From Limnomonas spitsbergensis (lineage: Eukaryota; Chlorophyta; Chlorophyceae; Chlamydomonadales), in contig JAYJMM010000011.1 of assembly GCA_037349105.1 (NCBI GenBank), forward strand, positions 186,001 through 250,000: DNA of 64,000 nt, written 5' to 3'. The translations under genes and the position numbers were made by a program. Positions 1 through 64,000 of this stretch are shown piece after piece; the stretch's first letter is position 1; each line of letters starts with the position of its first letter. Below the pieces are notes generated by a model. It ran no database searches. It was given only the letters and a program-made list of their open reading frames with translations, and was not told the origin of the DNA.

Positions 1-503
1 CCTCTCCCCCTCCCTCTGCCCCCGCCCTCTCCCCATCCCTCTCCCTCCGCCCTCTCCCCCTCCCGCCGCTTGCCTCCCTCCCGCCCACTCACCAGTCATC
101 TAGGTCCGTTGCTCCGATGAGAGGGAGCAGCAGCTCAACATGCTGGCGGCTGATGCCATCCATAACAGCCTTCCCATCAGTCCATCACCCTACCCTCCTC
201 TGACATATTAGCCACGGCTTAGTCACAACTCGGAAGTCAAAGCTCAGGGTTGAGGGTTTACAAATTTCTCACCAGTCATCTAGGTTTGTCGCACCGATGA
301 GTGGGGGTAGCAGCTCAACGAGCTGGCTGCTGACACCATACATGACGCCTGCCTCAGGGGGGACACCCTTCCTACTTTCCTGTCCTCTCAATAACACTTC
401 ACAAGGTGCATACCGATACCTTGAAGATGCTCACCAGTCATCCAGGTCGGTTGCTCCGATGAGGGATAATATCTAAGCGTGCTGGCGGCTGACGCCATCC
501 CAA
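1..503 (-). repeat. Donor-side junction copies of DUF1995 exon 2
   Basis: Three diverged copies of the last ~70 bp of exon 2 plus its GTGAG donor lie downstream of the true exon on the minus strand, at about 91-165, 268-340 and 430-503. They are separated by C/T-rich sequence such as tccccctccctc. Each copy is truncated upstream, so it lacks its own acceptor. They sit in the 5' part of the next intron. Confidence 0.75.
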
Positions 504-597
504 AAGGCCCCCCCCCCCTCTCCCCCTCCCTCTCCCCCCCTCCTCCCCCCCCCTCCCTCTCCCCCTCCCGCCGCTTGCCTCCCTCCCGCCCACTCAC

Positions 598-2385
598 CAG
601 TCATCCAGGTCGGTTGCTCCGATGAGAGGGAGCAGCAGCTCAACATGCTGGCGGCTGATGCCATCCTTGAAGGCCGCGACAATAGATGCGGCGGCCTGTT
701 GCGTCTGTTGCATGGCGCTGTCCGGCATTCGGATCTCTGGGACCAGTCTGAGAAGAGTGGGAAAAGAGTGGGAGAAGGGTGAGAGAAAGAATTCCGAGCA
801 TGCTATGGCCTTTGAATGCGGCGGCCTGTTGCGTCTATTGCATGGCGCTGTCCGGCATTCGGATCTCTGGGACCAGTCTGAGAAGAGTGGGAAAAGAGTG
901 GGAGAAGGGTGAGAGAAAGAATTCCGAGCATGCTATGGCCTTTGAATGCGGCGGCCTGTTGCGTCTATTGCATGGCGCTGTCCGGCATTCGGATCTCTGG
1001 GACCAGTCTGAGAAGAGTGGGAAAAGAGTGGGAGAAGGGTGAGAGGAAGAATTCCGAGCATGCTATGGCCTTTAAATGCGGCGGCCTGTTGCGTCTATTG
1101 CATGGCGCTGTCCGGCATTCGGATCTCTGGGACCAGTCTGAGAAGAGTGGGAAAAGAGTGGGAGAAGGGTGAGAGAAAGAATTCCGAGCATGCTATGGCC
1201 TTTAAATGCGGCGGCCTGTTGCGTCTATTGCATGGCGCTGTCCGGCATTCGGATCTCTGGGACCAGTCTGAGAAGAGTGGAAAATAGTGATACTGTGCAG
1301 AGCATGGCGATAGTTGCGGGCAGCCTGCTGGGTCTGTTGCAAAGCTTCGTCACTCAATCAAATCTCTGGGACCAGCCTGAGAAGTGGAAAGAGTAGACGA
1401 GTGAGAAACGCTCTTTCTAGTGTACTCTGGCGTAACACCCACACCCTTTTTTTCTTCCTCATAATAATCTCTGTCATGGGCCAGTGACACCATGCGGGTG
1501 AAGGGGGCCCCTCACCCCTCACCGCTCACTACCACCCTTACCCCGCCACCCCCCTCTCAGCTCACACCCCTCAAAACCCCCTCATAATACATCTCCGTCA
1601 TGAGCTAGTGACACCATGCGGGTGATGGGGGCCCTTCACCCCTCACTACCACTATATGGGCTTGCTGTTGCAACAGGCGTTTCGAGCGTACGTCAGATTC
1701 TGCGAAGTTTCTGATATGGACAGTCCTTGCTTGTATAATCTAGCATATTGGATTGGGGTCGTGGGAGCAAGCGTGGTTGAAATGTTTGTACTTTTGAATG
1801 GCCGGCATGCTTACCCCGTCACCCCTTTCTCAGTTCACACCCCTCACAACCCCCTCATATTCAGCCGGATTTATTACCAAGGATGGATACGGCACAGGTA
1901 CATCTGGATTTACTAAAGTAGCAGGATACGGCAGAAGTGAAGCCGAATTATGTTACCCACGTACAATGCGCATGAGTGATCACTGTCACCCCTGGCCTCT
2001 CTGCTACCATCAACCCCTGCATCCTACCTCTATAATTCGAGGATCCTATACATAGATCATGTGTGTATTTCATGGAAGGGAGTGTTGGCTGTCAGAGGCT
2101 TCGTGTTTACCTTGCGGGCTGTGGAGACGAGCCCACGACCGATGCCGCTCGGACCCGCATGGGCGAGGTGCTGGAGGCGTGTCTGCGTTGCGATGCCCAG
2201 CCATGCAGGGGCGAACATATTCTGCTGCTGCTGCTGGTTTCGGTGGGGGTGGCCAGGTCGCGGAGTCTGCTCCCTGTCGCTGCATAGATTGCGAGTGGCC
2301 CACGCGAGACGCGGGGCGAGCTCTTTGTGGCGAGCTTTGACGCGGAGCCTGCAGCGGCACGCGAGTTTGCGGTTGAGATCATCAT
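598..2385 (-). CDS. DUF1995-family plastid protein, 5' exons (partial, continues past left edge)
   Basis: Two exons are visible: exon 1 at 2385-2111 and exon 2 at 747-598. Exon 1 starts at tandem ATGs (2385, 2382) and encodes a Ser/Ala/Arg-rich, acid-poor leader (MMISTANSRAAAGSASKLAT...) like an algal chloroplast transit peptide. It ends at a strong donor (CGCAAG|GTAAAC) with two bases left over. Exon 2 follows CTTCTCAG and starts with the one base that completes Arg, so the phases agree. Exon 2 encodes AAFKDGISRQHVELLLPLIG followed by ATDLDDW, and ends at TG|GTGAGT. The run of a short helix, then R-x-x-VEL-LLP and then LDDW-type residues matches my knowledge of the DUF1995 proteins of plants and algae (LPA3-like, plastid). 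The biochemical role of this family is poorly defined. The rest of the domain lies left of position 1. The flanking introns contain junction copies, described separately. Family call moderately sure; exon chaining good. Confidence 0.62.
748..1400 (-). repeat. 130-bp acceptor-side junction array before DUF1995 exon 2
   Basis: Four near-identical 130-bp units and one degenerate unit (about 1290-1400) each contain the polypyrimidine tract, CTTCTCAG and the first ~60 bp of exon 2 (encoding LVPEIRMPDSAMQQTQQ...). After that the sequence diverges into intron. Only the innermost (lowest-coordinate) unit continues into the full exon. Each unit therefore presents a competing 3' splice site. Confidence 0.8.
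1401..2110. other. Rest of DUF1995 intron 1
   Basis: It contains repeated GGGGCCCYTCACCCCTCAC blocks (about 1500-1640). It also holds a ~148-bp copy (1656-1803) of sequence found again at 2507-2654, upstream of the start codon. I see no exon here. Confidence 0.5.
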
Positions 2386-3520
2386 GTCAGTCAGGCGGGG
2401 TAGAGATGCGGTGTAGATGAAGCTGGCTGGCACTCGTTGGCGTTGGTAGAGCTGGAAATAGGCGTTTCGAGTTTACGGCGGAGCCTGTCGAGGGGAAGCG
2501 GGAGAGCTTGCTGTTGAAACAGGCGTTTCGAGCGTACGTCAGAGTCTGCGGAGTTTCTGATATGTCCTTGCTTGTATAATCTAGCGTGTTGGATTGGCGT
2601 CGTGGGAGCAAGCGTGGTTGAAATGTTTGTACTTTTGAATGGCCGGGATGCTGGCGGGGGTTGGCAGCCACAAGGTAGATCTTGTGGCGCAGGTTTGCTG
2701 TCAAGTTTAACAGCGAGTGGCGGAGCGCAGTAGCTGAAAATATAGCGGAATGACGATGCCTCGATGATTTCAAATCAACATTGCTCATAATTGTCAGTCA
2801 TCATTCCAGTCTACCAATTTCAATGCTCACCCTTTGGAGGGATTGCGTGTGTGCGAGTGCCAAGGTAGTTGCATGGAAGAGGGACGAACAGAGAGATACG
2901 CCATCTTGTTTGTGACCGTTCATTTGGCTGGCACGGTCTGGCCCTTTCAAAAAGGCTTCAGGATGGACGTGGTAACGCCCTCGACACCAACAAATCCAGA
3001 TCCAACAAATCCAATGCTGGTTGGGCCTTGCCTTCGCAGCATTCTGAATGGGTTTTCGTGTGTGGATCTCTCATTGAGAAATGACACCTGTGCCATGGCC
3101 AGGTTTTTAAGGCCACAACCTCGTCTGCAAGCAGACGAGGTCCCCTCACCTAGCGGAGGATCACCGAAACCCGCACCCCCCCGATAAGATTCTCGCGCTG
3201 CTTGTGGTCTGCTTGGTCCATAAGACAACAATGGGCACTACTCAAAAGGCTTGGCCATGTGGGCGCCTAACACGATGCCGACGGGATCAAGGGCTGATAT
3301 CAGTGATATGATGCATGGAGTACCTCGGGAGACGTGGGTGGTAGTTTAGGCGAGCGACCAAATGGTAGCTTTAGCTGGTAAGATGGAATACCTGGGCCCC
3401 AACCAACAGGCATGCATAGCGTTGTTTTCATTTGATTGTGTACCTAACCAATGACACAAGATAGGGGCTGTTCCGGCAAAAAAAAACTCGTATTGTCCCA
3501 AGTGTCCCTGCACCAGACCA
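2386..3520. other. Intergenic region upstream of DUF1995 gene
   Basis: It includes the second copy of the ~148-bp repeat (2507-2654; partner 1656-1803), presumably in the promoter or 5' UTR of the minus-strand gene. It also holds a perfect hairpin at 3119-3140 (10-bp arms, AA loop) and a partial copy of the GGGCGCCTAAC dispersed family at about 3238-3270. I see no convincing gene. Confidence 0.45.
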
Positions 3521-3527
3521 CCTTCGA

Positions 3528-4025
3528 CAGGCCCGAACCCCATGGACAGGCCCGAACCCCATGGACAGGCCCGAACCCCATGGACAGGCCCGAACCCCAT
3601 GGACAGGCCCGAACCCTATGGACATGCCCGAACCTCATGGACAGGCACAAACCCTATGGACAGGCCCGAACCTCATGGACAGGCCCGAACCCCATGGACA
3701 GGCCCGAACCCCATGGACAGGCCCGAACCCCATGGACAGGCCCGAACCCCATGGACAGGCCCGAACCCTATGGACATGCCCGAACCTCATGGACAGGCAC
3801 AAACCCTATGGACAGGCCCGAACCTCATGGACATGCCCGAACCTCATGGACATACCCGAACCCCATGGACAGGGCCAAACCCCATGGACAGGCCCGAACC
3901 CCATGGAAAGGCCCGAACCCCATGGAAAGGCCCGAACCCCATGGACAGGCCCGACCCCCTGGACAGGCCCGAAGCCCTATGGACAGGCCCGAACCCCATG
4001 GACAGGCCCGAACCCCATGGACAGG
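3528..4025. repeat. 19-bp minisatellite (CAGGCCCGAACCCCATGGA)
   Basis: About 26 tandem units with few variants (CATGCCCGAACCTCATGGA, CAGGCACAAACCCTATGGA). A higher-order repeat is visible: the variant block at 3605-3665 recurs at about 3760-3825. The open frames on both strands come from the array and are not taken as genes. Confidence 0.95.
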
Positions 4026-4149
4026 GTACATAGTCCACGCCTCCACGGTTTGTTGAGTCCTAGGCCCGATGTTTTCTCACAACTTTGCCCACATGGTCGA
4101 GCCATACTACGGCATACGTCGCAACATCTCCCTCAACTGGAATTAACGG

Positions 4150-4660
4150 CAAGGCTATTTCCGGCAGATCATTACATATTACGATATCAGTCTGGATGCA
4201 GCGGGAGGCGGCTATTTCAGCAGTCACGAAAACATGTAGACCGTCACCACAGAGAAGATACATGACTTAAATTGTTGCTACGGCAATGGTGGCTGGACCA
4301 CTTACATTTTGAACCAGTACCTTGTTGAATGTTCTTGAATTCTGGTGGTGGTAGGCAGACGCCGACCGGCTATTACAGCGGCCACCAAAAACGCTAGACG
4401 GCCACCTCGGAGGAGATGGTACTATGTGAGACTTCGACTGTTGCAACAGAAACGGCGACAAAGTGGGCAGGCCCAATAACATTTGAACCTAAACCATGTT
4501 GCATGTTCTTCCATTTTTTGTGTGGTGGGCATATGCTGATACAGCTAGAAAAGGCGGCTATTTCAGCGGTCACCAAAACCTCTTTGCCGTTGCCACGGAA
4601 AAGATGCAAGGCCCTGACTTTTGAAACGGAAGCGACGACATGCCCACAACCCTTGCACCC
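4150..4660. repeat. Three diverged tandem copies, ~165 bp
   Basis: Copies at about 4150-4315, 4320-4485 and 4500-4660 share cores such as GGCTATTTCAGCRGTCACNAA and a following CACRGARAAGAT. On the minus strand they carry related short peptides around VTAEIAA. They may be junction copies of an unseen exon. No complete exon could be defined. Confidence 0.5.
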
Positions 4661-4689
4661 TACCCTGTGCATGCAAGGGGGGCTTTTGA

Positions 4690-5250
4690 TTTTTCTCGGG
4701 TCCCTGTCACATTTTTTCGTCGGCTTTAGCCAGAACGATGTTTTTCCGAGCTCAGCATTTTGGGGGGGCCGAGTCTTTTGGGCAGACTATTTTCGGAACT
4801 GGAAACTAGGGGGCGGCAAATAGATGTCCAAACCCCCATCATGAAAAACAGTGAATCGAACCCGGGCCGAAAACCAACCCACATTCCGAACTCAGTCAAA
4901 CTAGTCATACCTTAATTTCTCTGTTAAAACACGGGAATACTGGGTATTAAAGGGGTCAAATCCCATCAGCTGATCAATGCGCGTCTCGTGGTATCAATCA
5001 ATCTATCTGGTCATCAAATATCAAGCGTCCAAACACGAAAACGGAAAACATGCGTGGCATCGAGGCCAGGATACCTAACACATAGTACCGGTACTTGGCT
5101 ACCGAGATGAAAATGCTCCAGAAACTGGAGACTTGAGGTACATCACACTTGCGTAAACCTTCTCAGAGGCTGGAACTTCCTTTGCCTTTTCTTTCCAACC
5201 TTTTGTCTGCCAATTCACTTTATGTACCCCTATTCTTTTTTGTGCCTACC
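4690..5250. other. Intergenic, with a tRNA-B-box-like motif
   Basis: No gene seen. The minus strand at about 4853-4868 carries GGGTTCGATTC, a match to the RNA polymerase III B box. No foldable tRNA cloverleaf surrounds it, so at most it is a decayed SINE or tRNA relic. Confidence 0.3.
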
Positions 5251-5254
5251 CCTT

Positions 5255-5318
5255 TTTAGTTAGGCGCCCACGTCTCCGAGCCTTTTTGAGCAGGGCCCAG
5301 AGCTGTAACGTCCTTGAA
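5255..5318 (-). repeat. Dispersed family C element (GACGTTACACCTCTGGGCCC type)
   Basis: The family consensus on its forward strand runs from GTCAATGACGTTACACC through CTCTGGGCCCTGCTCAAAA and AGGCTCGGCCGCG to TGGGCGCCTAAC, often followed by AGTTGGGAGGAAAGATGGAA. Further copies: about 6225-6270 plus 6677-6700 (minus, split by a transposon), 6945-7012 (minus), 7215-7266, 7733-7792, 52617-52690, 53878-53941 (minus), 54559-54600, 54656-54745 and 54857-54908. Partial copies lie near 3238, 50776, 54013 and 55290. It is probably a short non-autonomous element. Confidence 0.7.
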
Positions 5319-5864
5319 CTCTCACATGTAGTTGTCGTCCTGCCATCCATTGCTTTAATCAGATCAACTTATATTGGGGGCTAAATAATGGGCTGAATAA
5401 GAACAGCGCCGGAAGTCCGGAACATTGCTTGTGCTTGCGGAGCCCCCCCCTACATGCCCCTATGGTATACTAAGGGTGTATTGGTTATGTTCATGCATGC
5501 CATACTTTATGATGCCAATTGACAGTACTTGACATGGGGCATGCGGCGGCGTAGCTCTCTTCTTAATATGTTGCTTGCAAAAAAAGACATTAGTTCCCCT
5601 ACAATGTTTTTTGTGTCGAGGCCCTCCTACCTACTTCCCCCCAAACTTTGCATGGGCAGCAGGCCTGGCAGCGGGTGTAGGTTGAGGCTATTGGACAGGG
5701 TTGCCAGTGCTGGACGCAGGTTTCCGCCTTCTAGGCCAGATCGTAGCTGACATGTACCTGAGTCACGAAAACACAAATACTCGTTGACAATCAAGGAGCT
5801 CAGGGTCGGTGGACGCTTGGTCAGCAGAGGATGCCTGGTCACGCAGGGATATTTTGAGTGGTAC

Positions 5865-6030
5865 CGGACACCTTTAATGGGCCGTGCGGCGGCCACCCCT
5901 GGGCCGATGGACACCAAACCTGGACCCGCCTCGGGCCAGAGGTCTTGGCAGCATGGCTGGCCGAGCCAGGGGCCGGTCCGCCGGTGGCCGTAGGCCACAG
6001 CCCACAGTGTAGCTGATATGTAGCTGTAAG
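5865..6030 (+). repeat. Dispersed family B element, ~165 bp, GC-rich
   Basis: It carries CCTTTRATGGGCCG, GCGGCCACCCCTGGGCCG, GACACCAAACCTGG and GGTGGCCGTAGGCC, and ends in AGCTGAAATGTAGCTG-like repeats. Other copies: 30845-31005 (minus, protease intron 2), 32440-32605 (plus, protease intron 3), 58735-58900 (minus) and a partial copy at about 49560-49660. Presence in both orientations and inside introns suggests a mobile short element. Confidence 0.7.
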
Positions 6031-6270
6031 TTATGCGGGAAACACTGCAAAAACACTGCGGGTCAGCAGTGGATGGGGTTGGGTTGTCACGAGGTAACAA
6101 TGACCTAGAAGTATCACTGCGCACAACAGTGGCAGGGGATGAGCGTGTAATATGTGTAGAAGCGCTGCGTACCTGTCCTTCTGTCCCTATTCCCTTAAGT
6201 TTATTTTCTTTTCTTCCAACGGGACAGTTGGGCGCCCTCGCGGCCAAGCCTTTTCGAGCAAGGCTCAGAG

Positions 6271-6676
6271 CAAGGTAGCACAATCCGGATACGCTTCTGC
6301 TCCGGTCCGCTCCACTCCGCTTCGATACGGAGTCTCAGTATTTTGTAGTCAAAAACTTGTTTTAGGGTCTTAATGTCTTTGTATGCCAGCATGCATGCAT
6401 GCATATGAGTTAGGACCATGCAAAAATATCTTCCTTGCTGTATCTCACTGTTCAATCGGACATATGATGTAGGCATACTATCGCATGGTTGCTGAAGCCG
6501 CCCTCGAAGGCGTCTGAGTCGCACGTGTGCAAGGGCTGCATGGCCTGCCATGTCGCCCAGAAGGGCTGCAAAACAATCTGCATGGTGAGCCAGATCGGAG
6601 CTGTATTGCCGGATCCGAAGCGGAGCAGCGATCCGCTCCGGATACGAAACAGGTTTTGTCGTATTGTGCTACCTTG
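6271..6676. mobile_element. hAT-like non-autonomous element nested in a family C copy
   Basis: A perfect 14-bp terminal inverted repeat, CAAGGTAGCACAAT / ATTGTGCTACCTTG, bounds 406 bp. The flanks carry an 8-bp direct duplication, GCTCAGAG (6263-6270 and 6677-6684). Eight-bp duplications with CA...TG termini are diagnostic of the hAT superfamily. Subterminal GGATCCGAAGCGGAGC-type inverted motifs are present and there is no transposase frame. The insertion splits a family C copy, so it is the younger of the two. Confidence 0.85.
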
Positions 6677-6699
6677 GCTCAGAGGTGAAATGTCATTGA

Positions 6700-8115
6700 C
6701 CAGCGCGCACCTCGTCTGCCCTGGGCCAGAACCCAAAAGGGTGGCTGCGCGCCTACGCCAGCCAGTAGTGCTTGGGATGGGGTACTCGTCGAGGCCATCG
6801 GAGTTGCCCTCGCTCACTCTGAGTCACTCCTGCTCAACGTAGGCCTGGCTGGCTCCACGTCAGTGCATCGCATTGTAGCATGATACGACACCTTTCCTTT
6901 GTCATGCCCCTTAATGTGTTTCTTTCCATCTTTCCTCTCAACTCTTTAGTTAGACGCCCACGCGGCCAAGCCTTTTTTGACCAGGGCCCAGAGGTGTAAC
7001 GTCATTGACAATACTGTACAATACGGCTTAGCCGGATTGTACTACCAAAGTGCCATGATACGGTTCAGCCAGATTTTGCCCCCATGGCGCATCATGCCAC
7101 TTGTCGTCAAAGGGCTCGGCGTCCTCCTTTAGCAAGCGGTTGGTCAAGCTGGGCCCGACGCCACGGTGCGCCAAGAGACAACAAGGGACGCCGTCCGGGC
7201 CTGAGAGGGCACAACGCATGTTAATGACGTTACACCTCTGGGCCATGCTGAAACGAAGCTCGGCCACGTCGGCAAACAAAATATCAGCTAGGAAACTAGT
7301 TAGAGTAGATCGCGCAAGAAGAAAGCCGTGAGGGCACAATGCATGTTAGGTCTGAGGGTATGGGTCGAGGACTGGCCGAAGCCAGCAATGGCGCATTGGA
7401 GCTAGCTCCGTCCAAAGGAGGGCATGGCAGGCAAGGTATGGCACAATATGGCACAGGTAGTTTAGGCGAATTGCACTGCCAATGTCCCCTGGTACGGCAA
7501 AATACGGCACGATACGGCACATATTTAGCCGGGTTGTGCTGCCATGATGGCTTATTACTTACTAGAGGTGCATACTGACTTAATTGCTGCCATCCTCAGC
7601 CATAGACTGTACCAACTGGACATGTGGACATGTCATGGACCTACTGGACAGTGCCAACTGCCCACCTTATTGTCCTAGAGTCGATGCCTTTTTTTGCCGA
7701 GCTTAGTTGAAGGTGGACTCTGGAGGCCGCAGGGGTCAATGACGTTATACCTCTGGGCCCTGCTCAAAAAGGCACGGCCGCATGGGCACCTTATTAAAAA
7801 CAGTTGGGAGGAAAGATGGAAACAACACAAGGCGGCAAAAGAAAGGAGAACGAGTAATCAGAGCAGTCAGGTATGTGACTTTTCAGAGGGCAGGCGCAGC
7901 CAGATGCGGACGGGGTCTCCTAGACCCCATGCAAACCCCCTCGCCATGGTGCAGGATTTCAAAATATTTGTCACAAATCTATCGCTGGCTCAGTGCGTGT
8001 TTTTAATGATGCGTATCGAATTGCGCATAGAGAAGCGAAGCCACAGCTGTCGGCCTGTCGCGTGACACCAGGGGACAGCGTGACGACACCCTACGTCATC
8101 CGCTGTGAGATCCAG
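6700..8115. other. Intergenic mosaic of dispersed repeats
   Basis: Besides family C copies it holds TACGGCACGATACGGC-type repeats (7010-7060, 7495-7545). It also holds the first copy (about 7565-7735) of a ~130-bp family beginning GGTGCTGACTTGATTGCTG. I see no gene. Confidence 0.45.
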
Positions 8116-8121
8116 CCTTGG

Positions 8122-8308
8122 TACCGTAGTCACGGACGTATTTCGTTATTTTGATCGTTCTTCAAGGAGCAACGAAATCAGTCGTGAAAATGTTTTTGAC
8201 TGGAATTTTTCATGTTAAGGGGCAACGAATCAAAAACATCGCCAAAACTGCGACTTTTTAAGCAACAACGAAATTCGAAAATAACGAAACACGTCCGTGA
8301 CTACGGTA
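8122..8308. mobile_element. Mariner-like MITE with long inverted repeats
   Basis: The ends are inverted repeats of about 30 bp, starting TACCGTAGTCACGGACGT and continuing TTTCGTTATTTT, with one mismatch. The element is 187 bp and A+T-rich inside, unlike its surroundings. The outermost TA at each side would fit a TA target site (Tc1/mariner type). No coding capacity. Confidence 0.7.
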
Positions 8309-8589
8309 GCTGAGTTTCTCATTTCTGCACCTCGGTCTTTGAGGTATGACTGGAATAACCTTCATAAATACAGCCGGTTGATTTGCGCTGTAGCGCATTA
8401 AGTTTCCGTGACGTTCCAGAAACATCAGGCGGACGGACTGACAGACTGACGGACGGACGGACGGACGGAAACGGGTGGAAACTGGGGGCATCGCCCCCGT
8501 GACCTTCCGCCGCCCGGGGGGCTCTGCCGAAAAAAAATGGGAAATAAAGTGAAGGGACAAAACAAAAGGCTGGACAAAAACAAAATACT

Positions 8590-9760
8590 GGAGGACGCAT
8601 GGGTGCTGACTTGATTGCTGTCATCCTCAACCATCGACTGTACCTACCGGACATGGCCTAGTACTGCCTACTTTGGTGTCCTAGAGCAAATGCCGAATTT
8701 CTGCCGAGCTTGAGGCGAAGGTGGCTTCTGAACTGATGTCACGACGTATGACTGCACCGTGCGTTTGACAGCGCCAACCGCTTTTCGGTTGGAAGTTATG
8801 TGTGAACATGAACAAGTGTGTTTGCCGTCTTTGAGGATCCCGAACTGGGTCCTTTACTTTTTCTTTCTTACTGCGATTTCACGGCCTTCAATAAACTCTT
8901 AATGTTCTCAGCTATTGTTCTTGAAAATCGCTTCTGCAAGTTAATCGTCACCAAGTCTTACTAAGGGGAAACTGGCAGAGCATCTAGGCCAACATCGACC
9001 CTATAAGCATCAACAAGTCTCCTAATACGAAGCTGGCAGAGCATCTAGGCCAACAGTTGACTATCAGCAGCAATTAGAGTTATTCCTGCATCTTAACAAG
9101 GCATATCTCCAGCCCTTCAGCTGGATATTACCACACGACCACCATCACAACTCCAACCCAAAGCCTTTCATGTGGCTCCAAGTCGACCATCTGATTTATC
9201 AGAGATATCTTCAGTCATCAGAAGTCGCCAAGTAAGGGACACATCACAGCAGATCAACGGCCACATTCGCCCAAGATCGTCCCAAGAAGTCTAGAAGTAC
9301 CTCTGGAGTCGAGGCTTTACGGAATCCTGGCAACAGTATCGAAGAAGTCCAAGTGAAGTAGCAAGAGCTATCACCTGTTATCGAGCTCAGTTCACTGAGT
9401 TACAGCAGTGAATCGACAAGCTCCTACTATAAGCTCGGTAAGAGTTTATTAGTACTTGTTTATGTATTGTATTCTTTTGCTTGGTGCACCCATTCCTTAG
9501 GGTGCACCCCTGTGCCGCGACAGTGAGGCCACATGGATGCTGACTTGATTGCTGTCAGCCATGGGCTGTACTTACAGTACTAGCCCAGCAGTGCCTACTG
9601 CCTACCTTAGTCGGTGTCCTATAGCCAATTCCGTTTTTGTTCCGACCATGCCTGAAGCGAATGTGAAGCAAGGCCGCATGGGTGCTGACTTGATTGCTGC
9701 CATCGTCAGGCATCGGCTGTGCCTACCCGACAGTGTGGGCCCCAAATGTAATCGTGTCTA
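8590..9760 (+). repeat. ~130-bp repeat copies flanking the LTR-like segment
   Basis: Units starting near ATGGGTGCTGACTTGATTGCTG and running through GACTGTACC, ...TGCCTACYTTRGTGTCCTA and ...TGCCGAGCTT occur at about 8590-8735, 9531-9660 and 9670-9760, with an outlier at 7565-7735. The LTR-like segment lies between the second and third units. Confidence 0.6.
8737..9522 (+). mobile_element. Probable solo LTR (Gypsy-like)
   Basis: The segment begins TGTCACGACG and ends GTGCCGCGACA, giving imperfect TG...CA terminal inverted repeats common in LTRs. It contains CAATAAACTC, a polyadenylation-like word, and a short internal duplication (GCAGAGCATCTAGGCCAACA at about 8975 and 9032). It interrupts a run of ~130-bp repeat copies. 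No clear 5-bp target duplication and no pol or gag frame were seen, so the call is tentative. Confidence 0.5.
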
Positions 9761-10174
9761 CCACGGACTTGCCCACCGACCCTGGTGTCAACGGCCATGG
9801 CTGATGACAATGCTGTTTTGTCCCAGTGGTAACACATGCCACGTCGATGCGCCAAAAGCCACCCCCGCTTCACTATCGACACTCGCGCCTGCCTTGCGGT
9901 TTTGCTTTTCAAAGACGTGAGAAGTTCACTGTGTGGCGTCGCTGGCCACGTTATCAACGCCATTGTGGCATTTTCGTGCTTTGCTAGTTTGCTGTCCTTA
10001 CCATGCATGTCCGTGCTGTGAATCTGCGATGCCTCTGAGAACTTGGCCACGCGCGTGTTGAAGAGTAGACGCTTGACTTCCCATACCGGCTCGCGTAGAT
10101 AGTTCGCATATGGTCGGCTATCCACGATCGGCTGTTAAAACCACAATTTTGCAAAGCAATCCATATCGGGGCCT

Positions 10175-10440
10175 TCATATGGTCGTCACGGGATGGTCGT
10201 CGTCGTACTCACTTCGTCATTGACAAAGCGAACGCCGATCCATTGGCTGTGTCTTTAATATAAATGTCTCGCTCAACAGGGGATAGGGCGCAGGGCGGCA
10301 AAACATTTTAACCAATCGTACCAGTGCCCTTCGTACAGTGACTGGCGCCCAAACCAACTCTGGCTGGTCTTCGAGTCCTGAGCTGATCGAGGCCTGCAAA
10401 TCGACGATCTGCGTCGGGTTGCAAGATCTCGCAGCATGAA
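10175..10440 (+). repeat. Copy 1 of a TE-derived segment (inverted partner at 18285-18490)
   Basis: It encodes GAFIWSSRDGRRRTHFVIDK and ANADPLAVSLI before a stop, then continues in non-coding similarity (CAGTGACTGGCGCCCAAACC). The same peptide and the following ~170 bp recur on the minus strand near 18.3-18.5 kb. Conservation of the frame plus the trailing sequence suggests the 3' end of a transposon or retroelement. Confidence 0.5.
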
Positions 10441-10726
10441 CCATCCATTTGTGGATATGATACTCTCTGCCTGATCTGGAGCATGAGTGGCCATTCCCGG
10501 TCTGTCTCTAACATACGAAGCAAAGACTGATGCTCATGAGTACCGGTCCATGCAGAAGGCGGCTGAGTACATGCGGTACTCAAAGTGTCGTGACGGGGGC
10601 AGGCAGGGGGTGACGACTGCCATGAAAAGCAGCGTGGCATGGAGATGCTCAATGCAAATGCGCCCAACCCTCGTTGCAATGCATATAACATGGTCACCCC
10701 GGAGCAGGCCTTGGCTGGGTGGCAGA

Positions 10727-11463
10727 CAGGGACACAGGGAACGGGTTACGGTATCACGTTACGATCCGTTACGTTACGATACGGGCCTTTGGCCCGATAC
10801 GGGATTCAGTACGACCCCCCCCCCCCCAAATCCCACATTTGAGGTGGAGGTGCCATTGCCCAAACCGGCATGCATGGCTGCATGCCAGCCCCCATGCAAT
10901 CTTGCATGGCCCCCAAGTAACCCCTAAAGGTCACCATGTACTATGCATGCAGATCCCCTCTCAGTTGAGTACTTGAGTCAGTTCCTCTTACGTCTCACTC
11001 TCCCACCTCATGATCTGTTACATCTGACTAGCTGAGCAGCTGAGCTGCAGGCTTGAAATCCGAGGTCCTGAAGTGTTAGTTCATCGGAAGTTAAACATAA
11101 GAGACGAATGAAAGATCCCCAAGCGTTAAACGGGTGCATTAGTATCCACGAAATTTCGAACGGGCTGTCCGAACATGACTTGCGTCTATTCCCTACACTC
11201 TGTGCTCACAAACTCCCTATGCCATTGTAAAGTAGAAGCATATTTTTTGCGCGATGCATCGCTTCAAATGTGCAATGCACGAGTTGCTGGGCTTATCACT
11301 AGCGATGGCCGTGTCGCCGTGTGGAATCTCAGCGCGGTCATTCCACACATACTCTAGAGGTGCGGATTTTCAGTCGGTGCACCGTAGTGGACCGTAACGA
11401 TACGTTACGTTACGTTTACGTTACGGGATTTTTGGCCCATACGGGCCGTATCCTGTGTCCCTG
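10727..11463. mobile_element. hAT-like non-autonomous element, 737 bp
   Basis: Perfect 12-bp terminal inverted repeats, CAGGGACACAGG / CCTGTGTCCCTG, are flanked by a perfect 8-bp target duplication, GTGGCAGA (10719-10726 and 11464-11471). Subterminal regions are built from TTACGTTACG / CGTAACG motifs and a ...GGCCCGATACGGG-type palindrome. No transposase frame is present. The 8-bp duplication supports a hAT assignment. Confidence 0.88.
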
Positions 11464-11837
11464 GTGGCAGAACATGGTTAACAAGGCAGGAATGTAGACC
11501 TTTAGCTTCCAGATTTGGCTCCGGCCCAATACTATGCATGAGCTTGGACACAATCTACCAGTTTTATATAGGTATTGCAGTTCAATGACCCCAAGCAATA
11601 GACAAGAGGGAGAAAAACTGAATATTTATCGCCCTCAAGGCATCAGCTTAAGCTAGCTAGCCGACACACACAGCCACCAATCAGTGTCATAGAAATTAAC
11701 CGGACCGGGAGTTCAACATCCACCTAGGCCACCACATCACCTAAAGGATATTTCAAACGCACCGGTAAACAGTAACACACACCTCAACAACTTAGTACGG
11801 CTTCTTCACCTCTTGAGTATGTGTGGAATGACCGCGC

Positions 11838-12225
11838 CTGGGCTTTGGCTAGGAGGCGTCATGCGGCATCGTCAGCTACAACGCTGCGTTAGGCCTGGGC
11901 TTGGGCCAGCATGCGTCAGGCGGCATCGGCAGCTACAGCGTTGCGGCAAGCCTGGGCTTGGGCCAGCATGCGACAGGCGGCATCGGCAGCTACAACGCTG
12001 CGTCAGGCCTGGGCTTGGGCCACCCTACGTCATGCGGCATCGTCAGCTACAACGCTGCGTCAGGCCTGGGCTTGGGCCAGCATGCGTCAGGCGGCATCGG
12101 CAGCTACAGCGTTGCGGCATGCCTGGGCTTGGTCCAACATGCGACAGGCGGCATCGGCAGCTACAGCGCTGCGGCAGGCCTGGGCTTGGGCCAGCCTGCG
12201 TCATGCGGCATCGGCAGCTACAGAG
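11838..12225 (+). repeat. Inverted copy of the 57-bp array with the gene's 3' tail
   Basis: About seven 57-bp units in opposite orientation to the 12.5-14.07 kb array. At 11795-11815 the terminal tag (TTAGTACGGCTTCTTCAC) of the adjacent gene's 3' end is also present. The same tag occurs at 12234-12252 as the end of the minus-strand frame. This indicates a local inversion-duplication of the gene's 3' end. Confidence 0.75.
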
Positions 12226-12234
12226 TACAACAAC

Positions 12235-15200
12235 TTAGTACGGCTTCTTCACTGGGGGCTCAATCAAAGGGGATTCCAGGGTAGCAGGGGGGCGTGGTCG
12301 GCCGACCCCCAACAGAAAGGGCTTGCCAAAGTTCAGGACCACCGGAGACCGAGGGCTAGAAGCCACAACCCTGATATTAGAGCTTGCTTGAGGATGCTTG
12401 TTCCGCAAAGGGGACATGCTGCATGTTGCTCCGCCAGTTGCAGCCCAGCCCCGACCCCACCCCGACCCCAGCCCTGAACCCATACCCAAGCCTGACGCAA
12501 CGTTGTAGCTGCCGATGCCGCCTGACGCATGCTGGCCCAAGCCCATGCCTGACACAACGTTGTAGCTGACGATGCCGCATGACGCCTGCTGCCCCAAGCC
12601 CAAGCCTGACGCAACGCTGTAGCTGCCGATGACGCCTGACGCATGCTGGCCCAAGCCCAAGCCTGACGCAGCGTTGTAGCTGCCGATGCCGCATGACGCA
12701 TGCTGGCCCAAGCCCAGGCCTGACGCAGCGCTGTAGCTGCCGATGCCGCCTTACGCATGATGGACCAAGCCCAGGCTTGCCGCAACGCTGTAGCTGCCGA
12801 TGCCGCCTGACGCATGCTGGCCCAAGCCCAGGCCTGACGCAGCGTTGTAGCTGACGATGCCGCATGACGCCTCCTGGCCAAAGCCCAGACCTGCCGCAAC
12901 GCTGTAGCTGCCGATGCCGCCTGACGCATGCTGGCCCAAGCCCAGGCCTGACGCAGCGCTGTAGCTGCCGATGCCGCCAGCCGCATGCTGGACCAAGCCC
13001 AGGCCTGCCGCAACGCTGTAGCTGCCGATGCCGCCTGACGCATGCTGGACCAAGCCCAAGCCTGACGATGCGTTGTAGCTGCCGATGCCGCATGACACCT
13101 CCTGGCCAAAGCCCAGACCTGCCGCAACGCTGTAGCTGCCGATGACGCCTGACGCATGCTGGCCCAGGCCCAAGCCTGACGCAGCGTTGTAGCTGCCGAT
13201 GCCGCCTGTCGCATGCTGGCCCAAGCCCAGGCCTGCCGCAACGCTGTAGCTGCCGATGCCGCCTGTCGCATGCTGGCCCAAGCCCAGGCCTGACGCAACG
13301 CTGTAGCTGCCGATGCCGCCTGACGCATGCTGGCCCAAGCCCAGGCCTGACGCAGCGCTGTAGCTGCCGATGACGCCTGACGCATGCTGGCCCAGGCCCA
13401 AGCCTGACGCAGCGTTGTAGCTGCCGATGCCGCCTGTCGCATGCTGGCCCAAGCCCAGACCTGCCGCAACGCCGTAGCTGCCGATGCCGCCTGTCGCATG
13501 CTGGCCCAAGCCCAGGCCTGACGCAACGTTGTAGCTGCCGATGCCGCCTGACGCATGCTGGCCCAAGCCCAGGCCTGACGCAGACGCAGCGGTGTAGCTG
13601 CCGATGCCGCCTGACACATGCTGGCACAAGCTCAGGCCTGACGCAGCGTTGTAGCTGCCGATGCCGCATGACGCATGCTGGCCCAAGCCCAGGCCTGCCG
13701 CAACGCTGTAGCTGCCGATGCTGCCTGACGCATGCTGGCCCAAGCCCAGACCTGACGCAACGCCGTAGCTGCCGATGCCGCATGACGCATGCTGGCCCAA
13801 GCCCAGGCCGAACGCAACGCTGTAGCTGCTGATGCCACCTGACGCATGCTGGCCCAAGCCCAGGCCTGACGCAGACGCAGCGGAGTAGCTGCCGATGCCG
13901 CCTGACACATGCTGGCCCAAGCTCAGGCCTGACGCAACGCTGTAGCTGTTGATGCCACCTGACGCATGCTGGCCCTAGCCCAGGCATGACGCAGACGCAG
14001 CGGTGTAGCTGCCGATGCCGCCTGACACATGCTGGCCCAAGCTCAAGCCTGCCGCATCGCTGTAGCTGCCGACATCATTACACGAGGGGTGACAAATGGT
14101 GGGTGGGTGGGGGTGGGTGGGTGGGGTAGGGGGGTGGCAGGGGTGTATGGGGGTGGCAGGGGGTGACAGGGGTGACAGCCTGGCAGCCTGGCAGGGGGGG
14201 GGGTAGGGGTGCAGGGGGGTGGCAGGGGGTGTCAGGGGTGTCAGGGGGTGTCATGGGTGGCAGGGGTGTCAGGGGATGTCAGGGGTGTCAGGGGGTGTCA
14301 GGGGTGTCAGGGGGTGTCAGGGGGTGTCAGGGGGTGGCAGGGGTAACAGGGGTGGCAGGGGTGACAGGGGCGACAGGGGTGGCAGGGGTAACAGGGGTGT
14401 CAGGGGTGGCAGGGGGTAACAGGGGCGACAGGGGTGGCAGGGGTAACAGGGGCGACAGGGGTGGCAGGGGTGGCAGGGGTAACAGGGGTGGCAGGGGGTA
14501 ACAGGGGTCGCAGGGGTAACAGGGGTGTCAGGGGTAACAGGGGCGACAGGGGTGGCAGGGGTAACAGGGGTGTCAGGGGTGTCAGGGGGTGGCAGGGGTA
14601 ACAGGGGCGACAGGGGTGGCAGGGGTGGCAGGGGATGGCAGGGGTGTCAGGGGGTGGCAAGGGTGGCAGGGGTTGGCAGTGGTTGGCAGGGGGTATCAGG
14701 GGTGTCAGGGGTGGCAGGGGGTAACAGGGGTGGCAGGGGTGACAGGGGTGGCAGGGGGTGTCAGGGGTGTCAGGGGTGGCATGGGTGTCAGGGGTAACAG
14801 GGATGACAGGGGTTGGCAGGGGGTGTCAGGGGTGTCAGGGGTAACAGGGGGTATCAGGGGTGTCAGGGGGTATCAGGGGTGTCAGGGGGTGTCAGGGGGT
14901 ATCAGGGGTGTCAGGGGTATCAGGGGGTAACAGGGGTGGCAGGGGTGACAGGGGTGGCAGGGGGTGTCAGGGGTGTCAGGGGTGGCATGGGTGTCAGGGG
15001 TTGTCAGGGGGTGTCAGGGGTGGCAGGGGGTGTCAGGGGTGTCAGGGGTGTCAGGGGGTGCCAGGGGTAACAGGGGCGACAGGGGTGGCAGGGGTAACAG
15101 GGGTGGCAGGGGTAACAGGGGCGACAGGGGTGGCAGGGGTAACAGGGGTGTCAGGGGTGGCAGGGGGTAACAGGGGCGACAGGGGTGGCAGGGGTAACAG

Positions 15201-18070
15201 GGGCGACAGGGGTGGCAGGGGTGGCAGGGGTAACAGGGGTGGCAGGGGGTAACAGGGGTCGCAGGGGTAACAGGGGTGTCAGGGGTAACAGGGGCGACAG
15301 GGGTGGCAGGGGTAACAGGGGTGTCAGGGGTGTCAGGGGGTGGCAGGGGTAACAGGGGCGACAGGGGTGGCAGGGGTGGCAGGGGTAACAGGGGTGTCAG
15401 GGGGTAACAGGGGTCGCAGGGGTAACAGGGGTGTCAGGGGTGTCAGGGGTGGCATGGGTGTCAGGGGGTGTCAGGGGGTGTCAGGGGTGTCAGGGGTGGC
15501 AGGGGGTGTCAGGGGTGTCAGGGGTGTCAGGGGGTGGCAGGGGTAACAGGGGCGACAGGGGTGGCAGGGGTAACAGGGGTGGCAGGGGTAACAGGGGCGA
15601 CAGGGGTGGCAGGGGTAACAGGGGTGTCAGGGGTGTCAGGGGGTAACAGGGGCGACAGGGGTGGCAGGGGTAACAGGGGCGACAGGGGTGGCAGGGGTGG
15701 CAGGGGTAACAGGGGTGGCAGGGGGTAACAGGGGTCGCAGGGGTAACAGGGGTGTCAGGGGTAACAGGGGCGACAGGGGTGGCAGGGGTAACAGGGGTGT
15801 CAGGGGTGTCAGGGGGTGGCAGGGGTAACAGGGGCGACAGGGGTGGCAGGGGTGGCAGGGGTAACAGGGGTGTCAGGGGGTAACAGGGGTTGCAGGGGTA
15901 ACAGGGGTCGCAGGGGTAACAGGGGTAACAGGGGTGGCAGGGGTAACAGGGGTGGCAGGGGGTGGCAGGGGGGCCCTACCATGAAATGCGCATGGAGGAG
16001 GTTGCATTCCTCATGCAGTTTCACCACAGCTCGGTAATAAAGCCATGCTGCCTTGTTCCTGTTGGCCCCTTTCAGCTTCTTGCCATGTTGGCTGGCAGCG
16101 TGGCTCACGTGGTTCTCGTCCCAGAACTGAGCAGTCGGCAGGTTGCATGCCATAGTACTGACCCCCTTGATGATGCACTCCATGATGTGGCGCTCCACGC
16201 CCTGAAAAAAACAAGTCAAAAGGGATTAATTCTGCTCATGACCACTGACGCCACCACATCCCTGATTAAGAATATAACGGAACAGCCCGTTACATCATGG
16301 TATTTAAGCCTCCCCACACCTTCATACTACCGAGGATCAGTAACTCACCATGACATACCCTGAGATGGCCTGATACTCAGGCTAGTACTGATACCCTGAG
16401 ATGGCCTGATACTCAGGCGAGTACACACAGATTCCAGCCTTCAACTCTGCAAGGGCGCAATCACCCATCGCCCAGGGCAGCTTGATGCGGCGTGATGAGC
16501 CCATCAGCAGCTGAATTGCCTCCTCCAAGCGCGTCATGAAGACCTGGATGCTGACAGATAGACTTGGATTTTGAGGTAATGTGAATGGCGACGAGCATTC
16601 GACGAGCATTCGACGAGCAGAGGCTGGGCCCCGACGCGGCTACGCTCCACATCTGACACATTTCGGACAGTGACAAAAAACAAACAGATGGGTTCGCCAG
16701 TGAAGGGGTAAATCAGTTGGATCCTCGTGTGGTCCCATGACAGACCCACGCCTTGTAGCCTCTCATGCACCATCTGCCGCAGATTGGCCTCACGGTACAC
16801 GCCGATGTCGAGGGGGGACAGCCCGATGTGCTGAATGGTGCCATAGAAAACCCTCCCGTTCTTCAGTGCCTAGGGTCATCATAGGGCATGAACAGCATGA
16901 GAGGTGACATGTTGACCAAACCATGTTCCAAACCAGAGGGCTTTCACATATTACCTTAGCCATTAGCCAATCCGTCAGTCTCTCCCAAAATCCCAGCCAC
17001 CAGAAGGCACGCCGTTTTGTCTCGCCGTGACAAGTATATAGTTCCACCCACCTCGACAGAGGCTGGAGGCTCCCCTGCAAGCTTGCGTGCCTCTTTCTCC
17101 GCCGCCGCTTGATCAGATGCAATGGCCAGAACCTTGTCAGAAACGGATCCGTCATAAGTCCACCGCTGTTGTATCTCCTTCTTCTTGGCCTCCTTGGCGC
17201 GCTCGAGGGTGGGGATCAAGGCGGTAGCATCAGTGGGGTCTGCTGCCACCATGTCTGGCATCAAAGTTGCTTGGAGCTGCGAGGGCGTCATCAAAACCCC
17301 TGCCCCGGCCGCCGCAGCCACCACCATGGTGAGCGCCTCACAGCTGCTGGCACACCCATACGCGATGGCATCTATGTGCCCGCGGCCAGGCTGGGCGTCC
17401 GCTTCGCCCCGCATGAGGCACATGGGCAGGTTGGCGTCGGAGGTGGACAAGGTTACAGAGTGCTGGCTCTTAGCCTGTGGTGGGGAGGGCAAGGGGAGAT
17501 GAATGGAGCACTGTGGTAGCGGATATTCTTTCTTCCATCCAGCTAGCATCACAGGGTGACACACCAATGGTTGTGGCTATTTAACTTGCAACAAACCGGC
17601 CTGGGTAGTTCTCTTTTGGCAGCAGCGTTGGGAACGCGCCAAGGGCTGTCGCAGCCACCCACAATGTGCCATCTGCTGTCACCGGCTGCAGCATGTCCTG
17701 AAGCCTAAAGCCTATCTTAGTTCCACTGCTGCAGCCGTCAATGTGAGCAGAGCAGACAAATGAGACCCATATGTCAAATCCTGGCCTGACCGCTGCTGGC
17801 ACACCGGGGAGTTGGGGGCAGCCGTCGCTGTCGTAGACCATCCCGCCAGACTGCATACCTGCTGCAGCTGACAGATAGCCTGGCCTGGGGGTTTTCCTTC
17901 TCCCTTATAGACGACGCAAACCTTGGTGAGACGATGTCCACATGACCACATACATCCACCAGATCGCACATGACCATTTGCTGCATGGGCCCATTCCAGC
18001 CCTCCTTGAACGTGATTAATAATGCTACTTTTATAGGATCCCTGTTGTTATACGCACCTAGTATATCCAT
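12235..18070 (-). CDS. Multi-exon protein of unknown function with repeat-rich C-terminus (possibly decaying)
   Basis: Six exons chain in phase 0, each a multiple of 3: 18070-17954, 17850-17593, 17474-17052, 16869-16660, 16543-16349 and 16201-15980. Landmarks in order: MDILGAYNN start, [29 protein letters not shown] charged helix (read as [17 protein letters not shown]), [36 protein letters not shown] and [18 protein letters not shown] do not recognise the family. A ~1.9-kb intron of 9-bp repeats follows, then 57-bp coding-length repeats (14.07-12.48 kb). The Gly-rich frame ([15 protein letters not shown]) ends ...IEPPVKKPY at a stop at 12235 but carries stops at about 13976 and 12751. The alternative Arg-rich frame is open to 12377 and fits the phase. 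Exon 5 holds a 36-bp tandem duplication that brings an in-frame TAG (16382-16384). The donor of exon 2 (TTT|GTTGCA) is weak. The start could be further upstream. Confidence 0.5.
12480..14075 (-). repeat. 57-bp array (63-bp variants), coding-length
   Basis: About 27 units of 57 bp, a few with a 6-bp GACGCA insertion, so the length always changes by multiples of 3. Variants at CTACARCGYTGC and CATCGKCAG are synonymous in the Arg-rich minus frame (LQRC, RQ). The same sites change Ser/Asn, Ala/Val and Gly/Val in the Gly-rich frame. Other variable sites change residues in both frames. Confidence 0.9.
14100..15970. repeat. 9-bp minisatellite intron (GGTGGCAGG/GGTAACAGG/GGYGNCAGG)
   Basis: Over 190 units in mixed order. 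Blocks of about 330-480 bp recur (about 14335-14660, 15060-15410 and 15535-15850) with the same order of variants, so there is a higher-order repeat. It fills the intron between exon 6 (donor ATG|GTAGGG at 15979) and the 57-bp repeat region of the minus-strand gene. Confidence 0.92.
16349..16435 (-). repeat. 36-bp duplication at exon end introducing a stop
   Basis: The exon end reading PEYQAISGY is present twice in tandem. Only the outer copy continues to VM and a strong donor (ATG|GTGAGT). The inner copy reads [11 protein letters not shown] and then TAG. It is the smallest example in the window of duplication at an exon-intron boundary. Confidence 0.7.
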
Positions 18071-18284
18071 GGAAATATGGGTTTCCTAAGAGACTGGTTC
18101 CTTCACCACAGCTGTCCTGCTCAATATTGTATTCAGCAGCCATGACCGTTTCACAAGGAAACTGCCCGATCTGGTTGTTTGCTGAATAGTGTGCGATGGA
18201 CAATTGATTCGGTATTCATGGGAGCATTTCCCGCAAGACTGTGGTGGGGGGGGGGATTTGCAGGCCTCGATCAGCTGAGGACTC

Positions 18285-18775
18285 GAAGACCAGCCAGAGT
18301 TGGTTTGGGCGCCAGTCACTGTACGAAGGGCACTAGTACGATGGGTTAAAGTGTTTTGCAGCCCTGCGCCCTACCTATCCCCTGATGAGTGAGACATTTC
18401 TATCAAAGACACAGGCAATGGATCGGCGTTCGCTTTGTCGACGACGAAGTGAGTACGACGACGACCATCCCGTGACGACCATATGAAGGCCCCGATATCC
18501 CGGGTTAGTCGTACAAGGAAGCTACATCTCAAGGAGAGTGTGACACCTTCGTGCCCCACCCACGTCAGACCCTCAGGGCAGTGCTCCGGGCCGACACTGC
18601 ACATCGGTAGATTCCGATGTACCAGGGGCGCGTTCACATCGGCCCCAATCCAGTCTATGGGATCCTTCGTTGCCTCAGTATGGATCTTGTTTGCCCACTC
18701 TCTCGCCAGTTTCAGCTACTTCCAGGAATCCGTCAGCCATAGACGATTTCACAGCCAAGTTCTGGTCAGTTTGGA
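18285..18775 (-). pseudogene. TE-derived frame with one frameshift
   Basis: The minus strand reads SMADGFLEVA and then, after one extra base near 18716, continues as KLAREWANKIHTEATKDPID, with WIGADVNAPLVHRN and GAFIWSSRDGRRRTHFVVDK further on, ending at a stop near 18371. The last third is shared with 10175-10270. The shared 3' non-coding sequence (18285-18370) suggests a mobile-element origin. I do not recognise the family. Confidence 0.5.
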
Positions 18776-18796
18776 TCATTCTTGGAAACCCGTTTT

Positions 18797-19010
18797 TGTA
18801 AAAAAAATCGTGGGGATCTTTGCCACCTTTCCCGGGTTTCTTTTGGTGCCTTTACTTTTCTTGAACCCTTCGCTCTTCTTCAGGGTTGTTTTCTCTCGGG
18901 TGCGAACAACCATCGGCTAACACCAGCAGGTATCGAACTCGCGACCTCCGCTTGATCAGCATCGTCGGTGCTAGGCTGTAAGCGACTGACACCAGTACGG
19001 CATTAGTCAC
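18797..19010 (-). mobile_element. tRNA-derived SINE-like copy 1
   Basis: On the minus strand a tRNA-like head (GTGTCAGTCGCTTACAGCC, then CGAGTTCGATACCTGC matching the B box) is followed by GGTTGTTCGCACCCGA and a body ending in GGGATCTCC-like and A-rich sequence. A second copy lies at about 19440-19745. Confidence 0.55.
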
Positions 19011-19019
19011 GGTCGATTG

Positions 19020-19930
19020 GGTGGGTGGCGGGCGAGAGGAGTCATCGCTGCGCGGCCAAAAAGCTTTCCGAATTCACATCGCCTTCACCCGACGTTCAGT
19101 AAATATAACCACATTTCTAAAGCGCTGCTTTCAATCGAGGACGCACTTGCGGCGTAACACAGCGTTTCTACAAAGGCCTTGCATGCCGAGCGTCGCCACT
19201 CGTTCGGTATGTAGCATAGGTGGTTGGCCGGCGAGAGATGTCATCGGCCCCCAATTCGCAGCGACTGCAATAACTTTTCGAATACATATCGCCTACACTC
19301 GACGTTGAGTGCATTAGAATCGCAATGTCAATGCGCATCTTTTGATCGCCTGCCCGGTGCCTGCTGAGCGTCGTCAGCCGTCCAGGCCGGAATAGTAGGT
19401 TCTGCTGGCCGTGTTTTTTTTTTTTTTTTTTTTTTTAGTCACTTTTTTTTTCTAGGCACACTTTTTTTACAGTCTCCCATGAAGGAGATCCCTAAAAAGT
19501 AAACACAACGGGGATCTTGTCACCTTTTCCGGGTTTCTCTGGGTGTCTTTCTTTTTATTGAACCCCTCGCTCTTTTTCAGGGTTGTTTTCTTTCGGGTGC
19601 GAACAACCATCGGCGTGTCTGTGCGATGGCGCATGGTCTGCGATAACTTTTCTGCCAACGGCAGGTATCGAACTGGCGACCTCATCTTCATCACTGTCGT
19701 CGGTTCTAGGCGATAAGCGGCTGGCACCCGTACGGTACTAGTCATCGGTGTCATAGGTGTCATCGCCGCGCGGCCCAAAAGCTTTCCGAATACATATCGC
19801 CTACACCCGACGTTGAGAGCAATATAATCGCATTGCTAATGTGCTTCTTTTGATCGAGGCCGCGCTCGCGGCAGAACACTACGTCGAAACCCACCCCTGG
19901 CCTGTGCCTGCGGAGCGTCGTGAGCCGTCG
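19020..19930 (+). repeat. Three ~190-bp repeat copies interleaved with SINE copies
   Basis: Copies at about 19020-19165, 19205-19405 and 19745-19940 share TCATCGCYGCGCGGCCMAAA, GAATACATATCGCCTACACY, CGACGTTGAGTG and TTTTGATCG. The last two also share a GCGTCGTNAGCCGTC...CGGAATAGTAGGTT end. Confidence 0.65.
19417..19745 (-). mobile_element. tRNA-derived SINE-like copy 2 with A-rich tail
   Basis: It has the same head and body as the 18.8-19.0 kb copy (GGTCGCCAGTTCGATACC B box; GTGCCAGCCGCTTATCGCC A-box region). The minus-strand 3' end is a long A tract (T tract on the plus strand at 19417-19438). A tail-only fragment recurs at about 19945-20045. Confidence 0.55.
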
Positions 19931-20045
19931 CTTCGGAATAGTAGGTTTGGTGACCGTCTTTTTTTTCATTTTTTTACTCACTTTTTTTTAGGCACACTGT
20001 TTTTACAGTCTCCCATAAAGGAGATCCCTAAAAAAGGAGATGGGC

Positions 20046-20940
20046 CACTTAAAAAGAAACTACCTCGGGAGGTCGTTTCTGAAATGATCCTGGATGCACA
20101 CAAAAGTACAGCGACTAACTGTCGCCCAGCTCGCGCCTCTAGTGTGGATGTAGTTAGGATTCTCATAATTCTGTACGGCGCCCACTTTTGGCTCGGATCA
20201 CCCCCAATGTGAACGCGCCCCAGACCGCTGCAGACCAGTCGAACCTCACACCACAACTGAGGCACCTTTGATACAAACGACACACGCAGCCCAACCACTA
20301 TTCGTATTTACCATCCAAGGAACACACCGCGAAGCCGAGGAGATTAGGCACCGCACGGCGCCTCTGAAGCTCCCGACTTCCCGACAGGCAGCTCCCCATC
20401 TTCGCAGGTGAATGCAGCACCACGCACACGATCCTTGTCTGTTGGCATGTGTGTCTGTATGTGATACATCTGATACATATGTATCACATATGATACATGT
20501 GATACATATGTCCCTGTCCTCCGGACATAATGCGTTTCAGTTCTTTATCGACACGAGGATGTACGCTAAACCTTGTTTTCTGAGACGCGCCCCAGCTTAT
20601 ACAAACACGCATGCACACATTTGCTGTGTATTATCCCTTACTCCTGTTCGCCTTTCGTTGCCAAGTGTCGATGCCTAGCCTTACGTGTTCATAACTTGAG
20701 TGTGCGCGCACACTCAAGTTGCGTCAGGATGGAGCGCCATAGTTCATGCATGCGTATCGTGTTATCGATTGGTCTGCAACTGTTTGTGAGCTTTGTGGGG
20801 ATTTACTTTTGTGTCCGGGATGGATTCGATGCAGCTCTGCCGTTGTGCAGCCGTAGCTGCTGCTTGGCTCTCGGGCCAGATCCAGCCGGGTGCCCATTTT
20901 ATCTCGTCTAATTGCCATAACTGAAAGCTGACTCGGGCTC
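20046..20940. other. Intergenic with palindromes
   Basis: A clustered palindromic tract (TGATACATATGTATCACATATG...) lies at about 20462-20510. A perfect 28-bp palindrome lies at 20693-20720. A minus-strand frame (DPSQKWAPYRIMRILTTSTL) near 20100-20215 looks protein-like but has no recognisable family. Confidence 0.4.
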
Positions 20941-21189
20941 TATCACACGCGAAAGGGGGTAAGCAGACACGCATGCAAACAAGATACCGGAATGCACATA
21001 GGGACGAAGCCCGGATGGACGCAACCACCAAAATCAAGAGGCCCGTCATCAAGAGTCTCGGTGCACTCCCAAGAGAATATATGGAAATTTATGAAAACCT
21101 CACCGAGCGCCTCTCTCGTAGATTTTAGATAAGCTGCGACCTCAAAAAATACCACGGGATACGAAGATTGATGAAACCATCGCCGATTG

Positions 21190-22800
21190 ATGACACCATG
21201 CCTGCCTGCCCTTCTGCCAGTCTGCCTGCCTGCCCTTCTGCCTGTCTGCCCACCCTCCTGCCTCTCTGCCCGTCTGCCTGCCCACCCTCCTGCCTCTCTG
21301 CCCGCCTGCCTGCCCGCCCTCCTGCCTCTCTGCCCTTCTGCCTGTCTGCCCACCCTCCTGCCTCTCTGCCCGCCTGCCTGCCCGCCCTCCTGCCTCTCTG
21401 CCCTTCTGCCTGTCTGCCCACCCTCCTGCCTCTCTGCCCGTCTGCCTGCCCGCCCACCTGCCTCTCTGCCTCTCTGCCTGCCCGCCCTCCTGCCTTTCTG
21501 CCCTTCTGCCTGTCTACCCACCCTCCTGCCTCTCTGCCCGCCTGCCTGCCCACCCTCCTGCCTCTCTGCCCGCCTGCTTGCCCGCCCACCCTCCTGCCTC
21601 TCTGCCCGCCTGCCTGCCCGCCCACCCTCCTGCCTCTCTGCCCGCCTGCCTGCCCGCCCACCCTCCTGCCTCTCTGCCCGTCTGCCTGCCAACCCTCCTG
21701 CCTCTCTGCCCGCCTGCCTGCCCGCCCTCCTGCCTCTCTGCCCTTCTGCCTGTCTGCCCACCCTCCTGCCTCTCTGCCCGCCTGCCTGTCCGCTCTCCTG
21801 CCTCTCTGCCCGCCTGCCTGCCCGCCCACCCTCCTGCCTCTCTGCCTGCCTGCCCGCCCACCCTCTTGCCTCTCTGCCCGCCTCTCTGCCCGCCCACCCT
21901 CCTGCCTCTCTGCCTGCCTGCCCGCCCACCCTCCTGCCTCTCTGCCTGCCTGCCTGCCCGCCCTCCCGCTCTCTGCCCGCCTGCCTGCCCGCCCACCCTC
22001 CTGCCTCTCTGCCTGCCTGCCCGCCCACCCTCCTGCCTCTCTGCCTGCCTGCCTGCCCGCCCTCCTGCCTCTCTGCCCGCCTGCCTGCCCGCCCACCCTC
22101 CTGCCTCTCTGCCTGCCTGCCCGCCCACCCTCCTGCCTCTCTGCCTGCCTGTCTGCCCACCCTCCTGCCTCTCTGCCCGCCTGCCTGCCCGCCCACCCTC
22201 CTGCCTCTCTGCCTGCCTGCCCGCCCACCCTCCTGCCTCTCTGCCTGCCTGCCTGCCCGCCCTCCTGCCTCTCTGCCCGCCTGCCTGCCCGCCCACCCTC
22301 CTGCCTCTCTGCCTGCCTGCCCGCCCACCCTCCTGCCTCTCTGCCCGCCTCTCTGCCCGCCCACCCTCCTGCCTCTCTGCCTGCCTGCCCGCCCACCCTC
22401 CTGCCTCTCTGCCTGCCTGCCTGCCTGCCCTCCTGCCTCTCTGCCCGCCTGCCTGCCCGCCCACCCTCCTGCCTCTCTGCCTGCCTGTCTGCCCACCCTC
22501 CTGCCTCTCTGCCCGCCTGCCTGCCCGCCCACCCTCCTGCCTCTCTGCCTGCCTGCCCGCCCACCCTCCTGCCTCTCTGCCTGCCTGCCTGCCCGCCCTC
22601 CTGCCTCTCTGCCCGCCTGCCTGCCCGCCCACCCTCCTGCCTCTCTGCCCGCCTGCCTGCCCGCCCACCCTCCTGCATCTCTGCCTGCCCTTCTGCCTGT
22701 CTGCCCACCCTCCTGCCTCTCTGCCCGCCCCCCTGCCCGCCAGTTGACTGCCCGCCCACCCTCCCGCCTGCCCCCGCCTGCCCGCCCACCCTCCCGCCTG
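21190..22800. repeat. GC-rich minisatellite (CTGCCTCTCTGCCYGCC...CCCACCCTC)
   Basis: Units of about 28-40 bp built from CCTGCCTCTCTGCC, CGCCTGCCTGCC and CGCCCACCCT in varied order. Stop codons are rare in all six frames because of composition, which makes giant open frames on both strands. None shows gene structure. Confidence 0.93.
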
Positions 22801-23214
22801 CCCACCCCTCTGCCTGTTGCCTGCCTGCACAGCATGTCTGAAGTGCGTACTCCCGCCTGCCTGCCCACTCAGCATTTCAACAATGCATCCTCCCACCTGC
22901 CCGCCCACCCTCCCGCCTGCCCGCCCCCCTGCCTGCCAGTTGCCTGCCTGCACAGAATGTCCGAAGTGCGTCCTCCTGCCTGCCCACCCACCCGTCCAGA
23001 TTCCTGCCCACCCGCCTGCCCACCTGTTCAGCTTCCCGCCAATCGCCTGCCTGCACAATCTCTGAAAAGTGCGCCCGCCCGCCCGTCTACCTGTCCACAC
23101 AGTATAACACAAATGCGTCCACCTCCCGCCTGCCCGCCCCCCCCCCCCGCCTTCCCGCATGCCTGTCCACACAGCATATCAAATGTGCGTCCTCCCGCCT
23201 GCCTGCCCACCCGT

Positions 23215-24815
23215 CTGCCCACCCGTCCAGCTTCCCGCCAGTTGCCAGCACAGTATCTCAAACGTGCGCCCGCCCACCCGTCTGCCCACCCGTCCAGCTT
23301 CCCGCCAGCTGCCAGCACAGTATGTCAAACGTGCGCCCGCCCACCCGTCTGCCCACCCGGCCAGCTTCCCGCCAGTTGCCAGCACAGTATCTCAAACGTG
23401 CGCCCGCCCACCCGTCTGCCCACCCGTCCAGCTTCCCGCCAGTTGCCAGCACAGTATGTCAAACGTGCGCCCGACCACCCTTCCAGCTTCCCGCCAGTTG
23501 CCAGCACAGTATCTCAAACGTGCGCCCGCCCACCCGTCTGCCCACCCGTCCAGCTTCCCGCCAGTTGCCAGCACAGTATCTCAAACGTGCGCCCGCCCAC
23601 CCGTCTGCCCACCCGTCCAGCTTCCCGCTATTTGCCAGCACAGTATGTCAAACGTGCGCCCGACCACCCTTCCAGCTTCCCGCCAGTTGCCAGCACAGTA
23701 TCTCAAACGTGCGCCCGCCCACCCGTCTGCCCACCCGTCCAGCTTCCCGCCAGTTGCCAGCACAGTATCTCAAACGTGCGCCCGCCCACCTGTCTGCCCA
23801 CCCGTCCAGCTTCCTGCCAGTTGCCAGCACAGTATGTCGAACGTGCGCCCGCCCACCCTTCCAGCTTCCCGCCAGTTGCCAGCACAGTATCTCAAACGTG
23901 TGCCCGCCCACCCGTCTGCCCACCGGTCCAGCTTCTTGCCAGTTGCCAGCACAGTATGTCAAACGTGCGCCCGCCCACCCGTCTGCCCACCCGTCCAGCT
24001 TCCCGCCAGTTGCCATCACAGTATCTCAAACGTGCGCCCGCCCACCCGTCTGCCCACCGGTCCAGCTTCTTGCCAGTTGCCAGCACAGTATGTCAAACGT
24101 GCGCCCGCCCACCCGTCTGCCCACCCGTCCAGCTTCCCGCCAGTTGCCAGCACAGTATCTCAAACGTGCGCCCGCCCACCCGTCTGGCCACCCGTCCAGC
24201 TTCCCGCCAGTTGCCAGCACAGTATCTCAAACGTGCGCCCACCCACCCGTCTGCCCACCCGTCCAGCTTCCCGCCAGTTGCCAGCACAGTATCTCAAACG
24301 TGCGCCCACCCACCCGTCTGCCCACCCGTCCAGCTTCCCGCCAGTTGCCAGCACAGTATCTCAAACGTGCGCCCGCCCTCCTGTCTGGCCACCCGTCCAG
24401 CTTCCCGCCAGTTGCCAGCACAGTATCTCAAACGTGCGCCCGCCCACCCGTCTGCCCACCCGTCCAGCTTCCCGCCAGTTGCCAGCACAGTATCTCAAAC
24501 GTGCGCCCACCCACCCGTCTGCCCACCCGTCCAGCTTCCCGCCAGTTGCCAGCACAGTATCTCAAACGTGCGCCCGCCCACCCGTCTGGCCACCCGTCCA
24601 GCTTCCCGCCAGTTGCCAGCACAGTATCTCAAACGTGCGCCCGCCCACCCGTCTGCCCACCCGTCCAGCTTCCCGCCAGTTGCCAGCACAGTATCTCAAA
24701 CGTGCGCCCGCCCACCCGTCTGCCCACCCGTCCAACTTCCCGCCAGTTGCCAGCACAGTATCTCAAACGTGCGCCCGCCCACCCGTCTGCCCACCCGTCC
24801 AGCTTCCTGCCAGGA
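23215..24815. repeat. 67-bp minisatellite (55-bp variants)
   Basis: About 24 units containing GTGCGCCCGCCCACCCGTC, CAGCTTCCCGCCAGTTGCC and AGCACAGTATCTCAAAC, with 55-bp units that lack GTCTGCCCACCC. Region 22800-23215 holds diverged precursor-like units (AGCATGTCTGAAGTGCGT). The period is not a multiple of 3. Confidence 0.95.
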
Positions 24816-24844
24816 GCCTGCCTGCACAGTGTCTCAATAGTGCG

Positions 24845-26010
24845 CCTGCCCGCCCTCCTGCCTGCCTGCCCACCCGTCCTCCTGCCTGCCTGCCCACCCG
24901 TCCTCCTGCCTGCCTGCCTGCCCACCCGTCCTCCTGCCTGCCTGCCCACCCGTCCTCCTGCCTGCCTGCCCACCCGTCCTCCTGCCTGCCTGCCTGCCCA
25001 CCCGTCCTCCTGCCTGCCTGCCCACCCGTCCTCCTGCCTGCCTGCCCACCCGTCCTCCTGCCTGCCTGCCCACCCGTCCTCCTGCCTGCCTGCCCACCCG
25101 TCCTCCTGCCTGCCTGCCCACCCGTCCTCCTGCCTGCCTGCCCACCCGTCCTCCTGCCTGCCTGCCCACCCGTCCTCCTGCCTGCCTGCCCACCCGTCCT
25201 CCTGCCTGCCTGCCCACCCGTCCTCCTGCCTGCCTGCCTGCCCACCCGTCCTCCTGCCTGCCTGCCCACCCGTCCTCCTGCCTGCCTGCCTGCCCACCCG
25301 TCCTCCTGCCTGCCTGCCCACCCGTCCTCCTGCCTGCCTGCCCACCCGTCCTCCTGCCTGCCTGCCTGCCCACCCGTCCTCCTGCCTGCCTGCCCACCCG
25401 TCCTCCTGCCTGCCTGCCTGCCCACCCGTCCTCCTGCCTGCCTGCCCACCCGTCCTCCTGCCTGCCTGCCCACCCGTCCTCCTGCCTGCCTGCCTGCCCA
25501 CCCGTCCTCCTGCCTGCCTGCCCACCCGTCCTCCTGCCTGCCTGCCCACCGGTCCTCCTGCCTGCCTGCCTGCCCACCCGTCCTCCTGCCTGCCTGCCCA
25601 CCCGTCCTCCTGCCTGCCTGCCCACCCGTCCTCCTGCCTGCCTGCCTGCCCACCCGTCCTCCTGCCTGCCTGCCCACCCGTCCTCCTGCCTGCCTGCCCA
25701 CCCGTCCTCCTGCCTGCCTGCCCACCCGTCCTCCTGCCTGCCTGCCCACCCGTCCTCCTGCCTGCCTGCCCACCCGTCCTCCTGCCTGCCTGCCCACCCG
25801 TCCTCCTGCCTGCCTGCCCACCCGTCCTCCTGCCTGCCTGCCCACCCGTCCTCCTGCCTGCCTGCCCACCCGTCCTCCTGCCTGCCTGCCCACCCGTCCT
25901 CCTGCCTGCCTGCCCACCCGTCCTCCTGCCTGCCTGCCCACCCGTCCTCCTGCCTGCCTGCCCACCCGTCCTCCTGCCTGCCTGCCCACCCGTCCTCCTG
26001 CCCGCCCGCC
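24845..26010. repeat. 24-bp minisatellite (CCTGCCTGCCTGCCCACCCG)
   Basis: Units of 24 bp ending CACCCGTCCT with 28-bp variants carrying one extra CTGC. It appears to be an expansion of motifs already present in the neighbouring arrays. Confidence 0.95.
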
Positions 26011-26149
26011 CACCCGTTCAGCTTCCTGCCGGTTGCCTGCCTGCACAATATCTCAAGAGTGCGCCCGCCCACCCGTCTGCCCAACCGTCAAGACTCCTGC
26101 CCCCTGTCCGCCCCGTTACCCACTGTCCATCATGTTGAAAGCGCGTCCT

Positions 26150-27020
26150 GGCGGCGTTCTGCTGCAGCTGCCGCTGCTGCTGCCTCAGTTCTGCTGCTGC
26201 TGCCACTGCTGTTGCTGCAGTTCTGCTGCTGCCTGCCACTGTTGCTGCTGCAGTTCTGCTGCCACTGCTGTTTCTGCAGTTCTTCTTCTGCTGCTGCTGC
26301 TGCCAATGCTGCTGCTGCTGCCACTGCTGCTGCCACCTCAGTTTTGCTGCTGCTGCCTCAGTTCTGCTGCTGTTGCCTCAGTTCTGCTGCTGCTGCCTTA
26401 ATTCTGCTGCTGCTGCCTCAGATCTGCTGCTGCTGCCTTAGCTATGCTGCTGCTGCCTCAGTTCTGCTGCTGCTGCCTCAGATCTGCTGCTGCTGCCTCA
26501 GTTCTGCTGCTGCTGCCTCAGTTCTGCTGCTGCTGCCTCAGATCTGCTGCTGCTGCCTTAGCTATGCTGCTGCTGCCTCAGTTCTGCTGCTGCTGCCTCA
26601 GTGCTGCTGCTGCTGCCTCAGTTCTGCTGCTGCTGCCTTAGTTCTGCTGCTGCTGCCTCAGTTCTGCTGCTGCTGCTTCAGTTCTGCTGCTGCTGCCTCA
26701 GATCTGCTGCTGCTGCCTCAGTTCTGCTGCTGCTGCCTCAGTTCTGCTGCTGCTGCCTCGGTTCTGCTGCTGCTGCCTCAGTTCTGCTGCTGCTGCCTCA
26801 GTTCTGCTGCTGCTGCTGCCTCAGTTCTGCTGCTGCTGCCTCAGATCTGCTGCTGCTGCCTTAGTTCTGCTGCTGCTGCCTCAGTTCTTCTGCTGCTGCC
26901 TTAGTTCTGCTGCTGCTGCCTCAGTTCTGCTGCTGCTGCCTTAGTTCTGCTGCTGCTGCCTCAGTTCTGCTGCTGCTGCTGCCTTAGTTCTGCTGCTGCT
27001 GCCTCAGCTCTGTCGCTGCT
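26150..27020. repeat. 20-bp array (TCTGCTGCTGCTGCCTCAGT)
   Basis: About 40 units of a CTG-rich 20-mer, with variants GATC, CTATG and TTAGT at the unit junction. Every unit ends in a CCTCAG, an acceptor-like word. It lies about 400 bp upstream of the protease start codon. Confidence 0.95.
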
Positions 27021-27421
27021 GCCTCAGTTCTGCTGATGCTACCGTTGTTTCTGCTGATGCTGTAGCTACCATTGCCGCTGCTACTTCTCCTGCCACTGTT
27101 ACTGCCACAGCTTTCCCTACAGCTGCTCCCTCTGCTATCTCCCCTGCTGCCTCAGTTCTGCTGCTGCTTCCCTCTCAAGGCTGTTTCCCTCAACGTCTTC
27201 TGCCGCACTACCGTCCTGCCTGCCTACCCGCCCTCCTGGCCCTTCTGATGCTGCTGCTTCCCTCACACTGCTGTTTCCCTCAACGTCTTCTGCTGTAGCG
27301 CCAGGCCAGGCCTACAGGGTGGACAGTGTGAAAAGTGTGTGGACATGGCGTGGAAATCGACCCCTCACCGCTGTTTCCCTTGACTTATAATGCTGCAGTG
27401 TCGTCGACCCGACATCCCATC

Positions 27422-30400
27422 ATGATGGAACTGCACCTTCGTGGCGTGATGGTGTTGCTGCTGGCCGGTGCTGCACTGTGTACTCTCAGTGCTCAGGTTA
27501 CAAAGGGCATAGGGCACAGTGCGTGATGGTGTTGCTGCTGGCCGGTGCTGCACTGTGTACTCTCAGTGCTCAGGTTACAAAGGGCATAGGGCATAGTGCG
27601 TGATGGTGTTGCTGCTGGCCGGTGCTGCACTGTGTACTCTCAGTGCTCAGGTTACAAAGGGCATAGGGCATAGGGCGTGATGGTGATGCTGCTGGCCGGT
27701 GCTGCACTGTGTACGATCAGTGCTCAGGTTACAAAGGGCATAGGGCATAGTGCGTGATGGTGTTGCTGCTGGCCGGTGCTGCACTGTGTACTCTCAGTGC
27801 CCAGGTTACAAAGGGCATAGTGCGTGATGGTGTTGCTGCTGGCCGGTGCTGCACTGTGTACTCTCAGTGCTCAGGTTACAAAGGGCATAGTGCATAGTGC
27901 GTGATGGTGTTGCTGCTGGCCGGTGCTGCACTGTGTACGATCAGTGCTCAGGTTACAAAGGGCATAGGGCATAGTGCGTGATGGTGTTGCTGCTGGCCGG
28001 TGCTGCACTGTGTACGATCAGTGCTCAGATTACAAAGGGCATAGTGCGTGATGGTGTTGCTGCTGGCCGGTGCTGCACTGTGTACGATCAGTGCTCAGGT
28101 TACAAAGGGCATAGTGCGTGATGGTGTTGCTGCTGGCCGGTGCTGCACTGTGTACTCTCAGTGCTCAGGTTACAAAGGGCATAGTGCATAGTGCGTGATG
28201 GTGTTGCTGCTGGCTGGTGCTGCACTGTGTACGATCAGTGCTCAGGTTACAAAGGGCATAGTGCGTGATGGTGTTGCTGCTGGCCGGTGCTGCACTGTGT
28301 ACTCTCAGTGCTCAGGTTACAAAGGGCATAGTGCGTGATGGTGTTGCTGCTGGCCGGTGCTGCACTGTGTACTCTCAGTGCTCAGGTTACAAAGGGCATA
28401 GTGCATAGTGCGTGATGGTGTTGCTGCTGGCCGGTGCTGCACTGTGTACGATCAGTGCTCAGGTTACAAAGGGCATAGTGCGTGATGGTGTTGCTGCTGG
28501 CCGGTGCTGCACTGTGTACGATCAGTGCTCAGGTTACAAAGGGCATAGGGCATAGTGCGTGATGGTGTTGCTGCTGGCCGGTGCTGCACTGTGTACGATC
28601 AGTGCTCAGGTTACAAAGGGCATAGTGCGTGATGGTGTTGCTGCTGGCCGGTGCTGCACTGTGTACGATCAGTGCTCAGGTTACAAAGGGCATAGGGCAT
28701 AGTGCGTGATGGTGTTGCTGCTGGCCGGTGCTGCACTGTGTACGATCAGTGCCCAGGTTACAAAGGGCATAAGGCATAGTGCGTGATGGTGTTGCTGCTG
28801 GCCGGTGCTGCACTGTGTACGATCAGTGCTCAGATTACAAAGGGCATAAGGCATAGTGCGTGATGGTGTTGCTGCTGGCCGGTGCTGCACTGTGTACGAT
28901 CAGTGCCCAGGTTACAAAGGGCATAAGGCATAGTGCGTGATGGTGTTGCTGCTGGCCGGTGCTGCACTGTGTACGATCAGTGCTCAGATTACAAAGGGCA
29001 TAAGGCATAGTGCGTGATGGTGTTGCTGCTGGCCGGTGCTGCACTGTGTACGATCAGTGCTCAGATTACAAAGGGCATAGGGCATAGTGTGTGATGGTGT
29101 TGCTGCTGGCCGGTGCTGCACTGTGTACGATCAGTGCTCAGATTACAAAGGGCATAGGGCATAGGGCATAGTGCGTGATGGTGTTGCTGCTGGCCGGTGC
29201 TGCACTGTGTACTCTCAGTGCTCAGGTTACAAAGGGCATAGTGCATAGGGCATAGTGCGTGATGGTGTTGCTGCTGGCCGGTGCTGCACTGTGTACTCTC
29301 AGTGCTCAGGTTACAAAGGGCATAGGGCATAGGGCATAGTGCGTGATGGTGTTGCTGCTGGCCGGTGCTGCACTGTGTACTCTCAGTGCTCAGGTTACAA
29401 AGGGCATAGGGCACAGTGCGTGATGGTGTTGCTGCTGGCCGGTGCTGCACTGTGCACTCTCAGTGCCCAGGTTACAAAGGGCAGAAGGCATAGTGCGTGA
29501 TGGTGTTGCTGCTGGCCGGTGCTGCACTGTGTACGATCAGTGCTCAGGTTACAAAGGGCATAGGGCATAGTGCGTGATGGTGTTGCTGCTGGCCGGTGCT
29601 GCACTGTGTACTCTCAGTGCTCAGGTTACAAAGGGCATAGTGCGTGATGGTGTTGCTGCTGGCCGGTGCTGCACTGTGTACTCTCAGTGCTCAGGTTACA
29701 AAGGGCAGAAGGCACAGTGCGTGATGGTGATGCTGCTTGCCGGTGCTGCACTGTGTACTCTCAGTGCTCAGGTTACAAAGGGCATAGTGCGTGATGGTGT
29801 TGCTGCTGGCCGGTGCTGCACTGTGTACTCTCAGTGCTCAGGTTACAAAGGGCATAGGGCACAGTGCGTGATGGTGTTGCTGCTGGCCGGTGCTGCACTG
29901 TGTACTCTCAGTGCTCAGGTTACAAAGGGCATAGGGCATAGTGCGTGATGGTGTTGCTGCTGGCCGGTGCTGCACTGTGTACGATCAGTGCTCAGGTTAC
30001 AAAGGGCATAGTGCGTGATGGTGTTGCTGCTGGCCGGTGCTGCACTGTGTACGATCAGTGCTCAGGTTACAAAGGGCATAGGGCATAGGGCGTGATGGTG
30101 TTGCTGCTGGCTGGTGCTGCACTGTGTACGATCAGTGCTCAGGTTACAAAGGGCAGAAGGCATAGTGCGTGATGGTGTTGCTTCTGGCCGGTGCTGCACT
30201 GTGTACGATCAGTGCTCAGATTACAAAGGGTATAGTGCGTGATGGTGTTGCTGCTGGCCGGTGCTGCACTGTGTACGATCAGTTTTCAGTTAAATAAGTG
30301 TTAGGGTTAAGGGTTTTGGTTAAGGTGTTAGTTGCTGCACTGTGTATGATCGGTGCTCAGATGAATTGAGCGTTATTATATCGCCCTCCCCCATTTACAT

Positions 30401-33400
30401 GCCCAAGACGAAATTGTCTTTATGCCAATTGTTTAGGCTTAAGGATTAACCCCCCCCCACCACCACCATTCACAGGCCCAAGACGACATTGTCTTTACGC
30501 CAATTGTTGCCAACACAAAGATGGGTGCAGCTGCTCAAACTATTAGAGACCCTATCCGAAAGACGATCACCAAGAAGGCAACTTTGTCGGATGTGAGTTT
30601 CGTTACAGTGTGACGGTTGAAAGTGTGATATGTAGAGGTGTGTGTGGGTGATTTGGTTGAAGTGTGACATGCGCGTCAAGTGTGGACACAGGATGACCAG
30701 CCACGCAAACTGTTGAGGGCCCTGTTCGGGAGACGATCACCAAGAGAGTGTCTCTGTCGGATGTGACTGACCGCAGGAATTGTGCTTTCTTTTAGCTGTG
30801 TAGGAGTTGGAGACTGTGTGGAGAAATGTATTTTTTTCAGAAGTTACCGCATCAGTTTCAGCTACATTTCAGCTACTCTGTGGCCTACGGCCACCAGCCC
30901 CTGGCTCGGCCAGCCCTACTGCTCGGACCTCTGGCGGGAGGCCGGTTAAGGTTTGGTATCAATCAGCCCAGGGGTGGCCACAGCATGGCCATTCAAAGTT
31001 GGTCCGGTAACCACTAAACCCTGGTCAGGAAGCGTTGTTTGGTCAGGAAATGTTGTTTGGTATGGAAGTGTTGTTTGGTATATAGGCCTACCTCCAACCA
31101 CCTACCTCCAACCACCTACGTCCAACCGCCTACCTCCAACCACCTACCTCCAACCACCTACCTCCAACCACCTACCTCCAACCACCTACCTCCAACCACC
31201 TACCTCCAACCACCTACCTCCAACCACCTACCTCCAACCACCTACCTCCAACCACCTACCTCCAACCACCTACCTCCAACCACCTACCTCCAACCACCTA
31301 CCTCCAACCACCTACCTCCAACCACCTACCCTCCAACCACCTACCTCCAACCACCTACCTCCAACCACCTACCTCCAACCACCTACCTCCAACCACCTAC
31401 CTCCAACCACCTACCTCCAACCACCTACCTCCAACCACCTACCTCCAACCACCTACCTCCAACCACCTACCTCCAACCACCTACCTCCAACCACCTACCT
31501 CCAACCACCTACCTCCAACCACCTACCTCCAACCACCTACCTCAAACCACCTGCGTATCTTTCCCCTTCCCCCAGTCATCTTGCTTAGACTGGGGGAAGG
31601 GGAAAGATACGCAGGTGGCTGGAGGTAGGTGGTTGGAGGTAGGTGGTTGGAGGTGGGTGGTTGGAGGTAGGTGGTTGGAGGTAGGTGGACTCCTCCACTT
31701 GCAGGCGGATTACTTCCCACCCCAACCAATCATAACTAACACCAACCTCCTCAATGGTCCTCTTCCCCTTTCCCCAGTCTGAGCAAGAGGATGTGACCAA
31801 GCTCTTCTACTCGTGGGCGGATTACTTTCCTCCCCAACCAATCCTAACTGCCCCCAACCATTCATAACTAACACCAACCACCTCAATGGTCCTCTTCTTC
31901 TCCTCAGACTGAGCAAGATAATGTGACCAAGCTCTTCTACTCGTGGGCGGATTACTTCCCTCCCCAACCAATCCTAACTGCCCCCAACCAATCATAACTA
32001 ACACCAACCACCTTAATGGTCCTCTTCTTCTCCTCAGACTGAGCAAGATAATGTGACCAAGCTCTTCTACTCGTGGGCGGATTACTTCCCTCCCCAACCA
32101 ATCCTAACTGCCCCCAACCAATCATAACTAACACCAACCACCTCGATGGTCCTCTTCTTCTCCTCAGACTGAGCAAGATAATGTGACCAAGCTCTTCTAC
32201 TCGTGGGCGGATTACTTCCCTCCCCAACCAATCCTAACTGCCCCCAACCAATCATAACTAACACCAACCACCTCGATGGTCCTCTTCTTCTCCTCAGACT
32301 GAGCAAGATAATGTGACCAAGCTCTTCTACTCGTGGGCGGACTACTTCGGCCACACCCAGTTCGGCAACTACACTGTGCAAATCAAAAACAACGCGGTGA
32401 GCAGTGAAGGGTTTAGATTTTAGGGTTTCTTTTCAGTGGTTACGTGACCACCTTTGATGGGCCGAGCTGCGGCCACCCCTGGGCCGCTTGACACCAAACC
32501 TGGAGCGGCCTCCAGCCGGTGGCCTTGGTAGCATGGCTGTCCGGGCCGGTGGCTGGTGGCCGTAGGCCTCAGTGTAGCTGAAATGTAGCTGAAAGTGATG
32601 CAGTCAGCTCTTCTACTCGTGGGCGGATTACTTCGGTCTCATCCAGTTTGGCAATGACACTTCGCAAATCAAGAACTATGCGGTGAGGATGTGACCGCAC
32701 CAATATCATGATACTTTCAAATTCAAATTGAATTTAAATCTCCCCGCACACCATTTTCTGCAAGTCTTTGTCATCAACGGTATGTGGCGAAAGGCTGTGA
32801 GTGGTTGCGTCACCTTTGTAAGATGTCAGTCATTCTAAAGGTTCGTGTGACATGCATTGATTTACCGAGCAGGCATTTACAAGTTGTCCTGCCTCCCCCC
32901 CCTTGCCTCACAGACGACTGAGGCCCAAGCCAATATTATCCCCAACATGCAACATATCAGGCAATATTAATGTGTGTGTGTTATGAGTTAATTGATCAAC
33001 ATCCTGCCCCCCCCCCCCCTTGCCTCACAGACGACTGAGGCCCAAGCCAATATTATCCCCAACATGCAACATATCAGGCAATATTAATGTGTGTGTGTTA
33101 TGAGTTAATTGATCAACATCCTGCCCCCCCCCCCCCTTGCCTCACAGACGACTGAGGCCCAAGCCAATATTATCCCCAACATGCAACATATCAGGCAATA
33201 TAAATTCACACTTGTGTGTCATGAGTTAACTGATCAACATCCTGCCCCCCCCCCCCCTTGCCTCTCAGACAACTGAGGCCCAAGCCAACTTTGTTTCCAA
33301 CATGCAAGATGTCTACAGGACCAACGTGAACCTCCAGATCGACTACTGGTGAGAATGTCTTGCTCCTTCCTACATCTTATCTAGATTCAGCCCAGATCCC

Positions 33401-36400
33401 ACCTAGATCCAGCCTTAGTCCCTCCCAGATCCTGCCTAGATCCCGCCTACATCGTACCAGATCCCACCTAGATCCCGCTAAGTTATTTCAATGATCCCAT
33501 CTGTGTTCCATCTACATTTTGCCCACATGTAGATCCCAACAAGATCCCGCCCAGAGCTCCACCTAGATCCCGCCCAGATCCCACCTAGATCCCGCCCAGA
33601 TCCAACCTAGGTCATGCCCAGACCCTGCATCTTGGATTCTAATACCCATTTGTGTGACGTTACTGTGTGAACTATGTGTGAACTTCCCTCCCCCGCTGGT
33701 CCTAGGCTGCAACCAGTACTACCATCTGTCCTTCACGGACTTCTTGCAGACGGTCTTCATGAGCACGACACACAAGTGTGGATTTTGAGTGACACTCTTA
33801 AGTGTGGACTGTGTGTGAACTTCCCTCTCCCACAGGTCCTCTTGCAACCAGTACTGCCATCTGTCCTTCACGGATTTCTTGCAGACGGTCCTTATGCGCA
33901 CGTTCCACACCACCAACACCACCAACGTCACGAACATTACGCACCATGCGCTCCTGCATGGGGAGACCTACACCTCTAATGGTCGCGCGCTGCTGGCCTC
34001 TGCGGACAAGAATTGGGTCACGGATGGAAAGGTATGTTTGTCAGCGAGGGGGCCGGGCGCCTAGTGCATGGCACCTCCTGCATGGTGCACTGCCTGATGC
34101 GTGGCGCCTGATACATGGGACATGGTGCATGACACCTGCTGCATGGCACATGGTGCATGAGGCATGATACATGGCACCTTCTGCATTGTGCACTGCCTGA
34201 TACATGGCGCATGCTGCTTGACACCTGCTGCATGGCACATGGTGCATGAGGCATGAGGCATGAGACATGGTGCATGAGGCAAGTTGCATGGCACATGGTG
34301 TATGAGGCATGTTGCATGACACCTGCTGCATGGCATATGGTGCATGCGGCATGTTGCATGACACCTACTTTAAGGTGCATGATATCTGCTGCATGCTGCT
34401 TGACACATGGTGCATGACATCTGCTGCATGCTGCTTGACACATGGCGCATGACACCTGCTGCATGCTGCTTCACACATGGCGTATGACACCTGCTGCATG
34501 CTGCTTGACACATGGCGCATGTCACCTGCTGCATTCTGCATGGCACATGGCGCATGACACCTGCTGCATGCTGCTTGACACATGGCACATGACATCTGCT
34601 GCATGCTGCATGGCACATGGCGCATGACACCTGCTGCATGCTGCTTTACACATGGCGCATGACACCTGCTGCATGTTGCATGGTACATGGTGCATGACAC
34701 CTGCTGCATGCTGCTTGACACATGGCGCATGACATCTGCTGCATGCTGCATGGCACATGGCGCATGACACCTGCTGCATGCTGCTTGGCACATGGCGCAT
34801 GACATCTGCTGCATACTGCTTGACACATGGCGCATGTCACCTGCTGCATGCTGCTTGACACATGGCGCATGACATCTGCTGCATGCTGCTTGGCACATGG
34901 TGCATGACACCTGCTGCATGTTGCATGGCACATGGCGCATGACACCTGCTGCATGCTGCTTGGCACATGGCGCATGACACCTGCTGCATGCTGCTTGACA
35001 CATGGCGCATGTCACCTGCTGCATGCTGCTTGACACATGGCGCATGACATCTGTTGCATGTTGCATGGCACATGGCGCATGACACCTGCTGCATGCTGCA
35101 TGGCACATGGCGCATGACATCTGCTGCATGCTGCATGGCACATGGCGCATGACATCTGCTGCATGCTGCCTGACACATGGCGCATGACATGTGCTGCTTG
35201 TTGCATGGCGCATGACATCTGCTGCATGTTGCATGGCACATGGCGCATGACATCTGCTGCATGCTGCTTGGCACATGGCGCATGACACCTGCTGCATGCT
35301 GCTTGACACATGGCGCATGACACCTGCTGCATGTTGCATGGCACATGGCGCATGACACCTGCTGCATGCTGCTTGACACATGGCGCATGACACCTGCTGC
35401 ATGCTGCATGGCACATGGCGCATGACACTTGCTGCATGCTGCATGGCACATGGCGCATGACACTTGCTGCATGCAGCCTGGCACATGGTGCATGACATCT
35501 GCTGCATGTTGCATGGCACATGGCGCATGACATCTGCTGCATGCTGCATGGCACATGGTGCATGACATCTGCTGCATGCTGCTTGGCACATGGCGCAAGA
35601 CACCTGCTGCATGCTCCTTGACACATGGGGCATGACACCTGCTGCATGTTGCATGGCACATGGCGCATGACACCTGCTGCATGTTGCATGGCACATGGCG
35701 CATGACACCTGCTGCATGCTGCTTGACACATGGCGCATGACACCTGCTGCATGTCGCATGGCACATGGCGCATGACACTTGCTGCATGCAGCCTGGCACC
35801 TGGTGCATGACATCTGCTGCATGTTGCATGGCACATGGCGCATGACATCTGCTGCATGCTGCATGGCACATGGTGCATGACATCTGCTGCATGCTGCTTG
35901 GCACATGGCGCAAGACACCTGCTGCATGCTGCTTGACACATGGGGCATGACACCTGCTGCATGTTGCATGGCACATGGCGCATGACACCTGCTGCATGCT
36001 GCATGGCACATGGCGCATGACACCTGCTGCATGCTGCTTGACACATGGCGCATGACACCTGCTGCATGCTGCTTGACACATGGCGCATGACACCTGCTGC
36101 ATGTTGCTTGACACATGGCGCATGACATCTGCTGCATGCTGCTTGACACATGGCGCATGTCACCTGCTGCATGCTGCTTGGCACATGGCGCATGACATCT
36201 GCTGCATGTTGCATGGCACATGGCGCATGATACCTACTGCATGCTGCATGGCACATGGCGCATGACATCTGCTGCATGCTGCTAGACACATGGCGCATGA
36301 CACCTGCTCCATGCTGCTTGACACATGGCGCATGACATCTGCTGCATGTTGCATGGCACATGGCGCATGACATCTGCTGCATGCTGCATGGCACATGGCG

Positions 36401-39400
36401 CATGACATCTGCTGCATGCTGCTTGGCACATGGCGCATGACATCTGCTGCATGCTGCTTGACACATGGCGCATGACACCTGCTGCATGTTGCATGGCACA
36501 TGGCGCATGACACCTGCTGCATGCTGCTTGACACATGGCGCATGACACCTGCTGCATGTTGCATGGCACATGGCGCATGACACCTGCTGCATGCTGCATG
36601 GCACATGGCGCATGACACCTGCTGCATGCTGCTTGACACATGGCGCATGACACCTGCTGCATGTTGCATGGCACATGGCGCATGACATCTGCTGCATGCT
36701 GCATGGCACATGGCGCATGACATCTGCTGCATGCTGCATGGCACATGGCGCATGACACCTGCTGCATGATGCTTGACACATGGCGCATGACATCTGCTGC
36801 ATGCTGCTTGACACATGGCGCATGACACCTGCTGCATGTTGCATGGCACATGGCGCATGACACCTGCTGCATGCTGCTTGACACATGGCGCTTGACACCT
36901 GCTGCATGTTGCTTGACACATGGCGCATGACACCTGCTGCATGTTGCATGGCACATGGCGCATGACACCTGCTGCATGTTGCTTGACACATGGCGCATGA
37001 CATCTGCTGCATGCTGCTAGACACATGGCGCATGACACCTGCTGCATGCTGCATGGCACATGGCGCATGACATCTGCTGCATGCTGCATGGCACATGGCG
37101 CATGACACCTCCTGCATGTCGCATGGCACATGGCGCATGACATCTGCTGCATGCTGCTTGACACATGACGCATGACACCTGCTGCATGTTGCACGGCACA
37201 TGGCGCATGACACCTGCTGCATGCTGCATGGCACATGGTGCATGACACCTGCTGTACGCTGCTTGACACATGGTGCATGACACCTGCTGTATCGTGCTCT
37301 CCATGCTGATATTTTAGTAACCTCTATCTAGCGCAACCCTTAACCCTCAACCCTATAACCTTCTGTCCTTGCTCCCAATTCTTCACCCCTGAACTCCCTA
37401 ACCATACACCCTGAACCCCTCTGCCCTTGCTCTCAATGCTTCACCCCTGACCCCTTTACCCTGAACCCTGAACCCCTCTGCCCTTGCTCCCAATGCTTCA
37501 CCCCTGACTTATAAACCATAAACCCCCAACCCCTGTGTTCTTGCTCCTCATGCTTTGCCTTAGGTCACCCCTATCACCCCTGGCCCCTGAACCCCTTTAC
37601 CCTGAACCCTGAACCCCTCTACCCTTGCTCCCAATGCTTCACTGTAGGTCAACCCTATCAACCCCCACCCCTAAACCCTAAAACCTTAACTTATATGCAA
37701 AACCTATACCCCTCTGCCCTTGCTCCCAATCCTTCACCCCTGAGCAAACAACCCCTTAACCCTAAACCCCTCAGCCCTTACTCCCAATGATTCAAGGCAA
37801 GTCACCTCTGTCAACCCTCACCCTTGACCCCTGCTCTCTTAACCCTAAATCATAAATCATAAAGCATACTTCTACACCTTAAACCCTAAACCCCTCTGCC
37901 CTTGCTCCCAATGCCGTAGGTCACCCCTATCAAAGATCAAGGTCAATGCGGTGAGTGGCGGTTAGGGTCTTGGGTTAGAGTTAGGGATCAGGGTTCAGGG
38001 CATTTGAAAAAGGGGAAATATGACCCACGACTTGAACCAATCAAGGGGGGGGGGGGGGGGCGATACGGTGAGTGGCGGTTTGGGTATTTGGTTCTCAAGG
38101 GAGCGTGGGGGGTGGGGGCGATGTGGTTCCTGCTTCCCCTCCTCCTCCATGGCAGAGTCTTGCTGGGCGTTTGCAACGGCTGGCGAGCCCGAGTCATCCC
38201 ACTCTCCTATCTTGAAACTCCCAATGCGCGCCACACAAACTCTGAAACGCCTCCCCTGTCACACGATCTTGCAGAACATTCGCAGCGGCCGACATGCTGT
38301 AGCCCTCGTACCTCATCAACGTTCGCGGCACCTAAACAAAAAATCTGAACCCTAAACCCTCTATCCTTCGCATGGACAGGTTCCTGCTGGGCGTTCTCAG
38401 CAGCTGACATGCTGGAGTCCTCGTACCTCATCAACGTTTGCGGCACCTAACAAACTTTAAACCACTTATCCTCCATCATCACAGGATCTTGCTGGACGTT
38501 CTCAGCGGCGGACATGCTGAAGTCCTCGTACCTCATCAACGAGGGCAGTACCTCCCCCCCCCACACACACACAAACGAACTTGAAACCACCTATCCTTCT
38601 CGATCACAGGATCTTGCTGGGCGTTTGCAGCGACCAGCATGCTTGACTCTTCCTATGTCATCAATGTCGGCGGCACCACCAGCAAAAAATAGAACAAAAT
38701 CCTCTTAACCACCTTTCCTCCTCCATCACAGGATCTTGCTGGGCGTTTGCAGCGGCAAGTGTGCTCGAGTCCTCCCATCACCCTCCTACCTCATCAACGT
38801 GGCCGGCCCCTCCCCCCTCCCATATCCTGTTAACCCTAAACCACCTATCCATCACAGGTTCTTGCTGGGCGTTTGCAGCGGCAAGTGTGCTCGAGTCCTC
38901 CTACCTCATCAACGTTGGCGGTACCTCCACCACTGTCAGCCTATCGGAGCAGCAGATGATCCAATGTTGCAACACAGCGGGTGGAGGCAAGGGCTGGTCG
39001 GCTGGTTGTGATGGCGGGAATTCTGATGATGTGAGTGGTCCTTGGTGCACTGGGGGTCCAGGAGGGTGGGGGAGGGGGCCTGTAAGGAATTCGTTTCCAG
39101 TGGGCTGAGTGTCTTGATGTGACTTGTGTGACTATGTAGCTTCTGAAGTGGGAATACTTGTGTGAACAAGCAAGGCTTTTGGGTGGGTGTTCCTAGTTTC
39201 CGGGGCCTTCCTGGGGACAACAACCTCCAAACTTGTAAATTAAGATAAAAAGAGTAATTTAAACGAGAAGAGTGACTTGAGATATAAAGAGTACCTCTAG
39301 ATAGAAAACGCCCCGGCAGACCCTTTCAGGGCCAAGGGGTAACTTGTAATGCTCTGCAACATAGCGGGCAGATGCAAGGGCGGGTCAGCCGGATGTGATG

Positions 39401-42400
39401 GTGGGGATTCTCTGATTATGTGAATCTTTGTTTATATCTTTCTCTGTTTGGGAAGAAACGGGCATGGCATGGCATGGCATGGCGTCCGTTTTGTTTCAAG
39501 TCTTTTTTTCTCTCTTGACGTTTGTTATCTGGATTAAGAGGGGCAGTGGAGGTAATACGTTGAAATGAAATGCAGCGGGTGACGGCAACAGCTGTTCTGT
39601 TGGAAGTGGTTGTTGGGAGGGAGTTCAGTTTGTTTATGTTCTATATTGATTTGTTGTAGCTTTCTTAAAATGACCTCCCCGAAGCGCTGGGCCATGTTAA
39701 CAAGAACGGTCTTGCCTCATCTGGCTTTTATCCTTTCTGGCCCCTCCTTCCTCCTTCCAGCCGACCAACTCCCTCTTCGCTCAGCTCATCCCCCGTTTAA
39801 CCCTCGTATCGTATCATGTTCAGTGGTAACGGCGCGGATTTGGCTACGGCCCCAAGCTGCGTTGTTTCCTTAACCTCCACGCCCTAATAGGGCGTAGCTT
39901 TCTTTCTTTAAACCTCATTCTGTTTCACCTATGCCCCCTCAGGCTCTGGACTATGTCGCAAAGAAGGGTCTTGCCTCATCGGCCTTTTATCCTTACCCCG
40001 CGTCGGCATTTGACAATGGAGTCACAGGCTCTTGCATCAACAGCAAGGTACGACAGGGATCACGGATACGCAGCTTGGGGTTTGGGAACTAGGTTTGAAA
40101 GAGTGTGGATCCATCGGCCTTTCCCCCTACCCTGCGTCGGCACTTGACAATGGAGTCACATGCACTTGCATCAACAGCAAGGTGCGATATGGGTCAAGGA
40201 TAAGCAGGTTGGGGTTTGTGGTAGGAGGGTACAGTAGGAGGGTACAGGGTATATCATATAGGATTAGCAGGTTAGGGTTTAGTGTAGTGCAAGGGTGCAA
40301 GGGTATACGATTAAGGGTTTGCAGTTTGGGGTTTCGGAATTAGGTTTGAAATAGTGTGGACCCATCGACCTTTCCCCTGCTTTACGTTGACGGCAAACAA
40401 TGAAGGCATGGGCACTTACGTAGACAGCAAGGTAGGATAAGAGTCAAGGTTTGGTAGTTTCAGGTTTATGGTAGTAGGGTTAAGTGGGTGCCGTGTATGG
40501 TCTAGGGTTAAGGGAATAGCTTTGTAATAGGGTGGATCCAGGGTGGATCCAGGGTAGATCTTTTGGACTTTCCCCCCCTACTGTGTGATGACGGCAAACA
40601 ATAGAGTCACAAGCACTTGCATAAACAGCAACGTAAGACGGGGGTTTCAGTTGAGGGTCGAAGGCTTAGGGTTAAGTGGGCGCAGTGTATGGTCAAGGGT
40701 TCAGGTTCTAGCTATAAAACGTTCTTGCCTCATCGACCTTTTCTCTTTACACTGCTTCAACGATGACCATTGGAGTCGCAGGCGCTTGCATACAAACAGC
40801 AAGGTATGACGTATGTTTCAGTCGAGGGTTTAGGGTTTAGTGGGCGCAGTGTATGGTTTAGGTTAATTATAAGGGTATAGCTTTGTAATGGCCTGGATTT
40901 AAGTGCCTGTAGTGCCTGTATTTGATCAGATATAGTCCTCCCGTCATAAGGTACCTGCCCCGGCCGGACTGTGTATGACGTGCATGTAGTGCCTGTAGTG
41001 CCTGTAGTGCCTGTATTTAATATTTGTTTTAACAGATTCGTCCTCACCTAATGACCGTCCTTCCCCCAACAGGTGCCCGCCCCCGCTGGACAGGGTATCG
41101 CCATGACCGGCCTGTCACAGCTCGTCCCACCGGAAGACGAGGTCGCGCTGATGAATGTGAGTGTGAAATCCAGTGTTTTTGTTAGTGTGACCAGCTTGTG
41201 TGACCAGGTATATTAATACAGCGCGTCCGACCAGACGACGATGAACGTGAGTGTGCAATCCGGCGTTTTTTTAATGTGTGGCAGGTGTGACTAGATAGTG
41301 TGACAATGCCTTTCAAATCTCGTCCCATCTGAGGATGAGGGTGGGCTAAGGAAGGTGAGTGTGGAATCCAGTTTCCAAGAATGAAGGAATGGAAGTTACG
41401 TCCCGTGGGGGGCTTGAGTGTTCCAGAAACAGCGCAGCCTGGGCCGAAGCTGCGCCGTACGGCTCAGACTGCTTTAAGAACTTGACAGGACGGTCGGATG
41501 ATTTCCGTCCTGTCCAGTTCTTAAAGCATTCTGCCACAGCTTCATCAAACTGAAGACCTGAAGACCTGAAACCCTTAACCCTAAATGCTGAACCCTCCTT
41601 ACCCTCAGCCTTAAATCCTGCACAACTGAAATGCTTGACCTTAACCCTGAATCCCTTAACGCTATGCTCTCAACCCTTGACACCAAACCCAAGACTCTCC
41701 TTCTTGCGGCCTGTGACGTTTTGTTTTGACGTTCAGCGCATCCTCACAAACGATGGTACAGGCCTTGAACTCCAAACCCTTGACATGAGCACTTACCCCA
41801 TTAGCCTTAAACCCTGAATCCAAGATGCCAGACCCCGAACCTGTCATTTTCAATCTTTAACCCTAAACCCTCCCCTCTGTTGCCATGCAGGCTGTTTTTG
41901 TTCGGCCCGTGACGTTCTACTTCGATGCTCAGCGAAGCTTCATGAACTATGCGGGTGGTATCTACTCCGGCACCGATTGCGGGACTAGCACCACCAACCA
42001 CGCAAGTGAGTGGACTAGAATAAACCTCTTAACCGTTTTGTTATATTTTCAAGTTGGCTTCAAATTCAAATTCATGGCCACTAGAGGGGGGGAGGGGGGC
42101 AGAGGCAAACAACATGTCGTTTTAATTATAAATGGAATGAAACAGACAGGTAGTAGGGTAGTTGGAACTGCGCCGGTACCGACTGTGGGACTACCACCAC
42201 CAACCACGCAAGAGTAGAAGAATGAATCCTTTTTTTCTTGTTGTCAAAGCACTGGTAACAGCACCGGCTGCGGCTGCGGCAACCGGTGGCATGTAACCTC
42301 CAAATATCTGGCGCCGGCACCGGCTGCGGGAAAACTATCCATGCCAAAGGGCGGACTAAAAATCTGATTAACCTCGGGCGCTGCGCTTGAACTGAAACAA

Positions 42401-45400
42401 TCTATCATTTTGTCCCGGAAAGTCCTTGCCACCTTTTTACGGTATATTACATAATTATTTCTTGGTGCAAATGTTTAATAATATTAAATAACAGTTCTCC
42501 CGTTTATCTGCCTGCTCCCCTTGCAGTGGTGATTTTGGTCTATTCAATTCCGGGCGCTGTGGTTTTTAACAACTCATAATTTAGTAGTAATTACAATACC
42601 CCCTTCCTGCCCCCCTTTCAGTGGTGAGTGTGGGCTATTCAACTCTGGGCGCTTTTTATATTAAAATAAGTAATAATGAATAATAATAACTCCCCTGCCC
42701 TTGCTGCCTGACCTTCTTTCAGTGCTGATTGTGGGCTATTAAATTCCGGGTGATTTACTATACATGACTAATAATTAATAATAAATAACTTCCTGTCCTT
42801 GCTGCCTGCCCCCCTTTCAGTGGTGATCGTGGGCTATTCAACTTCGGGTGCCGACAAGTACTGGATCATCCGCAACAGCTGTGAGTAAACAAAATGATGA
42901 TTTAATCCACTTTAATTTTTAATAAATTTAATAAATCATCCCGCGAAAACTTACCATTCAGTTCGTCTGCAGATTTGATTTGCCTTCCCTCAGGCATCCA
43001 ACAAAACATGATTTATCTTAATGCCACCCTCAGAGTAAAATGTCAAAAACGACTTTTAATTTCCGACTGAAAGCCAGCGTCGAAATTTGATCATAAGTCA
43101 ATTCATGCCTCAACCCCAAACAACGATAATTATGAGGGGGGGCGAAGCAAATCTATGGTACCTATTAAAGCGGATATTATGTTCTCGCTTTCCGTAGGGG
43201 GCACCAACTGGGGAGAGCAGGGCTACGCACGCATCAAGATGGTCGGCGGCGGGACTGGACAAGGAGTCAAGGGCATGTGTGATATGTATGAGGTGAAAGA
43301 CAATTCCTTGAAAACAAAAGAAGTTTTTTATTACTTACGGTATACATTCAAATTATATTTAAACAAATTAATTATCTTAGTTCAATTAATGAATCAAGTG
43401 CCAAGATGGTCGGCGGCGGGACTGGACAAGGAGTCAAGGGCATGTGTGATATGTATGAGGTAAAAGACAATTCGTTGAAAATGAAAGAAGTGTTTTCATT
43501 ACTTATGGTATAAATTCAAATTATATTAAAGCAAATTAATTATCTTAGTACAATTAATGAATCAAGTGCCAAGATGGTCGGCGGCGGGACTGGACAAGGA
43601 GTCAAGGGCATGTGTCACATGTATGAGGTAAAAGACCTTTTCCTTGACATTAAGCCTGAATTTTAATTATTTATAAGTCAATTATTAATTTAGTTCAGTA
43701 AACAAATCACGTGCCAAGATAATTGTTGGATGTGTTTGACCGATGCTTTGGCAGAAAAGGTTGGCGACAAAAAGCCATTCCTCCGTGCATGTTGTAAATA
43801 ATTGCAGGAGTCATGTTTTATATATGAACATAAAAGCAATCATCATTTATCAATGTCCAAAGGAAAGCCATTATAATCTACGGGGAAATTCGGGTCACCT
43901 GCTTGTTCTCAGTTTATTTGTAATAAAGTAAATAAATAAATAAATAAATAAAGGATACTCCCTGAGGCGTGAATTAAGGAAGCCACCCGTTTGGCCGTAG
44001 CACTAGGTGAGCTACTGTAATAATGTATGTATATTTTATTTATGCCTCGCAGGTCTGCTACCAGCCCTCCGCCATCTTAGTTTATATTTATCTTTAATGA
44101 ATTATGAATTTATTTATTCATTTATGCCCCGCAGGTCGGTATTTAATAATCTATGAATGTTTTATTTATGTTTCGCAGGCCTGCTATCAGCCCTCCGCCA
44201 TCTTTACCAAGACGCTTGGTGGTGCAGTGGGTGAGCAGCCCCCCTAGATACCCTAAACCCTTAACCCCCAACCATAAACCCTTGACCCTCCACCCTTCAC
44301 CGTTCACCCTTGGCCCTTGACCCTTGACCCTTTGAACCTTGACCCATTGAACTGTGAACCTTGGACCTTGACCCTCCAACCCTTCAACCCTCCAACCCTT
44401 CAACCCTTCAACCCTTTAACCGTTGACCCTTCAACCCTTGACCCTTCAACCCTTGACCCTTCAACCCTTGACCCTTCAACCCTTCAACCCTTCAACCCTT
44501 TAACCGTTGACCCTTCAACCCTTGACCCTTCAATCCTTGACCCTTCAACCCTTGACCCTTCAACCCTTGACCCTTCAACCCTTGACCCTTCAACCCTTGA
44601 CCCTTCAACCCTTCAACCCTTTAACCGTTGACCCTTCAACCCTTCAACCCTTCAACCCTTTAACCGTTGACCCTTCAACCCTTGACCCTTCAACCCTTGA
44701 CCCCTTAAATTCTTGAACCCTTGAACCCTTAAAGCCTTAACGCCTGATGGGCCCTCTCTTTCCCACCAAGGTTCAGAGCCCCCCCCCCCCCCTCTTTCCC
44801 ACCAAGGTTCAGAGCCCCCCCCCCCCTCTTTCCCACCAAGGTTCAGAGCCCCCACCCCACCCACACGCCTGCGCAACCTACCATCAATTATCATTCAACA
44901 CGACCCTAAAACCTGAACCCTATTCCCTAAACCCTGGACCCCCTTGTTTGCCACTGCATTTAAGAGCCCTACCACATCCACACGCCTGCGCAATTTACCT
45001 TTAATTGTCATTTAACTCAACCCGAACCCTTAACCCTTAACCCTACACCCTAAACCCCCTTCTTTGCCACTGCAGTAAAGAGCCCTACCCCGGCCATCAG
45101 TCCTACTCCGGCCATCAGTCCTTCTCCCACACCAAGCCCGAACCCAGCCAAGAGCCCCTCCCCAACGCCCAGCCCATCGCCAGCCAAGAGCCCCAGCCCA
45201 AACAAGAGCCCTTCTCCTACACCAAGCCCGAGCCCAGCCAAGAGCCCTAGCCCGAACAAGAGCCCTTCTCCAACACCAAGCCCGAGCCCAGCCAAGAGCC
45301 CTTCTCCAACGCCCAGCCCATCGCCAGCCAAGAGCCCGTCCCCATCAAAGAGTCCTTCACCCTCGAAAAGCCCTTCCCCCAGCAAGATCCCAACTTCCAA

Positions 45401-48400
45401 CGAAAGTCCCTCACCCGCCCCGTCCCCCTCCGACTACTCACCCCCAGCCACTGATAACAACATGCCCCCGCCCGACTCTGTGAACTTCCCGCCGGGATTC
45501 TTCGATTTCTCGCCGCCGCCCACCAACGGCGGCGACTATTCTCCGCCCCCCCATGCCGGAGGCGATAACTCCCCTCCGGCGAGCGACCATTCCTCGCCCC
45601 CGCAAGGTATTCCTTCCCCCCCCGAGCATTCTCCTCCACCCTCCGGCGGCTCCGCACCGCCACCGACCTCCTCCCCTCTGTCTCGTCGCAAGAGGCGCTC
45701 GGCTGTCGCGATCGGGACCCAGGCGGTGGCACGGGGCGTGGTTGCGGCGGTGGTGGCGGCGGCGGACGCCTCGGCTTGTGATTGCGACTTCCCCTTTGCG
45801 TACAACGGGAAGATGTACAACGAGTGCACGGACATTGACGCTACGGTAATTGCAGGGGTAGGGATTTAGGGTTTGGGGTGAAGGCTTTGTGTACAAGAAG
45901 ACGCACAATGTGTACAAGAAGACGCACAATGAGTACAAAGAGAAGACGCACAATGAGTACAAGAAGACGCACAATGAGTACAAGAAGACGCACAATGAGT
46001 ACAAAGAGACGCACAATGAGTACAAAGAGAAGACGCACAATGAGTACAAAGAGAAGACGCACAATGAGTACAAGAAGACGCACAATGAGTACAAGAAGAC
46101 GCACAATGAGTACAAAGAGAAGACGCACAATGTGTACAAAGAGAAGACGCACAATGAGTACAAAAAGACGCACAATGTGTACAAGAAGACGCACAATGTG
46201 TACAAAGAGAAGACGCACAATGTGTACAAAGAGAAGACGCACAATGAGTACAAAAAGACGCACAATGTGTACGAGAAGACGCACAATGAGTACAAGAAGA
46301 CGCACAATGTGTACAAGAAGACGCACAATGTGTACAAAGAGAAGACGCACAATGAGTACAAGAAGACGCACAATGAGTACAAGAAGACGCACAATGAGTA
46401 CAAGAAGACGCACAATGAGTACAAAGAGAAGACGCACAATGAGTACAAAGAGAAGACGCACAATGAGTACAAAGAGAAGACGCACAATGAGTACAAAGAG
46501 AAGACGCACAATGAGTACAAGAAGACGCACAATGAGTACAAGAAGACGCACAATGAGTACAAAGAGAAGACGCACAATGAGTACAAGAAGACGCACAATG
46601 AGTACAAAGAGAAGACGCACAATGAGTACAAGAAGACGCACAATGAGTACAAGAAGACGCACAATGAGTACAAAGAGACGCACAATGAGTACAAAGAGAA
46701 GACGCACAATGAGTACAAGAAGACGCACAATGAGTACAAAGGGAAGACGCACAATGTGTACAAGAAGACGCACAATGAGTACAAGAAGACGCACAATGAG
46801 TACAAAGAGAGGACGCACAATGAGTACAAGAAGACGCACAATGAGTACAAGAAGACGCACAATGAGTACAAAGAGAAGACGCACAATGAGTACAAGAAGA
46901 CGCACAATGAGTACAAGAAGACGCACAATGTGTACTAGAAGACGCACAATGTGTACTAGAAGACGCACAATGTGTACTAGAAGACGCACAATGAGTACAA
47001 GAAGACGCACAATGTGTACAAAGAGAAGACGCACAATGAGTACAAAGAGAAGACGCACAATGAGTACAAAGAGAAGACGCACAATGAGTACAAGAAGACG
47101 CACAATGAGTACAAGAAGACGCACAATGAGTACAAAGAGAAGACGCACAATGAGTACAAGAAGACGCACAATGAGTACAAAGAGAAGACGCACAATGAGT
47201 ACAAGAAGACGCACAATGAGTACAAAGAGAAGACGCACAATGTGTACACGAAGACGCACAATGTGTACGAGAAGACGCACAATGAGTACTAGAAGACGCA
47301 CAATGTGTACAAGAAGACGCACAATGTGTACAAAGAGAAGACGCACAATGTGTACAAAGAGAAGACGCACAATGAGTACAAGAAGACGCACAATGTGTAC
47401 AAAGAGAAGACGCACAATGTGTACAAAGAGAAGACGCACAATGAGTACAAGAAGACGCACAATGAGTACAAAGAGAAGACGCACAATGTGTACAAAGAGA
47501 AGACGCACAATGAGTACAAAGAGAAGACGCACAATGAGTACAAGAAGACGCACAATGAGTACAAGAAGACGCACAATGAGTACAAGAAGACGCACAATGA
47601 GTACAAGAAGACGCACAATGAGTACAAGAAGACGCACAATGTGTACAAAGAGAAGACGCACAATGAGTACAAGAAGACGCACAATGAGTACAAAGAGAAG
47701 ACGCACAATGAGTACAAAGAGAAGACGCACAATGAGTACAAAGAGAAGACGCACAATGAGTACAAAGAGAAGACGCACAATGAGTACAAGAAGACGCACA
47801 ATGAGTACAAGAAGACGCACAATGAGTGCAAAGAGAAGACGCACAATGAGTACAAGAAGACGCACAATGAGTACAAAGAGAAGACGCACAATGAGTACAA
47901 GAAGACGCACAATGAGTACAAAGAGAAGACGCACAATGAGTACAAGAAGACGCACAATGAGTACAAAGAGAAGACGCACAATGAGTACAAGAAGACGCAC
48001 AATGAGTACAAGAAGACGCACAATGAGTACAAAGAGACGCACAATGAGTACAAAGAGAAGACGCACAATGAGTACAAGAAGACGCACAATGAGTACAAAG
48101 AGAAGACGCACAATGAGTACAAGAAGACGCACAATGAGTACAAAGAGAAGACGCACAATAAGTACACAGATGCTGAAGCAAGGGTAATTATACTAAACCC
48201 TAACAGGCTGAAGACTGTTTATCACCATCATTCATCCACTGCCCCTGCAGCCTACAGGGGATATGGTGGAGCCTTATGTCTGATGCTGGCAGGCAGTAAT
48301 GGGCAGATTTACGGTTGCAAGCGTCGGCAACCGTTTTTTAACGGTTGCAAGCGTCGGCAACTGCTTTTTACGGTTGCTCTGTCATTATTTTGTTATTAAT

Positions 48401-49087
48401 TACTTGCTGACTGAAATGAAATTTCCCTTGCTGACTGAAACCTGAAGCCCTAAACCCTTGACCCTTCACCCCTGCGGCTTGCAGGCGAGGTGGTGTCTCG
48501 TGTCTGAGGCTTGCAATGCCTTCTATGGAAGTACGCAACCTTGCACCTTTTACCCATAACCCTAAACCCCTGTGGCTTGCAGGCGAGGTGGTGTCTCATG
48601 TCTGAGGCTTGCAATGCCTTCTATGGAAGTACGCAACCTTGCACCTTTTACCCTTGACCCTTCACCCCTGCGGCTTGCAGGCGAGGTGGTGTCTCGTGTC
48701 TGAGGCTTGCAATGCCCTCTATGGAAGTACGCAACCTTGCACCTTTTACCCATAACCCTTCACCCCTGTGGCTTGCAGGCGAGGTGGTGTCTCGCGTCTG
48801 AGGCTTGCAATGCCTTCTATGGAAGTACGCAACCTTGCACCTTTTACCCATAACCCTAAACCCCTGTGGCTTGCAGGCGAGGTGGTGTCTCGCGTCTGAG
48901 GCTTGCAATGCCTTCTATGGAAGTGCGCAACCTCGACCTTTTACCCTAAACCCTTCACTCCTGCGGCTTGCAGGCGAGGTGGTGTCTCGTGTCTGAGACG
49001 TGCAAGGCCTTCGACGGAACGCTTGTTAATGCTGACAACGCAAAGCTCAACAGGCGCTTCGTTTACTGCGCCGATGAGCGCCTGTAA
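27422..49087 (+). CDS. Secreted papain-family (C1A) cysteine protease with SPSPK linker and FN2-like C-terminus
   Basis: Exons: 27422-27496, 30476-30592, 32298-32396, 33269-33348, 33836-34031, 37920-37950, 38858-39030, 39943-40047, 41073-41156, 41891-42005, 42821-42880, 43198-43292, 44179-44230, 45076-45845, 48974-49087; total 2166 nt, 721 residues. All phases agree. Order of domains: signal peptide (MVLLLAGAALCTLSAQ, residues ~10-25); I29-like propeptide (LFYSWADYFG); mature start near NWVTDGKVTPIKDQGQ; catalytic CGSCWAFA, with the oxyanion Gln in KDQG; SEQQMIQCCN and GCDGG; AFYPYP; His in TNHAMVIVGY; Asn in IIRNSWGTNWGEQGY. Next comes a ~90-residue SPSPTPSP/SPSPAK linker (probable hydroxyproline O-glycosylation), an SPPP-rich stretch and a dibasic SRRKRR. 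The last module, CDFPFAYNGKMYNECT plus ARWC and FVYC, matches the FN2 cysteine/aromatic spacing. The stop context CTGTAAG also resembles a donor, so a further exon is possible. Expected role: extracellular or vacuolar proteolysis. Confidence 0.87.
27497..30300 (+). repeat. Intron 1 array: ~37 copies of signal-peptide exon end plus donor
   Basis: Units of 70 bp plus n x 7 bp. Each repeats the last ~48 bp of exon 1 (ATGGTGTTGCTGCTGGCCGG ... AGTGCTCAG) and the donor GTTACAAAGGG, then one to four GCATAGG/GCATAGT heptamers. Length differences come from heptamer number. Every unit keeps an ATG in the same context and a CAG|GTTACA donor. Two haplotypes, TGTACTCTCAGTG and TGTACGATCAGTG, alternate along the array. 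Confidence 0.95.
30398..30768 (+). repeat. Junction copies on both sides of protease exon 2
   Basis: A truncated acceptor-side copy (30398-30432; GCCCAAGACGAAATTGTCTTT) precedes exon 2. A degenerate donor-side copy (about 30690-30768; GAGACGATCACCAAGAGAGT then CTGTCGGATGTGAC) follows it. Confidence 0.7.
31082..31690. repeat. 14-bp array with fold-back hairpin (intron 2)
   Basis: About 33 units of CCTCCAACCACCTA (31082-31545) lead into a perfect 31-bp inverted repeat (31547-31577 / 31588-31618, 10-bp loop). After it the same 14-bp unit continues in reverse orientation (31619-31690). The hairpin's right arm plus loop is an inverted copy of the downstream acceptor region (CCCCCAGTCTAAGCAAGATG on the minus strand). 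Confidence 0.9.
31765..32297 (+). repeat. 130-bp acceptor-side array before protease exon 3
   Basis: Four units (copies of the exon start at about 31777, 31908, 32038 and 32168). Each has CTTCTTCTCCTCAG followed by ACTGAGCAAGATAATGTGAC, ending GGGCGGATTACTT, then intron sequence CCCTCCCCAACCAATC. Only the fifth, at 32298, runs on into the full exon. Confidence 0.9.
32603..32690 (+). repeat. Donor-side copy of protease exon 3
   Basis: A diverged copy of the exon's last ~75 bp with donor GCG|GTGAGG. It would read LFYSWADYFGLIQFGNDTSQ in place of the LFYSWADYFGHTQFGNYTVQ of the real exon. It lies just 3' of a family B element (32440-32605). Confidence 0.8.
32877..33268 (+). repeat. 118-bp acceptor-side array before protease exon 4
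   Basis: Three units, each with a C tract, TTGCCTCACAG and then ACGACTGAGGCCCAAGCCAA, ending ...CAGGCAATATTAATGTG. The true exon at 33269 differs (ACAACTGAGGCC...AACTTTGTT) and is the only one that continues to a donor. Confidence 0.9.
33349..33835 (+). repeat. Protease intron 4: CCTAGATCC repeats and one acceptor-side copy
   Basis: 33380-33630 is made of GATCCCGCCYAGATCCCACC-like units. At about 33674-33780 a copy of the exon 5 acceptor and first ~75 bp (TGCAACCAGTACTACCATCT) precedes the real acceptor. Confidence 0.8.
34050..37290. repeat. 35-bp minisatellite (intron 5, ~90 units)
   Basis: Unit GCATGCTGCTTGACACATGG plus CGCATGACACCTGCT, with variants ATGTTGCATGG, CATCTGCTG and GCTTGGC. 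Long Cys/His/Met-rich frames on the minus strand result from the array (35 is not a multiple of 3, so all frames look alike) and are not genes. Confidence 0.95.
37310..37919 (+). repeat. Acceptor-side copies before protease exon 6 with telomere-like words
   Basis: Six or seven degenerate units contain CCCTTGCTCCCAATGCTTCA and, in the better copies (about 37565 and 37647), TAGGTCACCCCTATCA or TAGGTCAACCCTATCA. This matches the true acceptor CCGTAG|GTCACCCCTATCAAA at 37920. Between them are ACCCTAAACCC and ACCCTGAACCC words. Confidence 0.8.
38140..38857 (+). repeat. ~115-bp acceptor-side array of the active-site-Cys exon
   Basis: Six pseudo-copies (exon starts at about 38152, 38262, 38381, 38484, 38607 and 38730) of the acceptor plus TCTTGCTGGGCGTTTGCAGC and the next ~50 bp. 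Many still encode SCWAFA...LESSYLIN, while others are changed (for example SCWTFSAADML). Only the last copy (38858) extends to QQMIQCCN and a donor. Confidence 0.92.
39340..39740 (+). repeat. Intron 7 junction copies (donor side, then acceptor side)
   Basis: Donor-side copies of exon 7's end lie at about 39345-39425 (CTGCAACATAGCGGGCAGATG) and 39565-39625. An acceptor-side copy of exon 8's start is at about 39680-39740 (GGTCTTGCCTCATCTGGCTT). Confidence 0.7.
40095..40810 (+). repeat. Donor-side copies of protease exon 8
   Basis: Four degenerate copies of the exon's end, each closing with AACAGCAAG or similar and then GT (about 40100-40171, 40380-40431, 40570-40631 and 40722-40801). They are interspersed with GTTTRGGGTTTAGT-like intron sequence. 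They decay with distance from the real donor at 40048. Confidence 0.82.
41215..41770 (+). repeat. Intron 9 junction copies
   Basis: Two donor-side copies of exon 9's end (about 41218-41260 and 41318-41365, both ending in GTGAGTGTG) lie at the 5' part. One acceptor-side copy of exon 10's start (about 41697-41750; CGGCCTGTGACGTTTTGTTT) lies at the 3' part. A separate dispersed repeat at about 41395-41470 (CGTGGGGGGCTTGAGTGTT) also occurs at 56365-56425. Confidence 0.75.
42160..42820 (+). repeat. Intron 10 junction copies around the catalytic-His exon boundary
   Basis: One donor-side copy (about 42170-42215; ACCACCACCAACCACGCAAG) is followed by three acceptor-side copies at about 42527, 42622 and 42722, each TTGCAG or TTTCAG then TGGTGATTNTGG...CTATTCAA. 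The true exon starts at 42821. Confidence 0.82.
43293..44178 (+). repeat. Intron 12 junction copies
   Basis: Two donor-side copies (about 43400-43460 and 43568-43628) are almost identical to the last ~60 bp of exon 12, with GAG|GTAAAAG donors as good as the real one (GAG|GTGAAAG). They are followed by A+T-rich sequence. Acceptor-side copies of exon 13 lie at about 44050 (CGCAGGTCTGCTACCAGCCC) and 44134. Confidence 0.85.
44270..44735. repeat. 15-bp array (CTTGACCCTTCAACC), intron 13
   Basis: Units of CCCTTGACCCTTCAA with CCTTTAACCGTTGA variants. Copies of the next acceptor region follow at 44758-44850 (CTTTCCCACCAAGGTTCAGAGCCC, three times) and at about 44945 (TTTGCCACTGCATTTAAGAG). The true acceptor is at 45076. 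Confidence 0.9.
45884..48190 (+). repeat. 21/24-bp array (intron 14), amplified exon-14 end
   Basis: About 105 units of AAGACGCACAATGAGTACAA(AGAG). The unit resembles the exon's own end (AAGATGTACAACGAGTGCAC). The array closes at 48160-48190 with AGTACACAGATGCTGAAGC then AAGGGTAATTA, a recognisable copy of the exon end (AGTGCACGGACATTGACGC, then TACG|GTAATTG). Unit lengths are multiples of 3, so both strands stay open; these frames are not counted as genes. Confidence 0.93.
48470..48973 (+). repeat. ~110-bp acceptor-side array before protease exon 15
   Basis: Five pseudo-copies of GGCTTGCAG and then GCGAGGTGGTGTCTCGYGTC, ending GCAATGCCTTCTATGGAAG, followed by CCTTTTACCCNTAACCC. The true exon at 48974 alone continues to VYCADERL and the stop. 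Confidence 0.9.
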
Positions 49088-49191
49088 GAGACATGTCCTG
49101 CAACATGGAGCATGGTGTCCTTCTGTCCTGGAGGGACTGCCTGGAGGGACTGCCTGGAGGGACTGCCCCAGAGCCATATGGACTGGCAAAT

Positions 49192-49435
49192 GCAGCGCTG
49201 CGTACGGCCTGAAGGAGCGGCTCTAAGTGTTGTATACGGCCTGGAGGAGCGGCTCTACGTGTTGTGTACTGCCTAGAGTTGCGGCTCTACGTGTTGCGTA
49301 CTGCCTGAAGGTGTGGCTCTAAGTGTTGTGTACTGCCTGAAGGAGCGGCTCTGAGTGTTGCGCACTGCTTGGAGGGGCGGCTCTACGTGTTGCGTACTGC
49401 ATGGAGGAGCGACTGTTCGTGTTGTGTCCTGCCTG
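49192..49435 (+). repeat. ~32-bp array just downstream of protease stop
   Basis: About eight units of CTCTACGTGTTGTGTACTGC plus CTGGAGGAGCGG. The first unit resembles the end of the last exon (GAGCGCCTGTAAG versus GAGCGGCTCTAAG). It may therefore be another donor-side junction array, if exon 15 is spliced. Confidence 0.6.
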
Positions 49436-50190
49436 TCAAAGAATCTCCAGTCAGTATGTACAGCCATGGCGAGCAGTTTCTGGCTGTTTCTGTTTTTCAG
49501 CAGGCCTGTAGTGTTTCTTTTTTCGTGACTCAGCTATGTGTCGGCTACATGCATTTTTGGCCAGCCACTTGTGGCCAGCCATGACACTTTGGCCACCAGC
49601 CGTAGGCCGGTCCAGGTTTGGGCCCAATCGAGCCTGTTGCGGCCCCTGGGCGGCCTGCTGAAGGGAGACTCGTTGGCTGAAAAAAGAAGAAGTGCCGTCC
49701 TCCATGAACAGCCTTTGTGTCGCAACCATTCCTCTTTGTCAGGTCTCTGAGCCACCCCCTGCAAAAAATAGGGATGGAAGCAACCCGGATGACCCGACGC
49801 CGTAGATCGGATCTCTCAGCTCAGCTCTCAGCTCTCAGCTCAGCTCTATTTATGTTTGCCTGGCAGCCCCGATTGAGGCTTATCTTGTTATCACGTACGA
49901 GCCATAACTCCATGCCCATCTTAAATCAAGTGGCTACCATCATTTCAGGATCATTCCAGAAGCTGGTGGATTTCATTATTGCAGCATTATTTGTTTGGCT
50001 GTCATAATTTTCGTGGCTGCCACGATAATTCATGCCCAGCTGACTTTCAGCGGTACATCTTGCACGCAAGTGGCCATGTCGATTGGTTTACAACCACAGC
50101 TCAATTTTTGTTTGGCTGGAAAAAATGTGGTGGGTAGATTGATTCATAATTTCAGGTCTGTAATGTCCCGCCGCCATTCATCCCTGGCAA

Positions 50191-50302
50191 AGTGCCTTCT
50201 TAGAGTTTGAAGTCGTAAATGCCTTCTTAGAGTTTGAAGTCGTAAATGCCTTCTTAGAGTTTGAAGTCGTAAATGCCTTCTTAGAGTTCGAAGTCGTAAA
50301 TG
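50191..50302. repeat. 28-bp array, 4 units
   Basis: Unit AAATGCCTTCTTAGAGTTTG plus AAGTCGTA, four perfect or near-perfect copies in intergenic DNA. Confidence 0.9.
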
Positions 50303-50552
50303 CGTTCATCCGTAAATGTTAATCTGTGGTGCGCTAGCCGCCATAACCCATCGTCTGGTTTGTTGCCATATTCGAATTGGCAATCTGCCTTTTAAATGTT
50401 GCAGGGGGCGGATGCATTTATCTTTCTTAGCCTGCCCTTTACTTGCGGTGGGTCAGTTAGACCCTTTCTAGGCCATCTGCAATTGACTTCTCCGTTTTCA
50501 CCAATTTTTTAACAGATGGGGTCCCATATTCATATTTTCGGGCTTCAAAACA

Positions 50553-50768
50553 AATGCTGGACACGATGAAGTAGGGCTTTTTTCAGTCAGAATTGAGAAA
50601 TGTCGGGGGAGGGCAATCGGAGGTCCTTCTGTAACACATGATGTTGCAACAAACTTCTGCAATGTTAAAAGTAGCTCTTTCGGGAATCTGCATGTAACTA
50701 GGCGAGAATTGGAGTAATCTTATGCAGGGTTCTGCCGTGATTTTCTCGTACTTGAGTGTGCGAAAAGG
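50553..50768 (+). repeat. Long direct repeat, copy 1 (copy 2 at 55511-55724)
   Basis: A ~214-bp block (TGCTGGACACGATGAAGTAG ... GAGTGTGCGAAAAGG) is repeated 5 kb away with only a few differences. No coding frame. It could be a recent insertion or a dispersed element with no visible terminal repeats. Confidence 0.85.
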
Positions 50769-50799
50769 TTTTAGGCCAATGACGTTACACCTCAGGGCC

Positions 50800-52290
50800 C
50801 TTGTCACGGTATAATGCAGTATAAGTCCCAAAACCGTAGGGGCCGCTACTGCGGCCCTGGAGACTCCGCAGCTTCCCTGCGGAGCCCCCCCTTTTAGGGT
50901 TAGAAGCCCAGCTTCCCACTTTCGGGAAGATCTGAGGCCAAGATTCCCGTACCTTAGTAATAAGGGCTTGCCGGGACATTGTATCCCGGCTTGCCCACTG
51001 TCCCTTACTTCGTTCCTTTTAAGTGGACAGGCCTCTAATTGTAAACAGCACCGGCTGTCACCCAGAGATACCCTGTGAAGAGCAATAACGCCAGTACCAC
51101 AAAGCCAGTCAAGCCTATATCAGCTACACAGCCGACATGGCAACCTAGGACTCCCCTGCAAGATGCCCTGCCCGACTTAGGACAACGTCCGCAGCCTGCG
51201 TCTACGGCATCCCCCGCTATACGCGGTAAGTGACTCATATCGACCTGCTAGGTTCGCAACCCTGACAGGCCAGAAGCCTGGCTCTAGAAATGATCTGCTC
51301 CGTGACTGTCATCTAGAAGTTCCAGCTACAGCTTAACGCGCTGCACATCCGCGGCCAGCGTGTAGTCGCTGAGTCCGCCCGTAGGCATCCGCCACTATGT
51401 GGGGAAGAAGTCCGCCACGGACCCGAGGCAAACCTCACAAGTAAAGTAGGGGCGGTACCCACAACCTAGGGGCGCCAGGGTAGGCCAGCCTTCCCTCTTA
51501 TAAGGTACGCTGTACCTAGTTCCCCTTCACATCCCTTGTACCTCCGCAGTGTAGTACAAGGTGCACATGTGTACGGTGTTGTACAGTAGTTGTGAGTAGT
51601 GTGAGCCTCTCTAAGGCAATACGGGTAGCTTCCACCATTTTGACACGGTTACTGCTTTATGGTGCGACACCCTGCTAAAAGGCCCGGCCGCAGTGCCGCA
51701 CGCGTGCTCAGCCGGCAAGGTAAGTTTTGTGAAGTTTGTACAGACCATCACATTTGATGCATGGGCCATATGCCCGTAAACCGGTACAGGCACTTGATTT
51801 ACTAGGACAGAAAGCGAAAACCAGTGACCCCCCTGGGCAAGCAACTAGCACACAGCCACGACACTGGCTTGGGAATGTACCCCATGGTGCAGAAGATAAG
51901 CCCCAGCCAAAGAAAATGACGCAGGAGTTTAGAGAAGGAAACCTAAATTTAGAGAATTAAAAGGAAAGGAATAGGAGAACACAAAGGAATAGGAAAATAC
52001 CCGACTCCCCCGTCCAAGAGGTAAAGCAGTGCTGAGGTACATCGCCCTATCGAGTTAAGGCCTGAAGTAGGGGAAGGATAGGGGCGGAAAGAAAGCAAAA
52101 AACAGGAATGCCCCCTCCCGAACAAGAAAAGTACAATAATTCCCCAGCTCGTCAATACACTAGCCCTCAATAGTATGAAATACGCCTCTTCATTCCCAAA
52201 GATTGAGGGATCGATTGGACCTACTACACGATCTCCTTTTCCCCCTGTCTTGGTCACGGGGTTCCATGTTCCTGTCCCCTAACAGATCAC
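50800..52290. other. Intergenic; no gene supported
   Basis: It contains nearby inverted motifs (CCCTGCGGAGCC region at about 50850-50890; AAGGGCTTGCCGGGACA region at about 50965-50995). A TATAAGGTACGCTGTACC word lies at about 51500. An LTR is possible but I could not define ends. Confidence 0.3.
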
Positions 52291-52297
52291 GTATGAG

Positions 52298-52503
52298 CAG
52301 GGTTACCCAGTACGACCATTTGGGTCCAAACTCCATACCGTATAACGTGTCGTATCGCACCGTTAAACAATACCCTGCCGTATTAAAACACCGTGTCGGC
52401 CATTTTGTTACCTACGTGGCAATTCTGGCCGTACCGTGTTCGAATCCGTACCGTACAGAGGTCACCACACCGTATTTCAGTACAGCGGTACAGGGTAACC
52501 CTG
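52298..52503. mobile_element. hAT-like MITE, CAGGGTTACCC family, short copy
   Basis: Perfect inverted ends CAGGGTTACCC / GGGTAACCCTG enclose 206 bp rich in CCGTA and ACCG motifs. Flanks CGTATGAG / CATAGGAG match at 6 of 8 positions, consistent with a decayed 8-bp target duplication. It is homologous, in inverted orientation, to 59930-60713. Confidence 0.78.
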
Positions 52504-52799
52504 CATAGGAGGGCGGCATGGCTGCACCATGGTTCTGGGGGTGCATAGTATATGGAATTGAGCCAGGTCTACCAGGTCAGCCCCACGCGGCCGAGTGTTC
52601 ATAACTCAGGGCCCAGTGGGTCAATGACGTTACACCCATGGGCCCTGCTCAAGAAGGCTCAGCTGCGAAGGCGCCTTACTAAAGGGTTGGGAGGGGGGGG
52701 GGAACATGCACAAGGGGGCACTCGGGGGGCAAAAATAAAAGAAAAAGGAGGACAAGTCAGTGGGAAATAAAGTGAAGGGACAGACAAGAGGCCGGAAAT

Positions 52800-53730
52800 A
52801 AAGACAATGGAAGGTCTAGCCTCTGACGAAGTCTACGCCTCAACGATATCTACCACATCCATCGACCACAAAAGCAAAGGCATCCCACCCAAGCCTGCCT
52901 TGGTACAACTCGAAGAAATCCCAAGCACCGCTCGGAGGACCTGCCCATCCCCGCTCCGTGTGGACCCTGCACGCTCAGGCATTGAAAGCATGCATGCAAA
53001 GCGTCCTCCACATGCTCCACGTCTCCCCTAGCCCAACATCGCTGGCAGCACCGTCTGTCACGCTGTTGACCGCGGCGCCGTCTGCTAGTGTCAGCCGTGT
53101 TGACGGCCCCGAGCTGCAGCCTGAAGTGTGTGCGCAAGCAAGCGCAATCCCTTCGTCTGGTGCGGCCTCTGGCATGTGCAAGGATGGCACCCGCAGGTGC
53201 GGTAGGCGGCTGCCGGCAAACCTGTGTTCAGTGACAGGATCTCTGGGGTCCCTTCTGCCAGCTGCATCCAGCTGTGCCCGCTCGTATGCTGCATCAACTA
53301 GCGCTAGCACCTCTGTGACAGGGAGCGGCTGCATGTCGGTCACTTTCTGACGCAGTTTGGGGACGGCTGATCCCAGCTCCAGCTTATCCTAGCAGTTCAC
53401 TACACCAATAGCGGCCTCCGGTGCCCTGCCTGACTGACAGCGAGTTGCATGTCGGCCGCCATGGCTGCCGCCATGAGTGGACTGTCTTGCTGTGCTGCTG
53501 GTGTTACCGCCGCGTTGTGGAAGCGAAGTACATGCTGTCACCAACCTCGCTGTAGCGGTTGGATCTGCAATCAACTCCCTCATGACCCCCCAGCTGGCAG
53601 CGGACGTATGTAGCCCAGCAGCTTCTTCAAGGCACCTAGCAATCTACTGCACCAATTTACAGCTGGCAGCGTATGCATGTAGCCCGGCAGCTTCTTCAAG
53701 GCACCTAGCAATTTACAGCACCAATGTGTA
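52800..53730. other. Possible degenerate coding fragment between family C copies
   Basis: Open stretches on both strands (for example minus VTEVLALVDAAYERAQLDAA near 53320-53260) have protein-like composition but no recognisable domain or splice structure. Two 68-bp copies (CAGCTGGCAGCGKAYGYATG...) lie at 53590-53722. It may be a transposon remnant. Confidence 0.3.
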
Positions 53731-54019
53731 AAGGGACTGAAACCCCTCCTCGATAATATTCATGTCCGTCTCCAATTTAAACATGCCGTGCATGGTAGCT
53801 GGAATCCAGCTTCGCGCACTATGTTCAAAAATACGGGCTGCGCGGACTTTCTGCGCGCTGATATTCGCTTTCAAAACCGTTGGGCGCCCATGTGGCCGAG
53901 CCTTTTGAAGCAGGGTCCAGAGGTGTAACGTCATTGACCTTTTCGAAACCGAGCCTGCAATTTCGAAGTTCCTCCAGAAATCTGTCTGCATGGAGTTCCG
54001 ATCTTGAAGGATAGTCAAT

Positions 54020-54495
54020 GACGTTACACCTCCGGGCCCTTTACGGGGCAATATCATGGTAGCGGCTACTGCCTGATTTTGACCAGTCAGTTACACCTCC
54101 GGGCCCTGTATGCGGCAATATCATGGTAGCGGCTACTGCCTGATTTTGACTAGTCAGTTATACCTCCGGGCCCTGTATGCGGCAATATCATGGTAGCGGC
54201 TACTGCCTGATTTTGACCAGTCGGTTATACCTCCGGGCCCTGTATGCGGCAATATCATGGTAGCGGCTACTGCCTGATTTTGACCAGTCAGTTACACCTC
54301 CGGGCCCTTTAAGGGGCAATATCATGGTAGCGGCTACTGCCTGATTTTGACCAGTCAGTTATACCTCCGGGCCCTTTACGGGGCAATATCATGGTAGCGG
54401 CTACTGCCTGATTTTGACCAGTCAGTTATACCTCCGGGCCCTTTACGGGGCAATATCATGGTAGCGGCTACTGCCTGATTTTGACCAGTCAGTTT
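54020..54495. repeat. ~66-bp array derived from a family C copy
   Basis: Seven units of TTAYACCTCCGGGCCCTKTA, then CGGGGCAATATCATGGTAGC and GGCTACTGCCTGATTTTGAC. The first part of each unit is the family C core. A dispersed element has therefore become a tandem array. Confidence 0.9.
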
Positions 54496-54499
54496 GTTT

Positions 54500-55510
54500 A
54501 CCTCGTCTTGCCCTGTTTTGTGTAGGTGCGGCCAATGACTCCGACTGACCTTGTAGGCAGGTCAATGACGCTATACCTCTGGGCCTTGCTCAAAAAGGCA
54601 ATTGGTCAAGATTTGAAGTTCACTATGCCAGTTCGAACTAAAAGCTTCCCATCCCTGTGTCAATAACGTAACACCTCTTTGACCTGCTCAAAAAGGCTCG
54701 GCCACGTGCGTGGGCGCCTAAGAAAAAAGAGTTGGGAGGAAAGATGGAAACAACACAAGGGGGCAGAGCAAAGGAAAATGGGGAAAAGTCGGTAAGAGGG
54801 AAAGATGGAGTTGACGGATAGTATACTAGTATCCCACGCTTCAAACGATGGTTTTTGACGGTCAATGACATAACACCTCTGGGCCCTGCTCAATAAGGCT
54901 CGGCCGCGGCCGCTTTTGACGGATATGCTTGGTGGTTGTAGTACTCCTGCGCGAACAATTTGAATTCTAGCTTTGCGGGAATGAAGGGGCTAGACATTGT
55001 TGCTTGCATGGGCAATAAAATAAAAAGGGGCGATACATCTACATTGTTATATTTTGGGGCGCTGCGCTAAAGTTATCGGTGAGTAGGGAATGCGCCGTTC
55101 AGAAACATCTGTAATTCAAACACGTCCCAAGCATCCCGTACGCGTTGGGAAAACTGTGCGTGGGTCGACCCACACTCACCTAGTGGGGCTCACGTCTGAA
55201 CAATGTGGGTTGCCCCGCGTGGGACCCAGCAAGTTATTCAGCAAGCCAACGTTCAACTGGCGCCCCAGTCCTGAAGTTGTTAGTTACGGTAATGACGCCA
55301 CACCTCTGGGCCAGGCTAGGGTTTAGCTTAACCCTAAACCCTAAACTAGACTGCTCTAAATGAAGACTCTCAGCATTCTATTATTAGCTAAGGATATGAA
55401 GGCCTTAATTAACGAAGAGGGGTCCAGCAAGGAGCAGCGGCTAGAGGCTGGATATATATGAAGGCCATAGAGGATAGAGCGCAAAGGAACGTTCGTTGAT
55501 GGTTTGTGTG
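54500..55510. other. Intergenic, family C copies and telomere-like word
   Basis: Apart from family C copies it contains TTAACCCTAAACCCTAAACT at about 55327-55346, two plant-type telomere units. I see no gene. Confidence 0.5.
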
Positions 55511-55821
55511 TGCTGGACACGATGAAGTAGGACTTTTTTCAGTCAGAATTGAGAAATGTCGGAGGAGGGCAATCGGAGGTACTTCTGTAACACATGATGT
55601 TGCAACAAACTTCTGCAATGTTAAAAGTAGCTCTTTCGGGAATCTGCATGTAACTAGGCGGGAATTGGTGTAATCTTTATGCAGGGTTCTGCCGTGATTT
55701 TCTCATACTTGAGTGTGCGAAAAGGAACCTTGATGGTTTGTGTGTAACCTACGTCGGCAAACAAAGAGTCATCTAGGGAACACAAAAGAGAAGGCAAGCA
55801 AGAAAATACAATCAGCTAGCT

Positions 55822-56335
55822 GTTAGCGTACATGCTGTCCAGGTAGCAGGTGATGCAGGCGCATGCTGCGAGGATTGATACAAAACATTTGACAATAGTC
55901 AACACATGCCCGTCATCAGCTTGCGCTTAGTTACGAGTCAGCTAACGCCCTGTGGTGAGGCTGTTGGTGTACATGCTGTCCAGGTAGCCGGAGAAGTAGG
56001 CCACCGCCAGGATGACAATCGCAGGGCCGACGAACAATCCGAACGCCCATACCGCAACCGGGCTGTCATTGCGCTGCGGGCAGCAATAAGGAGGGAGGGA
56101 GAACTCAGTGCGAAAGGTAGAGCTGCCACGATGACGATTGCAGGGCCAACGAACAATCCAAACGCCCACACCGCAACCGGGCTGTCATTGCGCTGCGGAG
56201 AGCATTCAGGAGGGAGGGAGAACTCAATGCGAGGGTGCAGATGCCAACAAATACGATCGTCGGGCGGACACACAGTTCCGACTGCCCACGCCGCGACTGG
56301 GCTGTCCTTGCGCTCTGAACCATGTGAAATTTGAT
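55822..56335 (-). repeat. Junction and tail copies around the membrane-segment exon
   Basis: Two acceptor-side copies (about 56130-56195 and 56240-56320) repeat CTCTCCGCAG and the exon start (CGCAATGACAGCCCGGTTGC), the outer one diverged. Downstream of the stop, 55822-55850 repeats the exon's tail (GTACATGCTGTCCAGGTAGC on the plus strand). Confidence 0.8.
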
Positions 56336-59300
56336 GGGGAGGGTAGCGGGCACAAAAAAAAAAGCTTTGCCTCGTGGGGGGCGTGAGTGTTGAGGAAACA
56401 GCGCCCGCCTGGGCCGAAGCAACATCCGCGCCGTTACCGCGAGAGTAAGGACACATCACAATTGATTTCGGCGGCTTGCGGTTCTGATTTTTTTTCTCAC
56501 CGGTTTTAGCACGTCCAGTGGGATCCAGGATCCCCCCTCCAAGAAATATGGTTTCTTGTTTATTTATCTATTTTTGTCCGATTTCCATGCCACTAGGTAC
56601 CGGGCTGTCGTTGCTGGCTCCGTGAATCATGGAAGTTTTTAGTGGGGAGGGGGCTTAATGGGCAAAAGGGCCGAGCACCGTTTTTTGTTTTAGTGCGTGG
56701 TATACTATACCTTAAATCGACAGGCCTGGCTCAATGCACAGGAATGGTACACAATGCGTCACAGCGGCCTGTCTAACTTGCAATGCTCCTGACCTGGTCC
56801 CACACCCTCCATCCCCTGACAGGCTGGCTCAATACAGGGCAACGCATAAAAAAACAAGGGGATTTGGAATTTCGTTGCGCAACAAAACATGTCATGCTAA
56901 ACACGGCCTCGTGAAACGTGTGGCTTTTTGGCCCCCGAAACGTCAGCAGTCGTCAGCACCCGAAACTTATGGCAAACTGTCGACACGAATCTCTTATTTT
57001 TTCATTTTACCGGAAGGTAACGTCGACAATCAATACCGGTAATCAGGAAATTCATGGATCCCTCAGCCGCAAACAGCGCAAATCTTGAGGAGGGCACAGC
57101 AAAACCCAGGTACCGGTCGCTAATTTATATGTTGTGATACATTTAATAATTTCAAAGCATAAATTGGGATAAAGCATAAATTGGGATAAAGCATAAATTG
57201 GGATAAAGCATAAATTGGGATAAAGCATAAATTGGGATAAAGCATAAATTGGGATAAAGCATAAATTGGGATAAAGCATAAATTGGGATAAAGCATAAAT
57301 TGGGATAAAGCATAAATTGGGATAAAGCATAAATTGGGATAAAGCATAAATTGGGATAAAGCATAAATTCCTTGTTCGAATTCGAATCACCTTGTCGGCC
57401 ACCCTGTATGCACACTTTCCACACTGTTAATCCTTTTCTGGACTTCGCCAGTAGCTGACACATTATGTACATTCACATGATGCTAAATGTATGAATCCCA
57501 CACACCGGTACAGTAAATCCCACACTTTTCATTCACCTTGTCGACCAACTCCATGTACTCCTTCCGCTTGTCAATTCTTTTCTGGACGTCGCTGACAGGT
57601 TTTTTCATGCCATTGCCGGCTGTCTCAAAGGAACGGTCCACAGCCAGCCGCTCGCCAGCATCTGACGAGGAACCTGAAGGAACAAAAAACAAAATCAAGG
57701 CAGATTAAAACACAAAAAGATATAATGGAATTCCATGAAGGGGGCAACCCCCCTCATTATTTTGCAACGCCGCCGGCGGCCTAGAAGGAAAGGTCCACAG
57801 CCAGCCGCTCGCCGGCATCTGACGAGGAACCTGAAGGAAAGACAAACAAATGAAAGGCATTTAAAAACATAAAAAAACAAAGAAAACAGTAATCAAAACC
57901 AGGAATGCCATCATTTTGCAACGCTGCCGGCGGCCTGGATGGAACAGTTCACAGCCAGCCGCACGCCAGCATCTGACGATGAACCTGAATGCGAGATAAG
58001 CAAAGGAAAACCATTTCCAACAAAACAACATTTACAACAGTGTTTAAATCAGGAAGAAGCGGTCCGCAGCCAGCCGCTCGATAGCCTCTGACAATAAACC
58101 TGAGGGAAAGATGAAAACATAAAGTAATTTCCAACAATAATAAACAGTTAGGAATACCAGGAAGGAGCGATCTATAGCCAGCCGCTCGCCAGCATCCGAT
58201 GAACCTGAAGCAAAAATATGTAAATAAACGTAACTCCTCAAGTACAAATCATTAACAAATACAAGAAGAGTGATCTCCATGACCCCCCCCCCCACTTTTT
58301 TCGCCATGCAAACTAACTAAGGCTACGGTTCTAAAAGAAACTAGGTTCTAAAAGAAACCTAAAAGAGTGGGCCCCCCGCCACTGCCCCTAAAATATATTT
58401 GGCGGCTTCGAAGGAACGGACCACAGCCAGCCGCTTGCAGCAGCATCTGACGAGGAACCTAGATGAAAGATACATAAAATAAACAACCTCTTATGGAGCA
58501 GTACAAAGCATTAGCACATTTAAGAAGAGGGATTTTCCTGGCTCCCCCCTCATTATACTCCATGTAAACAAACTTAGGCTGCAGTTCTACTACAGAACCA
58601 GGAGTGCGCCCCGCTGCTGCCCCAAGAATAATTTTGAGGGCGGGTTTTAGGTCCCAAGCAATCAACTGTGGGTCCCAGACGTGCGGCCTCCGGGATCCAC
58701 AGCCAGCCGCCACTGTTTTTTTAGTGAGTCATATACCGTTATCAGCTACAGTTCAGCTACACTGTCGACCCCAGCCACAAGCCTCTGGTGCGGCCAGCCC
58801 TGCTGCTTGGGCCACTGGCAGGAGGCCGGTCCAGGTTTGGTGGGAATCGGCCCAGGGGTCAGTAGCTAGCCCAGGCCTAGCAAAAGTGGTCCAGTCCCCA
58901 CTAGAATAAACATTTCTGGCCGCTTGCGGGCCCTAACGAGTAACCTGCCAGACACTAAATAAAGAAATAAACGGCAGAACAAAATATTTACACGGCCTCT
59001 GAAGGGCGCCACGTCCCTACTCCTTCAATCAAAATAATTTCAAACGTTGCGGCCGTGACAACGGTATCTGGAGTCCAAGCACTTCAACCACGTCTTTATT
59101 CTGCATGGAAATCAATGAAATTGGAAATAAGAAAAACAATAATAGCAGCTACCCGCATCCGCAGGAACAGTGAGGGCAGTTCCCACTGTCCCACTTCCAT
59201 GGCCACGTCTTTATGCAAATCAAAAACAATTTACAGGTGACTCGATACAAATCAGGTGTATCATTGAAATTGGAGATAATAAAATCAATAACAATTACTA

Positions 59301-61277
59301 CATGCATCCAATGTAGCAGAGAAGACAGTTCCTGCTAGCACTCAATAAAACCGGGTTGATTATTTAAATGGAAGCACTAACCCGCATCCGTTGATTTCAG
59401 TGGGGTCATTTTTCCGGCGTATGCTGCCGTGAAAACGGCTTCTGCGGTCAGGTCCTAGGCCACGTCCTTATATACTTTATAATACAACCGTGTGAATTTT
59501 TAAATTCGGAAATCCTACCGGCATCTGCAGATGTGGAAACGGCTCCATGACCTAGTCATGATTTCGAAGTTAAATGATAATGGAAGGACAAGGAATGGAA
59601 ATGGAAATGATGACCTACATATTGGCCATGGAAATGATGACCTGCATATTGGCCATGGAAATGAGTACCTGCATATTGGCCATGGAAATGATGACCTACA
59701 TATTGGCCATGGAAATGATGACCTACATATTGGCCATGGAAATGATGACCTGCATATTGGCCATGGAAATGATGACCTGCATATTGGCCATGTGAACGGC
59801 TTCTGCAGTTTGGCCTAACACCTCCTTGGCCACGTATTTAATGAGCACACACCTCAGGCCACAGAAATTCATCTGAAATGAAAGCAAACACCGGCATCTG
59901 CAGCGGTAAAAACGGCTTCTACAGCCAGACAGGGTTAACCTATACAATACGGTACGGATACTGAACGGTACGGAGAAATTGGCCGGACTAGTTGGGAAAT
60001 GGCCGATACGGTGTTTTAACACGGTGCTGTACGGTTAACACGGTGCGGTACTATTTAACACGGTGCGGTACTAGTTAACACGGTGCGGTACTATTTAACA
60101 CGGTGCGGTACTAGTTAACACGGTGCGGTACTAGTTAACACGGTGCGGTACTAGTTAACACGGTGCGGTACTACGGTAGTTAACACGGTGCGGTACTACG
60201 GTAGTTAACACGGTGCGGTACTACGGTAGTTAACACGGTGCGGTACTACGGCAGTTAACACGGTGCGGTACTAGTTAACACGGTGCGGTACTAGTTAACA
60301 CGGTTCGGTACTAGTTAACACGGTGCGGTACTACGGTAGTTAACACGGTGCGGTACTACGGTAGTTAACACGGTGCGGTACTACGGTAGTTAACACGGTG
60401 CGGTACTACGGCAGTTAACACGGTGCGGTACTAGTTAACACGGTGCGGTACTAGTTAACACGGTGCGGTACTAGTTAACACGGTGCAGTACTAGTTAACA
60501 CGGTGCGGTACTAGTTAACACGGTGCGGTACTAGTTAACACGGTGCGGTACTAGTTAACACGGTGCGGTACTGGCTAGTTAACACGGTGCGGTACTAGTT
60601 AACACGGTGCGGTACTAGTTAATACGGTGTGGTACTAGTTAAAACGGTGCGGTACGGTTAACGGTAAACAGTAAACGGTATTTGGGCCCAAACGGTCGTA
60701 CTGGGTACCCCTGCAGTCAGCCCCTTGGCCATTCCTTTTTTCAAAATCCAAAACAATCTACCGGGAACTCAATGAAATTTGATTTGTTTTTCAAATTGAA
60801 GCACTTACCGGCATCAGCAGCTATCGGTGAACACAGCTTCTGCAGTCATGGCCATGGCCACCTCTTCATTCCGAATCAAGAAAAAATCATCCGCAACTAA
60901 AAAAAACGGCGTCACTATTTCAATGGAAAACTTACCGCTATCAGCAGCGTGAAAACGGCCTGGCATGGCCATCCCTTTATTCCGAATAAAAACAAACTAC
61001 CGGGATCTCAATCGAAAACGTTTGTTTTCCAAATGGACGCACTCACCGGGGCATCAGCAGCGAAGAAGACAGCTTCTGCCGTCAGCTCCATGGCCCCGTC
61101 CTAAACCCAAAAAATATACAAACATTTTAAAGAATGGGAAATCCACCTGCGTCTGCAGCCGTAAAAATGGCTTCTGCCGTCAGTTCCATGGCCACCTCTT
61201 TATTCCGCATGGCGACGAAGATGTCCTTCACGAACCGCAGAGAAGGTCGGTCGCGCAGCGCCCACATATCGCCCGGC
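55942..61277 (-). CDS. Small single-pass membrane protein of unknown function, three 3' exons (5' part beyond right edge)
   Basis: Exons at 61277-61147 (131 nt), 57673-57537 (137 nt) and 56073-55942 (132 nt including TAG). The phases chain 1+43 codons+1, 2+45 codons, 44 codons. The first reads MWALRDRPSLRFVKDIFVAM and ELTAEAIFTAADAG; the second SSSDAGERLAVDRSFETAG, MKKPVSDVQKRIDKRKEYM and ELVDK; the last RNDSPVAVW and then a hydrophobic helix FGLFVGPAIVILAVAYFSGY, ending YTNSLTTGR. So a soluble, charged region precedes one C-terminal transmembrane segment with a short tail. The first base of exon 61277 completes an Arg codon if the preceding exon ends ...ISDP(M/I)R, as the 62.5-64 kb repeat suggests. 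An organelle or thylakoid location is only a guess. I do not recognise the family. The assignment of the last exon to this gene rests on phase and continuity. Confidence 0.6.
56340..57050. other. Rest of the intron before the membrane-segment exon
   Basis: It holds a copy (about 56365-56425) of the dispersed repeat also present at 41395-41470. I see no exon. A further, unseen small exon between 57536 and 56074 cannot be excluded. Confidence 0.4.
57156..57367. repeat. 17-bp A+T-rich array (AAAGCATAAATTGGGAT)
   Basis: Twelve almost perfect units, far richer in A+T than the surroundings. It lies inside the intron that follows the VDK exon. Confidence 0.95.
57390..57480 (-). repeat. Donor-side copy of the VDK exon
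   Basis: A degenerate copy of the exon's second half (GAAGTCCAGAAAAGGATTAA...GACAAG|GTGATTC). Its end defines the true donor of the upstream exon as GACAAG|GTGAATG at 57536/57537. Confidence 0.7.
57780..58465 (-). repeat. Acceptor-side array before the SSSDAGERL exon
   Basis: Five copies (about 57785-57834, 57940-57989, 58055-58102, 58163-58208 and 58410-58462) of TTCAG and GTTCCTCGTCAGATGCTGGC, continuing to GAGCGGCTGGCTGTGGACC. A fragment lies near 58695. Most still encode SSSDAGERLAVDRSF; some carry deletions. Confidence 0.88.
59597..59795. repeat. 27-bp array, 7 units
   Basis: Unit GGCCATGGAAATGATGACCT plus ACATATT (plus strand). It is embedded in one of the donor-side junction copies, whose GGCCATGGAA core it shares. 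Confidence 0.93.
59930..60713. mobile_element. hAT-like element of CAGGGTTA family with internal 20-bp array
   Basis: The imperfect inverted ends CAGGGTTAACC / GGGTACCCCTG match the 52.3-kb element. Flanks CAGCCAGA / CAGTCAGC agree at 6 of 8 positions. The interior (60027-60655) is about 29 units of TTAACACGGTGCGGTACTAG, some with an extra TACGG. The unit motif occurs once or twice, diverged, in the short copy. It inserted into a junction copy of the host intron. Confidence 0.82.
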
Positions 61278-61394
61278 CTGCGCATTGCAGGGTGTAGTAT
61301 ATTAAATATATTAATAATAATATATTAATAATATACCGTATATTATTATTATTATTATTATTATTATATTACTCGAGTTTTACAAGATACAAAC

Positions 61395-62508
61395 AAATAT
61401 GCCTGTTATGCCAAATAAGCCTGTTATGCCAAATAAGCCTGTTATGCCAAATATGCCTGTTATGCCAAATATGCCTGTTATGCCAAATAAGCCTGTTATG
61501 CCAAATAAGCCTGTTATGCCAAATAAGCCTGTTATGCCAAATATGCCTGTTATGCCAAATAAGCCTGTTATGCCAAATAAGCCTGTTATGCCAAATATGC
61601 CTGTTATGCCAAATATGCCTGTTATGCCAAATAAGCCTGTTATGCCAATAAGCCTGTTATGCCAAATAAGCCTGTTATGCCAAATAAGCCTGTTATGCCA
61701 AATAAGCCTGTTATGCCAAATAAGCCTGTTATGCCAAATAAGCCTGTTATGCCAATAAGCCTGTTATGCCAAATAAGCCTGTTATGCCAAATAAGCCTGT
61801 TATGCCAAATATGCCTGTTATGCCAAATAAGCCTGTTATGCCAAATAAGCCTGTTATGCCAAATAAGCCTGTTATGCCAAATAAGCCTGTTATGCCAAAT
61901 ATGCCTGTTATGCCAAATAAGCCTGTTATGCCAAATAAGCCTGTTATGCCAAATAAGCCTGTTATGCCAAATATACCTGTTATGCCAAATAAGCCTGTTA
62001 TGCCAAATAAGCCTGTTATGCCAAATATACCTGTTATGCCAAATATGCCTGTTATACCAAATATACCTGTTATACCAAATATGCCTGTTATACCAAATAA
62101 GCCTGTTATGCCAAATATGCCTGTTATGCCAAATAAGCCTGTTATGCCAAATAAGCCTGTTATGCCAAATATACCTGTTATACCAAATATACCTGTTATA
62201 CCAAATATACCTGTTATGCCAAATATACCTGTTATGCCAAATATACCTGTTATGCCAAATATGCCTGTTATGCCAAATAAGCCTGTTATGCCAAATAAGC
62301 CTGTTATGCCAAATATACCTGTTATGCCAAATATGCCTGTTATACCAAATATACCTGTTATACCAAATATACCTGTTATACCAAATATACCTGTTATACC
62401 AAATATACCTGTTATACCAAATATACCTGTTATGCCAAATATACCTGTTATGCCAAATATGCCTGTTATACCAAATATGCCTGTTATACCAAATATGCCT
62501 GTGTTTTG
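61395..62508. repeat. 17-bp array (GCCTGTTATGCCAAATA), ~65 units
   Basis: Nearly perfect units with AAATAAG/AAATATG/AAATATA variants clustered toward the right side. It is preceded by an A+T-rich TATTATTATT tract (61300-61375). It lies in the intron upstream of the 61277 exon. Confidence 0.95.
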
Positions 62509-62514
62509 ACCTCC

Positions 62515-64000
62515 CTGAACCCAGCCTTTCCCCCCTCAACCCCGTACCCCCCCCAAGCTTCCAACCTCATGGGATCGCTGATTTGCAGCATTTCCCCCCT
62601 GAACCCGCAATTTCACCCTTGACCTCCCTGCACCCAGCATTTCCCCCCTGAACCCCGTACCCCCCCCAAGTTTCCAACCTCATGGGATCGCTGATTTGCA
62701 GCATTTCCCCCCTGAACCCGCAATTTCACCCTTGACCTCCCTGCACCCAGCATTCCCCTCCTCAACCCGGTACCCCCCACAAGTTTCCAACCTCATGGGA
62801 TCGCTGATTTGCAGCATTTCCCCCCTGAACCCGCAATTTCACCCTTGACCTCCCTGCACCCAGCATTCCCCCCCTCAACCCCGTACCCCCCCCAAGTTTC
62901 CAACCTCATGGGATCGCTGATTTGCAGCATTTCCCCCCTGAACCCGCAATTTCACCCTTGACCTCCCTGCACCCAGCATTCCCCCCTCAACCCCGTACCC
63001 CCCCCAAGCTTCCAACCTCATGGGATCGCTGATTTGCAGCATTTCCCCCCTGAACCCGCAATTTCACCCTTGACCTCCCTGCACCCAGCATTTCCCCCCT
63101 GAACCCCGTACCCCCCCCAAGTTTCCAACCTCATGGGATCGCTGATTTGCAGCATTTCCCCCCTGAACCCGCAATTTCACCCTTGACCTCCCTGCACCCA
63201 GCATTCCCCTCCTCAACCCGGTACCCCCCCCAAGTTTCCAACCTCATGGGATCGCTGATTTGCAGCATTTCCCCCCTGAACCCGCAATTTCACCCTTGAC
63301 CTCCCTGCACCCAGCATTCCCCCCCTCAACCCCGTACCCCCCCCAAGTTTCCAACCTCATGGGATCGCTGATTTGCAGCATTTCCCCCCTGAACCCGCAA
63401 TTTCACCCTTGACCTCCCTGCACCCAGCATTTCCCTCCTCAACCCGGTATTCCCCCCAAGCTCAAACCTCATGGGATCGCTGATTTGCAGCATTTCCCCC
63501 CTGAACCCGCAATTTCCCCCTTGACCTCCCTGAACCCAGCATTCCCCCCCTGAACCCGGTACCCCCCCCCAAGCTTCTAACCTCATGGGATCGCTGATTT
63601 GCAGCATTTCCCCCCTGAACCCGCAATTTCACCCTTGACCTCCCTGCACCCAGCATTTCCCCCCTCAACCCCGTACCCCCCCCAAGTTTCCAACCTGATG
63701 GGATCGCTGATTTGCAGCATTTCCCCCCTGAACCCGCAATTTCCCCCTTGACCTCCCTGCACCCAGCATTCCCCCCTCAACCCCGTACCCCCCCCAAGTT
63801 TCTAACCTCATGGGATCGCTGATTTGCAGCATTTCCCCCCTGAACCCGCAATTTCCCCCTTGACCTCCCTGAACCCAGCATTCCCCCCCTGAACCCCGTA
63901 CCCCCCCCTAGCTTCCAACCTGATGGGAATGCTGATTTGCAGCATTCCCCCCCTCAACCCCATACCCCCCCCAAGCTTCCAACCTGATGGGATCGCTGAT
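62515..64000 (-). repeat. ~117-bp array, each unit a candidate mini-exon end
   Basis: About 12 units, running off the right edge. On the minus strand each has GCGGGTTCAG, then GGGGGAAATGCTGCAAATCA, then GCGATCCCATSAG and GTTGGA or GTTAGA. The segment MLQISDP(M/I)R ends two bases into an Arg codon, which fits the phase of the next exon at 61277. The array is probably amplified donor-side junction of the preceding exon. Confidence 0.88.

Follow-up and report, generated by a model that had tools for sequence, protein, structure and literature searches.

De Grassi and Ciccarelli (2009; PMC2812944) describe, in the accessible part of their paper, 27 intron modifications in recently duplicated primate genes, which they ascribe to minisatellite expansion; there, tandem units lie across exon–intron boundaries and copies can be spliced out. 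In the potato RdRp gene, a duplicated segment likewise spans one intron–exon boundary and its splice signals are reused (Ma et al. 2016, PMC4974935, as far as the accessible text goes). Two further candidate precedents, GC-rich genes of birds whose introns are full of repeats (PMC6792250) and the introners of Amoebophrya (PMC7789003), were set aside because, in the portions of these papers that were available, they differ from the present case. Our search of the open-access literature, with subscription papers mostly outside it, returned no genome-scale report of introns with duplicated junctions. Here we analysed a window of 64,000 nucleotides from the green alga Limnomonas spitsbergensis and found that direct repeats within one intron include the adjacent exon sequence together with its splice site in a C1A cysteine protease gene, a DUF1995 gene and a membrane-protein gene, and also in genes sampled elsewhere in the genome. 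The likely explanation, in our view, is that the copies are short tandem duplications blind to exon–intron borders, of which those straddling a single junction are spliced away, tolerated and thereby lengthen introns.

The C1A gene was modelled with 14 exons. It is assigned to the papain family on matches to PF00112, which were found in three frames at 51.2, 26.1 and 19.0 bits (the third below the cut-off of 20.7), and its fn2 match of 21.1 bits is under the cut-off of 22.2. When the outermost junctions were joined, the frame stayed open across 2091 nt, in line with the original prediction that these junctions give an open frame. The predicted length of 721 codons was not confirmed: the model gives 696 sense codons with its 5′ end missing. 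A candidate 14-nt exon (48170–48183) puts the last exon out of frame and was dropped, because without it exon 13 joins the last exon in frame and leads to an FN2-like end. At a strict threshold, copies of the upstream exon end were found in 7 of the 13 introns and copies of the downstream exon start in 9, with a union of 10; a looser test, in which the best score had to exceed the highest of 40 dinucleotide shuffles, gave 11, the exceptions being introns 10 and 12. A C1A paralogue (L072, at C37) yielded two exons only, the second of which spans the site of the window's intron 7 without interruption. The features of the gene are as follows.

30476–49087, plus strand: C1A cysteine protease gene, 14 exons modelled, C-terminal FN2-like domain, 5′ end not found
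30476–30592, 32298–32396, 33269–33348, 33836–34031, 37920–37950, 38858–39030, 39943–40047, plus strand: exons 1–7
41073–41156, 41891–42005, 42821–42880, 43198–43292, 44179–44230, 45076–45845, 48974–49087, plus strand: exons 8–14
30698–30766, plus strand: donor-side copy of the exon 1 end with GT, 74% over 69 nt
31720–32297, plus strand: acceptor-side array in intron 1, AG with the exon 2 start, 130-bp unit, 4.8 copies, 96%
32623–32682, plus strand: donor-side copy of the exon 2 end in intron 2, score 36 against a shuffle maximum of 15
32887–33268, plus strand: acceptor-side array in intron 2, unit about 115 bp (117 bp, 3.5 copies), 93%
33708–33760, plus strand: acceptor-side copy of the exon 4 start in intron 3, score 45 against a shuffle maximum of 14
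38140–38857, plus strand: acceptor-side array in intron 5, six copies of AG with the exon 6 start (SCWAFAA), identity falling from 0.99 in the nearest copy to 0.73–0.79 in the farthest
39355–39423, plus strand: donor-side copy of the exon 6 end in intron 6, 81% over 69 nt
39677–39735, plus strand: acceptor-side copy of the exon 7 start in intron 6, 78% over 59 nt
40099–40810, plus strand: donor-side copies of the exon 7 end in intron 7 (40099–40218, 83%; 40598–40643, 85%; 40718–40810, 77%)
41308–41372, plus strand: donor-side copy of the exon 8 end in intron 8, 78% over 65 nt
42161–42244, plus strand: donor-side copy of the exon 9 end in intron 9, 75% over 88 nt
42508–42820, plus strand: acceptor-side copies of the exon 10 start in intron 9, 95–98-bp unit, 75% over 252 nt
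43402–43720, plus strand: donor-side copies of the exon 11 end in intron 11, unit 167–168 bp, 2.4 copies, 94%
48439–48973, plus strand: acceptor-side array before the last exon, 98-bp unit, 5.8 copies, 92%

Junction copies had been predicted in four genes of the window. They were recovered in the C1A gene (10 of 13 introns), at the DUF1995 exon (both kinds) and at the membrane-protein exon (acceptor-side copies); the fourth, a putative minus-strand gene at 16–18 kb for which the Pfam search gave no match, has the 36-bp repeat at 16355–16424. The DUF1995 exon has a weak match to Pfam PF09353 (17.3 bits, cut-off 26), and the same stretch also matches DUF717 at 22 bits, likewise below the cut-off. 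For the membrane-protein exon the Pfam search returned no match.

598–747, minus strand: the real DUF1995 exon, from its acceptor side at 747 to its donor side at 598, with the open frame LVPEIRMPDSAMQQTQQAAASIVAAFKDGISRQHVELLLPLIGATDLDD between AG and GT
816–1382, minus strand: DUF1995 exon start, acceptor-side copies with their exon parts beginning at 877, 1007, 1137, 1267 and about 1382, 130-bp unit, 4.7 copies; four are at 97–99% identity and carry an in-frame TAG in place of the exon's CAG, and the fifth, older one (1310–1382) is at 77%
93–509, minus strand: DUF1995 exon end with gtgag, donor-side copies whose exon parts end at 435, 273 and 93, at 82%, 77.5% and 92% over 78–80 nt
57528–57673, minus strand: membrane-protein gene exon, GSSSDAGERLAVDRSFETAGNGMKKPV..., open frame with AG before it, real donor not located
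57772–58455, minus strand: membrane-protein exon start, acceptor-side copies with their exon parts beginning at 57830, 57984, 58099, 58204 and near 58455 (58399–58455), 85–89% identity over 39–60 nt, AG retained in five of five
57387–57448, minus strand: 3′ part of the membrane-protein exon, copied beyond its 3′ side, 77% over 62 nt

The trait extends beyond the window. Nineteen conserved genes from other parts of the genome, with 172 introns, were modelled; all encode chaperones, mostly in pairs, and the loci were partly picked for compactness, including eight HSP70 loci partly chosen as compact, so that long genes are under-represented. Loci L039, L040, L042, L043 and L054 were left out, as were the second and third introns of both L044 and L045, where the reference is missing, and three poorly fitting exons, the first of L051 and the last of L065 and of L069. 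One L070 exon end was shifted by 12 nt to agree with its ohnologue, and two irregularities were kept: an L064 exon with a GC donor, 9 nt shorter than its L065 partner, and a disagreement between the L066 and L067 models on the position of one intron. Junction copies were found in 27 of the 172 introns, so the description of nearly every intron as affected fits the C1A gene alone. Reverse-complement controls gave 0/170 on either side (two introns per side adjoin an exon too short for the test) and far exon ends gave 0/93 and 0/96; in an earlier set of 152 introns, a single one of the 73 reverse-complement controls from far exon ends scored as positive. Repeat events in the sampled regions numbered 128, against 1 after base shuffling. 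The original interpretation is supported in that introns carry tandem duplications across their own boundaries and that these are associated with intron length: copies occurred in 3 of 89 sampled introns shorter than 300 nt and in 14 of 35 of at least 600 nt (across five length classes, 0/26, 3/63, 10/48, 12/27 and 2/8).

The arrangement of the copies follows that of the junctions. Among the 152 introns, all 18 significant copies of the upstream exon end lay at a relative position of 0.50 or below and all 20 of the downstream exon start at 0.49 or above, and each of these 38 copies was on its own junction's side in the same orientation as the exon. The two classes are thus unmixed, as had been claimed, an order that is inherent in tandem duplication itself. 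Decay with distance from the junction proved a tendency and not a rule: at 20 junctions with at least two copies, the nearest was more like the exon than the farthest in 15 and less so in 5, and at the DUF1995 exon the donor-side copies reverse the trend, the farthest being 92% identical and the nearer ones 77–82%. The same arrangement speaks against the Rogers model, in which the tandem duplication of an AGGT segment within an exon creates an intron and the repeats would be marks of that birth. Intron gain by tandem duplication is documented (PMC3443670, in the text available), but the model places the start of the downstream exon at the intron's 5′ end and the end of the upstream exon at its 3′ end; only 1 and 1 of 185 introns scored above the highest null score for this arrangement, and each kind of copy is found in the other half of the intron. 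We therefore give such an origin hardly any credence. An introner or other mobile intron family is equally hard to credit: introners are present in some green algae (PMC7789003, in its accessible part), but just five pairs of introns from unrelated genes share at least 50 nt among the 185, and the repeats here hold the gene's own exon sequence.

The original prediction further held that the process is biased to exon–intron borders. A first blastn count gave 29 junction-crossing and 9 internal repeats, suggesting a four-fold border bias and, from the offsets, a minimum unit of about 84 nt. Both were discarded, because blastn self-comparison leaves out hits near the main diagonal even in arrays of 14–21-bp units, so that short-offset repeats had been missed; the exon halves of repeats should also decay more slowly, which would skew the same count. 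An offset-complete ungapped count (offsets 40–400 nt, shorter ones left out, per available position) gave 38 crossing and 52 internal repeats in the 172 introns, a rate ratio of 1.11 (95% interval 0.71–1.73, p 0.67). For repeats with an identity of at least 0.85 the ratio was 1.62 (0.77–3.37), compatible with a mild bias. Repeats of offset below 40 nt, which made up 37 of 89 internal and 1 of 39 crossing repeats, are frequent inside introns and rarely cross a junction. Window stretches without a gene model also held repeats, 9 in 17.55 kb, somewhat fewer than the 52 internal ones in 69.3 kb of intron.

Repeat coverage with exons masked was flat with junction distance in sampled introns of 300–1200 nt (0.115, 0.146, 0.147, 0.132, 0.140), and in the whole sample it had its minimum at the junction (0.059, rising to 0.225), in agreement with an earlier blastn profile. 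For the C1A gene, one masked blastn profile gave 0.41–0.49 within 200 nt of junctions against 0.27 deeper, a rise that the offset-complete profile lacks. Blastn coverage of 65 introns continued on the donor side over the junction into the exon and was gone by about 100 nt, and on the acceptor side it was 0.03 by 100 nt and then higher farther in, where few exons reach; near-diagonal repeats are missed by these blastn profiles too. At present intron lengths, crossing repeats are in excess 2.8-fold (1.5–5.0) in introns of at least 600 nt and 4.7-fold (2.5–8.7) in the C1A gene, which was, however, selected for its crossing repeats. This excess would vanish if those introns were about 300 nt or shorter when hit. 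For units of 87–223 nt (lengths taken from blastn self-hits, with the same limit), the tolerable positions that cross a junction amount to 87% in introns below 200 nt, 60% at 200–400 nt and 33% at 400–800 nt. Duplication provoked at the boundaries themselves, with R-loops, nucleosome edges or strand-switch repair among the conceivable triggers, would fit the excess in the C1A gene and in long introns, but the sample ratio near one and the coverage without a rise at junctions make it unlikely.

The copies themselves are of mixed ages. Their exon parts are 0.82 and 0.85 identical to the exon (a mean divergence of about 15–18%). Among 67 matched ohnologous intron pairs, both members carry copies in 6 and one member in 11; of the one-sided pairs, 8 have the copies in the longer intron and 3 in the shorter. 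Judged against the ohnologous exon, 6 of 34 copies appear to postdate the gene duplication, 20 agree with the other exon in at least one site and 8 could be placed in neither group. Long-read assemblies can misjudge tandem arrays, but the divergence of the copies and their presence in both members of ohnologous pairs leave collapsed or falsely duplicated reads as a very remote explanation.

We also considered that the inner copies are functional, as alternative exons or as decoy or recursive splice sites under selection. Of 89 copies, 75 retain their splice dinucleotides where about 65 would be expected to, although copies are not independent, and changes in copy lineages are uneven by codon position (0.159, 0.113 and 0.234), with third positions changing more often, which old copies explain only partly. 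However, 17 of 65 copies from the C1A gene and the sample carry a frameshift or an in-frame stop, the TAG in the four near DUF1995 copies is in frame, and young-looking copies have no significant codon-position pattern (8/80, 4/85 and 9/65; third against first and second, p 0.13). We accordingly consider functional copies improbable. There is a slightly better, still small, chance that some copies of exon ends are recognised by the spliceosome, through stepwise removal or regulated isoforms, with the duplicated GT and AG sites under selection; if so, duplicate splice sites in competition, graded in distance and in age, would form a large natural series in this genome.

For border-blind duplication we suggest the following course. 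Short tandem duplications would arise genome-wide irrespective of splice sites, possibly by slippage, template switching or flap joining, and existing repeat units would expand further. Those inside exons would alter the protein and presumably be purged for the most part. One that straddles a junction would place a second exon end with its GT, or a second exon start with its AG, in the intron; with the outermost donor and acceptor in use, the mRNA would be unchanged and the intron longer, and the duplication would survive because the outermost sites splice it away. Use of the outermost sites in the cell, probably by exon definition, is what the sequence suggests, as frames, stops and homology favour them. 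As most tolerable duplications in a short intron must straddle a junction, growing introns would capture exon ends as decaying relics, and the introns seen here would have grown from shorter ones.

This would be a simple route of intron growth, in which an intron absorbs pieces of its own exons, hidden by splicing. With extra splice sites whose distance and divergence from the one in use are known, such introns could serve to study how the outermost pair is selected (exon definition) and for what time decoys survive. For annotation, intronic exon copies may pass for real or mutually exclusive exons; for method, blastn self-comparison can yield a false border bias.

The comparison with known systems is limited to the accessible parts of the sources cited. 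The human segmental-duplication genes (PMC2812944) share the boundary-spanning tandem units, but here the units are mostly of low copy number, occur in about one-sixth of sampled introns, in conserved genes, with mixed ages and in longer introns. The potato RdRp duplication was a single event that created a new intron, whereas here recurrent events would lengthen introns. Intron gain by tandem genomic duplication (PMC3443670; Drosophila cases, PMC2891723) likewise leaves the mRNA unchanged after splicing, with a predicted repeat arrangement that is the reverse of that found here. Short-direct-repeat insertions in rad27-deleted yeast (ABA to ABABA; PMC5677150) are likewise a route to short tandem duplications and a candidate for the mutational cause here. 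Introner elements (PMC9860276, PMC7789003) also change introns on a large scale in algae and protists, but they do so as families shared between introns, of which none was seen among the 185 introns, and the repeats in this alga include exon sequence from their own gene.

In the genome containing the window (260.2 Mb, 124 contigs), genes were reconstructed from sequence, which gave the following models in the window.

Gene models in the window
30476 to 49087, plus strand: C1A cysteine protease (Pfam PF00112), 14 exons, open frame of 2091 nt, 5′ end missing
598–747, minus strand: DUF1995 exon, Pfam match under its cut-off
57528–57673, minus strand: one exon of a membrane-protein gene, no Pfam match, donor not found

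A gene on the minus strand at 16–18 kb had no family match in the Pfam search. The original prediction that introns carry copies of the exon ends and starts adjoining them was borne out at all three modelled loci. Copies of the upstream exon end occurred in 7/13 C1A introns, copies of the downstream exon start in 9/13 and either kind in 10/13 (p<0.001). The DUF1995 exon has four recent copies and one older copy on its acceptor side and three on its donor side; in the four recent copies a CAG codon has become an in-frame TAG, which rules them out as the functional exon in that reading frame. For the membrane-protein exon, five copies were seen on the acceptor side, plus a single copy of its 3′ part.

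The protease also has a long linker rich in Pro and Ser and a C terminus that resembles FN2 (45076–45845, 48974–49087; fn2 21.1 bits, slightly below the cut-off), and its intron 7 (40048–41072) is apparently missing in L072, a paralogue on contig C37 (C37:1083500–1091500), where the aligned exon is uninterrupted. The last part of exon 13 is similar to a 21-bp array in intron 13 (45891–48166; the self-match begins at 45797); judged by its sequence, this array may have originated as a junction copy. Long minisatellite arrays, with many units of ~9–113 bp, make up a large share of the window. A dispersed element whose core is GTCAATGACGTTACACCTCTGGGCC gave 11 matches with ≤3 mismatches, where none was expected, all in window stretches without a gene model.

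Minisatellite arrays and element matches in the window
12485–15971: minisatellite array
21205–30283: minisatellite array
34377–37289: minisatellite array
45891–48166: minisatellite array
60016–63960: minisatellite array
5294, 6676, 6985, 7220, 7735, 50775, 52620, 53914, 54014, 54561, 54861: matches to the GTCAATGACGTTACACCTCTGGGCC element

Elsewhere in the genome, 19 genes were located with PF00118 and PF00012 and modelled by a spliced protein-to-genome aligner, with E. coli GroEL, DnaK and solved-structure chains of chaperonin subunits as references, yielding 172 introns. Upstream exon-end copies were present in 11/170 introns, downstream exon-start copies in 19/170 and either kind in 27/172, in a sample that consists of chaperones, includes 16 genes forming eight pairs and has HSP70 loci partly picked for compactness. 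In the same introns the controls gave no copies, either for the reverse complement (0/170 and 0/170) or for the flanking exons' far ends (0/93 and 0/96); a far-end reverse-complement control on an earlier set of 152 introns passed in 1/73. Copy-bearing introns numbered 0/26 below 150 nt, then 3/63, 10/48 and 12/27 with increasing length, and 2/8 above 1000 nt. The trait is therefore not restricted to the window and is strongest in long introns, although the sampled frequency falls far short of the predicted 'nearly every intron'.

The two classes of copies kept to their own sides, as predicted: in the 152-intron set, significant upstream-end copies lay in the first half of the intron in 18/18 cases (relative position ≤0.50) and significant downstream-start copies in the second half in 20/20 (≥0.49). 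Tandem duplication across a junction yields exactly such an arrangement. The reverse arrangement, expected if introns were born from duplicated exonic AGGT segments, was seen once at the 5′ end and once at the 3′ end among 185 introns. The proposed decay of copies with distance from the real junction was a tendency: at the 20 junctions with at least two copies, the nearest copy was the more similar one in 15 and the farthest in 5.

The original prediction tentatively attributed these copies to a process aimed at exon–intron borders, for which repeats straddling a junction (crossing) were compared with repeats wholly within the intron (internal). A blastn count of 29 crossing and 9 internal repeats was discarded, because arrays of 14–21-bp units revealed that self-comparison overlooks matches near the main diagonal. 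An ungapped scan at offsets of 8 to 400 nt found 39 crossing and 89 internal events in the sample, and 1 event in base-shuffled regions. Offsets <40 nt, nearly all internal (37 vs 1), did not enter the ratio, which was computed from 38 crossing and 52 internal events in 32.4 and 49.3 kb of available DNA, respectively. The resulting rate ratio of 1.11 (0.71–1.73, p 0.67), together with exon-masked repeat coverage that did not rise at the junction (0.115, 0.146, 0.147, 0.132 and 0.140 outward from it, introns of 300–1200 nt), argues against border targeting in the sample. In favour of such targeting, crossing repeats were in excess at present lengths in introns ≥600 nt (22 crossing, 30 internal; ratio 2.78, 1.53–4.98) and in the C1A gene, which is an extreme case and was selected for being so (21 and 27; 4.72, 2.54–8.68), and the ratio was 1.62 (0.77–3.37) among sample repeats with identity ≥0.85. 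On the assumption that the long introns did not exceed 300 nt at the time they were hit, the expected crossing share would be 0.54 in both sets, above the observed 0.42 (≥600 nt) and 0.44 (C1A), so that growth from short introns would suffice for the excess.

The 16 paired genes (L048/L049, L050/L051, L052/L053, L064/L065, L066/L067, L068/L069, L070/L071 and L044/L045) lie on different contigs with mostly equal exon lengths, the L066/L067 models disagreeing at one intron, and show signs of a genome duplication or of two diverged subgenomes. Intron lengths differ within pairs (median ratio 1.46, 67 matched introns), and three pairs aligned as DNA gave matches of 71–92% identity interrupted by unalignable stretches. 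Copies occurred in both members of 6 of the 67 matched intron pairs and in one member of 11, where the copy-bearing intron was the longer in 8. Compared with the ohnologous exon, 6 of 34 copies were apparently younger than the gene duplication, 20 matched the other exon at one site or more and 8 could be assigned to neither group.

The inner copies might be used on occasion, with low probability. Splice dinucleotides were intact in 75/89 copies against ~65 expected from copy identity, array copies not being independent; a frameshift or in-frame stop was present in 17/65 junction-adjacent copies. Changes on the copy lineage were uneven across codon positions (82/517, 60/531, 97/415), partly because of old copies and later third-position change in the exon; apparently young copies gave 8/80, 4/85 and 9/65 (p 0.13, not significant).

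Together, these results show tandem repeats of mixed ages that occur at an equal rate across and inside borders (sample, offsets 40–400 nt) and are commoner in longer introns. Repeat coverage spans the donor junction from the intron and vanishes ~100 nt into the exon (65 introns, blastn). Among frame-sparing positions for units of 87–223 nt, 87% cross a junction in introns <200 nt, 60% at 200–400 nt and 33% at 400–800 nt. We suggest that duplication is blind to borders, that duplications within exons would be removed and that introns would have grown from shorter ones, arrays probably expanding further once homologous units were present. The outermost splice sites would be used, most simply through exon definition, which is well established. 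One candidate mutational cause is defective flap processing, which in yeast leads to short duplications between direct repeats (PMC5677150).

No genome-scale report of boundary-crossing intron repeats was found in the open-access literature searched. In potato, one boundary-crossing tandem duplication created an intron (PMC4974935). For recently duplicated human genes, tandem repeats over exon–intron boundaries have likewise been reported (PMC2812944).
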